DNA from: Zwartia panacis
GTDB lineage: Bacteria > Pseudomonadota > Gammaproteobacteria > Burkholderiales > Burkholderiaceae_B
DNA length: 64,000 nt
Direction: 5' to 3'
NCBI RefSeq assembly: GCF_030410395.1
Contig: NZ_JAUHHF010000001.1
Span: forward strand, 372,001 to 436,000
Positions within the stretch are counted from its first letter, which is position 1. Every line of letters begins with the position of its first letter. Of the stretch, positions 1-64,000 are shown in pieces. Below the pieces are notes generated by a model. That model did no database searches and was not told where the DNA came from. It was given only the letters and a program-made list of their open reading frames with translations. Made by a program: the position numbers and the translations under genes.

Positions 1-666
1 CCTCACAGCCATGACGCCAGCGATCGCGACAGAGTCTCCTGCGCCGTCTAGCCACTGCAACGCATCTTCAACAGCGAGTTCCAGTCTTTTTTCATGAACC
101 TTGGGCAATTCAATCGCGAGAGGTTGTTCCTCATCCAAAATATCGATATCCACCATGTCCCGTGGCACCTCGATATAGCCCGGCCTCTGCTGGGTAATCA
201 TTTCACGGATAACCCGGTCAATTTCCTTTGCTGCGGTAAGAGGATTGTTGAGTACAGCTTGAGCAACTGTAATATCGGTAAAAACTTCAAGCTGTGTGTT
301 GAAATTTTTGACCCGATGATGCAGGAGTGGATCGTTTTTTCTTTCGGCAATGCCGGGAGAACCACTTAAGATTAAAAGGGGGACATTTTCTGCCCAGGCG
401 CCCGCTGTAGCATTGGCTACTTTTAACCCTCCTACGGAATAGGTGACTGCACATACGCCAAAGTGACGCAGACGAGCGTAGGCATCCGCGGCAAACGCGG
501 CGCCTTGCTCATCTGCAGTGACAAGGATTGGAAAATCAAGTTGATGGAGTCTGTCGAACAGTTTGAGCGCAAAATCGCCAACGATTCCAAATCCTTCGTC
601 AGCTCCGCATTCCTTAAAGCGTCGAACTAAATGATTGGCAATGGTTGTTGTACTGTTAGACTTCAA
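1..666 (-). CDS. Indolepyruvate/phenylpyruvate decarboxylase-like ThDP enzyme, 3' end outside window
   Basis: N-terminal ~222 residues of a thiamine-diphosphate enzyme; the C-terminal part with the GDG cofactor motif lies beyond the left edge. The translation carries the PYR-domain catalytic-Glu region TADEQGAAFAADAYARLR, then YSVGGLKVANATAGAWAENVP and LLHHRVKNFNTQLEVFTDI, a pattern typical of indolepyruvate/phenylpyruvate decarboxylases rather than acetolactate synthases. The start is TTG at 666: an in-frame stop lies a few codons upstream, and GGAG sits six bases before the TTG. It lies 26 bp downstream of the amidohydrolase gene on the same strand, so the two are probably cotranscribed. 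The expected reaction is non-oxidative decarboxylation of an aromatic 2-oxo acid to an aldehyde; the exact substrate is not readable here. Confidence 0.75.
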   Translation of the reverse strand, partial: MKSNSTTTIANHLVRRFKECGADEGFGIVGDFALKLFDRLHQLDFPILVTADEQGAAFAADAYARLRHFGVCAVTYSVGGLKVANATAGAWAENVPLLILSGSPGIAERKNDPLLHHRVKNFNTQLEVFTDITVAQAVLNNPLTAAKEIDRVIREMITQQRPGYIEVPRDMVDIDILDEEQPLAIELPKVHEKRLELAVEDALQWLDGAGDSVAIAGVMAVR

Positions 667-692
667 AACATACTCCAGTTTTAAGATTTAAA

Positions 693-2282
693 TTAGTTCG
701 GTTTTGTATTCAGTGTGCTCATCAATGCTTCGCCAGGACGAGAATCCTTGAGCAAGTTCCCTTCGCGAATCACAAACTGACCATTCACCATCACATAATC
801 CATACCTTGTGAGGGTTGTCTTGGATTTTCATAATCTGCACGGGGTTCCACCTTGTTGAGATCAAAGACGATGATATCGGCGTCCATGCCCGGCTGAATC
901 CTGCCTTTGAATTTAGCCTGATTCGATGCGGTTGCCACGAGATTGGCAGGGAGCAAACTACCGCGCCTGAATACATCGATGAGACTCATGGATTGTTGAT
1001 CTCGGACATAGCGGGCAAGTACAGTTGTAAAAGTTGCGGCGGTTCTTGGATGAGAGTACGCAAGCTCAGGCAGTGGCCATTGCTCGTCTTTAATTTCCTT
1101 TCCGTTGATAGCATAGGGCATTGCGTCTGAGGCAATCATCGTGTCCTGGAACAAAATCGCTGAATCGATGTATTTCATTTCCTCAGGTTTTTTCTCGTCC
1201 AGATAGTGCACCACGATCGTTCCACCTGGATCTTGTTTGCGCAATTCATTCAAGCGCGCGTCATTTGCGACATATTCTTTTGTTTTCAAATAATAGATAT
1301 TTGAAGATGTGATACCGACTTGGGGTAAGTTTTCAGGGCGTAAAAACGGAGCTCCAATCACAGTTGAACCTGCTCCAAAGGGATAAGCTTCGGTTGTGAC
1401 AAGCAGTTTTTTTCCTTGCGCTTTCTCAATTAATGGAATGACATCAACAATTTTTTTCAATGAGGTGCTGTTGATATGGCAGATGTGCATTCTGGCCCCG
1501 GTTCCTGCCGCAACACCGAGCAACTCCACAAAACCTTCAACCGCGCCGCTTGGCTCATAGGTGTTTTTTGCGCGCAAGTGGGTATAGGTCGGAACATCGT
1601 ATTTAGCCGCTAGATTCGCTAAGGCCACATACTCTTCTCTGTTGGTTTCAGGGGCATAGCCCGTTACAACCCCGATGCCAATCCCTCCGTCAAGCATTTC
1701 CTGTTCGACAAGTTTGACAACTTCAGCTGATTGATTAGGCGGTAATAATTTTGACCATTTTGGCCAGCCAAAATATTTAGTGGCTGTTTCCAGCGTTCCA
1801 TCCATGTCTTTGATTCCATCTGCGACAGAAAGTCTGGCGCCAACCCAAGAGGCACTAAATCCATAGTTCAATGGTAGTCGCAGCTTCGCTGCATTGGCGT
1901 ATGCCTTTTTGATTGGAAATCCGCCTGCTTCGAGTTCAAGAGCCGTTGTGACCCCATCGAAGGCCTGTATCCAGAAAGTGGGGACATTGACGCCATGCAC
2001 ATGTAAATCGATAAATCCGGGACCAAGGACTTTGCCTTTGGCATCGATTTCTAGCTTTCCTTTAAGTGATTCAGTGGAGACTGCGGCAATTTTTTTACCG
2101 CTTATGCCGACATCGCGAATGGCGTCTAATTTCGTTTCAGGATCAATGACTCGACTTTGTTTAAAAACAATGTCATAAATTGGTTGCTGTGCTTGGCTCG
2201 GACCATGGAGCAAACTGAAGGCAAATCCGATGATGACAGCAGCGAGTGAAGATATCCTTAACCTGGGATGCATTGTTTTCAT
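693..2282 (-). CDS. Exported amidohydrolase, N-acyl-D-amino-acid deacylase-like
   Basis: 529 residues with an N-terminal signal peptide (about residues 1-31, ending SQAQ) and an amidohydrolase TIM-barrel. Metal-ligand candidates are visible: HxH at H94/H96 (FIDLHVHG), H235 (YTHLRAK), H269 (ICHIN) and D386 (IASDAMPY). The C-terminal beta-sandwich closure (MDADIIVFDLNK) is typical of dihydroorotase/D-aminoacylase relatives. Family knowledge suggests Zn-dependent hydrolysis of an N-acyl or cyclic amide; the substrate is unknown and the periplasmic location is inferred from the signal peptide. It is divergent from the exported M20 peptidase, with a shared 190-bp control region, and is followed by the ThDP decarboxylase gene. 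Confidence 0.75.
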   Translation of the reverse strand: MKTMHPRLRISSLAAVIIGFAFSLLHGPSQAQQPIYDIVFKQSRVIDPETKLDAIRDVGISGKKIAAVSTESLKGKLEIDAKGKVLGPGFIDLHVHGVNVPTFWIQAFDGVTTALELEAGGFPIKKAYANAAKLRLPLNYGFSASWVGARLSVADGIKDMDGTLETATKYFGWPKWSKLLPPNQSAEVVKLVEQEMLDGGIGIGVVTGYAPETNREEYVALANLAAKYDVPTYTHLRAKNTYEPSGAVEGFVELLGVAAGTGARMHICHINSTSLKKIVDVIPLIEKAQGKKLLVTTEAYPFGAGSTVIGAPFLRPENLPQVGITSSNIYYLKTKEYVANDARLNELRKQDPGGTIVVHYLDEKKPEEMKYIDSAILFQDTMIASDAMPYAINGKEIKDEQWPLPELAYSHPRTAATFTTVLARYVRDQQSMSLIDVFRRGSLLPANLVATASNQAKFKGRIQPGMDADIIVFDLNKVEPRADYENPRQPSQGMDYVMVNGQFVIREGNLLKDSRPGEALMSTLNTKPN

Positions 2283-2379
2283 ATATTCATAAAATCAGGT
2301 GAGTGAAAGAAAAATAAACTCGAACTGTATTTAAATTATGAATGAATGATCATTGCATGAATATTCACTCACGAGGAAT

Positions 2380-2394
2380 GTCGGAATTGGTCAG
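2380..2394 (+). promoter_or_regulatory. Candidate operator, 10-bp-period direct repeat (site 1)
   Basis: GTCGGAATTGGTCAG in the divergent region between the amidohydrolase and M20 peptidase genes. It is one of six window copies of GTC-N3-ATT-N-GTC. A -10-like TATAGA (2415-2420) lies 20 bp downstream, so the repeat would touch the -35 region of the M20 promoter, as an OmpR-type activator site would. The binding protein is not known. Confidence 0.5.
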
Positions 2395-2474
2395 TTTTCC
2401 CTGCTTAATTCATCTATAGAATTTGTCTGGATCTTTGGACAAATAAAGACTGGTTAATATTCATAGGTGTTGGG

Positions 2475-3866
2475 ATGAGCGGCAGATTAAGAATAAAGAT
2501 AGCGTCCACGATATATCTGGCAAGTTGTCTTTGTGTGACACCCTTTACTGTCTCTGCCCATCCCGAGGATCAAAATCTACCCTCATGGGCTAAACCAGTC
2601 GCAGCCTGGCCTGTCGTGAGCGCATCTGTCAAACAGAGCATCCAAAATATTCTTGCTGAACAAACAATCAAGAAAACAATGGAGTCTTTGAAAGCAGACG
2701 AGGATTTAACACTCAAACAAAATATAGCGTTGAGTGAAATCCCGGCACCTCCCTTCAATGAACAGAAAAAAGCCCAAGCTTTCAAAGAGTTGATGATAAC
2801 CGCGGGTATAACAGATGCTTATATAGATCAAGAAGGGAATGCGATAGGCATTCGCAAGGGGAGTGGGAACGGGCCGCTGATCGTTCTCGACGCGCACCTC
2901 GATACAGTTTTTCCACTTGAGACAGATCTTAAGGTCGTTCAAAAAAATGGAAAGTATTATGGCCCCGGCTTGACAGACGACACGCGTGGACTCGCTGTAT
3001 TGCTCTCGTGGATTCGGGCATTGAATGCTAATAACATCAAAACAGTCGGTGACTTGATGTTCGTTGGAAGTGTGGGCGAAGAGGGGAATGGTGATTTGCG
3101 GGGTGTCCGGGCATTACTCAAAGAAAATAAAAATGTCGATGCATTTATCGGTTTAGAGCCCATCCCGCTGGGGGCTGTTGTCTCTCTCAACACTGGATCT
3201 GTTCGTTATGAAGTGAGTTTTTCTGCACCTGGCGGACATAGCTACGGAGCATTTGGCCTAGTACCCAGCGCAATTCATGCAATGGGAAGGGCGATTTCAA
3301 ATATTGCGAAGTTGCAGGTACCGAGCGTGCCGCGTACGACTTTCAATGTGGGGATCGTCAAAGGCGGTACGTCTGTGAATACGATTTCTCCGGATGCAAC
3401 GATGGAAATCGATATGCGTAGTGACGGTACAAAAGAGCTACAAGACCTCGAGCAAAAAGTTTTGGATATCATTGGGAAAGCGGTCGACGAAGAAAATAAG
3501 TCGATCGGCCAGAATTTAGCCGTTGGTAAAAATTCAGTCACGGTGAATTTAAAAAAGATTGGTCAACGACCTGGAGGGATGACGCCAAACAACTCGCCGC
3601 TTATTCAGGCGGCACTAGAGTCTCTTAGAGCGATGGGTCAAAAGGAGCTGGTGATTGTCGGATCGAGTACCAATGCAGGCATACCAATTTCTCTCGGGAT
3701 ACCGACCGTGATCTTACCGCCGGGAGGCGTGTTCGAGGGCTTTCATTCGCTTCAGGAGGGCATGGATCCGACAGACGGTTACAAGGGCTCGCAGATAGGG
3801 CTGTTGACGGTTTTATCGGTAGCAGGGGTGCAGGGCGTGAGTCAGCCGCTCATTAATAAAAAATGA
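2475..3866 (+). CDS. Exported M20-family metallopeptidase
   Basis: 463 residues with a signal peptide (about 1-28, ending TVSAHP). M20/M28-type motifs are present: H141/D143 (LDAHLDTVFP), D168 (GPGLTDD), E202/E203 (GSVGEEGNG), E228 (IGLEP) and a late His in GFHSLQEG. A dimerisation-domain stretch around residues 240-350 (VSFSAPGGHSYGAFG) fits peptidase T/ArgE/CPG2 relatives. It probably removes an amino acid from a peptide or N-acyl amino acid in the periplasm. It is divergent from the exported amidohydrolase, suggesting joint use of amide-linked substrates. The ATG at 2475 was chosen because the signal peptide starts there. Confidence 0.8.
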   Translation: MSGRLRIKIASTIYLASCLCVTPFTVSAHPEDQNLPSWAKPVAAWPVVSASVKQSIQNILAEQTIKKTMESLKADEDLTLKQNIALSEIPAPPFNEQKKAQAFKELMITAGITDAYIDQEGNAIGIRKGSGNGPLIVLDAHLDTVFPLETDLKVVQKNGKYYGPGLTDDTRGLAVLLSWIRALNANNIKTVGDLMFVGSVGEEGNGDLRGVRALLKENKNVDAFIGLEPIPLGAVVSLNTGSVRYEVSFSAPGGHSYGAFGLVPSAIHAMGRAISNIAKLQVPSVPRTTFNVGIVKGGTSVNTISPDATMEIDMRSDGTKELQDLEQKVLDIIGKAVDEENKSIGQNLAVGKNSVTVNLKKIGQRPGGMTPNNSPLIQAALESLRAMGQKELVIVGSSTNAGIPISLGIPTVILPPGGVFEGFHSLQEGMDPTDGYKGSQIGLLTVLSVAGVQGVSQPLINKK

Positions 3867-3890
3867 ATGCTAGAGCTCTGAATTGAGAAC

Positions 3891-3917
3891 TTGACGTCAA
3901 TAGCTCTCTTATACTTT
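3891..3917 (+). promoter_or_regulatory. Possible promoter/palindrome of the response-regulator gene
   Basis: A perfect 10-bp palindrome TTGACGTCAA (3891-3900) doubles as a -35-like hexamer. A TATACT/TACTTT element follows at 3910-3917. The 13-15 bp spacer is shorter than ideal, so this is only a candidate. None of the six GTC repeats is found here. Confidence 0.25.
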
Positions 3918-3948
3918 CATCAATATTCTCACAAACCGGATTGGAATC

Positions 3949-4641
3949 ATGCCACCTAAAGTATTAATCGTTGAGGATGAGGCCGATTTTAGAGATGGCT
4001 TGGTTGAGCTGTTGAAGCTAGAAAGCTTTGATGCAAATGGAGTCGGAAGCATCCAAGAGTATTTGGAATGGATTAAGAAAAATCAATACGATATTCTGAT
4101 TTTGGATAGAAATTTGCCTGATGGAGATGGTTTGGATATTTTGAGAAAATATCACAAACAGTCTGAGGCGGATTCGATTGTGTTGAGTTGCGAGGGACAG
4201 CCACACGATCGAATTTTAGGAATGAATGTTGATGCAGATTATTACTTGGTCAAACCCTTTCCTAGCGATGAGCTTCTTGCGATTTTGCATCGTATCGAAC
4301 GAAGACAAGGTGCGATCCAATCGTCCGATTCTGAAATATGGCGATTGAATATTGTCAGATGGGAAATCAAAACACCCAATCATCTCGAAATAGAACTCAC
4401 CAGAAGTGAGTTTGCTTTGCTGAATTGTTTTGTCAATAAGTCAGGTCAAGTGATTTCAAGAGACGAAATCATCAAAGGGCTCGGTTTCAATCCTGCTGTC
4501 TATGATAACCGTCGTCTGGAAGTGATGCTTCGCCGTTTGAGAAAAAAAATTGAAGACGCTGGGGTTGTTAAATTTCCGCTTCAAACGGTCTATGGAGTTG
4601 GATTGGCATTTAATGGTGTCATGAAGACTTCCGAATCATAG
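3949..4641 (+). CDS. OmpR/PhoB-family response regulator
   Basis: 230 residues: receiver domain (about 1-118) with acidic pocket E9/D10, phospho-acceptor D53 (ILDRNLPDGDG) and K102 (YLVKPF), then an OmpR-type winged helix (about 130-225) with ALLNCFVNKSGQVISRDEI and the wing YGVGLAF. It faces the histidine kinase gene tail to tail with an 8-bp gap, so the two are the likely cognate pair although not cotranscribed. OmpR-family proteins bind direct repeats spaced about 10 bp, and such repeats (GTC-N3-ATT-N-GTC) occur six times in this window; the link is inference. Confidence 0.9.
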   Translation: MPPKVLIVEDEADFRDGLVELLKLESFDANGVGSIQEYLEWIKKNQYDILILDRNLPDGDGLDILRKYHKQSEADSIVLSCEGQPHDRILGMNVDADYYLVKPFPSDELLAILHRIERRQGAIQSSDSEIWRLNIVRWEIKTPNHLEIELTRSEFALLNCFVNKSGQVISRDEIIKGLGFNPAVYDNRRLEVMLRRLRKKIEDAGVVKFPLQTVYGVGLAFNGVMKTSES

Positions 4642-4649
4642 CTTTGTGT

Positions 4650-6689
4650 TTAGATACTCTGTAATTGATCTGTTGGTTGTGCAATGCTGGTTTCAGGAAA
4701 CCAGGCGATAAATTCTGATCCCTTGCCTAAAGCACTAATCACCTCAATTTGACCGCCATAAAACTCCATCACTTTTTTGACAAAAGATAATCCCAAACCA
4801 TAGCCACGTTTGCTGGAGCCGGTTTGCACTTGCATGTACTCTTCAAATATTTTTTCATGATTTGCTTGATCTATACCGATCCCTGAGTCAGTGATCGAAA
4901 TACCCACTTTATTTTTGTCTAGCAGTATGCGGATCAAAACTGTAGATTGAGGCTCTGAATATTTGCAAGCGTTGTCAATAATATTCAGCACAACGACTTC
5001 CAGCATTTTTTCGTCTAGGACGAGCACCGGAACCTCTGCAGGTGAAATGAATGTGAAAGTATGATTCGGATGGTAGCCTTTACATTTTTCCACTGTATCT
5101 TTGAGCCACGAGTCAATTTGTATGAGCTGCGGCCTGTCTGTGTCGATGTGGCTCTCCAGGCGGTCGCCTTGCAACCAGCGGTCAAAGAGGAGTGCGAGTC
5201 TATGGGTGGCGGAGCTGATAATCGACAGTCGTTTTTTGTAGTTGTCATTATCGGTTTGACGAATGAGCAACGCTGCTTGATTTTCAATAATACCTAAGGG
5301 ACTTCTAAACTCATGTGAAATCAGTGAGCCAAAGCGAATGTATTGCTCGCGAAGTTTTTTCTCACTTTCAAGCATGGTTCTTAAATCATTGGTTCTGTTA
5401 AAGACTTGTCTTTCAAGTCTTTCCTCAGAGGCGCGTAGCGTTTGTACAAGAGTTTCTTTCGTGAATAATGCTTCTTGTTGTGCTTTTTCTCTCAGTATTC
5501 TCTCGTGTTGAATCCGGCTTGCGAGTGCAAAAGATAGCAACAACATTTCAATGGAGGAGGAAATTTGCAGTGCGTACGAGGTGAACCAGTTTGTTGGAAT
5601 AAGATCCAGTTGGCGAAGACTAGCCAAGACGCCTCCAATACACAAAGTACCCCAGGATATGATAAAAAACTTGGCACTGTATTGACCTGACAGATAAGCG
5701 CGAAAGCCGGCATACAAGACTATCACAATGACGGGCATCACGATGATAGGAAAGATTTCAAAAATTAGATTTTTCGAAACGTTGACATACTCTGCCGCAA
5801 TAATAACGACAGCATATGTAAAGAAAACGATGATCAAAAAATTAAACATCCAATTGGTAATGGGTTGTTCTTTTTTGGTATTTAAGAATTTTGTTGAAAA
5901 AATAAGAGCCATTCCCGTGCCAAGGGTCAAAAAGACAATCTGCGAGATCTGATCCCATTGGGGAGAGTTTGGCCAAATAAAGAGCCGTCCGTAGCCGTTT
6001 CCGGCAAAAATACCCAGTCCAAAAAGTATTGCGAACGCGGAGTAATAAAGATGAGAGCGATCTCTCAGATATAGAAAAATAAGAAAGTTAAATGCAGCGA
6101 GGATTCCAAGACCCCCATAATAAAAAGCTTGGATCAGCGTGTCAGTTTGAATGTGTTTGTCAAATGCGGACTGTTCCCATAGCCTGAGTGGAATGGTCAA
6201 ACTTTGCTTTGAGTCAATTTTGAAATAAAAGTCTTTCGGTTCTTCGCTTAACTCAATTGGAAAGGCGTAGAAACGGTAAAAGCTGCTTCTGCTATCGACG
6301 GGCATCAGATTACCCGTCTGTGTCATGCTTTCTTGGGAAGCATAAAAGTCGATGTGATCAAGTCCAAAATAGGGTATTTCTAATATCCAGCTTGAGGTCT
6401 GTGTGTGTTTGCTAGAGAGTGAGAGTTTGATCCAGTATGTTGAAGAACTGAATCCGAAATTCAATTCCTCACCCCATGAGAGTGCGGGTTTAAATTTTTC
6501 TTGATAAGCGGGCGTGAGAATTTCCTGATAGCTGAGTAATCCCGTAGGATCAATTAGGACGCTGGCATGAGAAATAGGATTCGAAGGATTTGTGATTTCA
6601 GTATTGGATTGACTGAAAGTATTTGCCTGAAGTCCAAAATACAAGCACAACCAATAAAGGAGATTCAATAAATATTTCTTATTCTTCAT
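4650..6689 (-). CDS. 7TMR-DISM sensor histidine kinase
   Basis: 679 residues: signal peptide (about 1-26), periplasmic 7TMR-DISMED2-like beta domain (about 40-180, with STYWIKLSL and FYFKIDS), seven hydrophobic helices (about 190-395), a linker coiled coil (395-450), a HisKA domain with the H-box SHEFRSPLG near residue 460, and a HATPase domain (N-box NIIDNACKYS, G1 DSGIGI, G2 GYGLGLSF). There is no C-terminal receiver. DISMED2 domains are thought to sense carbohydrate-like or other small ligands. It is the likely partner of the convergent OmpR-type regulator. A GTC direct repeat 100 bp upstream points towards this gene, suggesting autoregulation. Confidence 0.9.
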   Translation of the reverse strand: MKNKKYLLNLLYWLCLYFGLQANTFSQSNTEITNPSNPISHASVLIDPTGLLSYQEILTPAYQEKFKPALSWGEELNFGFSSSTYWIKLSLSSKHTQTSSWILEIPYFGLDHIDFYASQESMTQTGNLMPVDSRSSFYRFYAFPIELSEEPKDFYFKIDSKQSLTIPLRLWEQSAFDKHIQTDTLIQAFYYGGLGILAAFNFLIFLYLRDRSHLYYSAFAILFGLGIFAGNGYGRLFIWPNSPQWDQISQIVFLTLGTGMALIFSTKFLNTKKEQPITNWMFNFLIIVFFTYAVVIIAAEYVNVSKNLIFEIFPIIVMPVIVIVLYAGFRAYLSGQYSAKFFIISWGTLCIGGVLASLRQLDLIPTNWFTSYALQISSSIEMLLLSFALASRIQHERILREKAQQEALFTKETLVQTLRASEERLERQVFNRTNDLRTMLESEKKLREQYIRFGSLISHEFRSPLGIIENQAALLIRQTDNDNYKKRLSIISSATHRLALLFDRWLQGDRLESHIDTDRPQLIQIDSWLKDTVEKCKGYHPNHTFTFISPAEVPVLVLDEKMLEVVVLNIIDNACKYSEPQSTVLIRILLDKNKVGISITDSGIGIDQANHEKIFEEYMQVQTGSSKRGYGLGLSFVKKVMEFYGGQIEVISALGKGSEFIAWFPETSIAQPTDQLQSI

Positions 6690-6788
6690 GTTCTGAGAAT
6701 GTATGAGGATGCGCTGGGTATCAACGTCTGAACGGAGTGTACAAAGATTTGCTTGTATAGGCCGAAATTAAAGTCAACATACCTAATA

Positions 6789-6803
6789 ACGACAAATTCT
6801 GAC
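6789..6803 (-). promoter_or_regulatory. Candidate operator, 10-bp-period direct repeat (site 2)
   Basis: On the minus strand GTCAGAATTTGTCGT, between the kinase gene (start 6689) and the divergent carbonic anhydrase gene (start 6895). It matches GTC-N3-ATT-N-GTC and points towards the kinase gene. A TATACA hexamer lies 30 bp downstream on the same strand. Confidence 0.5.
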
Positions 6804-6894
6804 ATATTCTGCGATAGCAGTAATCAATTAGTCTGATAGATTTAAAGTTGATGTCACGAAGATTTAATGTGCAAACGACTGATATCTCAAATTC

Positions 6895-7515
6895 ATGAAC
6901 CCGCCAAAAACAAACACTCCAATGCATCCTGATGAAGCTCTGGCAAAATTGATTGCTGGTAACAAGCGATACATGGCTGGATTCGACTCTCCAGATTCGT
7001 TTAAATTTCAGGATCCAGGTATCGAACATCATCAATTTCCATATGCCTGCATATTAGGATGTGCGGATTCCAGGGTAAGTCCAGAGCATACATTTGATGA
7101 GAGTCATGGAAATTTGTTTGTCACGCGCGTCGCAGGAAATTTTGTGACCCCCGAAATCCTGGGAAGCCTTGAATATGGTACGGCGGTATTGGGTGCATCT
7201 GTTATCTTGGTGTTAGGACATTCTGGATGTGGTGCGGTGAATGCTGCGATAAAAGCCGTCGCATCAAAAGCAGTCTTTGAGGGTCATATCAATCAACTGA
7301 TCGATTCGTTAGTGCCTGCTGTTGAGGAAGTCAGGCATGATGATCATGAGCATTGGAAGAGTGAAGCTGTCATTCGAAATGTGTCTCAGAATGTATCCAT
7401 ATTGACGTCATCTGAACCAATTTTGAAGAAAAGAATTGAAAACGGACTGTTAAAAGTTGTGGGAGGTGTCTACAACCTTCATAGCGGTGAAGTCTCGATC
7501 ATTAAGAGTTGTTAA
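6895..7515 (+). CDS. Beta-class carbonic anhydrase
   Basis: 206 residues, no signal peptide. The zinc and active-site pattern is intact: C56-x-D58-x-R60 (CADSR) and H109-x2-C112 (GHSGCGA). The reaction is reversible hydration of CO2 to bicarbonate, in the cytoplasm. Its length and the GSLEYGTAVLG segment match the cyanobacterial/proteobacterial clade. It stands alone, divergent from the sensor kinase gene with a shared 205-bp region carrying a GTC direct repeat; whether that repeat controls it is unknown. Confidence 0.92.
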   Translation: MNPPKTNTPMHPDEALAKLIAGNKRYMAGFDSPDSFKFQDPGIEHHQFPYACILGCADSRVSPEHTFDESHGNLFVTRVAGNFVTPEILGSLEYGTAVLGASVILVLGHSGCGAVNAAIKAVASKAVFEGHINQLIDSLVPAVEEVRHDDHEHWKSEAVIRNVSQNVSILTSSEPILKKRIENGLLKVVGGVYNLHSGEVSIIKSC

Positions 7516-7717
7516 TCGATTCGGATTCAGGAGCAAAGTAGTTCGACGACACAGACAATGTCATAAACGTTTCAACAAATTTTTTCAAAGCATGAAGAGT
7601 TCCTCAATGATCTGGTTTATGACTCTTTAACTCAGCTTATCTTGCAGAAGATGTGATCCAGACCCTACAGAATCGTTTAGTCAATCTATAAGCTTTTAAA
7701 AAAATTAGCTAAATATT

Positions 7718-9097
7718 ATGCAGAAAAATATCAATACATTTCTTAGCAATTGCAGCAGATATTTTGATCGTTACGCGCTAAGGGAGTTCAATGCCTGGCT
7801 GTTAATCGTACGATATTTTGCCGTGTTATTGCCATTTATTCTGATCATCGCTGTTGCCGTTTTTCTTTATGTGAACCCTTTCGCACCCAAAAATGCCTAT
7901 CTTGCTATTGGGCAAACAGGATCCTCTTACGGTGTGATCGGTGAAGAGTTTCAGAAAATATTCGCAAAGTACGGAATCAATCTGCAGTTGATCAAGACAG
8001 AAGGATTAGTACAGGGACTACGCAACCTTGATGATCCGAAATCTTTAGTCAATGCAAGCTTTATCACAGCCGGCTCCTCGATTGAAAAAGAATATCCGGA
8101 TCTTGTCTCGCTTGGTAGCGTCCAGTTTGCTCCAATATGGATATTTTATAGGGGTGAAAAATTAAATATAGATGATCCTTTTGAATATTTTGCTCAGCGA
8201 AAAATTGGTATTGGATTGCCGGAAACAAACTCAAACAAAATGTTTCGTCGTGCATTGCTTGCCAATCAACATGATGCGATCTACTCAAAGGGTTTATTGG
8301 AGTTGCCACATCTGGAGTCTGCAGAAAAGCTAAAAGCTGGCGAGCTTGATGCTGTTTTCATTGTCGATAGTTTTAATGCACCCGTGGTTCAATCCTTGTT
8401 GCAAGACCCGAAGATTCATGTCTTGAGTATGAACTTAGCGGATGCCTATGTAAAAAAGTATCCTTTTTTGCATAAGCTTGTGATTCCAAGGGGATCGCTG
8501 AACCTTGAAAAAGTATTACCACGTGAAGATATCATTCTTCTGGGATCGACGACGAACCTATTGATCGAGGCTTCGACACACCCAGCAGTGCAATGGGCTT
8601 TTATGCTCGCGGCAAGTGAGTTTGGAAAGTTTTCCCAAGACTTTTTTTCGAAGCCGGGTGATTTTCCCAAGTATCAAGATTCAGGCTTTCCTTTAAGTCC
8701 GGTTGCAAAACGGTTTTATACCCAGGGACAGCCTGCTGTTTTTGACTATTTACCCTTGTGGCTTGGCAGCATTATCGAGAGTGCTTGGGTCGTCATATTG
8801 GCATTCATCGCATTGATATATCCCATGTTTAAGTGGGTCATGGGAATACGGTCATATCCATCTAAAAAATTCATGTACAAAAACTTTATAGACATGCGTG
8901 ATTTAGATGAGGATATTGATCAAGCAAAAACTAAAGAAGATGTCATGGCATTGATGAATCGTTTAGATCAACTGATTCAATCGAACGAAAGTCGCTGGTT
9001 GAGTGAAACAGAAGTTCGATTTTATTTCGTGAAGAAAAATCTTCTTCTAGGTATGCAAAAACAGCTCAATGAAAAATTAAAGTCATATGAACTATAA
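7718..9097 (+). CDS. Membrane-anchored TAXI-family solute-binding-like protein
   Basis: 459 residues. A transmembrane helix (about 29-52, YFAVLLPFILIIAVAVFLYV) is followed by a TAXI-type periplasmic binding domain (about 58-340, starting YLAIGQTGSSYGVIGEEFQK, with the later PETNSNKMFRR segment), a second helix (about 345-370, GSIIESAWVVILAFIALIYP) and a ~90-residue charged cytoplasmic tail. Classical TAXI proteins are free periplasmic receptors for TRAP transporters. This one is anchored at both ends and no TRAP permease is nearby, so a sensing or scaffolding role is as plausible as transport. Its end overlaps the end of the convergent DUF4239 gene by 6 bp. Confidence 0.8.
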   Translation: MQKNINTFLSNCSRYFDRYALREFNAWLLIVRYFAVLLPFILIIAVAVFLYVNPFAPKNAYLAIGQTGSSYGVIGEEFQKIFAKYGINLQLIKTEGLVQGLRNLDDPKSLVNASFITAGSSIEKEYPDLVSLGSVQFAPIWIFYRGEKLNIDDPFEYFAQRKIGIGLPETNSNKMFRRALLANQHDAIYSKGLLELPHLESAEKLKAGELDAVFIVDSFNAPVVQSLLQDPKIHVLSMNLADAYVKKYPFLHKLVIPRGSLNLEKVLPREDIILLGSTTNLLIEASTHPAVQWAFMLAASEFGKFSQDFFSKPGDFPKYQDSGFPLSPVAKRFYTQGQPAVFDYLPLWLGSIIESAWVVILAFIALIYPMFKWVMGIRSYPSKKFMYKNFIDMRDLDEDIDQAKTKEDVMALMNRLDQLIQSNESRWLSETEVRFYFVKKNLLLGMQKQLNEKLKSYEL

Positions 9098-9886
9098 ATT
9101 TTTCATCGACTCTATCGCTTGGATGATTGGCGCCGCAGATACTTTTGTTTGACCCGTATAAGGATGATCAATAATCATGACTGCTGAGAAAATCAGACTG
9201 AGCATTGTGACTTGTGTGCTGAGCGCGACGAAACGCATCGGCGTGGCATGACTGAGGCGTAATGCACAAATGATCGCCACACCAAAAAGATAAAGATAAC
9301 TGATTGTCCAGAAGAGGGTGGGTAACCCACCCGAGGCATTGAGTAATCTTATTTCCCTGGAAAGAATTACTTGATCAGTCTTGCGAACAATTTCGGTGTA
9401 CAAGGCTTTTTGTTGCTCTGTCTCTGGTTTGAAGAGTAATAAATTTTTACTTAACTTTTGCATCAGTTTTTCTGTTGTCGGACTGCCACCACCACGTAAT
9501 TTTGGCCATTCATCTTGAACGATAGAGTTGGAATATTGAATCAAATCTTTTCGCATCACTACTGCTTGAGCACTACCATCAAGCGTCAGCATCCTGTCAA
9601 GACTTTCGATATTGGTACCTTCGTTCATAACGTTTGTTTCATAGGTATCTGCCGATCCCATAACGAGTACGAGCGTAAATCCGAGGATTACGTAGGCGGC
9701 ACTTAGAGTATTTTGGGTTGCAGTGTCAACAACGTCTGTGTCGTTGTCATAGAGGCTTTCAGTTGTAATGAATTTTCTGAAAATTATGGAAAGTACAGCC
9801 ATGACGCTGAGTGTCACCAGAGGATATATCCAAAGCACGACCCACTCAGGCATGATTTCAAAAAGTTTTAAATGAAAGTCGTACAT
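9092..9886 (-). CDS. DUF4239 (bestrophin-like) membrane protein
   Basis: 264 residues with two N-terminal helices (about 14-37 and 62-82), a ~100-residue soluble stretch, and two C-terminal helices (about 190-210 and 220-240). The layout and the TLSAAYVILGFTLVLVMG segment fit DUF4239, a family annotated as bestrophin-like with no settled function. The start is supported by GGAAGAAAG just upstream. It is divergent from the alarmone-hydrolase gene and tail-overlaps the TAXI-like gene. Confidence 0.75.
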   Translation of the reverse strand: MYDFHLKLFEIMPEWVVLWIYPLVTLSVMAVLSIIFRKFITTESLYDNDTDVVDTATQNTLSAAYVILGFTLVLVMGSADTYETNVMNEGTNIESLDRMLTLDGSAQAVVMRKDLIQYSNSIVQDEWPKLRGGGSPTTEKLMQKLSKNLLLFKPETEQQKALYTEIVRKTDQVILSREIRLLNASGGLPTLFWTISYLYLFGVAIICALRLSHATPMRFVALSTQVTMLSLIFSAVMIIDHPYTGQTKVSAAPIIQAIESMKNL

Positions 9887-9944
9887 TTCTTTCTTCCCGA
9901 GATGGATGGCATAGATATAGATGAACCAGTGTTGGAGAATTTAA

Positions 9945-10484
9945 ATGATTCAAAGTGAAATGGCAAAGATTGTCAGGGCCGCCTACTTCGCTGGTGAGAA
10001 GCATAAAGATCAACGACGAAGTGACAAAGAAGAAACACCATATATCAATCATCCTCTTGAATTAGCATCAATTTTGGTTGATGAAGGCCACATTGAGGAT
10101 GTGGATGTGATCTGTGCAGCATTGTTGCACGATACGATCGAAGACACCGATACGACCTTCGAAGAATTGGAGAGGAATTTTGGACTGATTGTCACAAATA
10201 TAGTTCGTGAGGTCACAAATGATATGACACTCAGCTCAGCCGAGCGAAGACTGAAAGAAGCTGCGAGTATTCGAGGACTTTCGAATCAAGCAAAACTTGT
10301 CAAGCTCGCGGATAAAATTGCGAACATTAGGGATATCTCTACGATGCCTCCTGTTGGTTGGACACTCGCTAAAAAGGAAGCGTATTTTGATTTTTCGCTG
10401 ACCATCGCAGAGCATGCTAAAGATGCATCACAACTTCTATATGACGTTTTCGTACACGACTATCACAAGCTTAAAATCGGTTGA
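9945..10484 (+). CDS. MESH1-like small alarmone hydrolase (HD domain)
   Basis: 179 residues, a single HD domain with no synthetase, TGS or ACT parts. It follows metazoan MESH1 closely: H36 (PYINHP), H62/D63 (LLHDTIEDTDT), E66/D67 and D123 (KLVKLADKIANI). Family knowledge: Mn-dependent removal of the 3'-pyrophosphate of (p)ppGpp; metazoan MESH1 also dephosphorylates NADPH. GGAG seven bases before the ATG supports the start. It ends 4 bp from the end of the convergent YqhA-type gene. Confidence 0.88.
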   Translation: MIQSEMAKIVRAAYFAGEKHKDQRRSDKEETPYINHPLELASILVDEGHIEDVDVICAALLHDTIEDTDTTFEELERNFGLIVTNIVREVTNDMTLSSAERRLKEAASIRGLSNQAKLVKLADKIANIRDISTMPPVGWTLAKKEAYFDFSLTIAEHAKDASQLLYDVFVHDYHKLKIG

Positions 10485-10488
10485 TTCT

Positions 10489-11013
10489 TCAGTGTGATTT
10501 CAGTGACAACTTATCGACAACCACGATGGTGATCGCTGTGGCCATCAGCACTATCTGAATCGCCATCTGCATCAAGATCGTTTCCATCTCGATATGAGCG
10601 GCATTGACAAATGTTGCCAATAAATGAACTGCACCAATCGTGACGATTGAGATGGCGAGTTTAACTTTTAAAGAACCCGGATTGACATGGGCTAACCATT
10701 CAGGTTGGTCTGGATGATCATCAAGATTTAAGCGTGAAACAAAGCTTTCATAACCGCCAACTATCACCATGATCAGCAAATTCGCAACCATGACGATATC
10801 CACCAGATCCAACACCTCGAGAATGACATATCGATCAGGTGTGCGCTTGAAAATAATTAATTCAACTAATTCCCATAAGTGGATGAAGAACTCATAGGTA
10901 TATGCTCCAAGCGCGATGATCAAACCAAAATACAGCGGCAGTTGTAACCATCGTGCTGCAAACATCAGAGACTCAAGGGAGTTTCGTGGATTGGCAGGAG
11001 CACTATTTTTCAT
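10489..11013 (-). CDS. YqhA/UPF0114 (TIGR00645) membrane protein
   Basis: About 174 residues with four predicted helices (roughly 15-40, 65-90, 115-135, 145-168) and the family-typical segment LDLVDIVMVANLLIMVIVGGYESF. The ATG at 11013 is preferred over an upstream TTG at 11031 because AAAGGA lies nine bases before it. The function of the family is not established. The beta-helix gene lies 27 bp upstream on the same strand, so they may be cotranscribed. Confidence 0.85.
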   Translation of the reverse strand: MKNSAPANPRNSLESLMFAARWLQLPLYFGLIIALGAYTYEFFIHLWELVELIIFKRTPDRYVILEVLDLVDIVMVANLLIMVIVGGYESFVSRLNLDDHPDQPEWLAHVNPGSLKVKLAISIVTIGAVHLLATFVNAAHIEMETILMQMAIQIVLMATAITIVVVDKLSLKSH

Positions 11014-11040
11014 ATTTGATTGTCCTTTCAAACGAACTCA

Positions 11041-11937
11041 TTAATCTCGACAGATTGAATAGACGAGTGTGGAGCGTTTTTTAGATTTTCCTTTAAATGC
11101 ATAACGTGCATCGGGATTGGCATTAGGCTGCGGTAAATCTATCGAGCTCAAGACGGTTTGGTCGCCAAAGCAGCCACGAATATCGATCGCACAATGTCGG
11201 TATATTTCTACATATGAAGCGCCATCGTCGACTTCAAGATCAAAAATGTCACGATCTTTACGCTGATCTTTCGTGGAGTCAACGATCAGACTTTTATGGA
11301 TTTCAACCCGGCTGCTGCTGATATTTAATGCATCTTCCATCGGATTTTTGATTTCGAGTCGATTAAAAGAAACGTGAGAATTTGTAATATCAATGCCGTC
11401 ATCGGCTGAGTAAAAACTGCGTACCGCACGAATATTCCATTCGTTTTTACCTACGCCCAATATAGAGAAGCCGTCAATATCGTCTCGCACTGCTATTTTT
11501 TTTTGCTTTCTCGTTTCACTCGCTGGATCGAAACGTCCAAGGTAATAAGTCGCTATCATCTCTGCATTGAAAGAAGACAGAGGTTTTTTGCGGTTGACTG
11601 TCACTGAGACCGTGTCTTTGGTTGCGTCTTGGAAATTACCTAAAAACCAGACCCCGCCGTTATCGGAGTGTTTGACTGGTTTGTAATTTTCATCGGCAGC
11701 CTTGATATACAGGCGTTTAGCCAATAGAGTCGAGCCTTGGTCAAAAATCAAAGCGGATCGACGCAGCTTGGATTTTTCTTTCATTCCATTTGTTAGCAAT
11801 ATGGTGACGCGATCCTCAATGGTGAGTGTGACGCCACTCGCGACATGCACTTCAGCATCTATGACATAAATCGTATTCGCTTTGAATGTCGTACTTTTTT
11901 TAATGTGTCGTGCGATTAATTCAATACGTTTATTCAT
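11041..11937 (-). CDS. Cytoplasmic parallel beta-helix-like protein, function unknown
   Basis: 298 residues without signal peptide or membrane segment. It begins with a SLH-like capping pattern (TIYVIDAEVHVASGVTLTIE) and then shows alternating short beta-strand and turn stretches such as SADDGIDITNSHVSFNRLEI and MEDALNISSSRVEIHKSLI, as in right-handed parallel beta-helix (pectate-lyase/polymorphic membrane protein-like) folds. No catalytic motif was recognised. It lies between the Lys/Ala-rich small protein gene and the YqhA-type gene, all on the minus strand. The lack of an export signal is unusual for this fold. It could be an enzyme, an adhesin-like core or a structural protein. Confidence 0.6.
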   Translation of the reverse strand: MNKRIELIARHIKKSTTFKANTIYVIDAEVHVASGVTLTIEDRVTILLTNGMKEKSKLRRSALIFDQGSTLLAKRLYIKAADENYKPVKHSDNGGVWFLGNFQDATKDTVSVTVNRKKPLSSFNAEMIATYYLGRFDPASETRKQKKIAVRDDIDGFSILGVGKNEWNIRAVRSFYSADDGIDITNSHVSFNRLEIKNPMEDALNISSSRVEIHKSLIVDSTKDQRKDRDIFDLEVDDGASYVEIYRHCAIDIRGCFGDQTVLSSIDLPQPNANPDARYAFKGKSKKRSTLVYSICRD

Positions 11938-11987
11938 GATTCAAGTCTCTGGTGAGTGCAAATGAGATTTCTGCTTTTATAGATCGT

Positions 11988-12440
11988 TTATGTTGGACGA
12001 CTGACTTTCGCTGCATTTTTGCGAGTTGCTTTCTTCGCGGATGTTGAACCTTTCGCTGGTTCAGAGTGTTCGGTTGCGTTCAGTTCAAGCGCACCTTTTT
12101 TAAAATTGACCGAGCGGGAAACTTTTTTATTTTCGTTTGGATCAACGTCAGCTTTGGAGTTTTTACGTGCGCCAGGGGCAGAGGCTTTACCGCCAATGAT
12201 TTCTGTATTGTTTTCTCGCATGCCCCATTCTTCAGCGTCAATGGCTTCATCAAAACCAATCAATATGATGTCGCCCACGTGAATATGCACATTCACCTTC
12301 CCATCAGAGTGACTGAATTGACCGCTGCGACTGATGGCTTGTGTGATGGAGGCGGCAGTCTTCGTTGCGAAATCCGTTAGGTTTTCAGTTTGACGGTTTA
12401 TTCCCGGCACTTTTTTAGTCGTTTTTTTTGCGGTTTTCAT
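11988..12440 (-). CDS. Small Lys/Ala-rich protein, function unknown
   Basis: 150 residues. A basic head (MKTAKKTTKKVPG) and tail rich in Lys, Ala and Ser (STSAKKATRKNAAKVS) flank a short ordered centre, VNVHIHVGDIILIGFDEAID, followed by an acidic patch. Histone-H1-like basic tails suggest nucleic acid or polyphosphate contact, but this is only composition. AAGG upstream supports the ATG. It lies 50 bp upstream of the beta-helix gene on the same strand and could be its partner. No known family recognised. Confidence 0.55.
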   Translation of the reverse strand: MKTAKKTTKKVPGINRQTENLTDFATKTAASITQAISRSGQFSHSDGKVNVHIHVGDIILIGFDEAIDAEEWGMRENNTEIIGGKASAPGARKNSKADVDPNENKKVSRSVNFKKGALELNATEHSEPAKGSTSAKKATRKNAAKVSRPT

Positions 12441-12505
12441 AGATGTATTGACCTTAAAGTGTCTGATGATTGGTAAAAGAGTGAATAGTGGCGGGTCATT
12501 AGAGA

Positions 12506-14185
12506 TCAGGGATTAGGGTAGATACTTTTCCACCAGTCACATTGATGCGCTTGACCGCCATCGAATTGACCGACACTACCTGGGGCAAACTTAAATACAT
12601 TTTGACTATTTTTATATGCAAGCCATGGGTTCTTTGCATCAATCTTAGGTTGTCCCGTTGCAACGAATGCAGAAAGATGTTGGACCATCAAATCTGCAAG
12701 TTCTTGAGATTTTGGTTCCAAATTTGGCGCATTGATTTTTTTATTATTGGAATAGTTCGGGAACCAATAGTTGATGATCGAGGAATGAACTGGGCCCAAT
12801 GGAAAGTCTGGATAGGGAGGCATGATGCCAACACCTTTGACTAGAGCATTCGGATCAGCAAACTCAAACAGATATGAAGGACGGGCACCTGGGTAGGCAA
12901 TAATCTTATCGGCTGTTCGATAGTAGAGACAATTATTAATCCCAATTAAAGGATTAAAGTCAGAAAGTACTTCACCCAATCTTTGTGCTCCCACCTTTGG
13001 ATTGTCAAATCCGTACTTGTTTGCGACCGCATTTGCATGTTGACCATACAAGTTTTTCAACCAGAGATTGTTAATTGTTTGATTGTCGACTGATGGTCCT
13101 TTACCGCCTAGTGCATCTTGCCACCAATAGCCAACATAAAGAAGAAGTTCTTTTTGCATTCCTCCCATGATCAATGGCACCGTTGTGAATTTACCGCCGT
13201 TTGTCCGATTTAATGCATCGGATATTGAGGTTGGAATCGTGGCATTTGGATGGGATGCCGTTCCAGGAGTCGGTGCATAAATGGCAAGGTCGGTGGGGTT
13301 TTCGTCTGCAAATTTTGTTTGAGCTTTCAATATTTCAGCGACTGATTTGCTGCGTAAGCATGTCAGATCAGAATCTTCAGGGCAGCCCAGATCTTTGGTA
13401 ATCACTTTTCCGATGGCGTTAATGGCCTCAGGGACTGTTTTGATTGGAGCCAGACATCCCGCACTGACAATCATTGCTTTATGAAAAAGACCTTTAACCT
13501 GGTCAGGACTGCTCAGATGCATGCAAACAGATGCACCGCCTGCGGATTCACCTGACACCGTGACATTATTTTTATCGCCACCAAAAGATGAGATATTACG
13601 TTGAATCCAGCGCAAGGCTTCTCGCTGATCTTCGATTCCAAAATTGCCATTAACCGCTTCTTTAGCGAGCCCTGGTAAAGGCACGAAGCCTAAAAATCCC
13701 AGCCTGTAGTTTGCTGAAACAACTACCATGCGCCCCTCTGAGGCGAGTTTGTCTAAACGATACAGATTGGAAGAGCCACCCACAAATGCGCCACCGTGAA
13801 TCCAGAACAAAACGGGTAGTTTTTCTCCAGGCTTGAGGTCTGCTGGTGTAGAAATATTCAGGCTCAAGCAGTCTTCTTCGATGCTGCTGTCCGTTAAATT
13901 AAATCTGGAAACTTGGGGACACGCGGGACCAAATTGACTGGCGTCTAGCGTGCCATTCCACGCGAGGGCCGGCTTGGGCAAACTCCAACGTAAGGAACCC
14001 GTTGGATTTTGTGCGTAGGGTATGCCTCGATATTCGATCACGTTTTGACCTGACGACGCTTTTCGTATTTGACCTTGTAAGCGACCCGTATCGATATTAA
14101 TTGGATTTGACGTTTGTGATGCAAAGCCAGTCAGGCTGAACATGGATAGAGATAGCAAAATGCTTTTGCTGAATATTGAGCGCAT
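12506..14185 (-). CDS. Exported type-B carboxylesterase
   Basis: 559 residues with a signal peptide (about 1-22) and alpha/beta-hydrolase fold. Visible are the oxyanion-hole motif HGGAFVGGS (130-138), nucleophile elbow GESAGG with S214, EDCLSLNI (104-111), and a probable catalytic His in GPVHSSII near residue 470. The reaction is hydrolysis of carboxylic esters in the periplasm or outside. A GTC direct repeat and TACATT box lie 80 bp upstream and point into this gene. The nucleoside hydrolase gene lies 113 bp upstream on the same strand. Confidence 0.88.
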   Translation of the reverse strand: MRSIFSKSILLSLSMFSLTGFASQTSNPINIDTGRLQGQIRKASSGQNVIEYRGIPYAQNPTGSLRWSLPKPALAWNGTLDASQFGPACPQVSRFNLTDSSIEEDCLSLNISTPADLKPGEKLPVLFWIHGGAFVGGSSNLYRLDKLASEGRMVVVSANYRLGFLGFVPLPGLAKEAVNGNFGIEDQREALRWIQRNISSFGGDKNNVTVSGESAGGASVCMHLSSPDQVKGLFHKAMIVSAGCLAPIKTVPEAINAIGKVITKDLGCPEDSDLTCLRSKSVAEILKAQTKFADENPTDLAIYAPTPGTASHPNATIPTSISDALNRTNGGKFTTVPLIMGGMQKELLLYVGYWWQDALGGKGPSVDNQTINNLWLKNLYGQHANAVANKYGFDNPKVGAQRLGEVLSDFNPLIGINNCLYYRTADKIIAYPGARPSYLFEFADPNALVKGVGIMPPYPDFPLGPVHSSIINYWFPNYSNNKKINAPNLEPKSQELADLMVQHLSAFVATGQPKIDAKNPWLAYKNSQNVFKFAPGSVGQFDGGQAHQCDWWKSIYPNP

Positions 14186-14267
14186 CTTTTGTTCAGTGCT
14201 TATAAAAAGAGGTGTTTATAAGAAAGAGAAGGTAATAAAAATGTATCATTGAACGTGGTCTTCAATA

Positions 14268-14282
14268 CCGACCAATTGCGAC
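14268..14282 (-). promoter_or_regulatory. Candidate operator, 10-bp-period direct repeat (site 3)
   Basis: On the minus strand GTCGCAATTGGTCGG, in the short gap between the nucleoside hydrolase stop and the carboxylesterase start. It matches GTC-N3-ATT-N-GTC, points to the carboxylesterase gene, and is followed after about 22 bp by a -10-like TACATT. This suggests the esterase has its own promoter. Confidence 0.5.
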
Positions 14283-14297
14283 ATGTCCTGTAGAAAA

Positions 14298-15431
14298 TCA
14301 ATTCGTTGTCCGCAATGTTTCAATGAAATTTTTTTCAAAAATCGGTGCATTGACATGCATACAAACATCGATTTTTTTTCCATTATTTGAAATCAGCGTC
14401 GCTCCTGCCGATAACTCATTGAGGGCATTCCGTTTTTTACCCTCAGCATTCGTCAGTGGAAATGCAGCAGACGGTTGTCCATTCGGTAAACCTTGATCAG
14501 TGCCTGTTGATGTCACGATGTCCAGTAAATACGTTTGGGTCTGATCACAAAACTCGGGATTTGCAGCAACCGAAGCCGTGAGAGGATCCCAGTGGTAGTA
14601 TTCGCCGTTAGTTGTGGATTGCAAAATATTTTTAAAAATACGATCCGCAAAGGCTTCTAGGGGTTGTTGTTGCTCTCGCTGCAGTCGAGTAATAAAGTCC
14701 TTTGTCAGAGGGACCTTATTCGTTGCATCAAGTGGCACCAGAGTGATGGGTACGCCGCTTGTAAAAACAATTTTGGCTGCGATGGGATCGATGTAGTAAT
14801 TCCATTCGGCTTTTGTGTTGGAGTGGGAGTCTGTGAAACCTGGAACGCGCAGATTTCCATTTACTTTTACCGCGCCACCCATTGAATAAATTCTTGTGAT
14901 TTTTTCCTTAAGTTCCGGTTCTACCGATAGTACGGTTGCGATATTTGTCATACTGCCGATAGCAAGAATATCGACTGGACGCTTACTTGAACGAAGGAGT
15001 TCAGCGAGTAAAGTAGGACCGTCTGGGTATATTTTCGAAGGCGTCGAGGAGGGAATCTTTTCTCCCATCATGTCCTTGCTTGTTTCGCGCCATGGTGTTG
15101 GATAGGATGCAAAACCATCCATTGGCCAATTTGAACCACAACCAATCGGTTTGTCTTTGTTTCTTGTGGACAAACTCAACAGGTATTGAGCATTACGACC
15201 CGCATACTCACAGGTAGCGATACCATTCCCAACAATGGTGACACCGAGCAAATCAATTTTCTGATTTTGTGCAATGTATGCAATCGCCAACCAATCATCT
15301 GTTCCCATATCAGTATCGATAATGAGGGGTTTGATGCTTGAAATCTCAGCCTTTGGAGTGGATTGGGTGTGAGCTATATTAAAAACACTCAATAAAGACA
15401 GGGCAATCAGAGATTTTGCTATGCGACGCAT
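14298..15431 (-). CDS. Exported nucleoside hydrolase (IUNH family)
   Basis: 377 residues with a signal peptide (about 1-22, ending AHTQ). The calcium/ribose-binding motif is IDTDMGTDDWLA (D39, D41, D45, D46). SMGGAVKVNGN and VTLVPLDATNKVPL also match the inosine-uridine nucleoside hydrolase fold. It likely splits the N-glycosidic bond of nucleosides; specificity is not readable. Export to the periplasm is less common than the cytosolic form and points to scavenging. The PLP-enzyme gene lies 28 bp upstream on the same strand, so they are probably cotranscribed. Confidence 0.87.
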   Translation of the reverse strand: MRRIAKSLIALSLLSVFNIAHTQSTPKAEISSIKPLIIDTDMGTDDWLAIAYIAQNQKIDLLGVTIVGNGIATCEYAGRNAQYLLSLSTRNKDKPIGCGSNWPMDGFASYPTPWRETSKDMMGEKIPSSTPSKIYPDGPTLLAELLRSSKRPVDILAIGSMTNIATVLSVEPELKEKITRIYSMGGAVKVNGNLRVPGFTDSHSNTKAEWNYYIDPIAAKIVFTSGVPITLVPLDATNKVPLTKDFITRLQREQQQPLEAFADRIFKNILQSTTNGEYYHWDPLTASVAANPEFCDQTQTYLLDIVTSTGTDQGLPNGQPSAAFPLTNAEGKKRNALNELSAGATLISNNGKKIDVCMHVNAPIFEKNFIETLRTTN

Positions 15432-15459
15432 TTAGTTTTCCTTTTAATGCATTTCGCTC

Positions 15460-16707
15460 TCATTGACCTTTGCTCCAAAAATTCTCTATACGTTTAAGTG
15501 GATCTTGATATTGAAGCCCGGATTTTTCAAGCCATGAGGCGTTGTAATAATTATCTGCATATCTGAGCCCTGCATCACAGATGATGGAGACGATTGCTCC
15601 TGATTGTCCCGATTGGTGCATTTCTTTGACGATACTCAATACTCCACAAAAATTTGTGCCCGTAGAAGGCCCGACATCAAATCCGACGAGTTTGGAGACT
15701 AAGTGCATGGCTGCGACTGAATCCGCATCAGGCACCTTAATCATTTTGTCTACGCCTTCACGCAATAGGCTAAAGGTATTCCCCATTTTGATCGGTCCGC
15801 GAGAGCCGATGCCCTCGATTCTTGAGCCTTTCGAGATTGATAAGCTGTTGTCACCGGTTTTGAACCAATCCATTAAGACAGAGTCCTCCGGGTCGACCAC
15901 TGCAAGTTTTGCCGGACATGCACCGTCGTAATCTGACCATTTCCTAATGTATCTGGCAATGCTGGTTGCTGTCCCGCCAGAGCCTGCTCCCGCAACAAAC
16001 CATTGCGGGCATGCATGATCGCTATGTTGAAGCTGTAGATAGATTTCGTTGGCTATATTCATGGTTGCAGCGGGATTCCCTTTGTAATAATCAAGGGCTT
16101 TTTCCGCATTGGCAAACTGATCAATGTTGTAGGCGAGGGGGTCTTTTTCAATTTCACGTCGTATGAATTCAGCAGGTGTCATGTCTTGCGTCAGAATTTC
16201 TGTACGTGCCCCAAAGCCCCTGATTGCTCGGAGTTTTCCTTCACTGACGCCAGGACGCATGACCGCAGTAAAGTTGAGATTCAGCAGTTTGGCGAAATAT
16301 GCTTCTCCGATGGCGGTATTGCCACTGGAAGCTTCGTATAGCTTTGTTTGGGGTCCGATTTTCCCTTCAATGATGGCATGCATGATCAGCGCCCACGCGA
16401 CACGATGTTTCAAGCTGCCCGTTCTGGATTTGGATTCGTCTTTGAGATAAATGCTTATTTTTTCATCGAATGGGCAGTTAGTTTTGATGAGTGGCGTAAC
16501 ACCCGATTGCTCACGATCACGCCACATCGTTTTAATCGCTTCACGTATCCAGAGTCTATTGGTGCCTGAAACAAGATGATTGGCATCTACAAAGTTATAG
16601 CGAGGCTCAGCCAGGACATAGGGGATACCCAATGTCAAACTTCCGATGCCGAACATTCCGTTTTTTAAAAACTTTCTTAAAGAAGTGTTTGGTTTATTAG
16701 TGTTCAT
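15460..16707 (-). CDS. Exported Cds1-like PLP-dependent enzyme (cysteine synthase fold)
   Basis: 415 residues. Fold-type II PLP enzyme with Schiff-base Lys K100 (TGSLKHR), the EASSGNTAIGEAYFA loop, the Gly-rich AGAGSGGTATS phosphate cup and a C-terminal CDAG motif. YLKDESKSRTGSLKHR resembles Cds1-type L-cysteine desulfhydrases more than CysK/CysM. An N-terminal hydrophobic stretch after basic residues (RKFLKNGMFGIGSLTLGIP, then YVLA) looks like a Sec signal or anchor, which is odd for a PLP enzyme because the cofactor would have to be present outside the cytoplasm. It is the first gene of a run with the exported nucleoside hydrolase. A cysteine desulfhydrase or lyase role is inferred only. 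Confidence 0.75.
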   Translation of the reverse strand: MNTNKPNTSLRKFLKNGMFGIGSLTLGIPYVLAEPRYNFVDANHLVSGTNRLWIREAIKTMWRDREQSGVTPLIKTNCPFDEKISIYLKDESKSRTGSLKHRVAWALIMHAIIEGKIGPQTKLYEASSGNTAIGEAYFAKLLNLNFTAVMRPGVSEGKLRAIRGFGARTEILTQDMTPAEFIRREIEKDPLAYNIDQFANAEKALDYYKGNPAATMNIANEIYLQLQHSDHACPQWFVAGAGSGGTATSIARYIRKWSDYDGACPAKLAVVDPEDSVLMDWFKTGDNSLSISKGSRIEGIGSRGPIKMGNTFSLLREGVDKMIKVPDADSVAAMHLVSKLVGFDVGPSTGTNFCGVLSIVKEMHQSGQSGAIVSIICDAGLRYADNYYNASWLEKSGLQYQDPLKRIENFWSKGQ

Positions 16708-16776
16708 TTATTGAGCAACGAGTTGCACTGAAGATGACCAGATTCTATCCCTACTCATTATCTTGCTTACCCGATC

Positions 16777-16791
16777 GTCAGAATTTGTCGG
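16777..16791 (+). promoter_or_regulatory. Candidate operator, 10-bp-period direct repeat (site 4, extended)
   Basis: GTCAGAATTTGTCGG, continuing with AATTGTTC to give about two and a half 10-bp repeats up to 16803. It lies between the PLP-enzyme gene (start 16707) and the methyltransferase gene (start 16837), pointing to the latter, with TATATT at 16825-16830. Confidence 0.5.
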
Positions 16792-16836
16792 AATTGTTCT
16801 GGTGGAGAGTTTCATTTTGAAATGTATATTGAGTGA

Positions 16837-18108
16837 ATGATTGAGATTATTCATCCGTCTAGAAATATGAATTCGCGATTACTTCTTGAGCAATATCGTC
16901 ACTGGATCTATCCTAGGCCTATCGAGGATATGCGGAAAGCGATTTCTTCGGGAGGGTATCTTGAGATCGGTGACCCCACATACTATTGGCCCTTAATGTG
17001 GTCAGACAGTCGCCGCGTCGATCAACCTTTAGATGTATTGTGTGCGGGTTGTGGAAGTAACCAAGCTGCTTATTACGCTTGTCAGAATCCTCAGTGGAAT
17101 GTAGTGGGTATCGATGTATCAGATTCGGGTTTAGCGCATCAGAGTCTACTCAAAGAGCGACACGCATTAAGAAATCTTGAATTGATTGAGATCGACCTCA
17201 CACAAGTTTCCCAGTTGGGGAAAAGTTTTGATTTCATTACATGTACTGGTGTGCTGCATCATATGACCGATCCTGATGCCGGTCTCAAGGCACTGTCCTC
17301 AGTTTTACGTCCGGACGGTATCCTCAATATCATGATGTACGGAAAGCATTTGCGCATGGGTATCTATCCGTTGCAGGAGGCGTTCCGACTCATGCGACTT
17401 GAGCAGTCATCCAGTGACGTCACGTTGATTAGAGAGATTTTGCAGTCTTTACCGCAGGATCATCCTGTCCACAGATATATGCGTCATTCAAATGATCTAG
17501 GTTATGACGCAGGTATCGTCGATACCTTTTTAAATCCGTTGGATCAAGCTTATTCAGTTAAAGATATTTTTTCTTTTACCAGGCGTGCTGGCCTTGAGTT
17601 TTTAAATTGGTGTGAACCTGCAGAATACAGTTTGCGAGCCCAGGTCCCTGAGGATCATCCGCTTTGGTCAAGGCTTGATGATCTATCGCAAGAGGAGGCT
17701 GCGCACCTCTGCGATTTGTTGTTGCAGTCCCGAGGAACACATCGCTGGATGGCTGCTCACCCTGATTATGTTGCAAAAGCAAAGATTCCATTTGATCATG
17801 ATGCTTTATTTGATTACACATTCAGATTGACCCCAGGGGGAAAGATCAATGAAGGCCATGATTCCAGCGGCTCGGACTTGTTTGAGTGCACCAGAGGCAA
17901 TCTTACTTTCAAATTTCCAGGGCTTTTGCATCATCTGACTGAATGCATGAGTTTCTCAAGATCCATCAGATCTGTACTTGAGTCGGATGCGTCATTCGCT
18001 AATGATATTCAATCTCTCAAAGCCTATGTGTCCCGAACTTTGAGAGATCTCTACGAAATGGGGCATGTACAGATTTTTATGCCTGATTCATCTCAGGTTT
18101 TGTCTTGA
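16837..18108 (+). CDS. Class I SAM-dependent methyltransferase
   Basis: 423 residues. A Rossmann methyltransferase domain spans about 55-185: motif I VLCAGCGSNQA, acidic end of beta2 GIDVS, motif IV-like FITCTGVLHHM, and VLRPDGILNIMMYG. The ~230-residue C-terminal part is not recognised and may bind the substrate; RTHRWMAAHPDY and GGKINEGHD are notable. The target is unknown. It is 12 bp upstream of the EF-hand gene, on the same strand. The start ATG is 45 bp from the GTC direct repeat; a second ATG ten codons further in is possible. Confidence 0.8.
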   Translation: MIEIIHPSRNMNSRLLLEQYRHWIYPRPIEDMRKAISSGGYLEIGDPTYYWPLMWSDSRRVDQPLDVLCAGCGSNQAAYYACQNPQWNVVGIDVSDSGLAHQSLLKERHALRNLELIEIDLTQVSQLGKSFDFITCTGVLHHMTDPDAGLKALSSVLRPDGILNIMMYGKHLRMGIYPLQEAFRLMRLEQSSSDVTLIREILQSLPQDHPVHRYMRHSNDLGYDAGIVDTFLNPLDQAYSVKDIFSFTRRAGLEFLNWCEPAEYSLRAQVPEDHPLWSRLDDLSQEEAAHLCDLLLQSRGTHRWMAAHPDYVAKAKIPFDHDALFDYTFRLTPGGKINEGHDSSGSDLFECTRGNLTFKFPGLLHHLTECMSFSRSIRSVLESDASFANDIQSLKAYVSRTLRDLYEMGHVQIFMPDSSQVLS

Positions 18109-18120
18109 AAGGAGAGTAAG

Positions 18121-18498
18121 GTGAAAAAAATATCGATCGCTTTGACTGTCGCAGCAATCAGTTCTGGCGCTTTTGCACAAGGTGGCAATGGAGGTCTCGG
18201 AGGAAATGGCGGAAATGGAGGCGCCATTATCGAAGATCCTACTCGAGGTAGTCTGGCGCCAAATATGAGATCAGGCGGTAATGCAGGAGCCGTATCTGCT
18301 GGTGGTAATGGTGGTAGCGGAGGTAAAGGTGGATCTGGATTCGATGAATGGGATCTGGATCGTAATGGTGTTCTGAGCATTGCAGAAGCACTGCGCGCCG
18401 GTTTTACAGAAACACAGTTTGTCGCAATGGATACTGATCGTGATGGGCGTGTGACTCTCAAAGAATTCACGGTCGCCAGCATCACGCCTCAGAGATAG
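18121..18498 (+). CDS. Exported Gly-rich EF-hand protein
   Basis: 125 residues with a GTG start backed by AAAGGAG seven to eight bases upstream. Signal peptide about 1-20 (ending GAFAQ), then a Gly/Asn-rich low-complexity region (about 21-75), then a pair of EF-hands: DLDRNGVLSIAE and DTDRDGRVTLKE, both with intact Asp/Asn/Glu ligands. It probably binds calcium in the periplasm or outside. It follows the methyltransferase gene by 12 bp and converges on the lipoprotein gene with a 14-bp gap. Confidence 0.8.
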   Translation: MKKISIALTVAAISSGAFAQGGNGGLGGNGGNGGAIIEDPTRGSLAPNMRSGGNAGAVSAGGNGGSGGKGGSGFDEWDLDRNGVLSIAEALRAGFTETQFVAMDTDRDGRVTLKEFTVASITPQR

Positions 18499-18512
18499 TT
18501 GTATTGATCGAT

Positions 18513-19808
18513 TTACCTTACGATGACTGCGGGAGAAGCTGGAATCGCTCCGGGTATCTTGGCAATTGTGACTAAGGTCGCCATAAACTCCATCACGTCC
18601 TTGGTGTAGGACTCGTCATTATCTGCTACCGAGTACGTGATGCCTTTGTATTTGACAGTCGCTGCGGCATCAATATTGCTTGCATTTTTATAAACCTTGA
18701 ATAACGGCAAGGGTTTTTTGTAGCGTTGATTATAGCTATCAAAGACTGATTTCGAAGGTTGCAACATGACCTCTTTGGATCCATCTCCTTCGAATTGCAC
18801 ATTCAAGACTGCGCCCAGAAAATCGAAGACGTTTCCGGGTGAACGAATACCGATGACAAACTCTAGATTTTTGGCATCAGGAAAATGCGAGATGAATGCT
18901 TTGATTGCCTTCGCATACTCCATATCAGGCTTTGCAAAACGCGGGGAGTCCTGGCAATAAGATTGCGGGCTTAACATATCCCCAAGTAACTCTTGTGTAC
19001 GATATTTGTTTACACACACGCGCGCTTGTTGATCATTTCTCACCAGCTGATAGAGTTCTCTGCCATTTTTATTGACCTTTTCGAAGGAAATCAGCCCTTT
19101 AGCCAAATTGTCTACAGTGGATCCGCCCCACGCATCCAGTGACCTGCTCAAGGCAGCCTGCTCTATTGGCGGACCTAGTGGTGTCTTGACTAAGGTATTT
19201 TCAACTGTGAGCCCTGATTCGATCAACAAATACAAAAGGTCTTGAAAATCCTTATATTTGGGATCGAGTGGATCATTGTTAAAGCGATGAACTGAGGCAT
19301 TATTTTTTCTTAACTCAATATTCTCAATTAACAGCGTGTAAGAAACAGCACGTGGTAACAATCGCTCAGTTCCTTTTACACCCAGCACTCCTAAAGGTAT
19401 TTCCTTTAAAAATGATTGCATGAATTGTGCGTTATCTAAAGACGCTTGAGTAAAAGTAAAGCCGTTATTGACAGAGAGCCCGAGTGAGCCCGAAGTGATG
19501 GAAGGCGGGGATACCTGTGTTCCCGCACTTTGTGTCGTGTTCACACCAGCATTGGCCATCACGTTCCCTGTGCCGATGACGGAGGGAATATCCAAAAAGC
19601 TCAATGGCATATTCTTTGAGGAACGAACGACATTTAACAAAATGTTTTCATTACTATAGTTTTCAACGACTTGTCGGTAGGCTGTGGACATGTCGCCAAA
19701 ACTGCTGGAGTTGATGCCTGTACAACCAGACAATGCACCCACGAATGCTATCGCTGACAAAGTTTTAATTTGCATCGTACGACCTATAGTCAAGAGAGTG
19801 AATTTCAT
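18513..19808 (-). CDS. Predicted lipoprotein, function unknown
   Basis: Up to 431 residues with a lipobox LSGC (Cys about residue 29 from the first ATG, residue 18 from the alternative ATG at 19775, which gives a more typical lipoprotein signal and has AGG upstream). The mature part is globular with a Ser/Thr-rich segment around 70-120 and no motif recognised. It lies 31 bp downstream of the small proline-rich gene on the same strand, so they form a likely two-gene unit for envelope proteins. Confidence 0.7.
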   Translation of the reverse strand: MKFTLLTIGRTMQIKTLSAIAFVGALSGCTGINSSSFGDMSTAYRQVVENYSNENILLNVVRSSKNMPLSFLDIPSVIGTGNVMANAGVNTTQSAGTQVSPPSITSGSLGLSVNNGFTFTQASLDNAQFMQSFLKEIPLGVLGVKGTERLLPRAVSYTLLIENIELRKNNASVHRFNNDPLDPKYKDFQDLLYLLIESGLTVENTLVKTPLGPPIEQAALSRSLDAWGGSTVDNLAKGLISFEKVNKNGRELYQLVRNDQQARVCVNKYRTQELLGDMLSPQSYCQDSPRFAKPDMEYAKAIKAFISHFPDAKNLEFVIGIRSPGNVFDFLGAVLNVQFEGDGSKEVMLQPSKSVFDSYNQRYKKPLPLFKVYKNASNIDAAATVKYKGITYSVADNDESYTKDVMEFMATLVTIAKIPGAIPASPAVIVR

Positions 19809-19839
19809 GGATTTCCGTTATTTAAGAAATCCATGAAGA

Positions 19840-20133
19840 TTATTTTTTTTCTGTTCCGCTAGTGACAGGTGGCGTTTGGGTTTTGATATGTTCACGCGTT
19901 GTGTCGCGTTGCGCCTGTGTCACTGAGTCAGTGATTTGATTATTAATCGGCGTAGGGTAGGAGCCAGGAGGCTTGGGAGCGACAGGCGTGGGCAAATTAG
20001 GAGCGGGCATCACTTGCCCGGGCATTGTTTGCGGGAGATTCGTTTGAGCAAGTGTTACTGTTGAGAATGAAATGGCGCCAGCAATCGCAAGTGACCATGC
20101 GCACGAATTCATCAATTTATAGATACCAGACAT
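19840..20133 (-). CDS. Small exported Pro-rich protein
   Basis: 97 residues from the ATG at 20133, or 90 from the ATG at 20112. Signal peptide ending STVTLAQ, then a Pro-rich region (MPAPNLPTPVAPKPPGSYP) and a hydrophilic tail. The reading frame stays open upstream, but a longer start would place a rho-independent terminator inside the gene, so it is rejected. Neither ATG has a clear ribosome site. Function unknown; paired with the downstream lipoprotein gene. Confidence 0.55.
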   Translation of the reverse strand: MSGIYKLMNSCAWSLAIAGAISFSTVTLAQTNLPQTMPGQVMPAPNLPTPVAPKPPGSYPTPINNQITDSVTQAQRDTTREHIKTQTPPVTSGTEKK

Positions 20134-20135
20134 GA

Positions 20136-20181
20136 AAAACCCCGATGAACACCGGGGCTTGCTGAGTTCAGGGCTGAACTC
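20136..20181 (-). terminator. Terminator plus second hairpin abutting a start codon
   Basis: On the minus strand an 18-bp perfect inverted repeat (20164-20181, arms GAGTTCAG/CTGAACTC) is followed by CCCCG...CGGGG and TTTTT (20136-20157). It ends the Bug operon, yet the last T is directly followed by the ATG of the small Pro-rich protein. Transcription of that gene must read through, so attenuation is possible. Confidence 0.7.
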
Positions 20182-20252
20182 TTCTAAAGAATCCCCAATG
20201 TCATCGGAGTTTAAGCTGACAGAGTCGGCGACCACATTTTTTAAGCAGTTTT

Positions 20253-20267
20253 GTCGTAATTTGTCGG
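20253..20267 (+). promoter_or_regulatory. Candidate operator, 10-bp-period direct repeat (site 5)
   Basis: GTCGTAATTTGTCGG, between the stop of the first Bug gene and the leader of the small Pro-rich protein gene. It matches GTC-N3-ATT-N-GTC but is oriented opposite to the downstream gene, unlike the other copies. Confidence 0.4.
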
Positions 20268-20276
20268 TTTTAAAGG

Positions 20277-21284
20277 CTAGTCTAGTTTGATGCCCGCACT
20301 CACGACTTTGCGCCACCCTTGCAGCTCATTCTCCATCATTGAGCCAAATGCGGCAGGAGATCCATAAAATGGAGTGGCACCCTCGCGCTCAAAGCGGTCT
20401 TTCAACGCGGGTGATTCACTGTTGATCGCTGCCTTGAGTGTCGAGATGACATTGGCCGGTGTGGATTTGGGCGCAACAATACCCCACCATGTCGAGACTT
20501 CGTATCCCGGAACACCACTTTCGATCACAGTCGGTACCCCAGGAAACATGGTTGATGGCTCTTTGGACGTGACCGCGAGCAGGTTGACCTTATTGCTTTG
20601 GATTTGTGCACGTATGGTCGGAACTGTCGAGAAAAATACCTGGGTTCGGCCCGCAATTAAGTCTAGAGTTGCAGGACCGCTTCCTTTGTAGGGAACGTGA
20701 GTCATTTTGACTCCGGCCGCCTGAGCATACATTTCCGCGGCTAGGTGGTTGATTCCTCCAGGCCCAGAGGTGCAGTAGGCCAGTTCACCGGGTGATTTCT
20801 TGGCTTTCTCTAAAAGCTGTGCCATGGTTGTGATCCCGGAGTCTTTCGAGGTCACGACAACGAGGGGCCCGCTTCCCAGCAAGGCCACCGGGGCGAAATC
20901 TTTAATCGGATCGTAGCTGGGCTTGGGGTCAGAAGCGGCATGCGTTGCAAACGTGGAGGTCACAAAAAGAAGTGTATGACCATCGCCTGGTGCTTTCGCG
21001 ACTCCATTGGCCGCGATTGAGCCACCCGCTCCACCTTTGTTTTCAACAACAACCGGAGTTTTTAACTTTTCACTCAATAATTTTGCCAAGTCGCGAGCGA
21101 TGCTGTCTGTACCTCCGCCTGCGGCAAAGGGCACAACAAGTGTGATTGGTTTTTTGGAAAAATCGACAGGCTGCGCCTGCGTTGCCCAAGGCGTGACGAG
21201 GGCCGTGGCAACGAGGGTGTGACAAACGAGTGTTTGTATAAAAAGACGGCGTTTATTGATTTTGAAGCTTCTTGATGGACGCAT
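20277..21284 (-). CDS. Bug/TctC-family tripartite tricarboxylate transporter binding protein
   Basis: 335 residues. Signal peptide about 1-38 (ending ATQAQP), then the Bug fold: PITLVVPFAAGGGTDSIAR near the N-terminus, AKAPGDGHTLLFV, HVPYKGSGPATLDLIAG. These bind small carboxylates in the periplasm and hand them to TctAB-type permeases or sensors. The ATG at 21284 was chosen because AAGAGAG precedes it and it lies 17 bp after the previous Bug gene. No TctA/TctB gene is nearby, so this is an orphan receptor. Confidence 0.9.
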   Translation of the reverse strand: MRPSRSFKINKRRLFIQTLVCHTLVATALVTPWATQAQPVDFSKKPITLVVPFAAGGGTDSIARDLAKLLSEKLKTPVVVENKGGAGGSIAANGVAKAPGDGHTLLFVTSTFATHAASDPKPSYDPIKDFAPVALLGSGPLVVVTSKDSGITTMAQLLEKAKKSPGELAYCTSGPGGINHLAAEMYAQAAGVKMTHVPYKGSGPATLDLIAGRTQVFFSTVPTIRAQIQSNKVNLLAVTSKEPSTMFPGVPTVIESGVPGYEVSTWWGIVAPKSTPANVISTLKAAINSESPALKDRFEREGATPFYGSPAAFGSMMENELQGWRKVVSAGIKLD

Positions 21285-21301
21285 GTTTCTCTCTTGTTGA
21301 C

Positions 21302-22261
21302 TTAATCGATTGTGATCTTGCCATCCTCGATCACTTTTTTCCATCGAGCAAATTCATCCGCCTGGAACTGAGTGAATTGTTCCGGTGTATTGGCGACAAC
21401 TTCGAGTCCCTGGGAAACAAATCTCTCTTTGACTGCTGGATCATTAATGGCGGCAATAATAGCTTGTGAAAGTTTTGATTTGAGCTCGGCAGGTAAGCCT
21501 TTGGGGGCCGCGACGGCCTGCCACGAATAGACATTGACGCCATTCACATTCTGTTCTTTCAAGGTGAGTACCTCTGGTAAAACAGTAGAGCGATTATCTC
21601 CAGTGATTGCCAGCGCCTTTAGTTTTCCAGCCTTGATATGTGGAACAACCGCATTGATATTAAAAAATGCCGCGTCCATTTGGCCGCCGAGCAGATCGTT
21701 CAGCGCGGGTGCGCCACCTTTGTAGGGAACATGTAGGCCTGTTGTTTTGGTTTGTTGCCAGAACAGTTCAGCGGTCAGGTGGTCAGAGGAGCCGTGACCA
21801 GAGGAGGCGAATGACACTTTTCCGGGATTTTTCTTGAGTTCCGCAAGCACGTCACTCATGTTGTTGAAACGCGAGTTGGCAGGAACGACTAAAACGTTTG
21901 GCGCTTGAACAGCGACAGTCAGATAGTCAAAGTCCTTCAGTGCATCGTATTGCAGATTCTTGATCAGGTGGGGTGCGATGACGAGCGGACCAAGGGATGA
22001 AACAAAAAGCGTATAGCCATCTGCAGGTGCGCGTTTGACAAGCGTGGCACCGATCGTACCCGTCGCGCCAGCCTTATTTTCCACAACAAAGCTACCACCA
22101 AATTTTTCTTGCAGTTTGGGAGCTAGGGCGCGTGCAATGCTGTCAGTCGGACCACCGGGAGGAAAGGGGACGATGATCGTGACAGGTTTTTCTGGATAAA
22201 CAGCCATTGCGTTAAAAGATGCCATGAGTGAGATAAGCATCGTGGCCAATATTTTTTTCAT
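21302..22261 (-). CDS. Bug/TctC-family tripartite tricarboxylate transporter binding protein
   Basis: 319 residues. Signal peptide (about 1-20, ending FNAMA), then PVTIIVPFPPGGPTDSIARA, KRAPADGYTLFVS and HVPYKGGAPALNDLLGG, the standard Bug landmarks. The start is the ATG at 22261 with GGAG six bases before it; the longer TTG frame (22273) would include that ribosome site. It is cotranscribed with the second Bug gene, and divergent from the porin gene, an arrangement that suits uptake of an organic acid across both membranes. Confidence 0.92.
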   Translation of the reverse strand: MKKILATMLISLMASFNAMAVYPEKPVTIIVPFPPGGPTDSIARALAPKLQEKFGGSFVVENKAGATGTIGATLVKRAPADGYTLFVSSLGPLVIAPHLIKNLQYDALKDFDYLTVAVQAPNVLVVPANSRFNNMSDVLAELKKNPGKVSFASSGHGSSDHLTAELFWQQTKTTGLHVPYKGGAPALNDLLGGQMDAAFFNINAVVPHIKAGKLKALAITGDNRSTVLPEVLTLKEQNVNGVNVYSWQAVAAPKGLPAELKSKLSQAIIAAINDPAVKERFVSQGLEVVANTPEQFTQFQADEFARWKKVIEDGKITID

Positions 22262-22376
22262 GTGTGTCTCCAAAGTTATATTTTTATAAATTTATCTTAG
22301 TTCCACCTTCTTGTCGATATCATGGCTTATCCCTAAGATCCAACCATAGCAGTTAATTCAATACAAGGATTTTAGT

Positions 22377-23570
22377 ATGCGATTAGTGCCTGTCATTCGT
22401 TTCGTATGTTTAACATTTTGTGCAACGACCAGCCTTTCCTTTGCACAGTCATCACTCACACTGTACGGTACTGTCGATTCAGGTTTTGCATATCAAAACC
22501 ACTCAGCCAATGATTCTGGAACATATGGAAGCGCGTCTCGCTTTGCGATGGTGAGTGGTGGACAATCAGGTAATCGCTTTGGTCTGAAGGGTAAGGAAAA
22601 AGTTTCTGAAAATACCGATATAAATTTTGTTTTGGAAAACGGATTTGATATCGGTAATGGTACGTTCAGTCAAAGTGGTCGAATGTTCGGCAGACAAGCT
22701 TGGCTTGGTGCGAGTTACAAAGGTTTAGGGAATTTTCGACTGGGTCGACAATATGATTTTGCGAATGATTACACATCCGAATTAACACCATTCGGACCGG
22801 GTGATTTTGCTTCGGCATCGCTGGGCTTATCGTTCGGATCAGCGAATGCAGAGCGCTTCAGTAATATGATTCGATTAGAGACTGATCGTATCGAGGGCTT
22901 CAAAGCAGGCGTAGGCTATACGTTTTCTTCGCAGATACCATCTGCCTACGTCATAGACGGTGCGTATCCTGTTGTTCCTGGTGAATCGAGAGATTACAAC
23001 TTCGCGAGTCAGGATAACCTGCGTGCGCTCTCGTCTGGAATCCAATATCAGAGTGGTCCACTTTATACGACAGCGACCTATGATGCCTATTATCCAAACG
23101 CTGCAACTGCTAAAGGACAAGTGCCGAACGCCTCGGCATGGATTCTCGGTGCGGCATACAACATTGGTTCATTTAAATTATCAGGAGCCTATGGGCAAAC
23201 GCGCAATGCCTGGTTAAATCCTGCTCAGCTCATTCAAACATTCACGCAACCTAGCAACCTCGGCACAACAAATAACAGCATTGTTTTTGATCAGAACATC
23301 GCAGTCGATTCATATTTATTAGGTCTGACTTATACACCCAATAAAGTCACCAACATTTTTCTGTCATGGCAGATGGCAAAACCTTCAGCTGGTATGCAAT
23401 CGAATCCATTCTTTCCTATCGATACTCAAACCGTTTACAGTTTTGCATACACATATAACTTTACTCCCCGGACAAACATCTACGCGATGGGTGCATATTC
23501 GACCAACTACAGCATGAGTCAAGGTCTGACATACTCCTTGGTTGGAGTTGGTATTCGTCATAAATTCTGA
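22377..23570 (+). CDS. Trimeric Gram-negative porin
   Basis: 397 residues. Signal peptide about 1-23 (ending LSFAQ), then the betaproteobacterial porin opening SSLTLYGTVDSGF, the SRFAMVSGGQSGNRFGLKG segment and the closing VGVGIRHKF with terminal Phe for outer-membrane insertion. AAGGA seven bases before the ATG supports the start. Passive diffusion channel; its divergent Bug neighbours suggest organic-acid uptake. Confidence 0.92.
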   Translation: MRLVPVIRFVCLTFCATTSLSFAQSSLTLYGTVDSGFAYQNHSANDSGTYGSASRFAMVSGGQSGNRFGLKGKEKVSENTDINFVLENGFDIGNGTFSQSGRMFGRQAWLGASYKGLGNFRLGRQYDFANDYTSELTPFGPGDFASASLGLSFGSANAERFSNMIRLETDRIEGFKAGVGYTFSSQIPSAYVIDGAYPVVPGESRDYNFASQDNLRALSSGIQYQSGPLYTTATYDAYYPNAATAKGQVPNASAWILGAAYNIGSFKLSGAYGQTRNAWLNPAQLIQTFTQPSNLGTTNNSIVFDQNIAVDSYLLGLTYTPNKVTNIFLSWQMAKPSAGMQSNPFFPIDTQTVYSFAYTYNFTPRTNIYAMGAYSTNYSMSQGLTYSLVGVGIRHKF

Positions 23571-23606
23571 CCTAAATACAACATTTTTTTAAAATGTAAG
23601 TATTCG

Positions 23607-25154
23607 TCAGATTGATTTTTGAACGGATTGATTCCTGACCCGTAATAACTTTTTATCGACCTTTCCTGCAGCAGTCAGTGGTAAAGAATCTTTAAATTCG
23701 AATGATCGGGGGCACTTGAAGCGACTGAGCACATGACGACAGTGATCCAGCAAGATTTCTTCACTGGCTGTCATGCCTGCTTTGAAAACGATCACCGCAT
23801 GCACACTTTCTCCCCACTTTTTATGCGGGATACCAATGACAGCGCATTGGCTGATACTTGGGTGACTGCAGATGACACTTTCTACTTCAGCAGGATAAAT
23901 ATTCTCGCCGCCAGAGATGATCATATCTTTAAGGCGGTCTGTCACAAACAAATAGCCTTCTTCGTCCAGGTATCCCACATCTCCTGTTCGTAACCACCCA
24001 TCCAGATATGCTTTTTCGGTATCCACAGGACGGCGCCAATACCCTTTCATGATTCCGGGACCTCTTAACAAAATCTCTCCATTTGTACCGCAGGCGACAG
24101 GTTCGCCGTTTTCATTAATGATGCGGATTTCGGATGATAAGGTTCCGCGTCCGACAGATCGGAAACGATTACTTTGAATAAATGAAGGATGGTTCTCTAT
24201 GGACAAGACTGAAACAGAGGCTGCGGTTTCTGTCATGGCATAGGAATGGACGAATTCGACTGCTGGAAATCTGGCTAACGCTTCTTGCAGTAAAGGCAAT
24301 GCAATGGGTGCAGCTCCCCAGAAAACTCTCTTTAAGCTCGGCAGGTATTCTGGATCAAAATTCTCCGTATTCATCAACATCTGCAGCATACTGGGCACCA
24401 GCATTAAATCGTGGACACCCTCTTGTTTGATCAGCTCGATGACGGATTGAGGTTGAAAGCCTGGTAGTGTCACTGATGTACCGCCCACCAGAATTTGCAA
24501 AATCATTCTAGAAAGTCCTGCGACATGAAACATCGGCGAGGTGAGCAATGTCACCGAATTGGATGCGCTGGGTACCTCAACCATGCGACCGACAAGGGAG
24601 GACCAGAAATTTCCATGAGACAACATGACACCTTTAGGTGAACCAGTCGTACCGCCTGTATAAACTATTGCGGCTAGGGCATCTGCGGCGCACCGCATGT
24701 CATCCATTGGATGACTTGAATGCGATACTTTTTCTAGATTAATGTAGCCCTCCGGTTCCTGATCATCATCCAAATACAAGTACCAATCAAGTGCCGGCAT
24801 GTCTGAATCGATTGCCTGAACAATGGTCAGCATATTTGAGCAAGTCGCGACTGCTCGTGCCCCCGAGTCTGCAATCGCATAGCCCATCTCTGAGGGTGCC
24901 CAACGGGTGTTCACAGGTTGTGCGACTAATCCAGACCACCAGCATGCCAATAGCAACTCGATCATTCGATCTGAGTTTTGAGAGACAATCGCTAGACGGT
25001 CTCCTGCCTTTAATCCTAGTTTATGCAGGGCAGAGGCCCTTCGTGAGACACGCTCGATTAATTCGGCGTAAGATTGACGACGATCGCCACTCACTGTCGC
25101 TATTTTTTCAGGGTGGCGTTGCAGCGAGCGATGAAGTCCTGATGTCAAATACAT
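23607..25154 (-). CDS. Acyl-CoA synthetase/ligase (AMP-binding)
   Basis: 515 residues of the ANL superfamily. Visible are the P-loop-like TGGTTGSPKGVMLSHGN (about 169-185), YAMTETAASVS, the hinge TGDVGYLDEEGYLFVTDRLKD and the C-terminal catalytic Lys region TAAGKVDKK. It activates a carboxylic acid to acyl-AMP and then acyl-CoA; its size and motifs resemble medium/long-chain or aryl ligases, but the substrate is not assigned. It sits 29 bp downstream of the MpaB-type oxygenase gene, so oxidation products from that enzyme may be its substrate (inference). Confidence 0.88.
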   Translation of the reverse strand: MYLTSGLHRSLQRHPEKIATVSGDRRQSYAELIERVSRRASALHKLGLKAGDRLAIVSQNSDRMIELLLACWWSGLVAQPVNTRWAPSEMGYAIADSGARAVATCSNMLTIVQAIDSDMPALDWYLYLDDDQEPEGYINLEKVSHSSHPMDDMRCAADALAAIVYTGGTTGSPKGVMLSHGNFWSSLVGRMVEVPSASNSVTLLTSPMFHVAGLSRMILQILVGGTSVTLPGFQPQSVIELIKQEGVHDLMLVPSMLQMLMNTENFDPEYLPSLKRVFWGAAPIALPLLQEALARFPAVEFVHSYAMTETAASVSVLSIENHPSFIQSNRFRSVGRGTLSSEIRIINENGEPVACGTNGEILLRGPGIMKGYWRRPVDTEKAYLDGWLRTGDVGYLDEEGYLFVTDRLKDMIISGGENIYPAEVESVICSHPSISQCAVIGIPHKKWGESVHAVIVFKAGMTASEEILLDHCRHVLSRFKCPRSFEFKDSLPLTAAGKVDKKLLRVRNQSVQKSI

Positions 25155-25183
25155 GATTTTTTCTCATTCCCTCGGTAGGATAT

Positions 25184-26275
25184 TTAATTTTGTTGATAGG
25201 CTGCAGAACCGTCTATTTGGGCGCAAATTGATTGGATTTGCTTGGCTGATTGCTCGATGACAGTCTGTTTGTAATGGAAATCTTCTCTGATTCGTCGCAT
25301 GTGGTAACGATTGGCATTGACATACGTTGGTATGAGTGAACTCAGTGAAGTGTCTGAAGCGCCGACTGCATCGGCTAAAGCATCACCGTGGATATGACGC
25401 GCAAATCCGTGCATGAGTGAAGTGGCAATGTCTTTTGGGAGATTCATCGCTAAAGACATGCGTTGTCCCATTGCCTCCAGCATAGAAAGAGTCAGAACTT
25501 TCGATTTTTCGCTTGGATTGGGCATATCTTGATCGAATTTTTTTAACCAAGCTAAAGCGCGACCGGGTTGTGCAAGCTCTGACATCATTCTGACGGGAAT
25601 ACCTAGGAGTTGTCCGACGAGATGCCAAAGCGCGGCGACATGATGTTGCTCCTCCTCGGTCCATTCAATTCCAAGTCGCTCAAGCGCTTGTGGTGATACG
25701 ATCGCAAAATCCAGCCAGGTACGAACCATTTGTCTCTGATCAAAAGGTTGTTTGTTGCTGAAGTGTGGGGCATCCTTTTTAATACTTGCACGAACTTTTG
25801 CATGAATCAGTCGAACTTGCAGTGTGTGCACATATCCATAACCTCCCGGCTCCCAGGCATCTTCTTGCAAAAGCTTCAGGAGCCAGAGTTGAGTTTCAGA
25901 CAGACGTTTGGACGCCATTTCATTCACGAGCTTTCCGGTCTGAACCAGAATGTTGGCAATTGCTGGATCTGTATAGGTGTGCAGTAGCGCTCCGGGACCT
26001 AAAGAGATGCTCAGCCAGAGTGGTCCGATATACAAATAGGGGATCGAAGCTTGTTTCAGGCATGGGGAATTCTTTAATAATTCTTCAGCCTGAGAGAGAA
26101 ACGATCGATAGGATGGTGGTGCCTGTGGAATCGACTGAACGCCTTGCTTGACGCCTTGAATTAACCAATCTTTTTCTAGTGGCGATGCCTTGAGCCAATC
26201 TTGAATGGCCGCATCGGCAAGTGGATCGCCTTCATTCAGTTCGGGCCATTCATTTAGATTGATTTCATGATTCAT
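25184..26275 (-). CDS. MpaB/Lcp-type oxygenase (DUF2236)
   Basis: About 363 residues from the ATG at 26275; an upstream TTG at 26332 would add 19 residues but has no ribosome site. It shows the DUF2236 landmarks: TLQVRLIHAKVR (conserved R-x2-H-x3-R) around the middle and the following ALWHLVGQLLGIP helix. Members include the heme oxygenase Lcp (rubber cleavage) and fungal MpaB (cleaves a terpenoid side chain). There is no signal peptide, unlike secreted Lcp. Probably cotranscribed with the acyl-CoA ligase, hinting at oxidative cleavage of a hydrophobic chain followed by CoA activation. Confidence 0.72.
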   Translation of the reverse strand: MNHEINLNEWPELNEGDPLADAAIQDWLKASPLEKDWLIQGVKQGVQSIPQAPPSYRSFLSQAEELLKNSPCLKQASIPYLYIGPLWLSISLGPGALLHTYTDPAIANILVQTGKLVNEMASKRLSETQLWLLKLLQEDAWEPGGYGYVHTLQVRLIHAKVRASIKKDAPHFSNKQPFDQRQMVRTWLDFAIVSPQALERLGIEWTEEEQHHVAALWHLVGQLLGIPVRMMSELAQPGRALAWLKKFDQDMPNPSEKSKVLTLSMLEAMGQRMSLAMNLPKDIATSLMHGFARHIHGDALADAVGASDTSLSSLIPTYVNANRYHMRRIREDFHYKQTVIEQSAKQIQSICAQIDGSAAYQQN

Positions 26276-26625
26276 CTCAATACGTCCGTTAAAAGCGCCT
26301 AATCTGCTGTGCTCTAGCTCGTCATGGCTCAATAGTTGAGTTCATGAACCGACTGAAATTGATATCAAGATACTTCGAGTGATCAAATAAATATTTTGAA
26401 TCGGTCGAAATACAAGTCGTTTGACGAGGGTTGTCCTTGCTGAGACTTTAGATTTAGTAGATTGTCATACTAGCGTGCTTGCAGATCAGTGGATGCGTGA
26501 TGTCAGTATTCGTCAGATTTTCTGTTGCCAGATTTTGCTGGAAATACCCTTGCCAAACGCGCATGGTTTAAATAGGCGGTGACCTCTACACTGGTGGTCC
26601 AGCATCACTTAATCGGGCCATCGCA
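26276..26625. other. Intergenic control region with candidate operator
   Basis: About 350 bp between the divergent oxygenase and outer-membrane protein genes. Apart from the GTC direct repeat at 26502-26516, no gene, hairpin or known site was recognised. Confidence 0.4.
26502..26516 (+). promoter_or_regulatory. Candidate operator, 10-bp-period direct repeat (site 6)
   Basis: GTCAGTATTCGTCAG, 109 bp before the outer-membrane barrel gene and pointing to it. It matches GTC-N3-ATT-N-GTC. A looser CAGATTTT repeat follows. No clear -10 box at the expected distance. Confidence 0.45.
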
Positions 26626-27504
26626 ATGAACAAAGCATTTTTCCTCGGCATGGCACTTCCTCTTTTGACGGGTCTCTCGGCATCGGCTTATTCCCAATCG
26701 AGCTCCGTATCACTCGTTCCGAACTCCGGCGCTTACATCGGTCTTGGTTTTGGTCTGAATTCCACGCAGTTCAAAGGACAGATGCTTGAAGCCACAGGCA
26801 TCTCCAATGTCACGAATACATCCACAGGTGCGCCTGTCTCCTCAGGGACTGCAGGAGGTCCTCCAGTGGGGATCGATATGCCCACTGCAAATGGTATATC
26901 TCCCTTGGTTCAAGGCGGATATTTTCAAAAACTTCAAGGATCTGATTACCTGTGGGGAGTGAAATTCTCCTACGGCTACCTGGGCGGCACCACTGCAACC
27001 AATGACTACATTAGAGTGCCTCAATATGGCTCGTACTCAAATGGCACACCGTTTACAGGGAATGCGATCGCGAGTTCCTATCAAAAGACCATTCATCATC
27101 AATTCTCTTTGATTCCGTATTTTGGTCAATCGTTTGAGCGAGGCACGGTTTATGCCGGTATAGGTCCAACGCTGTCGCAGGTCGATACCAAGATCAATAA
27201 TTTGGTGGGTTTTGCTGATCTAAATGGAGTGAGAACCGATATTTCCGGTACACCTCAAAATTTTTCAGCCAGCCAGTGGGTGTGGGGTGGGGCTTTAGTA
27301 TTGGGCGGTACGTATTACATCGACAAGTCCTGGTTTCTGGACTTGAGCTACACCATCAATATGACGCAAAATAAAACGGCGAGCTACTACTCGACGTTTA
27401 ACAACCCAAGCTCACCCAATACATATAGCGGATCTTTGATTGGAAGCAGTACTGGCACGGCGACCACACAGTCGATTATGCTGACAATTAACAAGGTTTT
27501 TTAA
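26626..27504 (+). CDS. Outer-membrane beta-barrel protein
   Basis: 292 residues with a signal peptide (about 1-24, ending ASAYSQ). Alternating-hydrophobic strands with aromatic girdles (GAYIGLGFGLNSTQF, WGVKFSYGYLGG, SWFLDLSYTINM) and a C-terminal strand ending in Phe (QSIMLTINKVF) indicate a small barrel of the Opa/OmpW-like type. No enzymatic motif. Function unknown. It follows the sixth GTC repeat. Confidence 0.8.
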   Translation: MNKAFFLGMALPLLTGLSASAYSQSSSVSLVPNSGAYIGLGFGLNSTQFKGQMLEATGISNVTNTSTGAPVSSGTAGGPPVGIDMPTANGISPLVQGGYFQKLQGSDYLWGVKFSYGYLGGTTATNDYIRVPQYGSYSNGTPFTGNAIASSYQKTIHHQFSLIPYFGQSFERGTVYAGIGPTLSQVDTKINNLVGFADLNGVRTDISGTPQNFSASQWVWGGALVLGGTYYIDKSWFLDLSYTINMTQNKTASYYSTFNNPSSPNTYSGSLIGSSTGTATTQSIMLTINKVF

Positions 27505-27547
27505 GCGCATAGCTCGGTCATTTAATTGCTTGGTTAAGATACTTTTT

Positions 27548-28081
27548 ATGATGAATAATCTTAAATTTGTAAATGCTCATAGCCCTGAATGGTCTGAAAT
27601 CGCGATGTCGATGACGCGCGACTATTTTCATTGGATGAATGGGGAAATTGAGAAAACCTGTTCCTTCTCAATCAGTGATGTAGTGGGGATGCCCTTGGAT
27701 CAATACATTACGACCGCGGCAAATGAAATCTGTCCGAAAGACCCAAGCGCAGCAAAATACTATTTATTAGTGGATGATGGAACTGCTGTGGCCATGGGAG
27801 GATGGCGAACACTGCCGAGTGGCGATGCCGAGGTCGTTCGCATTTACACAAAACCAGAATATCGTGGACGCGGCATGGGAAGTATGACTATGCAACGCTT
27901 GATTGAAGATGTGCGCCAAGCAGGTTTTAAAAAGCTGAAGTTAGATACCGGTATCTTTATGAAGGATGCACAAGCCATGTATGCCTCACATGGCTTTAGT
28001 GCTTGTTCAGCATATGAAGGTGCGGAACCGCCCGCTGCTCTTTTACCTTATTGGCTGTTTATGGAGTTAGATCTTAGCTGA
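27548..28081 (+). CDS. GNAT-family N-acetyltransferase
   Basis: About 177 residues from the ATG at 27548 (a second ATG follows directly; an in-frame TTG lies further upstream). The acetyl-CoA binding loop is YRGRGMGSMTMQRLI, preceded by AEVVRIYTKPEYRG and followed by KKLKLDTGIFMKDAQAMYASHGF, a standard GNAT core. Substrate unknown. It is preceded by the outer-membrane protein gene at 43 bp. Confidence 0.85.
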   Translation: MMNNLKFVNAHSPEWSEIAMSMTRDYFHWMNGEIEKTCSFSISDVVGMPLDQYITTAANEICPKDPSAAKYYLLVDDGTAVAMGGWRTLPSGDAEVVRIYTKPEYRGRGMGSMTMQRLIEDVRQAGFKKLKLDTGIFMKDAQAMYASHGFSACSAYEGAEPPAALLPYWLFMELDLS

Positions 28082-28181
28082 TACATTTATACTCTGAACA
28101 GGTCCTCACCTTTCACCTCAAAATCCGGCCTTGTTCGATTGAGGACGCATCATTTGCGTGATGTTTCAGCTCAATGTGGGC

Positions 28182-28235
28182 TAAAAAAAAAGACCATCCT
28201 CGAAAGGATGGTCTTGTGCGGTTTGGTGGTGGGAT
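28182..28235 (-). terminator. Terminator of the MetR-like gene; degenerate ssrA-end-like element
   Basis: On the minus strand GACCATCC/GGATGGTC arms with a short loop run into nine Ts, a good terminator for the regulator gene at 28360-29277. The bases just before the hairpin on that strand match the ssrA 3' end context (plus strand CTTGTGCGGTTTGGTGG versus CTTCGCGGTATGGTGG), so this may be a third relic of that end. Confidence 0.65.
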
Positions 28236-28359
28236 GGGAGCTAAGGGAAAAAATTAGTAGTGCAAAGGGTTTGGGTAATTGATAGTTATTGTTAACAGGT
28301 GAGGGCTTAGCCGTTTGATTAGGTGTCTCCAATTTGGACTAGTGCAGATATGCTGTCGT

Positions 28360-29277
28360 TTAGTCGCTAGAATTGCAAACTTTGCCAGTCGCGTCACTAG
28401 GCTGGCGAGCCAGCTCAATGAAAGCACGAACGTAATCTATAGTTGTATCCGCTTCCCGGGCTCCCAAGAAAATCTGTTTGGCGATGCCGCGTGCGCCCAG
28501 CCGCACCGGCACAACATCCATCTTCGCTGCGTATTCCTCGACAAGCCAGCGGGGTAGAGCGGCCACGCCGCGGCCGTTGGCTACCATCTGAAGCATGATG
28601 TCGGTGGTTTCGATGGTTTTGTGGCGCCTGGGAGTGATGCCGGCTGGCAACAGGAATTGGTTGTAGATGTCCAAGCGTTCGATATCCACTGGGTAGCTGA
28701 TAAGTACCTCGCGGGTTAATTGCTGGGGTTTTACATAGGCCGTCGAAGCCAAAGCATGGTCTTTACCCACGACAAGTACCTGTTCGTAGTCGAACACAGG
28801 TTCGAACTTTAAACCAGGTTTATAAAGTGGGTCGGGGGTGACTAGCAAGTCGATCTCGTAACCTAAAAGCGCGCCAATTCCGCCAAACTGGAATTTTTGT
28901 TTGACATCCACATCCACGTCGGGCCATGCGGTCAAATAGGGTGAAACCACCTTAAGTAACCACTGGTAACAAGGGTGACACTCCATGCCGATGCGCAGCG
29001 CACCTCGCTCGCCCTTCGCAAACTGTCCAAGGTGCTCTTCAGCTAGGTTTAGTAGCGGTAGCACCCTATTTGCCACCGCAAGTAGGTACTGACCGGCTTG
29101 TGTCAGACGCAGACTTCGTCCTTCTCGTAACCAAATGTCGGTGCCTAGTTGCTGCTCTAGTTTCTTCATGGTGTGGCTAAGAGCCGACTGGGTCAGGTGT
29201 AGCACGCCCGCGGCGGCAGTCAATGAGCCTTGTTTCTCGACCTGCTGAAGGATTCTTAGATGAATGCGTTCAATCAT
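28360..29277 (-). CDS. metR: MetR-like LysR-family regulator
   Basis: 305 residues. N-terminal LysR helix-turn-helix (GSLTAAAGVLHLTQSALSH, about 17-35), then an effector domain resembling MetR: RIGMECHPCYQWL, PVFDYEQVLVV and ALPRWLVEEY are close to the enterobacterial MetR segments. MetR proteins sense homocysteine. It is divergent from the msuE-mesX-mesD genes and almost certainly controls them; a 19-bp inverted repeat (29321-29339) lies in the gap. Confidence 0.82.
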   Translation of the reverse strand: MIERIHLRILQQVEKQGSLTAAAGVLHLTQSALSHTMKKLEQQLGTDIWLREGRSLRLTQAGQYLLAVANRVLPLLNLAEEHLGQFAKGERGALRIGMECHPCYQWLLKVVSPYLTAWPDVDVDVKQKFQFGGIGALLGYEIDLLVTPDPLYKPGLKFEPVFDYEQVLVVGKDHALASTAYVKPQQLTREVLISYPVDIERLDIYNQFLLPAGITPRRHKTIETTDIMLQMVANGRGVAALPRWLVEEYAAKMDVVPVRLGARGIAKQIFLGAREADTTIDYVRAFIELARQPSDATGKVCNSSD

Positions 29278-29320
29278 TTTAATGATTATTTTTCATGGAT
29301 TCATGAGATAAAACCATTTT

Positions 29321-29339
29321 ACTTCATGAATTATGAAGT
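29321..29339. promoter_or_regulatory. Likely operator of the MetR-like regulator
   Basis: Inverted repeat with arms ACTTCAT and ATGAAGT around a 5-bp centre, in the 110-bp gap between the regulator gene and the FMN reductase gene. LysR proteins bind such dyads. The arms differ from the classic enterobacterial TGAA-N5-TTCA box. Confidence 0.5.
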
Positions 29340-29387
29340 CTAGCATCTCAACCATGGCATCTGTTATATCCTAGATTGGTAACGAAA

Positions 29388-29969
29388 ATGACTCAACCTC
29401 TCCGTGTAGTAGCGGTTTCTGGCGGACTGCAAAGCCCTTCCAAGTCTGCAGCCTTGACAGAGCACATATTAGGTCTAATCGCTGATGAAATCTCAAGCGA
29501 ACAACATATGGTTGAACTTGGGCAACTCGCACCGCTGCTTGCTGGCGCGATCTGGCGATCCCAGTTGCCCGAAGTCGTGGAGCGCAAGCTTACTGTAGTC
29601 GAGCAAGCCGATATTCTAGTGGTCGCAACACCGGTCTACCGCGGTTCCTACACGGGGCTCTTCAAGCATTTCTTCGATTTTATTCATCAGGACGCCTTGA
29701 TCGACAAGCCAGTTTTGTTGGCTGCCACCGGTGGTAGCGAGCGCCATGCATTGGTGATCGAACACCAGTTGCGGCCGCTTTTTAGTTTCTTCCAGGCGCG
29801 CACATTGCCATTGGGCATATATGCGACTGACAAAGATTTTGTCGACTATCGATTGCAGGACCCCGCCTTGATCGAGCGGACTAGGCTGGCGTTGCAACGG
29901 GCAATGCCATTGCTGGAGCTGACGCGCAAAGCCAGGCACCCTTTGGTCGAGCAATTAGCTGTGGCCTGA
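29388..29969 (+). CDS. msuE: MsuE-like NAD(P)H-dependent FMN reductase
   Basis: 193 residues from the ATG at 29388 (a TTG four codons upstream is also in frame). Flavodoxin-like fold: AVSGGLQSPSKSAALTEHI phosphate loop, ATPVYRGSYTGLFKHFFDF and LLAATGGSERHALVIEHQLR, very close to Pseudomonas MsuE. It supplies reduced FMN to a partner oxygenase. Lying directly before mesX-mesD, it probably feeds the oxygen-dependent methionine synthase system. Confidence 0.87.
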   Translation: MTQPLRVVAVSGGLQSPSKSAALTEHILGLIADEISSEQHMVELGQLAPLLAGAIWRSQLPEVVERKLTVVEQADILVVATPVYRGSYTGLFKHFFDFIHQDALIDKPVLLAATGGSERHALVIEHQLRPLFSFFQARTLPLGIYATDKDFVDYRLQDPALIERTRLALQRAMPLLELTRKARHPLVEQLAVA

Positions 29970-30020
29970 AACAGAAATCTGCATTTTCTTATTTTTAAAT
30001 TTTAAAAAGATTAAATCACA

Positions 30021-31004
30021 ATGAACCAAGAACTTATTTTTAAACTGAAAAGTATTTGCTTCGATGAGAACTATTCTCCATCGGACAGTACGCGTCTCAC
30101 CACGAATTTTGCCAATTTGGCACGAGGCACGAGTCGGCAACTGAATTTGCGCAACACGTTGGAGATGATCAACAATCGCTTCAATAATCTTGCCCAATGG
30201 GATAATGCATTGGGAGATCGATACGCTGTTGAATTGGAGATTATCTCTGTCGAGATTAGTCTCGGTTCTGGAAGTAGCGAGACTGCATTTCCATTGATCG
30301 AAATGCTCAATACCAGCATTCTCGATAAGAAGGCGAACAAGCGCATCGATGGCATCGTGGGAAACAACTTCTCTTCCTACGTGCGCGATTACGACTTCAG
30401 CATCTTGCTGCCGAGCTTCAATGTGGATCGCTCGGAATTCAGTATTCCAGATGATTTTGGAGACTTGCACGGAAAGCTGTTCCAACAATTTTCTTGCTCT
30501 AGCACTTACAAGCAACGGTTTAGCAAGCCACCAGTCATTTGTATCAGCGTGTCGACTAGCAAGACCTACCAGCGGACCTTGAATCAGCATCCGGTATTGG
30601 GGATTGAGTATCAACAGAATGAACTGTCTCCGACCGATCGTTACTTCGCAAAAATGGGAATGCAGGTTCGTTTTTTCATGCCGCACAATGGCGTTGCACC
30701 ATTGGCTTACTACTTTTACGGTGATTTACTGGGCGACTACACAAACCTTGAGCTGATCAGCACAATTAGCACCATGGAGACCTTTCAGAAGATCTATCGT
30801 CCCGAAATCTACAACGCAAACTCTGCTGCGGGAAGACTATATCGCCCAAGCTTGGAATGTCAGGATTACTCGTCAACGCAGATAGTCTACGACCGGGAGG
30901 AGCGCACCCAACTAGCCGTTAATCAAGGAAAATTTGCGCAAGAGCACTTCATCAATCCCTACAAGAACTTACTTGAGCAGTGGGTGACTGATTTCGCGCA
31001 TTAA
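30021..31004 (+). CDS. mesX: MesX (DUF1852), partner of MesD methionine synthase
   Basis: 327 residues of the DUF1852 family; recognisable segments are CFDENYSPSDSTRLTTNFAN at the N-terminus, FSCSSTYKQRFSKPPVICIS and GDYTNLELISTISTMETFQK. Family knowledge: DUF1852/MesX occurs next to MesD and is needed together with oxygen for MesD-dependent methionine synthesis in bacteria lacking the B12/folate route. Cytoplasmic. It follows msuE by 51 bp and precedes mesD by 62 bp, on one transcript. Confidence 0.9.
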   Translation: MNQELIFKLKSICFDENYSPSDSTRLTTNFANLARGTSRQLNLRNTLEMINNRFNNLAQWDNALGDRYAVELEIISVEISLGSGSSETAFPLIEMLNTSILDKKANKRIDGIVGNNFSSYVRDYDFSILLPSFNVDRSEFSIPDDFGDLHGKLFQQFSCSSTYKQRFSKPPVICISVSTSKTYQRTLNQHPVLGIEYQQNELSPTDRYFAKMGMQVRFFMPHNGVAPLAYYFYGDLLGDYTNLELISTISTMETFQKIYRPEIYNANSAAGRLYRPSLECQDYSSTQIVYDREERTQLAVNQGKFAQEHFINPYKNLLEQWVTDFAH

Positions 31005-31066
31005 ATGCTTGATTTATTCGGAACAATTCACGTTCCATACTTATATACATTACAAGGAATTTTCAT

Positions 31067-32092
31067 ATGTTTGAAACTTCGATAGCTGGGAGTTTACCTA
31101 AGCCCGCATGGCTGGCTGAAACTAACAAGCTTTGGCCTCAGTGGAGGGTTGAGGGCGACGCACTGCTTCAGGCCAAAGCAGATGCGACCCTGTTGTGGAT
31201 CAAGGCTCAGGAAGATGCTGGCCTGGACATCGTGAGTGACGGTGAGCAATCACGCCAACATTTTGTGCACGGATTCCTTGAGCAGATTGATGGCATAGAC
31301 TTCGAGCATAAAGTGAAGATGGGCATCCGAGATAACCGCTATGACGCGATGGTGCCGCAGGTAGTATCGGCGCTAAGGCTGAGAGGTCGGGTGCATGCCT
31401 TCGAAGCGCAGTTGGCGCGTGCGCATACAAAAAAGAAGTTGAAATTCACTTTGCCTGGCCCGATGACTATCATTGATACCGTAGCAGATCGATTCTACGG
31501 CGACAAGGTCAAGATGGCATTTGCGTTTGCTGAATTACTCAATCAAGAGGCGCTCGCATTACAGGCAGATGGTGTGGACATCATCCAGTTCGATGAGCCT
31601 GCCTTCAATGTCTACATGAAGGATGCGGCTGATTGGGGAGTGCAGGCGCTGGAGCGCGCCGCCCAGGGTTTGACCTGTACAACGGCGGTCCACATTTGCT
31701 ACGGCTATGGCATTAAAGCCAATACCGATTGGAAGAGCACGCTTGGTGAAGAATGGCGTCAATATGAAACGGTATTTCCTGCGCTGGCCCGCAGCAGCAT
31801 CAACCAGGTGAGTCTCGAATGTATTCATTCTCATGTACCTCCTGATCTGATGAAACTGCTGGAAGGTAAGGATGTGATGGTTGGCGTCATTGATGTGGCA
31901 AGCGACGTGGTCGAGACACCTGAGGAAGTTGCAGACACGATTGGCCTAGCGCTGAAGTTTGTGCCGAAGGAGAGATTGTTCCCGTGTACGAATTGTGGCT
32001 TGGCACCGATGGGGCGAGAGGTGGCATTACGCAAGCTTCAAGCATTAGCTGAAGGCACGAGGCTGGCAAAGGAACGCCATTCCAAAACTTGA
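31067..32092 (+). CDS. mesD: MesD, folate-independent core methionine synthase
   Basis: 341 residues, equal to the catalytic C-terminal half of MetE; the N-terminal half of MetE is absent, as in MesD. Zinc ligands are intact: H209/C211 (VHICYG), E251 (SLECIHS) and C310 (CTNCGLAPM). It methylates homocysteine to methionine using a non-folate methyl donor that is not yet known. Its MesX and flavin-reductase neighbours mark it as MesD rather than MesA, MesB or MesC. Confidence 0.88.
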   Translation: MFETSIAGSLPKPAWLAETNKLWPQWRVEGDALLQAKADATLLWIKAQEDAGLDIVSDGEQSRQHFVHGFLEQIDGIDFEHKVKMGIRDNRYDAMVPQVVSALRLRGRVHAFEAQLARAHTKKKLKFTLPGPMTIIDTVADRFYGDKVKMAFAFAELLNQEALALQADGVDIIQFDEPAFNVYMKDAADWGVQALERAAQGLTCTTAVHICYGYGIKANTDWKSTLGEEWRQYETVFPALARSSINQVSLECIHSHVPPDLMKLLEGKDVMVGVIDVASDVVETPEEVADTIGLALKFVPKERLFPCTNCGLAPMGREVALRKLQALAEGTRLAKERHSKT

Positions 32093-32125
32093 GGCGCTCC
32101 GAATCCTTGCGCATAGTCCGTCGCT

Positions 32126-32200
32126 CAGAACCCCGTATTTACTGAGTCTTGAGCCAAAAAAAAGGCCCGGAGATTATCCGGACCCTTCGCGGTATGGTGG
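32126..32200. repeat. Duplicate of the ssrA 3' end plus terminator (relic copy)
   Basis: Bases 32152-32200 are identical to 33307-33356 except for one missing G, covering the terminator hairpin, its T-tract (as plus-strand As) and the last six bases of tmRNA (CCACCA). Weaker similarity continues back to 32126. The adjoining bases are not tmRNA, so this is a displaced copy. Confidence 0.85.
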
Positions 32201-32334
32201 CGGTTGATTTTTGAGCATGGCTAGAAATGACATGTAACACGACATTTGCAAATCAATCTATGGTAACTAGAGGTTGCAGGGTTCATCCGTTCAAAAGGAC
32301 GTTTTCGCCTGTAAACCTTAACTGAGAAGTTAGT

Positions 32335-32952
32335 TCAAATTTCACGCCGAGCTAAAGCCAGAAAAGCACCGATTCCAATCATCGTGCCTCCTGATAAACG
32401 GTTCATTAATTTCGCTCGAGCTGTGCGAGCAATATCGGACTTCATTAATCGATGAGCCGCGAATACTGCAAAGATATCAACCAGTGTATTGAGTGCAACG
32501 CATACACATCCAAGTAAAACAAACTGCGCAACAAGAGGTTCCTCTCGGGAAACGAATTGAGGTAGAAATGCTAGAAAAAACAAAGCAGTTTTGACATTAA
32601 GCGTTTCAACCACAACGCCTTCGATCAAAGCGCGTCGACTGCCTTGAGATGGGATGGAACTGACCGTAACCTGCGTTTCCTTGCTGCGCAGTATGCGAAC
32701 ACCTAGGTAAACAAGATATGCTGCACCAATGTACTTCAGCAAGTTAAATGCCATGGCGGATTCAGCAATGATGAGCGACAAACCAAGTGATGAGGCTAGA
32801 ACGTGAACGAGTCCGCCCAAGCTAGTCCCTAAGCACGACGCCAAGCCTTCAGCGCGGCCACCTGAGACAGTCCTGGCTACAACATACGCAAGGCCAGGTC
32901 CTGGGGTAATGGCTAGAAGGCCGGCAGCGAGCAGAAAGGGGATTAAGGACAT
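32335..32952 (-). CDS. LysE/RhtB-family amino acid exporter
   Basis: 205 residues, about six helices. The N-terminal AITPGPGLAYVVARTVSGG with GLASCLGTSLGGLVH is diagnostic of the LysE/RhtB family, which exports amino acids such as homoserine, threonine or lysine. Inner membrane. It lies alone between two copies of the ssrA end; given the methionine cassette next door, export of a sulfur amino acid or homoserine is a reasonable guess. Confidence 0.88.
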   Translation of the reverse strand: MSLIPFLLAAGLLAITPGPGLAYVVARTVSGGRAEGLASCLGTSLGGLVHVLASSLGLSLIIAESAMAFNLLKYIGAAYLVYLGVRILRSKETQVTVSSIPSQGSRRALIEGVVVETLNVKTALFFLAFLPQFVSREEPLVAQFVLLGCVCVALNTLVDIFAVFAAHRLMKSDIARTARAKLMNRLSGGTMIGIGAFLALARREI

Positions 32953-33306
32953 ATTGTGATCGCGTTTAAGAATCCGTTAAATCTAAGGTCATTTTGGCAT
33001 AATCCCGATGCTAGGCGTCTGACCCGAACTTGGCAAGAATCAATAGAAATATCTAGTTACAACGCCTCAAAACGAAAAACCTCCATGACTAACGCTGTTG
33101 GTTTGGGTACATTGGATTGCTCCTCATAATTGTCTTCGAAATGCCCCTCGTAACTCATTGATTTATATAGAGGTGGGGCTGCGCCTACCCGCAAGCTAAT
33201 CGGAGAAAAGAGACAAGATCGGCGTGAAATTCGTACTTTTTTTGATTTATTCGTCAGATCCCATCCGCAAGCCTTTCGCCCAGAACCCCGTAAACACTGG
33301 GCTTTA
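32953..33306. other. Gene-poor stretch between lysE-type gene and ssrA terminator
   Basis: About 350 bp with no complete gene. On the minus strand a start-less frame of roughly 70 codons is open down to a TAA at 33062, ending SYEGHFEDNYEEQ...FRFEAL; it includes an ATG giving 34 residues. It may be a gene relic. No family recognised. Confidence 0.3.
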
Positions 33307-33350
33307 AGCCAAAAAAAAGGGCCCGGAGATTATCCGGACCCTTCGCGGTA
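33307..33350 (-). terminator. ssrA terminator
   Basis: On the minus strand GGGTCCGG...CCGGGCCC followed by eight Ts, directly downstream of tmRNA. The same block is duplicated at 32152-32200. Confidence 0.9.
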
Positions 33351-33713
33351 TGGTGGAGCCGGGGGGAATTGAACCCCCGTCCGCGAGCCCTCTGCAGGCA
33401 GTTCTACATGCGTAGTCGATTTACTTTTTGTTTAACCTCGGACTTAGCCAACCGACAGGCCGGACCTTGGCGATTCACTTGGATTTAAGAATTTGACGAG
33501 TGACCCGGCAAACCCCGATTCTTTGTAAATGACGCTGCTGTGGATTTCTCCACCTGACCCAAAGACAAATCAGTGCAGCGGCTCACCGCTTAAGCGGCCA
33601 GAGCGAAACGCTCGTCGTTGGCGTTTATAGTGTTTCCAGTGGATTTACGAGCGAACTGGTGCTCGGCATGCCCTGCGCTGTTTCGCGACCCACGTCGAAT
33701 CCGGATCGGCCCC
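33351..33713 (-). ncRNA. ssrA: tmRNA (ssrA)
   Basis: 363-nt transfer-messenger RNA on the minus strand. The 5' end GGGGCCG (33713 down) pairs with CGGCTCC before the encoded CCA at 33351-33353, forming the acceptor stem, and the T-arm GGGGGTTCAATTCCCCC is intact. The tag reading frame (33590-33622) reads ANDERFALAA followed by TAA, the form found in Bordetella relatives. With SmpB it rescues stalled ribosomes and marks proteins for proteolysis. A terminator follows. Confidence 0.97.
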
Positions 33714-33782
33714 AGTTGTTGGATTGTAGACGAACAATCTATGAACTCTGACCATTAAGTTGTAAAAGAGTTCAACGATCGG

Positions 33783-34448
33783 TCACGTATTTAAAAGTTT
33801 TCTAATTGCGGGCCACATTTCTCTGGCGGAGTTCACACAATGATCCGCTTGCCAGGTCTCGATTGGGTGATCTGGACCGCAATAACCATAGCCCGCGGCA
33901 ATGGAGGCCATGCCCGCCGCACGCGCGGCTTGTATGTCACGAATATCATCACCAATGTAAATACTGCGATCCGTGCCAAAACCAGCCTGTTGTGCTGCGT
34001 GCAGCAAGGGCAGGGGGTGCGGCTTTGAGTGCGCTGTTGTATCGCCACAGACAAGCACGGCACAGTCCTGATCGAGTCCCAATGCGGCAACGAGAGGCTT
34101 TGCAAGATAAGTGGCCTTGTTGGTCACAATGCCCCAGGACAACCCTTTGCGGGAAATATCCTCTAGCAACTCAGGCACGCCATCAAACAGGCGGGTATCG
34201 ACATGCATAGCCGCTTCGTAATCTTTCAAAAACTGGACACGGTGCTGTTCGTAGTCAGGATGTTCTGGCGTCATATCCAGCGCGCAACGCAATAGCCCAC
34301 GCGCGCCAGCAGAAGAGTAGGGCCTCAGCACATCAATGGGTAAGGGCTCCAAACCAGCTCGCACGCGTTGCTTGTTGGCGGCAGCTGCCAAGTCGGGTGC
34401 TGTGTCGGCAAGTGTGCCATCAAAGTCAAACAATACTAGTGCGGTCAT
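33783..34448 (-). CDS. gph: HAD-family phosphatase, phosphoglycolate phosphatase-like
   Basis: 221 residues. HAD motifs in order: FDFDGTLADT (D8/D10), VTNKAT (motif II), K near SKPHPLP (motif III), GDDIRDIQAA (motif IV). The small alpha-helical cap (about 17-85) fits the Gph/PGP group. It dephosphorylates 2-phosphoglycolate or a related small phosphate ester. Its ATG directly follows the ubiG stop (TAAATG), so translation is coupled, as in related betaproteobacteria. Confidence 0.9.
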   Translation of the reverse strand: MTALVLFDFDGTLADTAPDLAAAANKQRVRAGLEPLPIDVLRPYSSAGARGLLRCALDMTPEHPDYEQHRVQFLKDYEAAMHVDTRLFDGVPELLEDISRKGLSWGIVTNKATYLAKPLVAALGLDQDCAVLVCGDTTAHSKPHPLPLLHAAQQAGFGTDRSIYIGDDIRDIQAARAAGMASIAAGYGYCGPDHPIETWQADHCVNSAREMWPAIRKLLNT

Positions 34449-35177
34449 TTACAGGTCGCCTTTGCGAGTGGCCATGAGGTAGTTCACGCTCGTGTCGTGA
34501 TTAAGAGAGTAATGTTCAGTCAGTGGGTTGTACCCCATTCCAATGACCTGATGTGTCGTGAGGTTGGCTGCGCGGGCGGCTTGCGCGAGCTCACTTGGGC
34601 GCACAAAGCTGCGCCAGCTATGCGTTCCGCGCGGAAGAATACGCAAAATGTACTCCGCGCCAATAATCGCGAATAAAAACGATTTTGGGTTGCGATTGAT
34701 GGTCGAGAAAAAAACCCAGCCGCCAGGTTTGACGAGCGTCGAGCATGCGCGCACGATTGAACCGGGGTCTGGCACGTGTTCGAGCATCTCCATGCAGGTC
34801 ACCACATCAAACTGACCGGCTTGCTCGAGTGCTAGATCTTCTGCTCGGATGTTGCGATAGGTCACTGTCACGCCAGATTCAAGGCCGTGCAATTTTGCAA
34901 CCTTGAGAGATTTCTCCGCTAAATCTATTCCTGTGACTTCTGCGCCACTGACCGCCATACTCTCAGCCAAAATGCCACCACCGCTTCCCACATCGAGGAC
35001 TCTTTTGCCCTGAAGCCCGCCAGTCAGGCCTTTTATCCAGTCCAGTCGGAGCGGATTGATGGCATGCAAGGGTTTGAATTCACTATTTGGATCCCACCAG
35101 CGCGAAGCAAGGGCGCTGAACTTGTCCAGTTCAGCTTGATCAACATTGTTAGAGCCCATGGGCGTCTCAGAGTTCAT
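34449..35177 (-). CDS. ubiG: Ubiquinone biosynthesis O-methyltransferase UbiG
   Basis: 242 residues from the ATG at 35177. Conserved [20 protein letters not shown], motif [34 protein letters not shown] and [19 protein letters not shown] identify UbiG, which performs both O-methylations in ubiquinone synthesis at the inner membrane. The longer frame up to 35354 would run through the ompA terminator and is rejected; an ATG at 35159 is an alternative. Cotranscribed with gph. Confidence 0.95.
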
Positions 35178-35282
35178 GGCGGTTCTTTTAAAGGTCTGAC
35201 GAGGAGGCTTGCAGTCAAGTGCGTGACAAACGTTCGATACAGTAACAAACTTTCGCTTGCAAACGAATGTAATCCCCAAAAG

Positions 35283-35310
35283 AAAAAAGACCTCGCGAAC
35301 GAGGTCTTTT
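35283..35310 (-). terminator. ompA terminator
   Basis: Perfect hairpin GACCTCG-CGAA-CGAGGTC flanked by As and Ts on both sides, 48 bp after the ompA stop. It could act in both directions, but only ompA leads into it. Confidence 0.9.
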
Positions 35311-35357
35311 AATCTAACCAGAACCGCCGAAGCAGTCTGGCCAGTCAACATCAAGAA

Positions 35358-35921
35358 TTACTTCTTGCTGCCGATGATTTCAACGTCTACACGACGGTTC
35401 TTAGCACGACCAGCTGCTGTACGGTTGTCAGCGACTGGATCGGACTTGCCCTTGCCGGAAGCAGTGATACGATTGGCTGGAACGCCTTTCGATACCAAGT
35501 ATGCTTTCACAGCATCAGCACGACGGATCGAGAGAGCCATGTTGTAGGCATCTGTACCGATGGAGTCAGTGTGACCCACGGCGATGATGGTTTCAAGGTT
35601 GATTTCGGCTTGGCGAGCAGCAACCTGGTCGAGCAACTTACGACCTTCTGGCTTGACGATAGCCTTGTCGAAGTCAAACAAAGCTTCTGCTTTGATTGAA
35701 ATCTTGTCGGCCATTGGCTGAGCTGTCTTTTTGACGCACTCTGCAGCAGCCGTAGCTGGGGTCCAGAAGTTGTCCTGCCAGCAGAGTTCATTGGAACCGT
35801 TCTTCCAAATGAGCTCATTTGAGCCGTTCTTCCAATTGTCTACCGTTTGCGCGGAAGCGACGCCAGTTGCTGTGAAAGCAGCAAAGGCGAGTGCCAGAGC
35901 GAATTTGGAGGGTTTGTTCAT
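35358..35921 (-). CDS. ompA: OmpA-family outer-membrane protein
   Basis: 187 residues from the ATG at 35921, chosen for AGGAG just upstream and a clean signal peptide (ending GVASAQ). After a short N-terminal region with two tandem copies of a WKNGSNEL motif it goes straight to the OmpA/MotB peptidoglycan-binding domain (about 80-185: AEALFDFDKA, GHTDSIGTDAYNMALSIRRA, NRRVDVEI). There is no eight-stranded barrel, as in Bordetella OmpA-like proteins. It ties the outer membrane to the cell wall. Confidence 0.92.
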   Translation of the reverse strand: MNKPSKFALALAFAAFTATGVASAQTVDNWKNGSNELIWKNGSNELCWQDNFWTPATAAAECVKKTAQPMADKISIKAEALFDFDKAIVKPEGRKLLDQVAARQAEINLETIIAVGHTDSIGTDAYNMALSIRRADAVKAYLVSKGVPANRITASGKGKSDPVADNRTAAGRAKNRRVDVEIIGSKK

Positions 35922-36493
35922 GTTTCTCCTCGTTGAGCTTGAAGCTGGATAAGTGACTCGCAGCGAACCCCCGCCGCAAATAAAAAAATACATCAGGAAA
36001 CGGGTCCAGTAAAGCAACACAGTGAGCACTTTTTTAAATACCCGCTGGGTTTCCTGCGTGCTGATCGAATCTTAAGGCATTTGATGAGGTTTAGTCACTC
36101 TTCTAGTGCTCTAGGGGCTCTGATATGCGTATTTATACGCTTACCGGGGGTTTCTTGTTGGTTTTTGGCAACAAAAAATGACGTTTGGACACAATTAAAA
36201 GAGATTTTCGAGAGGAAAACCTTTTTTATTTTGTAGGTAGGGCAATACCTCTCCGAGAGAAGATGAACTGTCAGACTAGTCATTTTTCAAAAAGTTCATC
36301 TTTTTTGAAAAAAAATTATGGATGAACGCTTAAGGGTGAACACGCACACTCGGGTATGGGGACCCACTATATATAGTGGGTGCACGCCAACGCTGAGCGC
36401 CGGTGTAGAATCCGAGGTTGTCCTTTAGCACTTGCTTTTTACCATTTCGACCCCGTCTCGGGTTTTCAACCGTTGTCATTTGTTGCGAACTTT
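35922..36493. promoter_or_regulatory. Divergent ompA/gyrA control region
   Basis: About 570 bp without a gene. It holds a 20-bp perfect palindrome (36362-36381) and a 14-bp one with arms GCGTAT/ATACGC (36127-36140), and a long leader before ompA. No promoter could be assigned with confidence. Confidence 0.5.
36362..36381. promoter_or_regulatory. 20-bp perfect palindrome upstream of gyrA
   Basis: ACCCACTATATATAGTGGGT, 113 bp before the gyrA ATG. The AT core could serve as a -10 element and the GC-flanked symmetry as an operator or supercoiling-sensitive extrusion site. Confidence 0.4.
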
Positions 36494-39148
36494 ATGGATT
36501 CCTTTGCCAAGGAAACTCTTCCGATATCACTCGAAGAAGAAATGCGCCGCAGTTATCTCGATTATGCAATGAGCGTAATCGTAGGGCGCGCCCTCCCGGA
36601 TGTCCGGGACGGTCTCAAGCCTGTTCATCGCCGCGTTTTATTCGCGATGCACGAACTCAATAATGACTGGAACCGTGCCTACAAAAAATCTGCGCGTATC
36701 GTCGGTGATGTCATTGGTAAATATCACCCGCATGGTGATCAGGCCGTCTACGACACCATCGTTCGCATGGCGCAGGATTTTTCGCTGCGCTATATGCTGG
36801 TGGATGGTCAGGGTAACTTCGGTTCCGTCGACGGCGACAGTGCTGCAGCGATGCGATACACCGAGATCCGTCTGGCAAAAATTGCGCACGAATTATTGGC
36901 AGACATCGATCAGGAAACGGTTGACTTCGGACCGAACTACGATGGTAGTGAAAATGAGCCTTTGCTCTTGCCTTCGCGTTTGCCAAACCTGCTTGTCAAC
37001 GGTAGCTCCGGTATCGCGGTAGGCATGGCCACCAACATTCCGCCACACAATCTGGCGGAAGTGATTGACGGTTGTCTGTATTGTTTGCGCAATCCTGAGT
37101 GCACAGTCGATGAACTGATCGAGCTCATTCCCGCGCCAGACTTCCCAACAGGCGGCATTATTTACGGCATCGTCGGCGTGCGCGAGGGATATCGCACAGG
37201 TCGCGGGCGCGTGATCATGCGCGCGAAAACACACTTCGAGGATATTGGTAACAACCGCCAATCCATCGTGGTCGATGCGCTGCCTTATCAGGTCAATAAA
37301 AAGACCTTGCAAGAGCGCATTGCCGAGCTTGTGAACGAAAAGAAAGTCGAGGGGATCTCCGATATCCGCGACGAGTCCGATAAAGACGGCATGCGTCTGG
37401 TGATTGAACTCAAGCGTGGCGAGGTGCCAGAAGTCATTCTGAATAACCTCTATAAGCACACGCAGCTCCAGGATACTTTTGGTATGAACCTGGTGGCGCT
37501 GGTTGATGGTCAGCCGCGATTGCTCAATCTCAAGCAAATGGTGGAGTATTTCCTGTCCCACCGTCGCGAGGTTGTGACACGCCGTACTGTATTCCAGTTG
37601 CGAAAGGCCCGTGAGCGTGGTCATGTTCTCGAGGGCTTGGCTGTCGCGTTGGCGAACATCGACGAATTCATCGCGATTATCAAAGCGGCTCCAACGCCGC
37701 CAGTCGCGCGTCAGGACTTGATGGACAAATCCTGGGACTCTTCTTTGGTCCGGGAGATGCTCGCACGTGCAGATACTGAGGCTGTTGGCGGTCGTGGCGC
37801 ATACCGACCCGACAACCTTCCAGAAGCTTACGGCCTGCAGGCCGATGGTCTGTATCGCTTAAGTGAAACGCAAGCTCAGGAAATCCTGAACATGCGCTTG
37901 CAGCGTTTGACCGGACTTGAGCAAGACAAAATCGTCAGTGAGTACAAGTCCGTGATGGAAACGATCCTGGACTTGCTGGATATTTTGGCCAAGCCAGAGC
38001 GCATCACTGTCATCATTAGCGAAGAACTCCAGGCGATCAAAACCGAGTTCTCGATCAATGCCAAGGACGCGCGACGTTCCGACATCGAACTGAATGCGAC
38101 TGAACTGGATACTGAGGACTTGATTACACCGGCCGACATGGTCGTGACCTTGTCACATGGTGGCTATATCAAGAGCCAGCCCTTATCCGAGTATCGCGCG
38201 CAGCGCCGTGGTGGTCGTGGTAAACAGGCAACAGCCACCAAAGAGAACGACTGGATCGATCAGCTCTTTATCGCGAACACGCACGACTATCTGTTGTGCT
38301 TCTCCGATCGTGGCCGTGTCTATTGGCTCAAGGTCTGGGAGGTGCCACAAGGAACGCGTACTTCTCGCGGCAAGCCGATCGTCAATATGTTCCCCTTAGT
38401 GGATGGCGAAAAAATCACCGTTGTACTCCCGATCAAAGCCTTTAGCGACGATCAGACTGTATTCATGGCGACTTCGCGCGGTACTGTTAAGAAGACGCCT
38501 TTGTCGGATTTCTCCAATCCACGCAAGGCCGGCATTATTGCAGTCGATCTCGATGAGGGTGACTTCCTGATTGGTGCCGAACTGACAGACGGCAAGCATG
38601 ATGTCATGTTGTTCTCTGACTCTGGCAAAGCAGTTCGTTTTGATGAAAACGATGTGCGTCCGATGGGTCGCAACGCACGTGGTGTGCGCGGCATGATGCT
38701 CGAAGAAGGTCAGCAAGTGATCGCGATGCTAGTGTCGGGAGACGAGTCGCAAACGGTCTTGACCGCCACGCAAAATGGTTTCGGTAAGCGAACACCGATT
38801 GCGGAATACACGCGTCATGGACGTGGTACCAAGGGCATGATTGCGATTCAGACCTCTGCGCGAAACGGCAAAGTCGTGGGTGCTGTATTGGCCAATGCGA
38901 CTGACGAGATCATGTTGATCACAACAGGTGGTGTGCTGGTCCGTACGCGTGTCGCTGAAATTCGCGAGATGGGACGCGCAACGCAAGGTGTCACGCTGAT
39001 TAGCGTTGACGACGGCAGCATGTTGTCTGGCGTGCGCAGAGTGGTTGAAAGTGACGCGGACGATGATGCGCCACTGGACGCGGCATCCGAAACAAATCCG
39101 GATAACACCTCTACAGATGCCCCTGGCGAGGCTGGATCGGAGTCTTAA
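36494..39148 (+). CDS. gyrA: DNA gyrase subunit A
   Basis: 884 residues from the ATG at 36494 (a longer frame opens at 36380 but the family start is [10 protein letters not shown]). Type II topoisomerase A subunit: catalytic Tyr122 ([10 protein letters not shown]), GyrA box QRRGGRGKQ, and six C-terminal beta-pinwheel repeats, with an acidic tail. Introduces negative supercoils with GyrB. The residue matching E. coli Ser83 is Gln83 ([10 protein letters not shown]), while Asp87 is conserved. serC starts 2 bp after the stop. Confidence 0.98.
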
Positions 39149-39150
39149 AC

Positions 39151-40281
39151 ATGGCGCGCCCCTGGAATTTTTCTGCAGGGCCGTCCGCGATGCCTGAGTC
39201 CGTGCTCAGGCAGGCTGCGGCGGAAATGTTGGACTGGCGTGGCTCAGGCATGTCCGTCATGGAAATGAGTCATCGCGGCAAACAGTTCGTGGAAATCTGT
39301 TCTCAGGCCGAGGCGGATTTGCGCGAGCTGCTTGAGGTCCCTGAACATTACGCTGTGCTGTTCATGCAGGGCGGCGCGACCGCTGAAAATGCGATCATCC
39401 CGTTGAATCTACTCGGTCGCGCGGCTCAACCCAAAGCGGATTTTGTGATTAGTGGCATTTGGGCAAAAAAGTCACTCGAAGAGTGTCGTCGTTATGGCGA
39501 TGCGCAAGTCGCTGCGACCAATGCCGTCGAGACCGTGATAGATGGGCGCACGCAAGGCCCGTCAACCTGGTTACCCGAGACTTCGTCTTGGCGGGTGCGA
39601 CCTGATGCGGCCTATCTGCATGTGTGCAGCAATGAAACCATTGGTGGTGTGGAAACGATGGCATGGCCTGACATGGCCGATCTTGGCGCACCCGATGTCC
39701 CGCTGGTGGTTGATGCTTCATCGCATTTTTTATCACGCCCGATGCCTGTTGCCAAAACCGGTATGATTTTTGCAGGTGCCCAGAAAAATGCGGGTCCTGC
39801 GGGTTTGACTGTGGTGATTGTGCGTCGTGATTTGATCGGACATGCTCTGGCTATTTGTCCCTCGGCTTTTGATTACGCGAATGTTGCACGTGAAAAATCC
39901 ATGTACAACACGCCTCCGACTTTCGCGATTTACATCGCAGGCCTTGTATTTAAATGGCTTAAGGAGCAGGGCGGGTTAGCCGCGATTGAGCAGCAAAATA
40001 TCGCCAAAGCGACCATGCTGTATAACTATTTTGATCAGAGTCGTTTCTATTCTGTTCCGGTTCATCCTTCAGTGCGCTCAAGGATGAACGTCCCGTTTTT
40101 CTTGCCCGACACTGCGCTTGAGTCGGCCTTCCTAGCTGGCGCCGAGGCGCGAGGATTGATGCAGCTGAAGGGACACAAAAGCGTGGGTGGCATGCGTGCG
40201 TCAATTTATAACGCCATGCCACTCGAAGGTGTCGTCGCTCTCATCGATTATCTCAAGGACTTCGAGCGCTCTCATGGATGA
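39151..40281 (+). CDS. serC: Phosphoserine aminotransferase
   Basis: 376 residues, fold-type I PLP enzyme: [14 protein letters not shown] start, MSHRGKQF, and the Schiff-base Lys in [10 protein letters not shown]. It converts 3-phosphohydroxypyruvate to phosphoserine and takes part in pyridoxine synthesis. First gene of the aromatic amino acid series; 2 bp after gyrA and overlapping pheA by 8 bp. Confidence 0.96.
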
Positions 40282-41359
40282 GTCATTGCAAGCCCAGCTG
40301 TTACCTCTGCGTCAACGAATCGATCAAATCGACGCTGAAATTCTTGATTTGCTCAATAAGCGCGCAAAAACCGCTCAAGAAGTAGGAGAGGTCAAACACG
40401 CACATCATGCTGAAGGTCCTGTTCTTCGGCCCGAGCGTGAGGCCCAGGTGATTCGGCAATTGCAACATCTCAATCGTGGGCCTTTCCCCAGCGAGGCCGT
40501 GGCCTCTGTCTGGACAGAGATCATCTCGGCTTGTCGAGGTCTCGAGCAATCATTGACTGTCGCTTTTCTTGGACCCGCTGGCTCCTTTTCCGAGCAAGCT
40601 GCGTTTGAGCATTTTGGACGCTCTGTGAAGGGTTTACCTTGCCCATCATTTGATGAGGTGTTTCGCTCCGTAGAAGCGGGTGCTGCCCAAGTTGGCATGG
40701 TGCCAGTCGAAAACTCGACCGAGGGTGCGGTCAATCGCACACTGGACCTGCTGTTGGGTTCCTCGCTGCGGATTCTGGGCGAGCGATCGCTCTTGATCAA
40801 ACATTGTTTGTTGTCCAAAACCGGCAATATGCAGGGTGTGACCAAAATTTTGGCCCATCCTCAGGCGCTGGCGCAATGTCAAAACTGGCTCAATCGAGAG
40901 TATCCAGGCATTCCCCGTGAGCCTGTCTCCAGCAATTCAGAGGCTGCCCGCTTAGCCTCGCTCGATCCAACGATCGCGGCGATCGCCAGTGATGTTGCCG
41001 CGCAGACTTGGGGTCTCGAGGTAGTCGCGCTCGGTATTCAGGATGATTCGCAAAACAGAACCCGGTTTCTGGCCATCGGCAAACTCGATATTTTGCCGAG
41101 TGGACGCGATAAAACAAGTTTGATCCTTGCCGTACCCAATCGCGCAGGTGCCGTTTACCAGATGTTGTCACCCCTGTCTGAAAATGGCGTGTCGATGACG
41201 CGATTCGAGTCGCGTCCGGCGCGCACAGGGCAGTGGGAGTACTACTTTTATGTTGACATAGAGGGACATTGCGAGGATCCGCGCGTCAAGAAAGCGCTGG
41301 CGGCTCTGGAGTCCCAATGTGCCTTCTACAAATTGTTAGGCTCATATCCGGCACAATAG
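40274..41359 (+). CDS. pheA: Chorismate mutase/prephenate dehydratase (P-protein)
   Basis: 361 residues from the ATG at 40274 inside the end of serC. Domains in order: AroQ chorismate mutase (about 1-90, [18 protein letters not shown]), prephenate dehydratase (about 98-275, [26 protein letters not shown]) and a C-terminal ACT domain (about 285-358, FESRPAR) that usually binds phenylalanine for feedback control. Makes phenylpyruvate. Confidence 0.96.
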
Positions 41360-41392
41360 TTTTCACAATCCCGCTTCGTTGGTGTCCCCATC

Positions 41393-42523
41393 ATGTCCGC
41401 TCAAGACTCTGTATTGATTCCGCCGCCACATATCGCTGCGATCGCCCCTTATCAGGCCGGCAAGCCCATCGAAGAGCTTGCGCGCGAGTTTGGCCTTGAT
41501 CCGTCCGGTATCGTGAAACTGGCTTCTAATGAAAACCCGCTCGGGATGCCCGAGTCAGCGCGACGCGCGATTTCGGATGCCGTCGCCGGCTTGGGCCGTT
41601 ATCCGGACCCAGCAGGCTTTGACCTCAAAAAAGCGTTGTCCGAACGTTACGGGGTTCCACAGAATTGGCTGACTTTGGGAAATGGCTCTAACGATATCCT
41701 TGAGCTAGTGGCCTCCGCATTGCTCGAGCCTGGAAGCTCGGTTGTTTATTCGCAATTCGCCTTTGTGGTCTATCGGCTTGCGACACAAGCGCGTGGTGCC
41801 CAGCACATTGTGGTGCCCGCTAAAGATCACGGCCATGATTTGCCTGCCATGCTTGAGGCCATCCGGGACAATACAAGATTGGTCTTCATTGCCAACCCCA
41901 ACAATCCGACCGGGACTTATTTGTCCAATGACTCGATCGAGTCATTTCTGGCCGCTGTGGCAAAGCGTCATGGCACACGTGTGACGGTCGTGCTTGACGA
42001 GGCGTATAACGAGTTCCTTGAACCTGAGCTGCGTGTCGACAGCATCGGACTGGTCAAACGTTATCCCAACTTGCTGGTCTCCAGAAGCTTCTCTAAAGCA
42101 TATGGGCTGGCAGGCTTACGCGTGGGCTTTGGTGTGGCACAGCCTGTGCTGACAGATTTGCTCAATCGCGTGCGACAACCCTTTAACGTCAATTCACTCG
42201 CACAGGCTGCCGCAATTGCCGCGCTGGGCGATCAAAAGTTTCTTGCAGAAAGCTTCGAAGTCAACCGTGCAGGGAAAGCGCAGTTGCAAAGCGCGTTTGA
42301 AAAACTCGGCTTGACTTATCTGCCCAGCTACGCCAATTTTGTATTGGTCAAGGTCGGAGATGCTGCACACGTCAATCTCGAGTTGCTCAAGCGTGGCGTG
42401 ATTGTGCGCCCCGTCAAGGGGGATGGTTTACCAGAGTGGTTGCGCGTATCGATTGGTTTGCCACAGGAAAATCAAAAGTTTATCGATGCCTTGACGGTCG
42501 TCATGAAACAGTTAGCCCCATGA
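41393..42523 (+). CDS. hisC: Histidinol-phosphate/aromatic aminotransferase
   Basis: 376 residues, fold-type I aminotransferase: LASNENPLGMPESA, IANPNNPTGTYLS, LDEAYNEF and Schiff-base Lys in SFSKAYGLAGLRVG. In this operon the enzyme probably also transaminates aromatic 2-oxo acids (HisC2/HisHb type). Overlaps tyrA by ATGA. Confidence 0.93.
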   Translation: MSAQDSVLIPPPHIAAIAPYQAGKPIEELAREFGLDPSGIVKLASNENPLGMPESARRAISDAVAGLGRYPDPAGFDLKKALSERYGVPQNWLTLGNGSNDILELVASALLEPGSSVVYSQFAFVVYRLATQARGAQHIVVPAKDHGHDLPAMLEAIRDNTRLVFIANPNNPTGTYLSNDSIESFLAAVAKRHGTRVTVVLDEAYNEFLEPELRVDSIGLVKRYPNLLVSRSFSKAYGLAGLRVGFGVAQPVLTDLLNRVRQPFNVNSLAQAAAIAALGDQKFLAESFEVNRAGKAQLQSAFEKLGLTYLPSYANFVLVKVGDAAHVNLELLKRGVIVRPVKGDGLPEWLRVSIGLPQENQKFIDALTVVMKQLAP

Positions 42524-43395
42524 GCGGATTCAAGATCTCTACCGTTGCGATCATTGGTGTTGGTTTGATTGGCGGATCCTTTGCGGCTGCTCTCAAGCAA
42601 GCGGGCGCTGTGGGTACGGTACTCGGCGCCGGGCGACGCCCGGAAACGTTGAAAGAAGCTGCTCGTTTGGGCTTGATTGACGAGATCGTCAGCTACAAGG
42701 ACGCGGCGCAGCGAGCAGATTTGATTTTTGTTGCGGCACCCGTTGGCGCGTTTGAGGCGATTTTCAAAGAACTGGCGCCTTGGCTCGGACCCAAGACCAT
42801 TATCACGGATGGTGGCAGCACCAAGCAAAACGTGATCGAAGCGGCACGAAATGGATTGCAGTCACGCATTGCACAGTTTGTTCCGGGGCACCCGATGGCG
42901 GGTTCGCATGAAAAAGGTCCTCAGGCTGCAGATGCTCAGCTTTATGCGGGTCGACGTGTCATGCTGACACCTTTGGTTGAGAATCATCCCCAGGATGTCG
43001 AGACTGTTCGCGCAGCTTGGCAGGCTTGCGGCGCCAATGTGGTGTCGATCGATCCTTCCCAGCATGATGGGGTGGTTGCCGCGATTAGTCATCTGCCCCA
43101 TTGGGTGGCCGCTTTATTCATGGAGTACATCACGCATAGCGATGATGCCGCACTCAAACTTCAGACTGCAGGCTCGGGCTTCCGGGACTTTACGCGTGTC
43201 GCGCAAGGCTCTGCAGAAATGTGGCGTGACATTTTTATTGCGAATCGCCCCGCAATGCTTGCGGAACTGCAGGCGATGAAGGCTGTTTTCGAACGTGCCG
43301 AACACGCGCTGCGAGAAAACGATGCGCAATGGCTGGAAAACATGCTGGATCATGCATCAAAAGCGCGACGTGACTGGCAGGATCTTGGATCATGA
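42520..43395 (+). CDS. tyrA: Prephenate dehydrogenase
   Basis: 291 residues from the ATG at 42520, overlapping the hisC stop. NAD(P) Rossmann motif [14 protein letters not shown], the [12 protein letters not shown] catalytic segment and [10 protein letters not shown] identify TyrA, without a fused mutase or ACT domain. Converts prephenate (or arogenate) towards tyrosine. Overlaps aroA by ATGA. Confidence 0.95.
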
Positions 43396-44708
43396 GTCGT
43401 CTAGAGTATTTGGATCTTCCTTCGGCCAAACATGCTCAAGGCGTTGTGACGCTTCCCGGATCGAAAAGTATTTCAAACCGTGTGTTGTTGCTGTCTGCGT
43501 TGGCTCAAGGCACGACCCGGATTGAGGGTTTGCTGGAGTCTGATGACACAGCCGTCATGTTGGCTGCGCTCAAGCAGCTCGGTGTGCAGCTCGATCAACA
43601 TTCCGCACATTCCGTCAGCGTGACGGGTGTCTCGCCTTTCCCTGTCAAGCACGCACAACTCTTTATGGGAAATGCTGGCACGGCGATTCGTCCTTTGACG
43701 GCCGCGCTCGCGGTGATGGGCGGGCATTACACACTTTCGGGCGTGCCGCGCATGCATGAGCGCCCCATCGGTGACCTGGTCGAAGGTTTGCGCGAGATGG
43801 GTGCGCACATTCATTATCTTGGTCAATCTGGCTATCCGCCCATTGAAATCCTTGAGTCCGCTCACCTGAGCGACCGCGTACGCGTTCAGGGTTCGGTCTC
43901 GAGTCAGTTTCTGACAGCCGTCCTGATGGCTGCACCGCTTGCGGTGGCGCGTTCGGGGCGGGCACTGACTGTGGAAGTGATCGGTGAACTGATTTCAAAA
44001 CCCTATATTGAAATCACTCTGAATTTAATGGCACGCTATGGTGTCAAGGTTGAGCGACAGGGATGGCAACAATTTGTCATCCACGCCGATGCGGTCTACC
44101 GGTCGCCGGGCAATATTTTTGTTGAGGGTGACGCCTCTTCGGCCTCGTATTTTTTAGCCTTGGGCGCGATTGGTGGCGGACCCGTGCGGGTGGTCGGAGT
44201 GGGGGCGCAAAGCATTCAGGGGGATGTCGCGTTTGCCGATGTCGTCCAGGCTATGGGGGCACAGGTTTCGCGGGAGGAGTCTGCGATTGAGGTGTCGGGT
44301 ATCAATGTGGCCAAGGGCCAAAAACTCAAGGCGTTCGATACGGATTTCAATCTGATCCCTGATGCGGCCATGACAGCGGCGGCACTCGCTTTGTTTGCGG
44401 ATGGTCCTTGCACCCTGCGAAATATCGCGAGCTGGCGGGTGAAAGAAACGGATCGTATTCATGCGATGGAAACCGAGCTGCGCAAGCTCGGTGCGCGCGC
44501 GGAGAGTGGGCCTGACTGGCTCCGGGTATTTCCCGTGGAGCCTGGTCAATGGCGGGATGCAGCGATCGATACGTATGATGATCACCGTGTGGCCATGTGT
44601 TTTTCTCTCGCCGCTTTTGGTCAGTCGCGTGTGCGGATCATGGACCCCGGCTGTGTGAGCAAAACATTCCCCACCTATTTTGATGTACTGAGCGGTCTGT
44701 TGAAATGA
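43392..44708 (+). CDS. aroA: EPSP synthase
   Basis: 438 residues. [17 protein letters not shown] at the N-terminus, the PEP-binding [14 protein letters not shown] loop and [17 protein letters not shown] mark 3-phosphoshikimate 1-carboxyvinyltransferase, the sixth step of the shikimate pathway. The GNAGTAIRP form is class I. Overlaps tyrA and cmk by four bases each. Confidence 0.97.
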
Positions 44709-45364
44709 GCCATCCCGTACCCGTAATTACGATCGACGGTCCAACTGCCTCGGGCAAGGGTACGGTGGCGCATCGCGTCGCCCAAGCCTTGGGATGGCAC
44801 GTCCTGGATAGCGGTGCCTTGTACCGTCTGACTGCACTTGCAGTCATTCAGAAAGATATTGATCCAGACGATGCCGAAGCTGTCGCGCACGTGGCTCAGA
44901 ACCTGCAGGTCGAGTTTCATCCCGAGGGTGTCCGATTAGACAAACTGGAGGCCTCTGAGTTGATTCGTCAGGAACAAGTCGGGAACCTGGCCTCCAGACT
45001 GGCGCCCAATCCGCTGCTGCGGGCTGCTTTACTCGGGCGCCAAAGGGCATTTCGACAGGCGCCAGGCCTGGTGGCAGATGGCCGGGACATGGGTACGATT
45101 GTTTTTCAGGATGCTCAATTAAAGATATTCTTGGTTGCAGATGTCCAGGCGCGCGCCCAGAGAAGATGTAAGCAATTGATCGAAAAGGGAATTTCTGCTA
45201 ATCTAAAAGACCTGCTCGCGGATATGCGAGAGCGAGATGCGCGTGATATCGAGCGTGCGGTCGCTCCACTCTTACCTGCACAGGATGCACATGTCGTTGA
45301 TTCGTCGAATCTGACGATTGATCAGACTGTGCAAAGCATCCTTGACCTGTGGTCAAGGGTTTAA
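44705..45364 (+). CDS. cmk: Cytidylate kinase
   Basis: 219 residues. P-loop [22 protein letters not shown] and the [12 protein letters not shown] acceptor-binding segment are those of CMP kinase. Phosphorylates CMP/dCMP. The gene pair cmk-rpsA is widely conserved. ATG overlaps the aroA stop. Confidence 0.97.
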
Positions 45365-45422
45365 CCACTCCACCCGAATAGGGTGTGTTACCGGCTCCAA
45401 AGGCCAACTGGACCTTCCGTAC

Positions 45423-47135
45423 ATGTCAACTCAACAAACCTCAACCCAAGCCGGCGAAAGTTTTGCCGCGCTGTTTGCAGAAAGTATCCAGAAACAGGAT
45501 ATGAAGTCCGGCGAAGTGATTTCCGCCGAAGTCGTCCGTATCGACCACAACTTTGTCGTCGTGAACGCGGGCTTGAAATCAGAAGCACTGATTCCCCTCG
45601 AAGAATTCCTCAATGATCAGGGCGAGCTCGAAGTCAAACCTGGCGACTTTGTCTCTGTCGCGATTGACTCGCTCGAAAATGGCTACGGTGATACCGTGCT
45701 GTCCCGTGATCGCGCCAAGCGCCTGTCCGCATGGCTGTCGCTCGAGCAGTCGCTCGACAAGAACGAACTGGTCACAGGTACCATCACTGGCAAAGTCAAA
45801 GGCGGTCTGACTGTCATGACTGCAGGCATCCGTGCCTTCTTGCCTGGTTCCCTCGTCGACTTGCGTCCTGTCAAGGACACGACGCCTTTCGAAGGCAAGA
45901 CCATGGAATTCAAGGTCATCAAGCTTGATCGCAAGCGTAACAACGTTGTGTTGTCACGTCGTGCGGTGCTTGAGGCCAGCATGGGCGAAGAGCGTCAGAA
46001 ACTTCTGGAAAACCTCCAGGAAGGCTCGATCGTCAAGGGCGTCGTCAAGAACATCACCGACTACGGCGCGTTCGTCGACCTCGGCGGTATCGATGGTTTG
46101 CTGCACATCACCGACATGGCATGGCGTCGTGTGCGTCACCCTTCAGAAGTCTTGACCGTTGGTCAGGAAGTCGAAGCCAAAGTCCTGAAGTTCGATCAGG
46201 AAAAGAGCCGTGTTTCCTTGGGCGTCAAGCAGCTTGGCGAAGATCCATGGGTGGGTCTGGCTCGTCGTTACCCACAGGGTACGCGTCTGTTCGGTAAGGT
46301 CACGAACCTCACCGATTACGGTTCATTCGTTGAAGTTGAAGCAGGAATTGAAGGTCTGGTTCACGTTTCAGAAATGGATTGGACCAACAAGAACGTTGAT
46401 CCACGCAAGGTCGTGACACTTGGCGAAGAAGTCGAAGTCATGGTTCTCGAAATCGACGAAGACCGTCGCCGTATCTCTCTGGGCATGAAGCAGTGCCGTC
46501 AGAACCCATGGGAAGAGTTTGCTTCCAACTTCAAGCGTGGCGACAAGGTTCGCGGTGCGATCAAGTCCATCACAGACTTTGGCGTGTTCGTGGGTCTGCC
46601 TGGTGGCATCGACGGCTTGGTTCACCTCTCCGATCTGTCATGGACCGAGACAGGCGAAGAGGCTGTGCGCAACTTCAAGAAAGGCGACGAGCTTGACGCA
46701 GTCGTTCTGGGCATCGACACAGACAAGGAGCGTATCTCCCTGGGTGTGAAGCAGCTTGAAGGCGACCCATTCAATAACTTCGTAGGCACCTACGACAAGG
46801 GCGCTGTTGTGCCTGGTACGGTCAAAGCAGTTGAGCCCAAGGGCGCAACTGTGACGTTGTCACACGAGGTCGAAGGCTTCCTTCGCGCTTCCGAGATCGC
46901 GACCGGACGTGTCGAAGATGCAACGACAGCTCTGAAAGTCGGTGACAACATCGAAGCCATGATTATCAACGTCGATCGCAAAACACGTTCGATTCAGTTG
47001 TCGATCAAGGCGCGCGATACCGCCGAAACAGCTGACACGATGCAGCGTATGACTGAAGCAAGCGCTTCTTCGGGCACAACAAACCTGGGCGCATTGCTCA
47101 AGGCTAAGCTCGACCAAGCACGCGACACTGAATAA
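45423..47135 (+). CDS. rpsA: 30S ribosomal protein S1
   Basis: 570 residues with six S1 OB-fold repeats, for instance [40 protein letters not shown] and [20 protein letters not shown]. Binds mRNA leaders and brings them to the 30S subunit. The ATG at 45423 is the family start; the ribosome site is weak, which is normal for rpsA, where S1 regulates its own translation. A short 58-bp leader separates it from cmk. Confidence 0.98.
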
Positions 47136-47140
47136 ACCCA

Positions 47141-47449
47141 GTGACTAAGTCAGAACTCATCGCTGCACTGGCGGCCCGCTATTCCCAGCTGGCCGCTCGT
47201 GACACCGACTACGCGGTTAAAACCGTCCTCGACGCGATGACCCAGGCTTTGGCCGAGGGTCAGCGCATCGAGATTCGCGGATTTGGCAGCTTTTCGTTGT
47301 CCGAACGTGCGCCAAGAGTCGGGCGCAACCCCAAATCCGGTGAACAAGTGCTGGTGCCTGGCAAACAGGTCCCTCACTTCAAAGCTGGCAAGGAGTTGCG
47401 CGAGCGTGTGGATTTAAATGAAGATCAGGCCGGGGCTGTAGCCGGCTAG
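47141..47449 (+). CDS. ihfB: Integration host factor subunit beta
   Basis: 102 residues, GTG start 5 bp after the rpsA stop with no clear ribosome site, so translation is probably coupled. HU/IHF fold with [27 protein letters not shown], whose beta-arm carries the intercalating Pro. Bends DNA as a dimer with IHF-alpha. Confidence 0.95.
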
Positions 47450-47453
47450 TTCG

Positions 47454-47478
47454 AAACCGCCGAATAGGCGGTTTTTTT
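47454..47478 (+). terminator. Terminator after ihfB
   Basis: Arms AACCGCC/GGCGGTT with loop GAATA and seven Ts, just after the ihfB stop. It closes the serC-to-ihfB transcript. Confidence 0.9.
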
Positions 47479-47534
47479 ATGCTTCTAGCACTTTGGGCGC
47501 TTACAATCGTCTTTTGCATATTGGAGGATCAGCC

Positions 47535-47852
47535 ATGCGCTATTTTGTTTGGGCCTTGCGCCTGATCGTTTTTCTTGCAGTGCTGATGTTCGCACTCAAA
47601 AATACGAACCCTGTCTCTGTGGCCTTCATCGAAGGTGTCTCGATTCCGAACGTGCCCCTGATCGTTGTCATGCTGTCGACCTTTGTTTTAGGAACGATTT
47701 TCGGTCTGCTCCTAACGGTACCGCCCGCTTTGAGACGTCGCCGTGAGCTGGCAAAACTTCGCAAAGAACTCGAAAAACTTCAAACTGCGACAGGTCCGCA
47801 GAGTCAGGCGGGATTGTCTCCCGATGCCTTGTTGCCGTTGTCGCCTTTATAA
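47535..47852 (+). CDS. lapA: LapA-domain membrane protein
   Basis: 105 residues with two transmembrane helices (about 3-22 and 42-65) and a short coiled tail (RRRRELAKLRKELEKL). The ATG at 47535 follows a strong TTGGAGGA site. LapA partners LapB in regulating lipopolysaccharide synthesis at the inner membrane. Followed by lapB after 54 bp. Confidence 0.9.
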   Translation: MRYFVWALRLIVFLAVLMFALKNTNPVSVAFIEGVSIPNVPLIVVMLSTFVLGTIFGLLLTVPPALRRRRELAKLRKELEKLQTATGPQSQAGLSPDALLPLSPL

Positions 47853-47906
47853 GCATTGTGCTGTGCCAAGGGCGCGGCGAAATATTGATCTTTCTGGAAC
47901 CTGATT

Positions 47907-49130
47907 GTGGATTTTGAAGCCTGGTGGCTGATATTCTTGCCGTTATTGTTCGCCCTTGGGTGGATGGCGGCTCGTTTTGATATCAAGCAGATGTTATCCG
48001 AGACCCGCAACCTTCCGGACTCCTATTTCCGCGGACTGAATTTTTTATTGAACGAAGAGCCCGATCGTGCGATCGATGCTTTTGTCGAGGTTGCCAAGCT
48101 CGACCCCGAAACAACGGAGCTGCACTTTGCGTTGGGCAGTCTTTTCCGTCGCCGCGGTGAAATGGAGCGTGCGATCCGGGTGCATCAAAGCCTCTTGTTT
48201 CGCGAAGACCTTCCGATCGCCCAGCGCGATCATGCGCAACACGAGCTGGCGCAGGACTATTTGAAAGCGGGCATGCTGGATCGTGCTGAAGAGGCCTTTT
48301 CCGTCCTCAAGGATACGAGCTTTGCTTTGCCGGCTTTGCGTGCGTTGATCCGCATTTACGAGTCCGAACATGACTGGGCGCGCGCGATCACGGCAGTGCA
48401 AACACTCAGAAAGTTGGTAGATGAGCCCGTACCGCAGTTGGTGCACTATCACTGCGAACAGGCTCAGGCCCATTTGGCCGAGAAGCCTCCCAATATTGAG
48501 CAGGCACGCGCAGCACTCGCGTTAGCCGAGCGCGCTGTGGATCAAGCTCAAATGAGCGGACCCACCCCTGCATTTGTTCGCGTGTCGATGCTCAATGCAG
48601 GGATTGCCGCATCATTACAAGATCTCAAGCAACAGCAATACTTTCTGGAGTCTGTCCTCAATCAGGCACCTGAGTTTGCCGGCTTGATTGCGGCCGAGCT
48701 CTTTGATAACTACATTGCCCAAGGACAGGCCGCCAAGGGACTGCAGCGACTGCAAGAGCATTACCAGCAGCATCCTTCGCTAGATTTATTCAACGTGGTG
48801 TTCAGAGGTTTGCGCGCGCAGCAAGGCGTCGAGCAGGCATGGACGTTTGCCAGACAAGCTTTACAGCTGCATCCATCCCTACTCGGGCTGGACCGTTTAC
48901 TCGAGGCCGAGTTAGCGCAAAAGCCCGGTGCGGAGCAGGGCGCAACACAAAGCCCCATTCCCGGCGCGGATCTGACACTCTTGCGCAGGCTGATCAATCG
49001 GCATACGCAGCGTCTGGATCGGTATATTTGTAGCGCGTGCGGCTTTCAGGCGCGCAGTTATTACTGGCAATGTCCAGGTTGTAACGCCTGGGAGACATAC
49101 AAACCACGTAGATTGGAAGAGCTGGAATGA
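47907..49130 (+). CDS. lapB: LPS assembly protein LapB
   Basis: 407 residues, GTG start. An N-terminal membrane helix (about 5-21), TPR repeats (about 35-350) and a C-terminal rubredoxin-like zinc site (CSACGF...CPGC) match LapB/YciM, which controls LpxC turnover and LPS assembly. Overlaps hldA by ATGA. Confidence 0.95.
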   Translation: MDFEAWWLIFLPLLFALGWMAARFDIKQMLSETRNLPDSYFRGLNFLLNEEPDRAIDAFVEVAKLDPETTELHFALGSLFRRRGEMERAIRVHQSLLFREDLPIAQRDHAQHELAQDYLKAGMLDRAEEAFSVLKDTSFALPALRALIRIYESEHDWARAITAVQTLRKLVDEPVPQLVHYHCEQAQAHLAEKPPNIEQARAALALAERAVDQAQMSGPTPAFVRVSMLNAGIAASLQDLKQQQYFLESVLNQAPEFAGLIAAELFDNYIAQGQAAKGLQRLQEHYQQHPSLDLFNVVFRGLRAQQGVEQAWTFARQALQLHPSLLGLDRLLEAELAQKPGAEQGATQSPIPGADLTLLRRLINRHTQRLDRYICSACGFQARSYYWQCPGCNAWETYKPRRLEELE

Positions 49131-50056
49131 GTCATTTTCCTAAAGAGGCAGCTACGCGAGCAAGAATCCTTGTCGTGGGGGACATCATGCTTGATCGCTA
49201 TTGGTTTGGCGAAGTCGAGCGTATCTCTCCCGAAGCGCCAGTGCCGGTTGTGCGGGTGGTTAAGCGCGAGGATCGTTTAGGCGGTGCCGCGAACGTGGCG
49301 CGCAATATCGTGGCACTTGGCGCGCAAGTCACGCTCGCAGGCTTCATCGGAGAAGATGAGGCCGCGCTGAGTGTGCGTCACTTGCTATCCGAGGCGGGTA
49401 TTCAAGCCCACATGATCACGGATGACGCTCATCCGACGACGCTCAAAATGCGTGTGCTAGGTCATCGACAGCAGTTGTTACGGATTGATTTTGAGGAGAA
49501 GCCGACACCTGCTCTTCTCAATGCTTTGCGGGATCAGGCTGAAAGTTTGTTGTCTGGACATGATGTGCTGGTGTTGTCTGATTATGCAAAGGGCGCTCTT
49601 GCGCAGGTAGAGTTACTGATTGAAATGGCGCGTCAAAAAGGCTTGCCTGTACTGGTCGACCCTAAGGGTACGGACTATCAGCGATATCGTGGTGCGACAC
49701 TCGTGACACCGAATCGTAGCGAGATGCAGCAGGCAGTCGGTGCTTGGAGTTCCGAGCAGGAACTCACTGATCGGGCCCAGGCATTACGCGCAGAGCTAAA
49801 ACTCGAAGCATTGCTCGTGACGCGATCAGAGCAAGGGATGACGCTTTTCACAGAGAAAGGGCGTGAGCATGTCGAGGCCCAGGCTCATGAAGTATTCGAT
49901 GTTTCAGGTGCGGGCGATACGGTACTCGCCACGCTCGCTGTCATGCGCGCGGTCGGTGCGCCATGGTCGAACGCAATGTATTGGGCGAATCGGGCCGGTG
50001 GTATCGTAGTGGGTAAATTAGGTACGTCCATTGTCACAGCAGGAGAACTTTCATGA
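49127..50056 (+). CDS. hldA: D-glycero-beta-D-manno-heptose-7-phosphate kinase
   Basis: 309 residues of PfkB/ribokinase fold: [22 protein letters not shown] start, [14 protein letters not shown], and the catalytic [15 protein letters not shown]. Kinase domain only; the nucleotidyltransferase half of enterobacterial HldE is absent, as usual in betaproteobacteria. Makes the ADP-heptose precursor for LPS core. Overlaps both neighbours by ATGA. Confidence 0.94.
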
Positions 50057-51045
50057 TCATCGTCACCGGCGCAGCAGGTTTTATTGGCAGCAATATTGTG
50101 CGCGGACTGAATCAGCGTGGAATCACGAGTATCCTGGCTGTCGACGATTTGACTGACGGGGACAAGTTCGTCAATTTGGTGGGTGCACAGATTGCCGATT
50201 ACATGCATAAGGATGACTTTCGCCGACGTGTCTTGGATGGATTTTTGCCAGGGATCCGTGCTGTTTTTCATCAGGGAGCATGCTCCGACACAACGGAGCG
50301 TGATGGTCGTTTCATGATGGACAATAACTATCGTGTCACGCTGGAGTTGTTCGAGTATTGTCAGTCGCACAAGGTACCCTTCATTTACGCTTCATCGGCA
50401 GCCGTATACGGTGCAGGCCCCGTGTATGTCGAAAGTCTCGAAAACGAGCGTCCGCTGAATGTCTACGGCTATTCCAAATTTCTTTTCGATCAGGTCGTGC
50501 GTGCGCGGGCGCAATCCCTCACGGCTCAAGTTGTTGGCCTGCGTTATTTCAATGTCTATGGTCCTCAGGAGCAGCACAAGGGTCGAATGGCTTCGGTCGC
50601 CTTCCACAATATGAATCAATTCCTCTCGGAGGGCTATGTCCGTTTGTTTGGAGGATGGGATGGCTATCCCGACGGTGGACAGATGCGTGATTTCATCTCT
50701 GTGCATGATGTGGTCGATGTGAATTTACATTTTCTGGATCATCCTAAAACCTCCGGTATTTTTAATTGTGGTACTGGGCGCGCACAGCCTTTTAATGATG
50801 TCGCTGCGGCGGTCGTGAACGCGATGCGCGGTATTCAGGGCAAAGCCGCTTTGACTCTGGAAGATCTCGTCAAACAGGGATTGTTGCGCTATGACAGCTT
50901 TCCAGATGATTTAAAAGGTCGTTATCAGAGTTACACCCAAGCGGATGTTTCGGCTTTGCGTCGAGCAGGTTTTACCTCCCCGATGCGTGATGTTGAAACA
51001 GGCGTTTCGGAGTATGTTCGACAATTGCACGCCCCCCCAAGCTGA
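50053..51045 (+). CDS. hldD: ADP-L-glycero-D-manno-heptose 6-epimerase
   Basis: 330 residues, SDR fold: [15 protein letters not shown], catalytic Tyr/Lys in [10 protein letters not shown], and GRMASVAFH. Epimerises ADP-heptose for LPS core. Last gene of the lapA-lapB-hldA-hldD run. Confidence 0.96.
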
Positions 51046-51191
51046 GCTTTGACGGATACTTGCGCGAAACCCGCATGGATGAATTGCGAGTTTTGAATCC
51101 ACCTCGTTTGGTTTGCCCGTCAAGATAGTGCTCAATCAACTGACCTATTTCTGGTCTTTCGGTTGACCCAATCTCACGGAGCAAACCCCTC

Positions 51192-51674
51192 ATGAATCCT
51201 TTCCTAAAAGATCCAGTCGCTCAGCCTCTTGACGCGCTTGAACCCAGTCATTGGCGTGCACCACAGAAGCGACAACGCACCTCGACGATCGCCAGACACA
51301 CTTCTGTGGCCATGATGGCTGCGGGTCTGACAGTTGGTTTGTCTGCTCAGGCAATGGATGTGAACACTGCCTCTGCTACGCAGCTTGAAAGTTTGCGGGG
51401 TATCGGCCCTCGTACAGCCAAAATGATCGTGCATGAGCGGACTCGGGCGGGGGCCTTTGTCTCGCTGGAAGATTTGTCCGAGCGTGTGCGGGGTCTTGGT
51501 CTTCGTCGCGTTCGCGCTTTGCGTCAGGCTGGCTTGGAGGTCAGACCTGCAAAATCAGGGAATACGGTCGCTGCGGAGCTGACTGGAGCTCTATCTGAGT
51601 TCTCAGTCGATCCTAAAACGATGAACCGAAAGTCGCCCGCAACGTTTGCCAAACCTGAAATTATTTCCCCATAA
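51192..51674 (+). CDS. comEA: ComEA-like helix-hairpin-helix protein
   Basis: 160 residues. A 30-residue basic head precedes a hydrophobic helix (about 35-55, MMAAGLTVGLSAQAM), then an HhH domain (VNTASATQLESLRGIGPRTA) as in the DNA-uptake receptor ComEA. The head before the signal helix is unusually long, so the start could be further in, at the MMAAG methionines. Binds DNA in the periplasm in competent bacteria. Confidence 0.85.
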   Translation: MNPFLKDPVAQPLDALEPSHWRAPQKRQRTSTIARHTSVAMMAAGLTVGLSAQAMDVNTASATQLESLRGIGPRTAKMIVHERTRAGAFVSLEDLSERVRGLGLRRVRALRQAGLEVRPAKSGNTVAAELTGALSEFSVDPKTMNRKSPATFAKPEIISP

Positions 51675-51740
51675 TTTTTCTTGTTAGACAAAGTGGAGTT
51701 TGCGGACAGTTTCGAAGACTTTTGGGTATGATCAAGGCAT

Positions 51741-52655
51741 ATGAAAACTTATCCTACCGTCGAAAATACCGTTGGCAATACTCCACTCGTGCAGTTGCAG
51801 AGATTGCCGGGCTCCGTCGCGCGCGAGCGCGGAAATATTGTCCTTGGCAAGCTGGAGGGAAATAATCCCGCTGGCTCTGTCAAGGATCGTCCAGCCTTAT
51901 CCATGATTCTGGGTGCTGAGGCCCGCGGCGAGATCAAGCCAGGCGACACCCTCATCGAAGCCACAAGCGGCAATACAGGAATTGCTTTGGCCATGACTGC
52001 GGCCATGCGTGGTTACAAAATGATATTGATCATGCCCGACAACCTCTCTGTCGAGCGACGCGCTTCCATGGCTGCATATGGAGCCAAGCTGATTTTGACA
52101 CCCGCCAATCAAGGCGGGATGGAGCATGCGCGGGATCTTGCGATGCGCATGCAGTCAGAGGGACAGGGGAAAGTTTTGGATCAGTTTTCCAACCCGGACA
52201 ATCCCCTGGCGCACTTCAAAACGACGGGGCCTGAGCTTTGGGAGCAGACAGAAGGTCGTATTACCCATTTTGTCAGTGCCATGGGCACGACTGGCACGAT
52301 CATGGGTGTGTCGCGTTATCTGAAAAGTCGCAATCCTGCCATTACGATTGTCGGTGCCCAGCCTGCTGAAGGTTCGCAAATCGCCGGCATACGCAAATGG
52401 CCCGAGGCTTATTTACCGTCCATTTATGATCCATCACTCGTGGATCAGTTCGAGCTCATCGAGCAGAAAGACGCTGAAAACATGGCTCGTAGACTGGCTG
52501 CCGAAGAGGGCATCTGCGCCGGGGTGTCCGCAGCAGGGGCCTTGATCGCAGCATTGCGTGTTGCGCAGACAGCTCGCAATGCAACCATTGCGTTCATTGT
52601 GTGCGATCGCGGAGATCGCTATTTGTCCACGGGCCTGTTCGACGAAAAGACCTAA
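51741..52655 (+). CDS. cysM: Cysteine synthase B
   Basis: 304 residues, fold-type II PLP enzyme with Lys48 (NPAGSVKDRPA), EATSGNTGIALAM and the MGTTGTIMGVSRYL phosphate loop. NNPAGSVKDRPALSM is the CysM form rather than CysK. Makes cysteine from O-acetylserine and sulfide or thiosulfate. The stop overlaps the convergent mltB stop. Confidence 0.95.
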   Translation: MKTYPTVENTVGNTPLVQLQRLPGSVARERGNIVLGKLEGNNPAGSVKDRPALSMILGAEARGEIKPGDTLIEATSGNTGIALAMTAAMRGYKMILIMPDNLSVERRASMAAYGAKLILTPANQGGMEHARDLAMRMQSEGQGKVLDQFSNPDNPLAHFKTTGPELWEQTEGRITHFVSAMGTTGTIMGVSRYLKSRNPAITIVGAQPAEGSQIAGIRKWPEAYLPSIYDPSLVDQFELIEQKDAENMARRLAAEEGICAGVSAAGALIAALRVAQTARNATIAFIVCDRGDRYLSTGLFDEKT

Positions 52656-53794
52656 CGATTTTCGAGAGCCTGAGCCAGGTCGGCCACTGAAGCGGCGTAA
52701 AAGTAACTGCGGTTGTATTGGGTGATCGCAAAGAAGTTTGGTGTGGCTGTCCGCAGCTCTACTTTTCCAGTCGCTTCTTCCGGCAAGTCGATGACGCCCA
52801 GCGGCCCGCGGGACCAAGCGGTTTCTTTTGCTCCTGGAGCGAGTTTGGCACCCGCCGCACGTAATTGCGGCCAGTCCAGATTCGGCTTGAGTCCACCATC
52901 GACGAGCTTATCCGCTGAGGCTGGAAGTGTGACAGGCGCAAAGACGGGTAACCCACGCTGCCAACCGTGCTCAACTAAAAAATTTGCGACGGAGACAATT
53001 GCGTCAGGCACGCTGTTAGACAAGTCGATCGTTTTGGCACCCGTGGCGCTGACAGCAAAGCGTTTGATGCTGCCTGGCATAAATTGCGGGATGCCAATGG
53101 CGCCCGCATAAGAGCCTTTGATGCTTCGCGCATCCAGGCGACCGGTCAAATCGAGCTCAATCAGATCGGCCAGTTGTCCGCGGAACATTGCGGCACGATC
53201 CGGACGTTTGGGGTCCGGATAGTCAAAGCCCAGAGAGGCCAGTGCGTCCAATACACGGAAATTACCTTGGCTTTTACCGTAGAGTGTTTCTACTCCGATG
53301 ATGGCGGCGATGATGGATTGCGGAACCCCATAACGTTGCGCTGCGCGATCCAGTTCCGCAGCGTACTGCTGCATGAAGGCACGGCCTTGATTGATGCGGA
53401 TGGGTTCAACAAAACGTCCCCGGTAACTGGCCCAGCTGCGTGGCACCTTCGGTTGTCCAGCGGCAGGCGGAGTCACGATACGAATCACGGTTGGGTTGTA
53501 GCGTGCGTCATCCACCAGGCTCAATACACCTGCTTCTGAGAGTTGTCTGGTCGACGCAAGTTCTTGACCAAATTGACGCAAGGCCGCCCGGCGCGTCGCA
53601 GCCGTGTGTCCACCTGCTGGAGTCGAACTGGTCAGTTGTTGATTTTTGGAGTCTTGGCGTTCGGATGTTTGCTGACTGTCAGGCTTGCCTGAGTTTTCTG
53701 CCGTTCCAGGTTTGGTTGGGGCTGAAGTCCCGGCACAGGCGCTGAGCATGACGGCCAAACAGCTGATTTGCAGAATACGACTCGACGCAGACAT
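52652..53794 (-). CDS. mltB: Membrane-bound lytic murein transglycosylase B
   Basis: 380 residues, lipoprotein (lipobox LSAC, Cys20), a Ser/Thr/Lys-rich linker, then the SLT-type MltB fold with catalytic Glu169 (IIGVETLYGKSQGNF) and the SYAGAIGIPQFMP motif. Cleaves peptidoglycan with anhydro-muramic acid formation. Outer-membrane-attached. Confidence 0.95.
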   Translation of the reverse strand: MSASSRILQISCLAVMLSACAGTSAPTKPGTAENSGKPDSQQTSERQDSKNQQLTSSTPAGGHTAATRRAALRQFGQELASTRQLSEAGVLSLVDDARYNPTVIRIVTPPAAGQPKVPRSWASYRGRFVEPIRINQGRAFMQQYAAELDRAAQRYGVPQSIIAAIIGVETLYGKSQGNFRVLDALASLGFDYPDPKRPDRAAMFRGQLADLIELDLTGRLDARSIKGSYAGAIGIPQFMPGSIKRFAVSATGAKTIDLSNSVPDAIVSVANFLVEHGWQRGLPVFAPVTLPASADKLVDGGLKPNLDWPQLRAAGAKLAPGAKETAWSRGPLGVIDLPEEATGKVELRTATPNFFAITQYNRSYFYAASVADLAQALENR

Positions 53795-53991
53795 AAATTT
53801 TCCTTATTGGCGATAGTCGATATGATACTCAGTCGGACGCTGGTTTCACCGGTTCACGCGATTCTTTCACGTTGGCATAGGCACGGTTTCACAATCGCAT
53901 AGGGGCTCGTCCCAGTACTTTCCCCTATATCCGGTAAAATCGTCTGCAATAGTGTCATTTAAATGCTTGATTTACCTCTGGAGATCGTTGG

Positions 53992-54741
53992 ATGAAGGTG
54001 CTTGTGCCTGTAAAACGTGTCGTTGATTACAACGTCAAAGTACGCGTCAAATCGGATCAGTCGGGTGTCGATATCGCGAACGTCAAAATGTCGATGAATC
54101 CATTCGATGAGATCGCAGTCGAAGAAGCCACACGTCTCAAAGAGAAAGGCGCTGCGACAGAAATTATCGCAGTCTCTTGCGGTGTGGCACAGTGCCAAGA
54201 GACATTGCGTACGGCAATGGCGATCGGTGCGGATCGTGGCATTTTGGTCCAGACAGATGTGGAGTTGCAGCCTCTGGCAGTCGCCAAGCTCCTGAAGGTT
54301 CTGGTTGAAAAAGAGCAGCCACAGCTGGTGATTCTGGGTAAGCAGGCTATTGACGATGATGCGAATCAGACCGGTCAAATGCTGGCTGCATTGCTTGGTT
54401 GGTCCCAGGCGACATTTGCCAGCAAGGTTGAGCTCGGCGACGGCGTGGCGCGCGTGACCCGCGAAGTTGACGGTGGTCTTGAAACGCTTGAGCTCAAATT
54501 GCCCGCGATTGTGACAACCGACCTTCGCCTCAATGAGCCGCGCTACGTGACGCTGCCCAACATCATGAAAGCGAAGAAAAAACAGCTCGATACCGTGACC
54601 CCCCAGGATCTCGGTGTGGATGTCACGCCTCGTCTGAAAACGCTGAAAGTGGCGGAGCCCTCAGCGCGTTCGGCGGGCGTCAAAGTCCCCGATGTTGCCG
54701 CACTCGTCGATAAACTCAAGAACGAAGCCAAGGTGGTTTGA
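53992..54741 (+). CDS. etfB: Electron transfer flavoprotein subunit beta
   Basis: 249 residues. [18 protein letters not shown] start, [12 protein letters not shown] and the AMP-site [14 protein letters not shown] identify EtfB. Forms EtfAB, carrying electrons from acyl-CoA dehydrogenases to ETF-ubiquinone oxidoreductase. Overlaps etfA by four bases; promoter probably in the 197-bp gap before it. Confidence 0.97.
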
Positions 54742-55670
54742 TCATGTCTATTCTTGTTATTGCTGAACACGATAATGTTCAATTGAAAGCCGCGACACAT
54801 AACGTTGTTGCAGCAGCCTCCAAAATCGGTGGCGATATTCATGTGCTCGTCGCGGGCGCAAATGCGGCCGCTGTGGCTGAGCACGCTGCCAAGATTTCTG
54901 GTGTATCCAAAGTACTCTTGGCTGAATCTCCTGCGCTGGCGGACGGTTTGGCTGAAAATGTGGCCGAGCAAGTCTTGGCACTCGCCCCCGGCTACAGCCA
55001 CATCTTGTTCGCTGCGACGGCTTCAGGCAAGAACGTTTCCCCACGCGTGGCTGCTCGCCTCGATGTGGCGCAGATCTCTGAAATCCAGTCAGTCATCTCC
55101 CCCGATACGTTCGAACGCGCCATTTACGCAGGGAACGCGGTTGCCACAGTGCAATCTGCCGATCCAGTCAAGGTGATTACGGTTCGCACGACTGGCTTTG
55201 ATGCTGCGCCTGAGGGTGGTGCAGCTGCTGTTGAGTCTGTTGCTCCTGCTGCCGCAGCGGGCCTGTCAACATTTGTCGGACGCGAAGTGGCCAAGAGTGA
55301 TCGTCCAGAGCTTGCTGGCGCCAAAGTTGTGGTGTCAGGTGGTCGCGGCATGGGCAGCGCTGAAAACTTCAAAATCCTTGATCCTCTCGCGGACAAACTC
55401 GGTGCAGCACTCGGTGCCTCACGCGCTGCTGTCGATGCGGGTTATGCCCCGAATGACTGGCAAGTGGGTCAGACGGGCAAAATCGTCGCGCCTCAGTTGT
55501 ATGTGGCGATTGGTATTTCGGGTGCGATTCAGCACTTGGCCGGAATGAAAGACTCCAAGGTGATCGTAGCCGTCAACAAAGACGGCGAGGCACCGATATT
55601 TGGTGTTGCGGATTACGGTTTGGTGGCCGACTTGTTCACAGCCGTTCCCGAATTGGTCAGCACCTTGTAA
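54738..55670 (+). CDS. etfA: Electron transfer flavoprotein subunit alpha
   Basis: 310 residues. The C-terminal FAD domain shows [33 protein letters not shown] and [16 protein letters not shown]. Partner of EtfB; the acyl-CoA dehydrogenase gene follows after the terminator and probably supplies its electrons. Confidence 0.97.
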
Positions 55671-55690
55671 TTGGTTTTTTGGCTCTCCTG

Positions 55691-55738
55691 ACCCCCAAAC
55701 GTTGGATCACATATCCAACTTCTGGGGGTTTATTTTTT
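55691..55738 (+). terminator. Terminator after etfA
   Basis: Two-storey hairpin, outer arms ACCCCCA/TGGGGGT and inner arms GTTGGAT/ATCCAAC, followed by a T-rich tract. Confidence 0.9.
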
Positions 55739-55781
55739 AGCTTTATTTTTATCCAATCCTTTCAACATCTCCTGGTGCCCC

Positions 55782-57623
55782 ATGACTTATCGTGCTCCCG
55801 TCGAGGATTTCAAATTCGTATTTCATTATCTTGCGAATATGCCGGGACTGTTGGACTTGTCTGCTTTTGCCGGGGTTGAAACGGATTTGATTAATGCGGT
55901 GCTCGAGGAAAACGCAAAATTCACCGCTGAAGTGGTTGCACCAACCAATCGAATCAGTGATCGCCAGCCTCCCGTTTGTCAAAACGGAAAGGTCGAGATG
56001 CCTTCGCAGATTCATGAGGCATTCAAACATTTTGTCGATGGAGGCTGGCAAGGTCTGCGTCATCCAGAGCAGTGGGGTGGACAGGGTTTGCCCAAACTGT
56101 TGGCGACTGCGACGACTGAGAATCTGTACGCGGCGAACGTTGCATTTTCTCTGTGTCCCATGCTTACGGATGGTGTGATCGAGGCATTATTGCTCACGGG
56201 CTCTGAGGAACAGAAGCGGACTTACATCGAGCCACTGGTCAGTGGTAAATGGACCGGCACGATGAACTTGACCGAGTCACAGTCGGGCTCCGATTTGTCC
56301 TTGGTCACGACTCGTGCGGTTGCGCAGGCCGATGGTACCTATCGCTTGTTTGGTCAAAAAATTTACATCACCTTTGGCGAACATGATCTGGCTAAAAATA
56401 TTGTGCATCTCGTGCTGGCGCGCACCGCTGACGCACCTCCCGGAGTCAAGGGCTTATCCCTTTTCATCGTTCCGAAATATTTAGTCAATCCGGATGGTTC
56501 GCTTGGCGCGCGTAATGATGTCTGGTGTGCCTCGATTGAGCACAAGCTTGGCATCCATGGCAGTCCGACAGCAGTCTTGTTGTTCGGTGACCAAAAAGGT
56601 GAAGTGGGAGCGGGTGCTGTAGGGACCTTGGTTGGACAAGAAAATCGGGGCCTTGAGTACATGTTCATCATGATGAACGCCGCGCGTTTCGCCGTTGGCG
56701 TTCAAGGCATCGGGGTCAGCGAGGCTGCGATGCAAAAGGCCTTCGCTTACGCGCGCGACCGAATCCAGAGCCGCGCGATAGAAGGCTCTGCCGGACCCGT
56801 CGCCATCATTCACCACCCGGATGTGCAACGTATGCTGATGACGATGCGTGCGTTGACGCAGGGGGCCAGAGCGATTGCCTGTTTCGCGGCTGCGGCAGAT
56901 GACTTGAGTATTGAGCATCCTGATCCCGAAGTGAGACGCGCAAACCAGGCGCTCTACGATTATCTGGTTCCGGTTGTGAAGGGATTCTCGACTGAGTGCT
57001 CACTCGAGGTCACATCCCTGGGTGTCCAAGTCCATGGCGGCATGGGATTTATCGAGGAAACTGGAGCCGCTCAGTTTTATCGTGATGCGCGTATTCTGAC
57101 GATTTACGAAGGCACGACAGCGATACAAGCCAATGATTTGATTGGCCGAAAGACGTTGCGTGACGCAGGAGCAACTGCGCAGCATCTGATTCAATGCATG
57201 CGTCAGACTCTCCAGGAACTTCAGCAGCATGCATCCAATCCTCATTCAGGTGAACAGTCTGAATGGGGCTTGATTGTTGAAAATTTGACGCTGGCGATTA
57301 CTCAATATGAGTCAGTGGTTGCGTATGTTCTGGATCAGACCAAGGATGATATCCGCGCGGTGTACGCAGGCAGTGTTCCTTACCTCATGATGACAGGGTA
57401 TGTGCTGGGAGGCTGGTTAATGGCGCGTGCAGCCCTTGCATGCGCAAACGCGCAAACTGAAAATACCGACACGGTGGTCTCTGCGGCATTTATGAAAAAT
57501 AAACGCGCGACAGCAGTGTTTTACGCGGGTGTGATTTTGCCTCGCGCGCAAGCCCTCGCTCTGGCAATCCATCAAGGCGTCACGCTGACCCATGCGGTCG
57601 AGCGTTCCTCCTTAATGGATTAA
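55782..57623 (+). CDS. Large acyl-CoA dehydrogenase
   Basis: 613 residues, longer than the classic ~390-residue enzymes, with a C-terminal extension (about 480-600) as in the FadE/DmdC-type group. FAD/substrate segments: LTESQSGSDLSLV, GQKIYITFGEHDLA, and the late GGMGFIEETGAAQFYRDARI with catalytic Glu in YEGTTAIQA. Introduces the C2-C3 double bond in an acyl-CoA, passing electrons to EtfAB encoded just upstream. Chain-length preference is not readable. Confidence 0.93.
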   Translation: MTYRAPVEDFKFVFHYLANMPGLLDLSAFAGVETDLINAVLEENAKFTAEVVAPTNRISDRQPPVCQNGKVEMPSQIHEAFKHFVDGGWQGLRHPEQWGGQGLPKLLATATTENLYAANVAFSLCPMLTDGVIEALLLTGSEEQKRTYIEPLVSGKWTGTMNLTESQSGSDLSLVTTRAVAQADGTYRLFGQKIYITFGEHDLAKNIVHLVLARTADAPPGVKGLSLFIVPKYLVNPDGSLGARNDVWCASIEHKLGIHGSPTAVLLFGDQKGEVGAGAVGTLVGQENRGLEYMFIMMNAARFAVGVQGIGVSEAAMQKAFAYARDRIQSRAIEGSAGPVAIIHHPDVQRMLMTMRALTQGARAIACFAAAADDLSIEHPDPEVRRANQALYDYLVPVVKGFSTECSLEVTSLGVQVHGGMGFIEETGAAQFYRDARILTIYEGTTAIQANDLIGRKTLRDAGATAQHLIQCMRQTLQELQQHASNPHSGEQSEWGLIVENLTLAITQYESVVAYVLDQTKDDIRAVYAGSVPYLMMTGYVLGGWLMARAALACANAQTENTDTVVSAAFMKNKRATAVFYAGVILPRAQALALAIHQGVTLTHAVERSSLMD

Positions 57624-57636
57624 CAAGAGTTTTTAA

Positions 57637-59268
57637 TCAGGGCAAGATTGCGTCCAGACTGCTGTTCACTTCGATCAGCAAGGGTTCGCGTGTGGCTAAT
57701 GCGCTTTTAATGACACTATCGATTTCAGCTTTATATTGAATGCGCGCGGCCTTCATGCCAAAGCTTGTCGCCAGCGTGTAAAAGTCGGGGTTAAACAGCG
57801 AAGTGCCACTCACGCGACCAGGATAGCCACGCTCTTGATGTAAACGAATCGAGCCGTAACTGCCATTGTTTGAGACGATGAAGATGATGGGGAGCTTGCG
57901 TTCCACCGCCAGAATCATCTCATTGCCGGTCATCATGAATCCACCATCGCCCACCATGCAGATGGTGGTGCGTTCTGGTTCGCGCATGGCACAGGCAAGA
58001 GCCGCTGGCGTGCCATACCCCATGGCGCCTGCCAGAGGCGCCATCAGGCGTTGGCCTGATTTGAAATTGAAGTGCCGATAGACGGGGGCGGCGAACGTGC
58101 CCGCATCCAGACAGACTGTGGTGTCACGCGAGGCGTTTTCCGCAACAGCGCGTACGACATCCGTAAAGTTGACGCCTTTTTTGGCTTCTCGGTTTGGCCA
58201 GGCCGCATAGGGTTCGGAATGTTGGCGCAAAGCTTTCAACCATTCTTGGCGGGCAGAGCCGGGTTGAGTGGCGTTCGCCTGAGTCAGTGCCCGCACGAGC
58301 GCTACAGGATCGCATACGAGCGGATAGTCTGCCACCGTGTCCCAGTTCACGATGCGTGAGTCCGGGTAACAATGCAAGAATGCCTGTGGGGCTTGGGCAT
58401 AGCGTGGAAACTGGAAGTTCTGGGTCGTGATGTCGCCCAGTCGCGTGCCAAGCGCAAGAATAAAGTCGCTTTCTTGCAAAGTGGCCATCTGTGCCGCAGG
58501 ATTAGAGAGACCTAAATCACCCACAAACAAGGGGTCATCATTGGCGAAAATATCGTGACGGCGAAAAGACACCATCGTGGGGAGCTGCCAGTGATGAACA
58601 AAGGCCTTCAGCGCTTCACGCCCACCCGGACAGTTAAACATGCCTCCTGCGATGACGAGGGGCCTCTTGGCATCAGCCAGACGCTTACCAATTTCATCCA
58701 TCAGCGATTGTTCGGGTAGACCAAAAACCTGAGGATGGTTTTTAAATGCAGGTTTGGCCACGGTTTGTTGCTGAATGTCCTCGGGAATCACGAGGACAAC
58801 CGGGCCGGGAACACCCGAGGTCGCCATACGAATCGCTTTGAACGCAGTTTCACCGAGCTGCTCGGGAGTTTGGCATTCAAAGACCCATTTTGCGATGGAT
58901 CCATACATCTTTTGATAATCGATTTCCTGGAAAGCCTCGCGGCGCAAGTCACGTGCGGCGATCTGACCCACGATCAGGATCATTGGGACGGCGTCTTGTT
59001 GCGCAGTATGAACGGCAATAGCCGCGTTCGAGGCGCCTGGACCACGGCTGACGAGCGCCACACCCGGGCGACGGGTCAGGCGACCATCCGCGACAGCCAT
59101 GTAGCCTGCTCCACCCTCATGCCGACAGGTCACTACATCGATTTGAGGAAAGTCTACAACTGCGTCTAACAGCCCGAGGTAACTTTCGCCTGGGACAAGA
59201 AAAATGCGATCCAAACCGTGATCTGCGAAAACCTGAAAGAGTGCATGGCTAGAGGTAAATGGCTTCAT
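57637..59268 (-). CDS. Thiamine-diphosphate enzyme, acetolactate-synthase-like
   Basis: 543 residues with the three ThDP domains: PYR with catalytic Glu51 (TCRHEGGAGYMAVADG), central domain, and PP domain with the cofactor motif VGDGGFMMTGNEM...NNGSYGSI. Closest in type to acetolactate synthase large subunits and related lyases, yet no small-subunit gene is nearby, so it is probably a catabolic or benzaldehyde-lyase/oxalyl-CoA-decarboxylase-like relative. It converges on the acyl-CoA dehydrogenase gene with a 13-bp gap. Confidence 0.8.
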   Translation of the reverse strand: MKPFTSSHALFQVFADHGLDRIFLVPGESYLGLLDAVVDFPQIDVVTCRHEGGAGYMAVADGRLTRRPGVALVSRGPGASNAAIAVHTAQQDAVPMILIVGQIAARDLRREAFQEIDYQKMYGSIAKWVFECQTPEQLGETAFKAIRMATSGVPGPVVLVIPEDIQQQTVAKPAFKNHPQVFGLPEQSLMDEIGKRLADAKRPLVIAGGMFNCPGGREALKAFVHHWQLPTMVSFRRHDIFANDDPLFVGDLGLSNPAAQMATLQESDFILALGTRLGDITTQNFQFPRYAQAPQAFLHCYPDSRIVNWDTVADYPLVCDPVALVRALTQANATQPGSARQEWLKALRQHSEPYAAWPNREAKKGVNFTDVVRAVAENASRDTTVCLDAGTFAAPVYRHFNFKSGQRLMAPLAGAMGYGTPAALACAMREPERTTICMVGDGGFMMTGNEMILAVERKLPIIFIVSNNGSYGSIRLHQERGYPGRVSGTSLFNPDFYTLATSFGMKAARIQYKAEIDSVIKSALATREPLLIEVNSSLDAILP

Positions 59269-59375
59269 GAGGTGAGTCTGTGATGAGTGTGTGTCGGTGT
59301 TCTTTTATTCTTGGATCGTGAAATTAGCACAAAGCGCCACGTTGTAAAAAAACAAAAAATATAGACTGTTATTGC

Positions 59376-59407
59376 AAACAGTACTGTTTTAATGTACAGT
59401 ACTGTTT
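59376..59407 (+). promoter_or_regulatory. Twin palindromic operator
   Basis: ACAGTACTGTTT occurs twice (59378-59389 and 59396-59407), 18 bp apart, each inside a palindrome. They overlap a possible promoter, TTGCAA (59373-59378) and TACAGT (59395-59400) with a 16-bp spacer. Symmetry and spacing suit a TetR-type repressor. Confidence 0.6.
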
Positions 59408-59434
59408 ATGCAATCAGTTCATAGGAGAGACAAC

Positions 59435-59599
59435 ATGACCCGCGAAGTCCGTCACAACTACCCACCAGCATTTGCAGCATATTCTTCAGACAGCCGTACC
59501 GTTACGACCAAACATGTTGTATCCGATGTGCTCTTGTTGGCTTTCTGGTGCGCCATGGTACCTGTTTCAATGTGGATCGGCAGCGCTGCAGGGTTCTGA
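59435..59599 (+). CDS. Small predicted membrane protein
   Basis: 54 residues, ATG at 59435 behind a strong AGGAGAG site. A basic, aromatic N-terminus (MTREVRHNYPPAF) is followed by one transmembrane helix (about 29-52, DVLLLAFWCAMVPVSMWIG). No family recognised. Its promoter is covered by the twin palindromes, so it is tightly regulated. Confidence 0.6.
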   Translation: MTREVRHNYPPAFAAYSSDSRTVTTKHVVSDVLLLAFWCAMVPVSMWIGSAAGF

Positions 59600-59664
59600 T
59601 CTGCTGGGTTCTGATGAGCGGGTTTCTGATGAGCTAGTTTCTGAACGACTAGTTTCTGAGCTTA
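59591..59664. repeat. Short tandem repeat, five ~15-bp units
   Basis: Five degenerate units of 14-15 bp, each with TTCTGA (for example GGGTTTCTGATGAGC), starting inside the last codons of the small membrane protein gene, so its Gly-Phe-stop end is repeated downstream. Confidence 0.8.
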
Positions 59665-59675
59665 GCCAGCATCGC

Positions 59676-60548
59676 TCAGCTACTCGCGAGCATCACGACA
59701 CCCGCTGCTATAAAACAGCAACCCACCAGCCTGCCCCATCCGACGGGCTCCTTGAGTATGTAAAGTCCTGCAAGCGTCACTAGCAACATTGACATCTCGC
59801 GTGCTGGTGCGACCAGACTGACTGGTGCGCCATCGCGCAGGGCATATAGAACCAAAATATAGCCCAACGGCGATAGCAAGCCGACGGCCCAGGCTATCGG
59901 CCAGTAGCCCCGCATGGCTTCTAGCGCACGACCGGGTTGTCTGGCAATGTGCGGAAGCATGATGACGGTACGAGATGCAGTCGTTCCCCAATCAAACAAC
60001 ACGGGGGCGATCGCGAGCGCTTTTACGCCATAAGCATCAACCAGGGTATAGGCCGCGATTAATAATCCAACGAGCAAACCCCAGCGAACTCCCACCATTG
60101 CTTCGGGTTGGAGCAGACGCCGAATTTGACCTTGTGTGGCGATCATCAACACTCCTGCGACGACGCTCAGCATGCCCCCGAGCCCGAGTAAAGTTGCGGG
60201 CTCCCGAATAAAAAGAATGGCGCCCACGGTTGACAGAAAAGGGCCAGTCCCTCTGGCAATGGGGTAAACAACAGACAAGTCTGCGACCTGATAGCCGCGT
60301 TGCAGGCTGAGGCTGTAGGCCAGATGCAGGGTACCTGACAGTAGAATGCACCCCAAAATCGCCCAGTTCCAATCGTTTTGCTCAAAAACGAGTATCCAGA
60401 TCACCCATGGGGCAAACAGGATAGTCGAGCATAGTCCGTAGGCAAAAACAAAGGCTGGACCGACCTTGGCGGCACGCTTTGCAAGCAAATTCCAGGAGGC
60501 ATGACAAATCGCCGCAACGATCACCAAAAGTAGGGCGGAGAGACTCAT
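59676..60548 (-). CDS. EamA/DMT-family permease
   Basis: 290 residues with ten predicted helices and two EamA repeats (AAICHASWNLLAKRAAK near the N-terminus, VSLVAPAREMSMLLVTLAGLYILKEP near the end). Drug/metabolite transporter superfamily; substrate unknown. Inner membrane. Confidence 0.9.
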   Translation of the reverse strand: MSLSALLLVIVAAICHASWNLLAKRAAKVGPAFVFAYGLCSTILFAPWVIWILVFEQNDWNWAILGCILLSGTLHLAYSLSLQRGYQVADLSVVYPIARGTGPFLSTVGAILFIREPATLLGLGGMLSVVAGVLMIATQGQIRRLLQPEAMVGVRWGLLVGLLIAAYTLVDAYGVKALAIAPVLFDWGTTASRTVIMLPHIARQPGRALEAMRGYWPIAWAVGLLSPLGYILVLYALRDGAPVSLVAPAREMSMLLVTLAGLYILKEPVGWGRLVGCCFIAAGVVMLASS

Positions 60549-60646
60549 GAGGGGGTCATGCTGGGAAAGAGTTAAGCGAATTCAACAGAGTAGCTCAAAA
60601 TGTAGTAGAATCAATGGCTTTTTATCGCATCCTCTGCCCGGTAGCA

Positions 60647-60667
60647 GATGTCCGAATAGGTCGGATA
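60647..60667 (+). promoter_or_regulatory. Hairpin in the rplS leader
   Basis: ATGTCCGA/TCGGATAT near-perfect inverted repeat in the ~100-base leader of rplS, a possible autoregulatory structure. Confidence 0.3.
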
Positions 60668-60713
60668 TCCAGCCAAATAATATTGACCGAGAGCATGATG
60701 ACTTGGAGTTTTT

Positions 60714-61091
60714 ATGAATTTGATCGAAATAATTGAGCAAGAAGAAATTGCTCGCTTGACAGGTGGCAAACCTGTTGCCGACTTCGCTCCTGGCGACACA
60801 ATCGTTGTGAACGTCAACGTTGTTGAAGGTAACCGCAAGCGTACCCAGGCATTTGAGGGTGTTGTGATTGCTCGCCGCAACCGCGGTCTGAACTCAGCCT
60901 TCATCGTTCGTAAGATTTCCTCCGGTGAGGCAGTTGAGCGTACTTTCCAATTGTATTCACCACAGATTGCTGGCATCGAAGTCAAGCGTCGCGGTGATGT
61001 GCGTCGCGCCAAGCTCTACTATTTGCGCAACCGTTCCGGTAAGTCCGCACGTATCAAGGAAAAGCTCGTTCGCAAGACAGTCGCTGCATAA
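60714..61091 (+). CDS. rplS: 50S ribosomal protein L19
   Basis: 125 residues; [33 protein letters not shown] and the C-terminal [27 protein letters not shown] are standard L19 segments, split here by ordinary spacing. Lies at the subunit interface. The usual upstream genes rpsP-rimM-trmD are not adjacent; an EamA permease gene stands there instead. Confidence 0.97.
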
Positions 61092-61108
61092 GCCTTTGTC
61101 ATGTGACC

Positions 61109-61136
61109 AAAAGCACCCCACGGGGTGCTTTTTTTA
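61109..61136 (+). terminator. Terminator after rplS
   Basis: Arms AAGCACCCC/GGGGTGCTT followed by a run of Ts, 20 bp after the rplS stop. Confidence 0.92.
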
Positions 61137-61239
61137 TGGGATCCAGCAATAGAAGCAAGACTATCCGAGCAGTAAACGCCTCAAGGTGTTAAAAAGTCAT
61201 CACGTTTATTTTGCCTCGATAAGTGTTCGGGCTTTAATC

Positions 61240-61992
61240 ATGTCCTCTGATCCTTCAGCAAGTTTGCGTCCTCGTCGTCCACCTGTCAGACCATCCTTCG
61301 ATCCGATGACTCAGCCGTGGAGTCCCTCCGCGCTGCCTTTTACAGCGGTACCCCCTCATCGTTTGACGCCTCATGCTTTGCGTCATGTTCTGTCTGGCGA
61401 GATTCAACGTCCTCTGGATATACCCAATGAATCCCTGATCAGGTTGCCTGGACGTGAGGGCACGCCCGTTGAGGCTGCCGTCCTGGTTCCTATCGTGATG
61501 AGGCCTGATGGATTAACTGTTTTACTGACACAACGTACGGCGCATTTAAATGATCATGCCGGTCAGATCAGTTTTCCGGGAGGACGGGTTGAGTCGTCCG
61601 ATGCAGACGTTCAGGCAACTGCCCTGAGAGAGACAGAGGAAGAGACAGGACTTTCAAGAGAGTTTATTGAGTGTCTGGGAGGCTTGCCACGATATGTGAC
61701 GGGCACCGGTTTTGCAGTCAGTCCAATCACGGCACTTGTGCGCCCAGGTTTTACCTTGAGCCCGGATACATTCGAGGTCGCCGAGGTTTTCGAGGTGCCT
61801 TTGTCGTTTTTGACGGATCCTTCAAATTACCGATTTCATCGCGCCGAGCTGGCGGATGGTCGTGTCAGACAGTATTACTCTGTACCTTGGAATCAATACT
61901 TTATTTGGGGGGCGACTGCTGCGATGTTGCTCGGGATGTGCCAAATTTTGTCCGAGGCCGCCGCATCCGCGGCCAATGAATTTGAAAAATGA
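61240..61992 (+). CDS. Nudix hydrolase, CoA pyrophosphatase type
   Basis: 250 residues from the ATG at 61240 (a longer frame opens at 61186). After a Pro-rich head comes the CoA-site motif LLTQRTAHLNDHAGQISFPGG and the Nudix box with RETEEETGL. This combination marks NudL/CoA-pyrophosphatase-like enzymes, which cleave CoA or its derivatives to 4'-phosphopantetheine and 3',5'-ADP. The rplS-nudix-rsgA-M48 order is common in Burkholderiales. Confidence 0.88.
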   Translation: MSSDPSASLRPRRPPVRPSFDPMTQPWSPSALPFTAVPPHRLTPHALRHVLSGEIQRPLDIPNESLIRLPGREGTPVEAAVLVPIVMRPDGLTVLLTQRTAHLNDHAGQISFPGGRVESSDADVQATALRETEEETGLSREFIECLGGLPRYVTGTGFAVSPITALVRPGFTLSPDTFEVAEVFEVPLSFLTDPSNYRFHRAELADGRVRQYYSVPWNQYFIWGATAAMLLGMCQILSEAAASAANEFEK

Positions 61993-62014
61993 TGCGACTC
62001 AGAGGCTGCGCTAT

Positions 62015-62914
62015 TTAGTAGCTTTCGTGATCGTCTTTCGCCTGGACGAGTCTGACATACAGGGCATGACGCGCTGGGTTGATTTCTTGACGAGCCAACG
62101 CCGCAAGCACACCGCAGCCGGGTTCGTGTTGATGTGTGCAATTGTAAAAACGGCAATGTTCACGGTGCGCGCTGAACTCAGGAAAGCCGCGTTCGATTTC
62201 CTCCCGACTCAGGTGCAATAAACCAAACCCCTGAAAGCCGGGGGAGTCGATCAGATCTCCGGCGCCATCCGGTAGATGGTAGAGGCGTGTGCTCGTTGTC
62301 GTATGACGTCCTGCACCCAAAGCAACGGAGTGCTCCTGTGTCGCCGCCTGTGCCATGGGCGCAAGTGTATTGAGCAAGGTGGACTTGCCCATCGCGCTTT
62401 GCCCTAAAAGCAGAGAAGTTTTACCTTTGAGCAGGGGCAAAACTTTGCTTTTGACACTGACCGGGTCGCGTGCGCAGATTTCGATGATTGGCACACCCAG
62501 AGAGCGAAAAGGAGCGAGTCTTTCTTGCGCCGCTGGCATGCCGGCAATCAAATCCACTTTATTTAACAGGATAACGGGGGCAATATCGGCAGACCATGCT
62601 CCTGCGAGTGAGCGTCCCAAAAGGTCATCAGAAAATGGTGGCTCAACCGCGATCACGATCAAGAGCTGATCGACATTTGCCGCAAATTGCTTGCTTCTGG
62701 ATTCGTCGGAACGAAACAGTAGATTTTTACGCTCCAAAATGGACTCGAGCGCACCTTCATCTTGGCCTTGTCGAGAGATGGCGACGTAATCGCCCACCGC
62801 GGCATCGTTTTTTTTACCTCTGGGAAAACACTTAATGAGCGTCCCGTCTTCGATTTCAACGGTGTAGTGACGCCCATGCGCCGCGATGACCCGTCCTTGC
62901 AGGCGTTCTGTCAT
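62015..62914 (-). CDS. rsgA: Ribosome small-subunit-dependent GTPase A
   Basis: 299 residues. OB fold, then circularly permuted GTPase motifs (G4 LLNKVDLI before G1 GQSAMGKSTLLNTL and G3 DSPGFQGF), and a C-terminal zinc knuckle (CRFYNCTHQHEPGC). Late 30S maturation factor. Overlaps the M48 protease gene by four bases. Confidence 0.96.
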   Translation of the reverse strand: MTERLQGRVIAAHGRHYTVEIEDGTLIKCFPRGKKNDAAVGDYVAISRQGQDEGALESILERKNLLFRSDESRSKQFAANVDQLLIVIAVEPPFSDDLLGRSLAGAWSADIAPVILLNKVDLIAGMPAAQERLAPFRSLGVPIIEICARDPVSVKSKVLPLLKGKTSLLLGQSAMGKSTLLNTLAPMAQAATQEHSVALGAGRHTTTSTRLYHLPDGAGDLIDSPGFQGFGLLHLSREEIERGFPEFSAHREHCRFYNCTHQHEPGCGVLAALARQEINPARHALYVRLVQAKDDHESY

Positions 62915-64000
62915 GACGCCAGTAGTTGACGAATGCGGATCGCAACTGGAGGGTGGCTATCATAAAAAGCAGAGTGCAAGGGGTCGGGCGTCAGTGTTGA
63001 GGCATTATCATCCACGAGCTTGACCAGGGCGGAAACGAGTTGCTCCGCAGAGCTCTGGTTGCTGGCGAAACGATCCGCTTCGAACTCGTCTTTGCGTGAA
63101 AACCAGCTAAACAATGGTGTCAGTCCAAATGTAAAAACAGGCACAACCATGAAGAACAAAATCAGAGCCATTGCGTCATTGCGACCACCCAGTTGCGGGA
63201 TCACGCCCAGGTCTGTGTAGAACCAGGTTTGTTGAGCCAGCCAGCCAAGTATCGCGAAAAAAATCAGGGCGCCAGCAAAGCTCATCGCCAGGCGTTTAAA
63301 AATATGATTGTGTTTGAAATGTCCAAGCTCATGCGCCAGTACGGCAATGATTTCGTCCGCGCTCAGACGAGCGAGCAGGGTGTCAAAAAACACAATCCGG
63401 CGCGCGCGGCCGAAGCCAGTGAAATAGGCATTTCCGTGTGCGGAGCGTTTTGAGCCATCCATCACGAACAAGCCGTTGAGGGAAAAACCACAGCGCTGAG
63501 CCAACTCCTGGATCTGCTGGGCAAGTTCCTTGTCTTCAAGAGGGGTGAACTTGTTGAATAGCGGTGCAATCCACGTTGGGAAAATAAACAGCACCAAGAG
63601 GTTGAATACCGACCAGAGACCCCAGGCCCATACCCACCAATACTGGCCTGCTTCTGCCATGAGCCAGAGGACAGCGGCAATCAAGGGCAATCCCAGGACC
63701 GCTCCAATCAAAATACCCTTGATCGAGTCAGAGATGAACAGTTTTGGGGTCATGCGGTTAAAGCCAAACTGAGCTTCCAGTTTGAATTGTCGATAAATGG
63801 AGAAGGGCAGGCCGAGGGCACCGAGCAGCGTCATGACAGCCACGATGAGCAACACCTGTCTCAATAAATCATGGGTCGTCAGTGTGCTGACCCACAGATC
63901 AATCTGCTGCAGACCTCCCAGGAGGGTCAGACCGACTAAGACGACTGCATCGAATACCAGCTCGACCATGTTGAGACGAACCTTGGCTGCCGTGTAGTCA
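62911..64000 (-). CDS. M48-family (Ste24-like) membrane metallopeptidase, 5' end outside window
   Basis: The frame runs to the window edge and enters with DYTAAKVRLN before the Met at 63969, so that Met is internal; roughly the first 60 residues are missing. Several transmembrane helices, the zinc motif HELGHFKHNH, and a later E-x3-D (DEFEAD) ligand segment mark the Ste24/M48A family. Inner-membrane protein quality control. Confidence 0.92.
   Translation of the reverse strand, partial: DYTAAKVRLNMVELVFDAVVLVGLTLLGGLQQIDLWVSTLTTHDLLRQVLLIVAVMTLLGALGLPFSIYRQFKLEAQFGFNRMTPKLFISDSIKGILIGAVLGLPLIAAVLWLMAEAGQYWWVWAWGLWSVFNLLVLFIFPTWIAPLFNKFTPLEDKELAQQIQELAQRCGFSLNGLFVMDGSKRSAHGNAYFTGFGRARRIVFFDTLLARLSADEIIAVLAHELGHFKHNHIFKRLAMSFAGALIFFAILGWLAQQTWFYTDLGVIPQLGGRNDAMALILFFMVVPVFTFGLTPLFSWFSRKDEFEADRFASNQSSAEQLVSALVKLVDDNASTLTPDPLHSAFYDSHPPVAIRIRQLLAS

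Follow-up and report, generated by a model that had tools for sequence, protein, structure and literature searches.

The Pho box of PhoB, the ArcA box and the KdpE box are direct repeats that serve winged-helix regulators, and the half-site of PhoB begins with a TGTCA-like sequence. Kinases of the 7TMR-DISM type are known mainly from Pseudomonas, and RetS, LadS and SagS act via Gac/Rsm or c-di-GMP. The Escherichia coli OmpR operator is reported to consist of two 10-bp units arranged head to tail (PMC7380067), while the repeats of the ArcA box follow each other at a step of 11 bp (PMC3798270) and those of the KdpE box at a step of 6+5 bp (PMC3264566). A 64,000-nucleotide stretch of the Zwartia panacis genome (hereafter the window) carries a 19-bp box, GTCRKWATT-N-GTCRKWWTT, made of two like half-sites 10 bp apart. 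Similar to the Pho, ArcA and KdpE boxes it is a direct repeat, and similar to the OmpR operator it is a head-to-tail pair of 10-bp units; unlike the OmpR operator, its half-site is GTCRKWATT and the regulator proposed to bind it is, among proteins of solved structure, closest by sequence to BaeR, BasR/PmrA and RegX3. From the ArcA and KdpE boxes it differs in its step of 10 bp, and from all three boxes in the sequence of the half-site; identity with the Pho box was rejected because the step is 10 bp instead of 11 bp. The kind of system is known, and the box and the regulon are new; the openings of the abstracts covered by our literature search contain no description of either. We propose, on the strength of comparative sequence evidence, that the OmpR/PhoB-family response regulator encoded at 3949-4641 very probably uses the box as its operator and, with the neighbouring 7TMR-DISM kinase, would control a gene set rich in exported hydrolases.

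The initial annotation described six copies of a 15-bp direct repeat sharing the 13-bp core GTC-N3-ATT-N-GTC. All six were found (cores at 2380+, 6791-, 14270-, 16777+, 20253+ and 26502+) and the 10-bp step stands, while the length has to be extended to 19 bp and the core alone proved unspecific. The window contains 10 core matches, a count reached in 0/100 dinucleotide shuffles; these gave 0.52 matches on average and 4 at most, in agreement with the chance expectation of about 0.5 given at the outset. Four matches had been overlooked, 2438- (intergenic) and 24924-, 30249+ and 55265+ (all three inside ORFs), so that the earlier remark on the absence of copies from the core half is inexact. Genome-wide, the bare core has 52 matches in Z. 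panacis (14 for the reversed-pattern control), 37 of which lie within ORFs of at least 90 aa, and it was dropped as a motif for this reason; a looser pattern allowing two mismatches was discarded as well, its excess being small (241 versus 212 in the control). Of the 13 AT-rich extended copies in Z. panacis, 11 are located outside ORFs of at least 90 aa. The extended copy at 20253 falls in a 158-aa ORF without Pfam match, and that at 6785 in a 104-aa ORF that is antisense to the first part of the carbonic anhydrase gene.

Altogether 14 boxes were accepted in Z. panacis and 15 in Zwartia vadi, a species isolated from a stream according to PMC10535154. They are clustered, extend to at least three contigs besides that of the window and are mostly intergenic (25/28 by ORF calls); the other three (window 20253, L092:9463 and L093:4704) fall either within an ORF of no known family or within the 5' part of a frame taken at its longest. 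The two half-sites have identical or nearly identical base make-up at seven of nine positions. GTC is found in both halves of 26 of the 28 aligned sites, with GTA in one half of the remaining two, and three tandem half-sites at 10-bp steps occur in G117, another genome of the family. For twelve of the 14 Z. panacis sites, the Z. vadi regions that were fetched contain a corresponding box at an orthologous place with diverged flanks. These 12 pairs are identical at 16-19 of 19 positions versus 0.31-0.56 per 10-column flank block, the identity at the fixed positions being partly a matter of selection, since pairs were chosen for having a box in both species.

The box at 2380-2398 (+, GTCGGAATTGGTCAGTTTT) is located 76 bp upstream of an M20 hydrolase gene (2475-3866, +), which itself precedes the regulator gene and is possibly co-transcribed with it, and is divergent from an amidohydrolase gene (693-2282, -). 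Its Z. vadi counterpart (L093:9763) is 17/19 identical, and a downstream ATAGAAT is common to both. The box at 6785-6803 (-, GTCAGAATTTGTCGTTATT; counterpart L093:4704, 16/19) lies in the gap between the divergent sensor kinase and carbonic anhydrase genes, upstream of the former. The box at 14264-14282 (-, GTCGCAATTGGTCGGTATT) lies upstream of its presumed target, a carboxylesterase gene (12506-14185, -), and adjoins the 3' end of a nucleoside hydrolase gene (14298-15431, -) that is missing at the corresponding place in Z. vadi; the counterpart (L092:5014) is 18/19 identical and TGATACATTTTTAT is also common to both. The box at 16777-16795 (+, GTCAGAATTTGTCGGAATT), fully identical to L092:6372 (19/19), separates the divergent genes of a cysteine desulfhydrase-like, PLP-dependent enzyme with an export-type N-terminus (15460-16707, -), detected at E ≤ 1e-90 in two of the 32 genomes searched (Z. 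panacis and Z. vadi), and of a methyltransferase (16837-18108, +) downstream of the box. The box at 20253-20271 (+, GTCGTAATTTGTCGGTTTT) has an 18/19 identical counterpart located before the porin gene in Z. vadi, unlike in the window, where two TctC genes lie between the box and the porin gene (22377-23570, +). A seventh, degenerate box at 23596-23614 (+, GTAAGTATTCGTCAGATTG), with a 16/19 identical counterpart at L092:10789, is found between the 3' ends of the convergent porin and acyl-CoA-ligase genes, and this conserved copy fits no promoter. As noted before, five copies are oriented toward a downstream gene start and the 20253 copy is reversed, facing the 3' end of a TctC gene.

The box at 26502-26520 (+, GTCAGTATTCGTCAGATTT; counterpart L092:13572, 17/19) lies between the divergent genes of an MpaB/Lcp-type oxygenase (25184-26332, -) and an outer-membrane beta-barrel-like protein (26626-27504, +; 21.0 bits, under the 28.7 cut-off). 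The latter had been regarded as the target; however, both the box and the MpaB-type gene are retained in Z. vadi, while no ortholog of the barrel-like protein was found in its fetched regions, and the oxygenase gene is therefore more likely the lasting target. A rubber-degradation theme is not claimed, as no protein of solved structure matches the oxygenase at E ≤ 0.001; a cytochrome matches 4b2n ("70 kDa protein", which we take to be RoxA) over 143 residues only. The M20 hydrolase, the amidohydrolase, the carboxylesterase and the nucleoside hydrolase all have signal-peptide-like N-termini. Purine catabolism as a single theme was rejected: nucleoside enzymes recur, yet the M20 hydrolase, which reaches no NCBIfam cut-off, is nearest to a poly(aspartic acid) hydrolase (7ljh).

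The protein encoded at 3949-4641 (+) combines a receiver (Response_reg) with a winged-helix Trans_reg_C domain, at 76.3 and 53.9 bits, both over the Pfam cut-offs, and is thereby an OmpR-family member. Nine aligned homologues have D53 (the phospho-acceptor Asp) and K102 in common, as well as Y185, D186, R188, R189, R195-R198 and K200. The C-terminal part of this set is to some degree characteristic of OmpR-family members in general; BaeR has a similar RRLR region, and the same residues recur in the regulators of two genomes without boxes (G020 and G027). The gene of the proposed partner kinase (4650-6689, -) is arranged tail to tail with that of the regulator; the kinase has 7TMR-DISM_7TM, DISMED2 and HATPase_c domains over the cut-off, a HisKA match slightly under it (26.2 versus 26.9 bits) and the H-box HEFRSPL. 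It shares the 7TMR-DISM sensor and membrane domains, by Pfam, with RetS, LadS and SagS, but differs from them in having no receiver domain by Pfam and in adjoining an OmpR-family regulator. A kinase homologue adjoins the regulator in both Zwartia species, G086, G117, G185, G486, G410 (a 354-aa frame with a partial match), G362 and G060, and lies about 3.4 kb from it in G020.

The attribution of the box to this regulator, already suggested in the initial annotation, is supported by the distribution of both across genomes. The extended pattern GTCRBWATTNGTCRKNWTT was found in four of 200 family genomes (10 copies in Z. panacis, seven in Z. vadi, one each in G086 and G185), its reversed control having no match in either Zwartia genome. 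Regulator homologues (E ≤ 1e-35) occur in 7/268 family genomes (the same four, G117, G020 and G027), and all four box-holding genomes belong to the five carriers among the 200 (hypergeometric 8e-8; 1.5e-4 minus the two Zwartia). Nine loci outside Z. panacis and Z. vadi, retrieved because of the regulator, were scanned with a matrix trained on 13 Z. panacis sites; six sites reached at least 17 bits, where 0.16 were expected and at most two appeared in 500 Markov simulations. They sit in three of the nine loci: three in G486, which belongs to another family and whose regulator is 68% identical, two in G117 and one in G410. This count omits L166 and L164, fetched for their box hits; the count including them (9 versus 0.18) is biased. 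The other six loci, among them those of G020 and G027 (regulators 52% identical) and the main locus of G086 (53%), have no site at this threshold. No association between strict pattern and regulator was seen in 399 order-level genomes: 12 have a homologue (E ≤ 1e-30) and six the strict pattern, Z. panacis being the only overlap, and five non-carriers (G611, G056, G597, G475 and G650) have one strict copy each. In the genus of G486 the regulator is confined to G486 itself (1/151, E ≤ 1e-50).

Boxes are also found near the genes of the pair in several lineages. In Z. panacis and Z. vadi a box is directly upstream of the kinase gene, in G117 upstream of the gene preceding it. Upstream of the gene preceding the regulator gene, a box occurs in Z. 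panacis, Z. vadi (with about 0.8 kb extra) and G486 (there pointing away). G086 has one 65 bp before the gene of a regulator-like paralog, pointing away, at a locus found via the box, and in G185, whose regulator is 36% identical, a strict core match of 15.8 bits falls between the divergent regulator and kinase genes.

A different transcription factor, either of the LysR or AraC type or another response regulator, might bind the box, with the regulator gene at 3949-4641 being merely a target. Z. panacis has seven further OmpR-family matches (E ≤ 1e-20), and two LysR genes are near boxes (window 28360-29277 and L097:12696-13610). LysR sites are dyads and AraC proteins have two unlike domains, whereas a direct repeat of like half-sites suggests a single domain that binds twice. 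Moreover, the Z. vadi regions that were fetched contain the boxes but no match at E ≤ 1e-20 to either LysR gene, and the box accompanies the regulator in other genera and in another family, which makes a different factor unlikely. Less probable still is that the box serves as a point of recombination or insertion, comparable to integron or transposon target sites, beside which genes are gained and lost. In 6 of 12 pairs, gene-sized differences between the two Zwartia genomes begin at the box or within about 40 bp of it, some at its extreme 3' end (window 20271 and 26519/20; L098 6216/L096 6065), and L031 and L094 contain an integrase-like gene. However, other gaps in the same regions differ as well (4/20 by hand count; Fisher p 0.085), so an insertion hot spot is not established. 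The breakpoint base is not constant, breakpoints fall on both sides of the box, alignments end there partly because the box is the last conserved stretch, and no integrase or transposase family was found among the 30 window proteins scanned.

Marginally less credible still is a role of the box as promoter element for an alternative sigma factor, for which the upstream position of most boxes and a weak T preference about 14 bp past the box (T in 18/28, two columns) could be quoted. Like half-sites at 10 bp and the triple repeat of G117 are unlike a -35/-10 pair; the boxes are oriented either way and also stand between convergent ends. A -10-like hexamer at a shared offset (38) accompanies only 4/28 sites, too few for claiming a fixed spacing. 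Chance or the base composition of an AT-rich island (GC 0.40-0.51 at 2-28 kb versus 0.51-0.56 past 36 kb), with a bare core common genome-wide, is a negligible explanation in view of the shuffles, the empty extended control, the conservation and the co-occurrence with the regulator.

In the preferred reading, that of an operator of the OmpR/PhoB-family regulator, the 7TMR-DISM kinase would sense an extracellular signal and phosphorylate the regulator on Asp53, and the phosphorylated regulator would bind the box. It would control, and most likely activate, the operon that encodes it together with the kinase gene and a target set in which exported hydrolases, enzymes of nucleoside breakdown, redox enzymes, lipoproteins and porins are prominent. 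Results that count against this reading are the six carrier loci without a site at the threshold, the missing order-level association, the box between convergent gene ends, several boxes facing away from the closest gene start and the rarity of the -10-like hexamer. As the system is sporadic, and sites and some targets lie beside the regulator, it behaves as a portable regulon. It is conceivable, albeit doubtful, that the pair spreads horizontally with its own operators and a varying complement of exported scavenging enzymes, the operators being docking points for newly gained genes; just as tentatively, the substrates scavenged might be nucleotides, nucleosides, peptide-like polymers, esters and isoprenoids. 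With an easily recognised box, a candidate regulator and a list of targets, all in environmental bacteria available in culture, the signal, the binding and the regulon become directly testable, and a regulator that seemingly moves between families together with its binding sites may provide a case for how new genes join existing control.

The box is a direct repeat of a 9-bp half-site with a repeat step of 10 bp. The six copies listed in the initial annotation are all present in the window, where the bare core GTC-N3-ATT-N-GTC is matched 10 times in 64 kb against 0.52 expected, a count equalled in none of 100 shuffles. Genome-wide in Z. panacis (3,341,787 bases in 54 contigs; Zwartia is a member of Alcaligenaceae), the bare core has 52 matches, 37 of them inside ORFs of at least 90 aa; a longer form is common to 13 of the 52, and 11 of these 13 lie outside such ORFs. 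Alignment of 28 sites, 14 each from Z. panacis and Zwartia vadi as accepted from the fetched regions, yielded the consensus T-GTC-R-K-W-ATT-N-GTC-R-K-W-W-T-t, in which the half-sites have equal or near-equal base make-up save at positions 7 and 9; 25 of the sites are intergenic by ORF calls. The profile built from them, which the training sites match by construction, has 17 matches in Z. panacis and 16 in Z. vadi at E<=10, and between 0 and 4 per genome in the 30 other genus members, weak sites possibly being missed because scoring was limited to the best 150 first-look candidates per genome. A fifteenth Z. vadi site (contig position C3:41090) came from this genome-wide search. A looser pattern tolerating two mismatches was swamped by background matches and was rejected.

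The window encodes an OmpR/PhoB-family response regulator (3949-4641) and, tail to tail with it, a 7TMR-DISM histidine kinase (4650-6689). The box at 2380 is upstream of an M20-hydrolase gene, after which the regulator gene follows, and the box at 6785 is upstream of the kinase gene; judged from this arrangement, the pattern would be that of an autoregulated two-component system. Z. vadi has counterparts of both boxes, with a distance between the M20 and regulator genes greater by about 0.8 kb. The M20 hydrolase (2475-3866) has a signal-peptide-like N-terminus and, among solved structures, strongly resembles 7ljh, a poly(aspartic acid) hydrolase (E 4e-85).

The fetched Z. vadi regions contain orthologously placed counterparts of 12 of the 14 Z. 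panacis sites. The ortholog box pairs are identical at 16 to 19 of 19 positions, partly by selection at the fixed bases because the pairs were picked for holding the box, and mean identity in the flanks is 0.31 to 0.56 per 10-column block. About 17 bp behind the box, the 2380 pair shares ATAGAAT and the 14264 pair shares TGATACATTTTTAT, stretches that resemble a -10 region, as would be expected behind an operator overlapping the -35. A good hexamer at that offset is found at only 4 of the 28 sites (two pairs).

The proposal that the boxes are the regulon sites of the OmpR-family regulator at 3949-4641 is supported, within the limits given below, by co-occurrence in the family and by an excess of sites at regulator loci. 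Among 200 family genomes, the extended pattern occurs only in Z. panacis, Z. vadi, G086 and G185. Regulator homologues (protein search, E<=1e-35) occur in 7 of 268 family genomes, namely these four, G117, G020 and G027; thus every box genome is a carrier (8e-8 by chance, or 1.5e-4 without the two Zwartia, where the box was defined). In nine loci of other genomes, retrieved for their regulator, a matrix trained on 13 Z. panacis sites detected 6 sites of at least 17 bits against 0.16 expected, with at most 2 in 500 simulations: three in G486, two in G117, one in G410 and none at the regulator loci of G086, G185, G020, G027, G362 and G060. At 15.5 bits, 9 sites were obtained against 0.46, with one more each in G185 and G020, the latter inside an ORF. 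A further 121,297 bases, made up of the surroundings of more distantly related regulators plus one flank, contained no site of 17 bits. An earlier locus set (9 against 0.18) was set aside since it contained two loci fetched for box matches; the unbiased set has lower counts and undiminished odds, the excess still being about forty-fold. Genome G486 belongs to another family; its regulator is 68% identical, and it is the sole carrier at E<=1e-50 among 151 genomes of its genus.

Some results speak against the association. The G020 and G027 regulators are 52% identical, yet a good box is absent at their loci, and the main regulator locus of G086 also has none. Among 399 order-level genomes, 12 are carriers (E<=1e-30) and 6 have the strict extended pattern, Z. 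panacis alone being in both lists; the other five have one copy each, in line with the scattered single matches of the reversed control. The box-less 52% relatives and this non-overlap argue that the box goes with one branch of the regulator, not with every relative.

In other lineages the box also lies close to the pair. In G117 it is upstream of the gene preceding the kinase gene, and three half-sites stand in tandem at 10-bp steps; in G486 it is upstream of the gene preceding the regulator gene, pointing away. In G185, the gap between the divergent regulator and kinase genes contains a strict match to the core (15.8 bits), and in G086 a box lies 65 bp before a regulator-like paralog, pointing away, at a locus found through the box. 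Residues Y185, D186, R188, R189, R195-R198 and K200 of the presumed recognition helix are common to nine regulators, down to 35% overall identity, which is weak evidence because some of them are typical of the entire OmpR family and because G020 and G027 have them too.

In L166 of G117, near the carrier locus, there are a regulator-like frame of 123 aa and another kinase homologue (4732-5103, 5088-7172), and boxes 4578 and 7835 have identical 31 bases downstream, as if a unit had been duplicated; a paralog locus of this kind is also present in G086 (L164). Separately, GTCAGAATTTGTCAT recurs in four genus members without a close regulator (L065 1007, L071 1503, G004:C73:53046 and G010:C82:14134), with similar surrounding sequence at L065 and L071, the two loci whose flanks were compared, and is possibly a different conserved element.

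The arrangement of the box is of a known kind. OmpR binds two tandem 10-bp half-sites (PMC7380067), like the 10-bp step of the box, whereas ArcA sites repeat at 11 bp (PMC3798270) and those of KdpE at 6+5 bp (PMC3264566). Literature searches found no description of this half-site, regulator branch or regulon, all of which are new as far as these searches show.

Within the genus, the regulator is at least 89% identical in 2 of 32 genomes and 52% in two more, and the PLP-enzyme gene is confined to the first two. In another genus, one genome out of 151 carries the regulator. From this sporadic distribution, the unit seems to spread together with its sites. The window boxes lie in an AT-richer stretch near the tmRNA gene (GC 0.40-0.51 at 2-28 kb). 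Gene-sized differences between the two species reach up to the box in 6 of 12 pairs, compared with 4 of 20 for the other gaps by hand count (p 0.085), which is no more than suggestive of gene gain or loss clustering at boxes. Some genes found in one species only have their ends just a few bases from a box (window 20272-22308, L097 12651-13595, L096 6065). Integrase-like genes, 55% identical, are found on the box-bearing contig C10 of Z. panacis (L031 10140-11492) and its Z. vadi counterpart (L094 15634-16989). A tmRNA terminator copy is 5.1 kb away from the 3' end of the tmRNA (window 28185-28229 and 33351), together with the short repeat GCGGTTTGGTGG/GCGGTATGGTGG. Terminator and tmRNA adjoin each other in Z. 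vadi (L092 13630-13676), and the stretch from about 28230 to 33345 looks like an insertion at the tmRNA end.

Signal-peptide-like N-termini are found at the box genes for an amidohydrolase, the M20 hydrolase, a carboxylesterase, a porin, an outer-membrane-barrel-like protein, lipoprotein-like proteins, a RoxA-like cytochrome, nucleoside hydrolases and a 5'-nucleotidase. A crude signal-peptide rule predicts export for 17 of 36 box-facing genes, compared with 27 of the 129 remaining genes of these regions (p 0.002, too strong a value because orthologs of the two species are counted twice), and for 9 of 18 in Z. panacis alone; among the proteins to which the rule gives no such prediction are the methyltransferase, the PLP enzyme and the MpaB-type oxygenase. 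Twin-arginine-like or export-type N-termini were also seen near boxes in a molybdopterin oxidoreductase (L097 282-3008), the PLP enzyme (window 15460-16707) and a carbonic anhydrase (L031 4537-5292), families that are mostly cytoplasmic. Two of the three boxes examined in G185 adjoin c-di-GMP genes instead (L165, L168). Three genomes have nucleoside hydrolases beside boxes or close to them (window 14298, L097:4068, L170:7050, L187:3408), and two of the three G486 boxes are among genes for a CD39-type nucleotidase, a nucleoside hydrolase and an adenosine-deaminase-like protein, all three with export-type N-termini. Our guess is that the system may respond to extracellular nucleotides or polymers.
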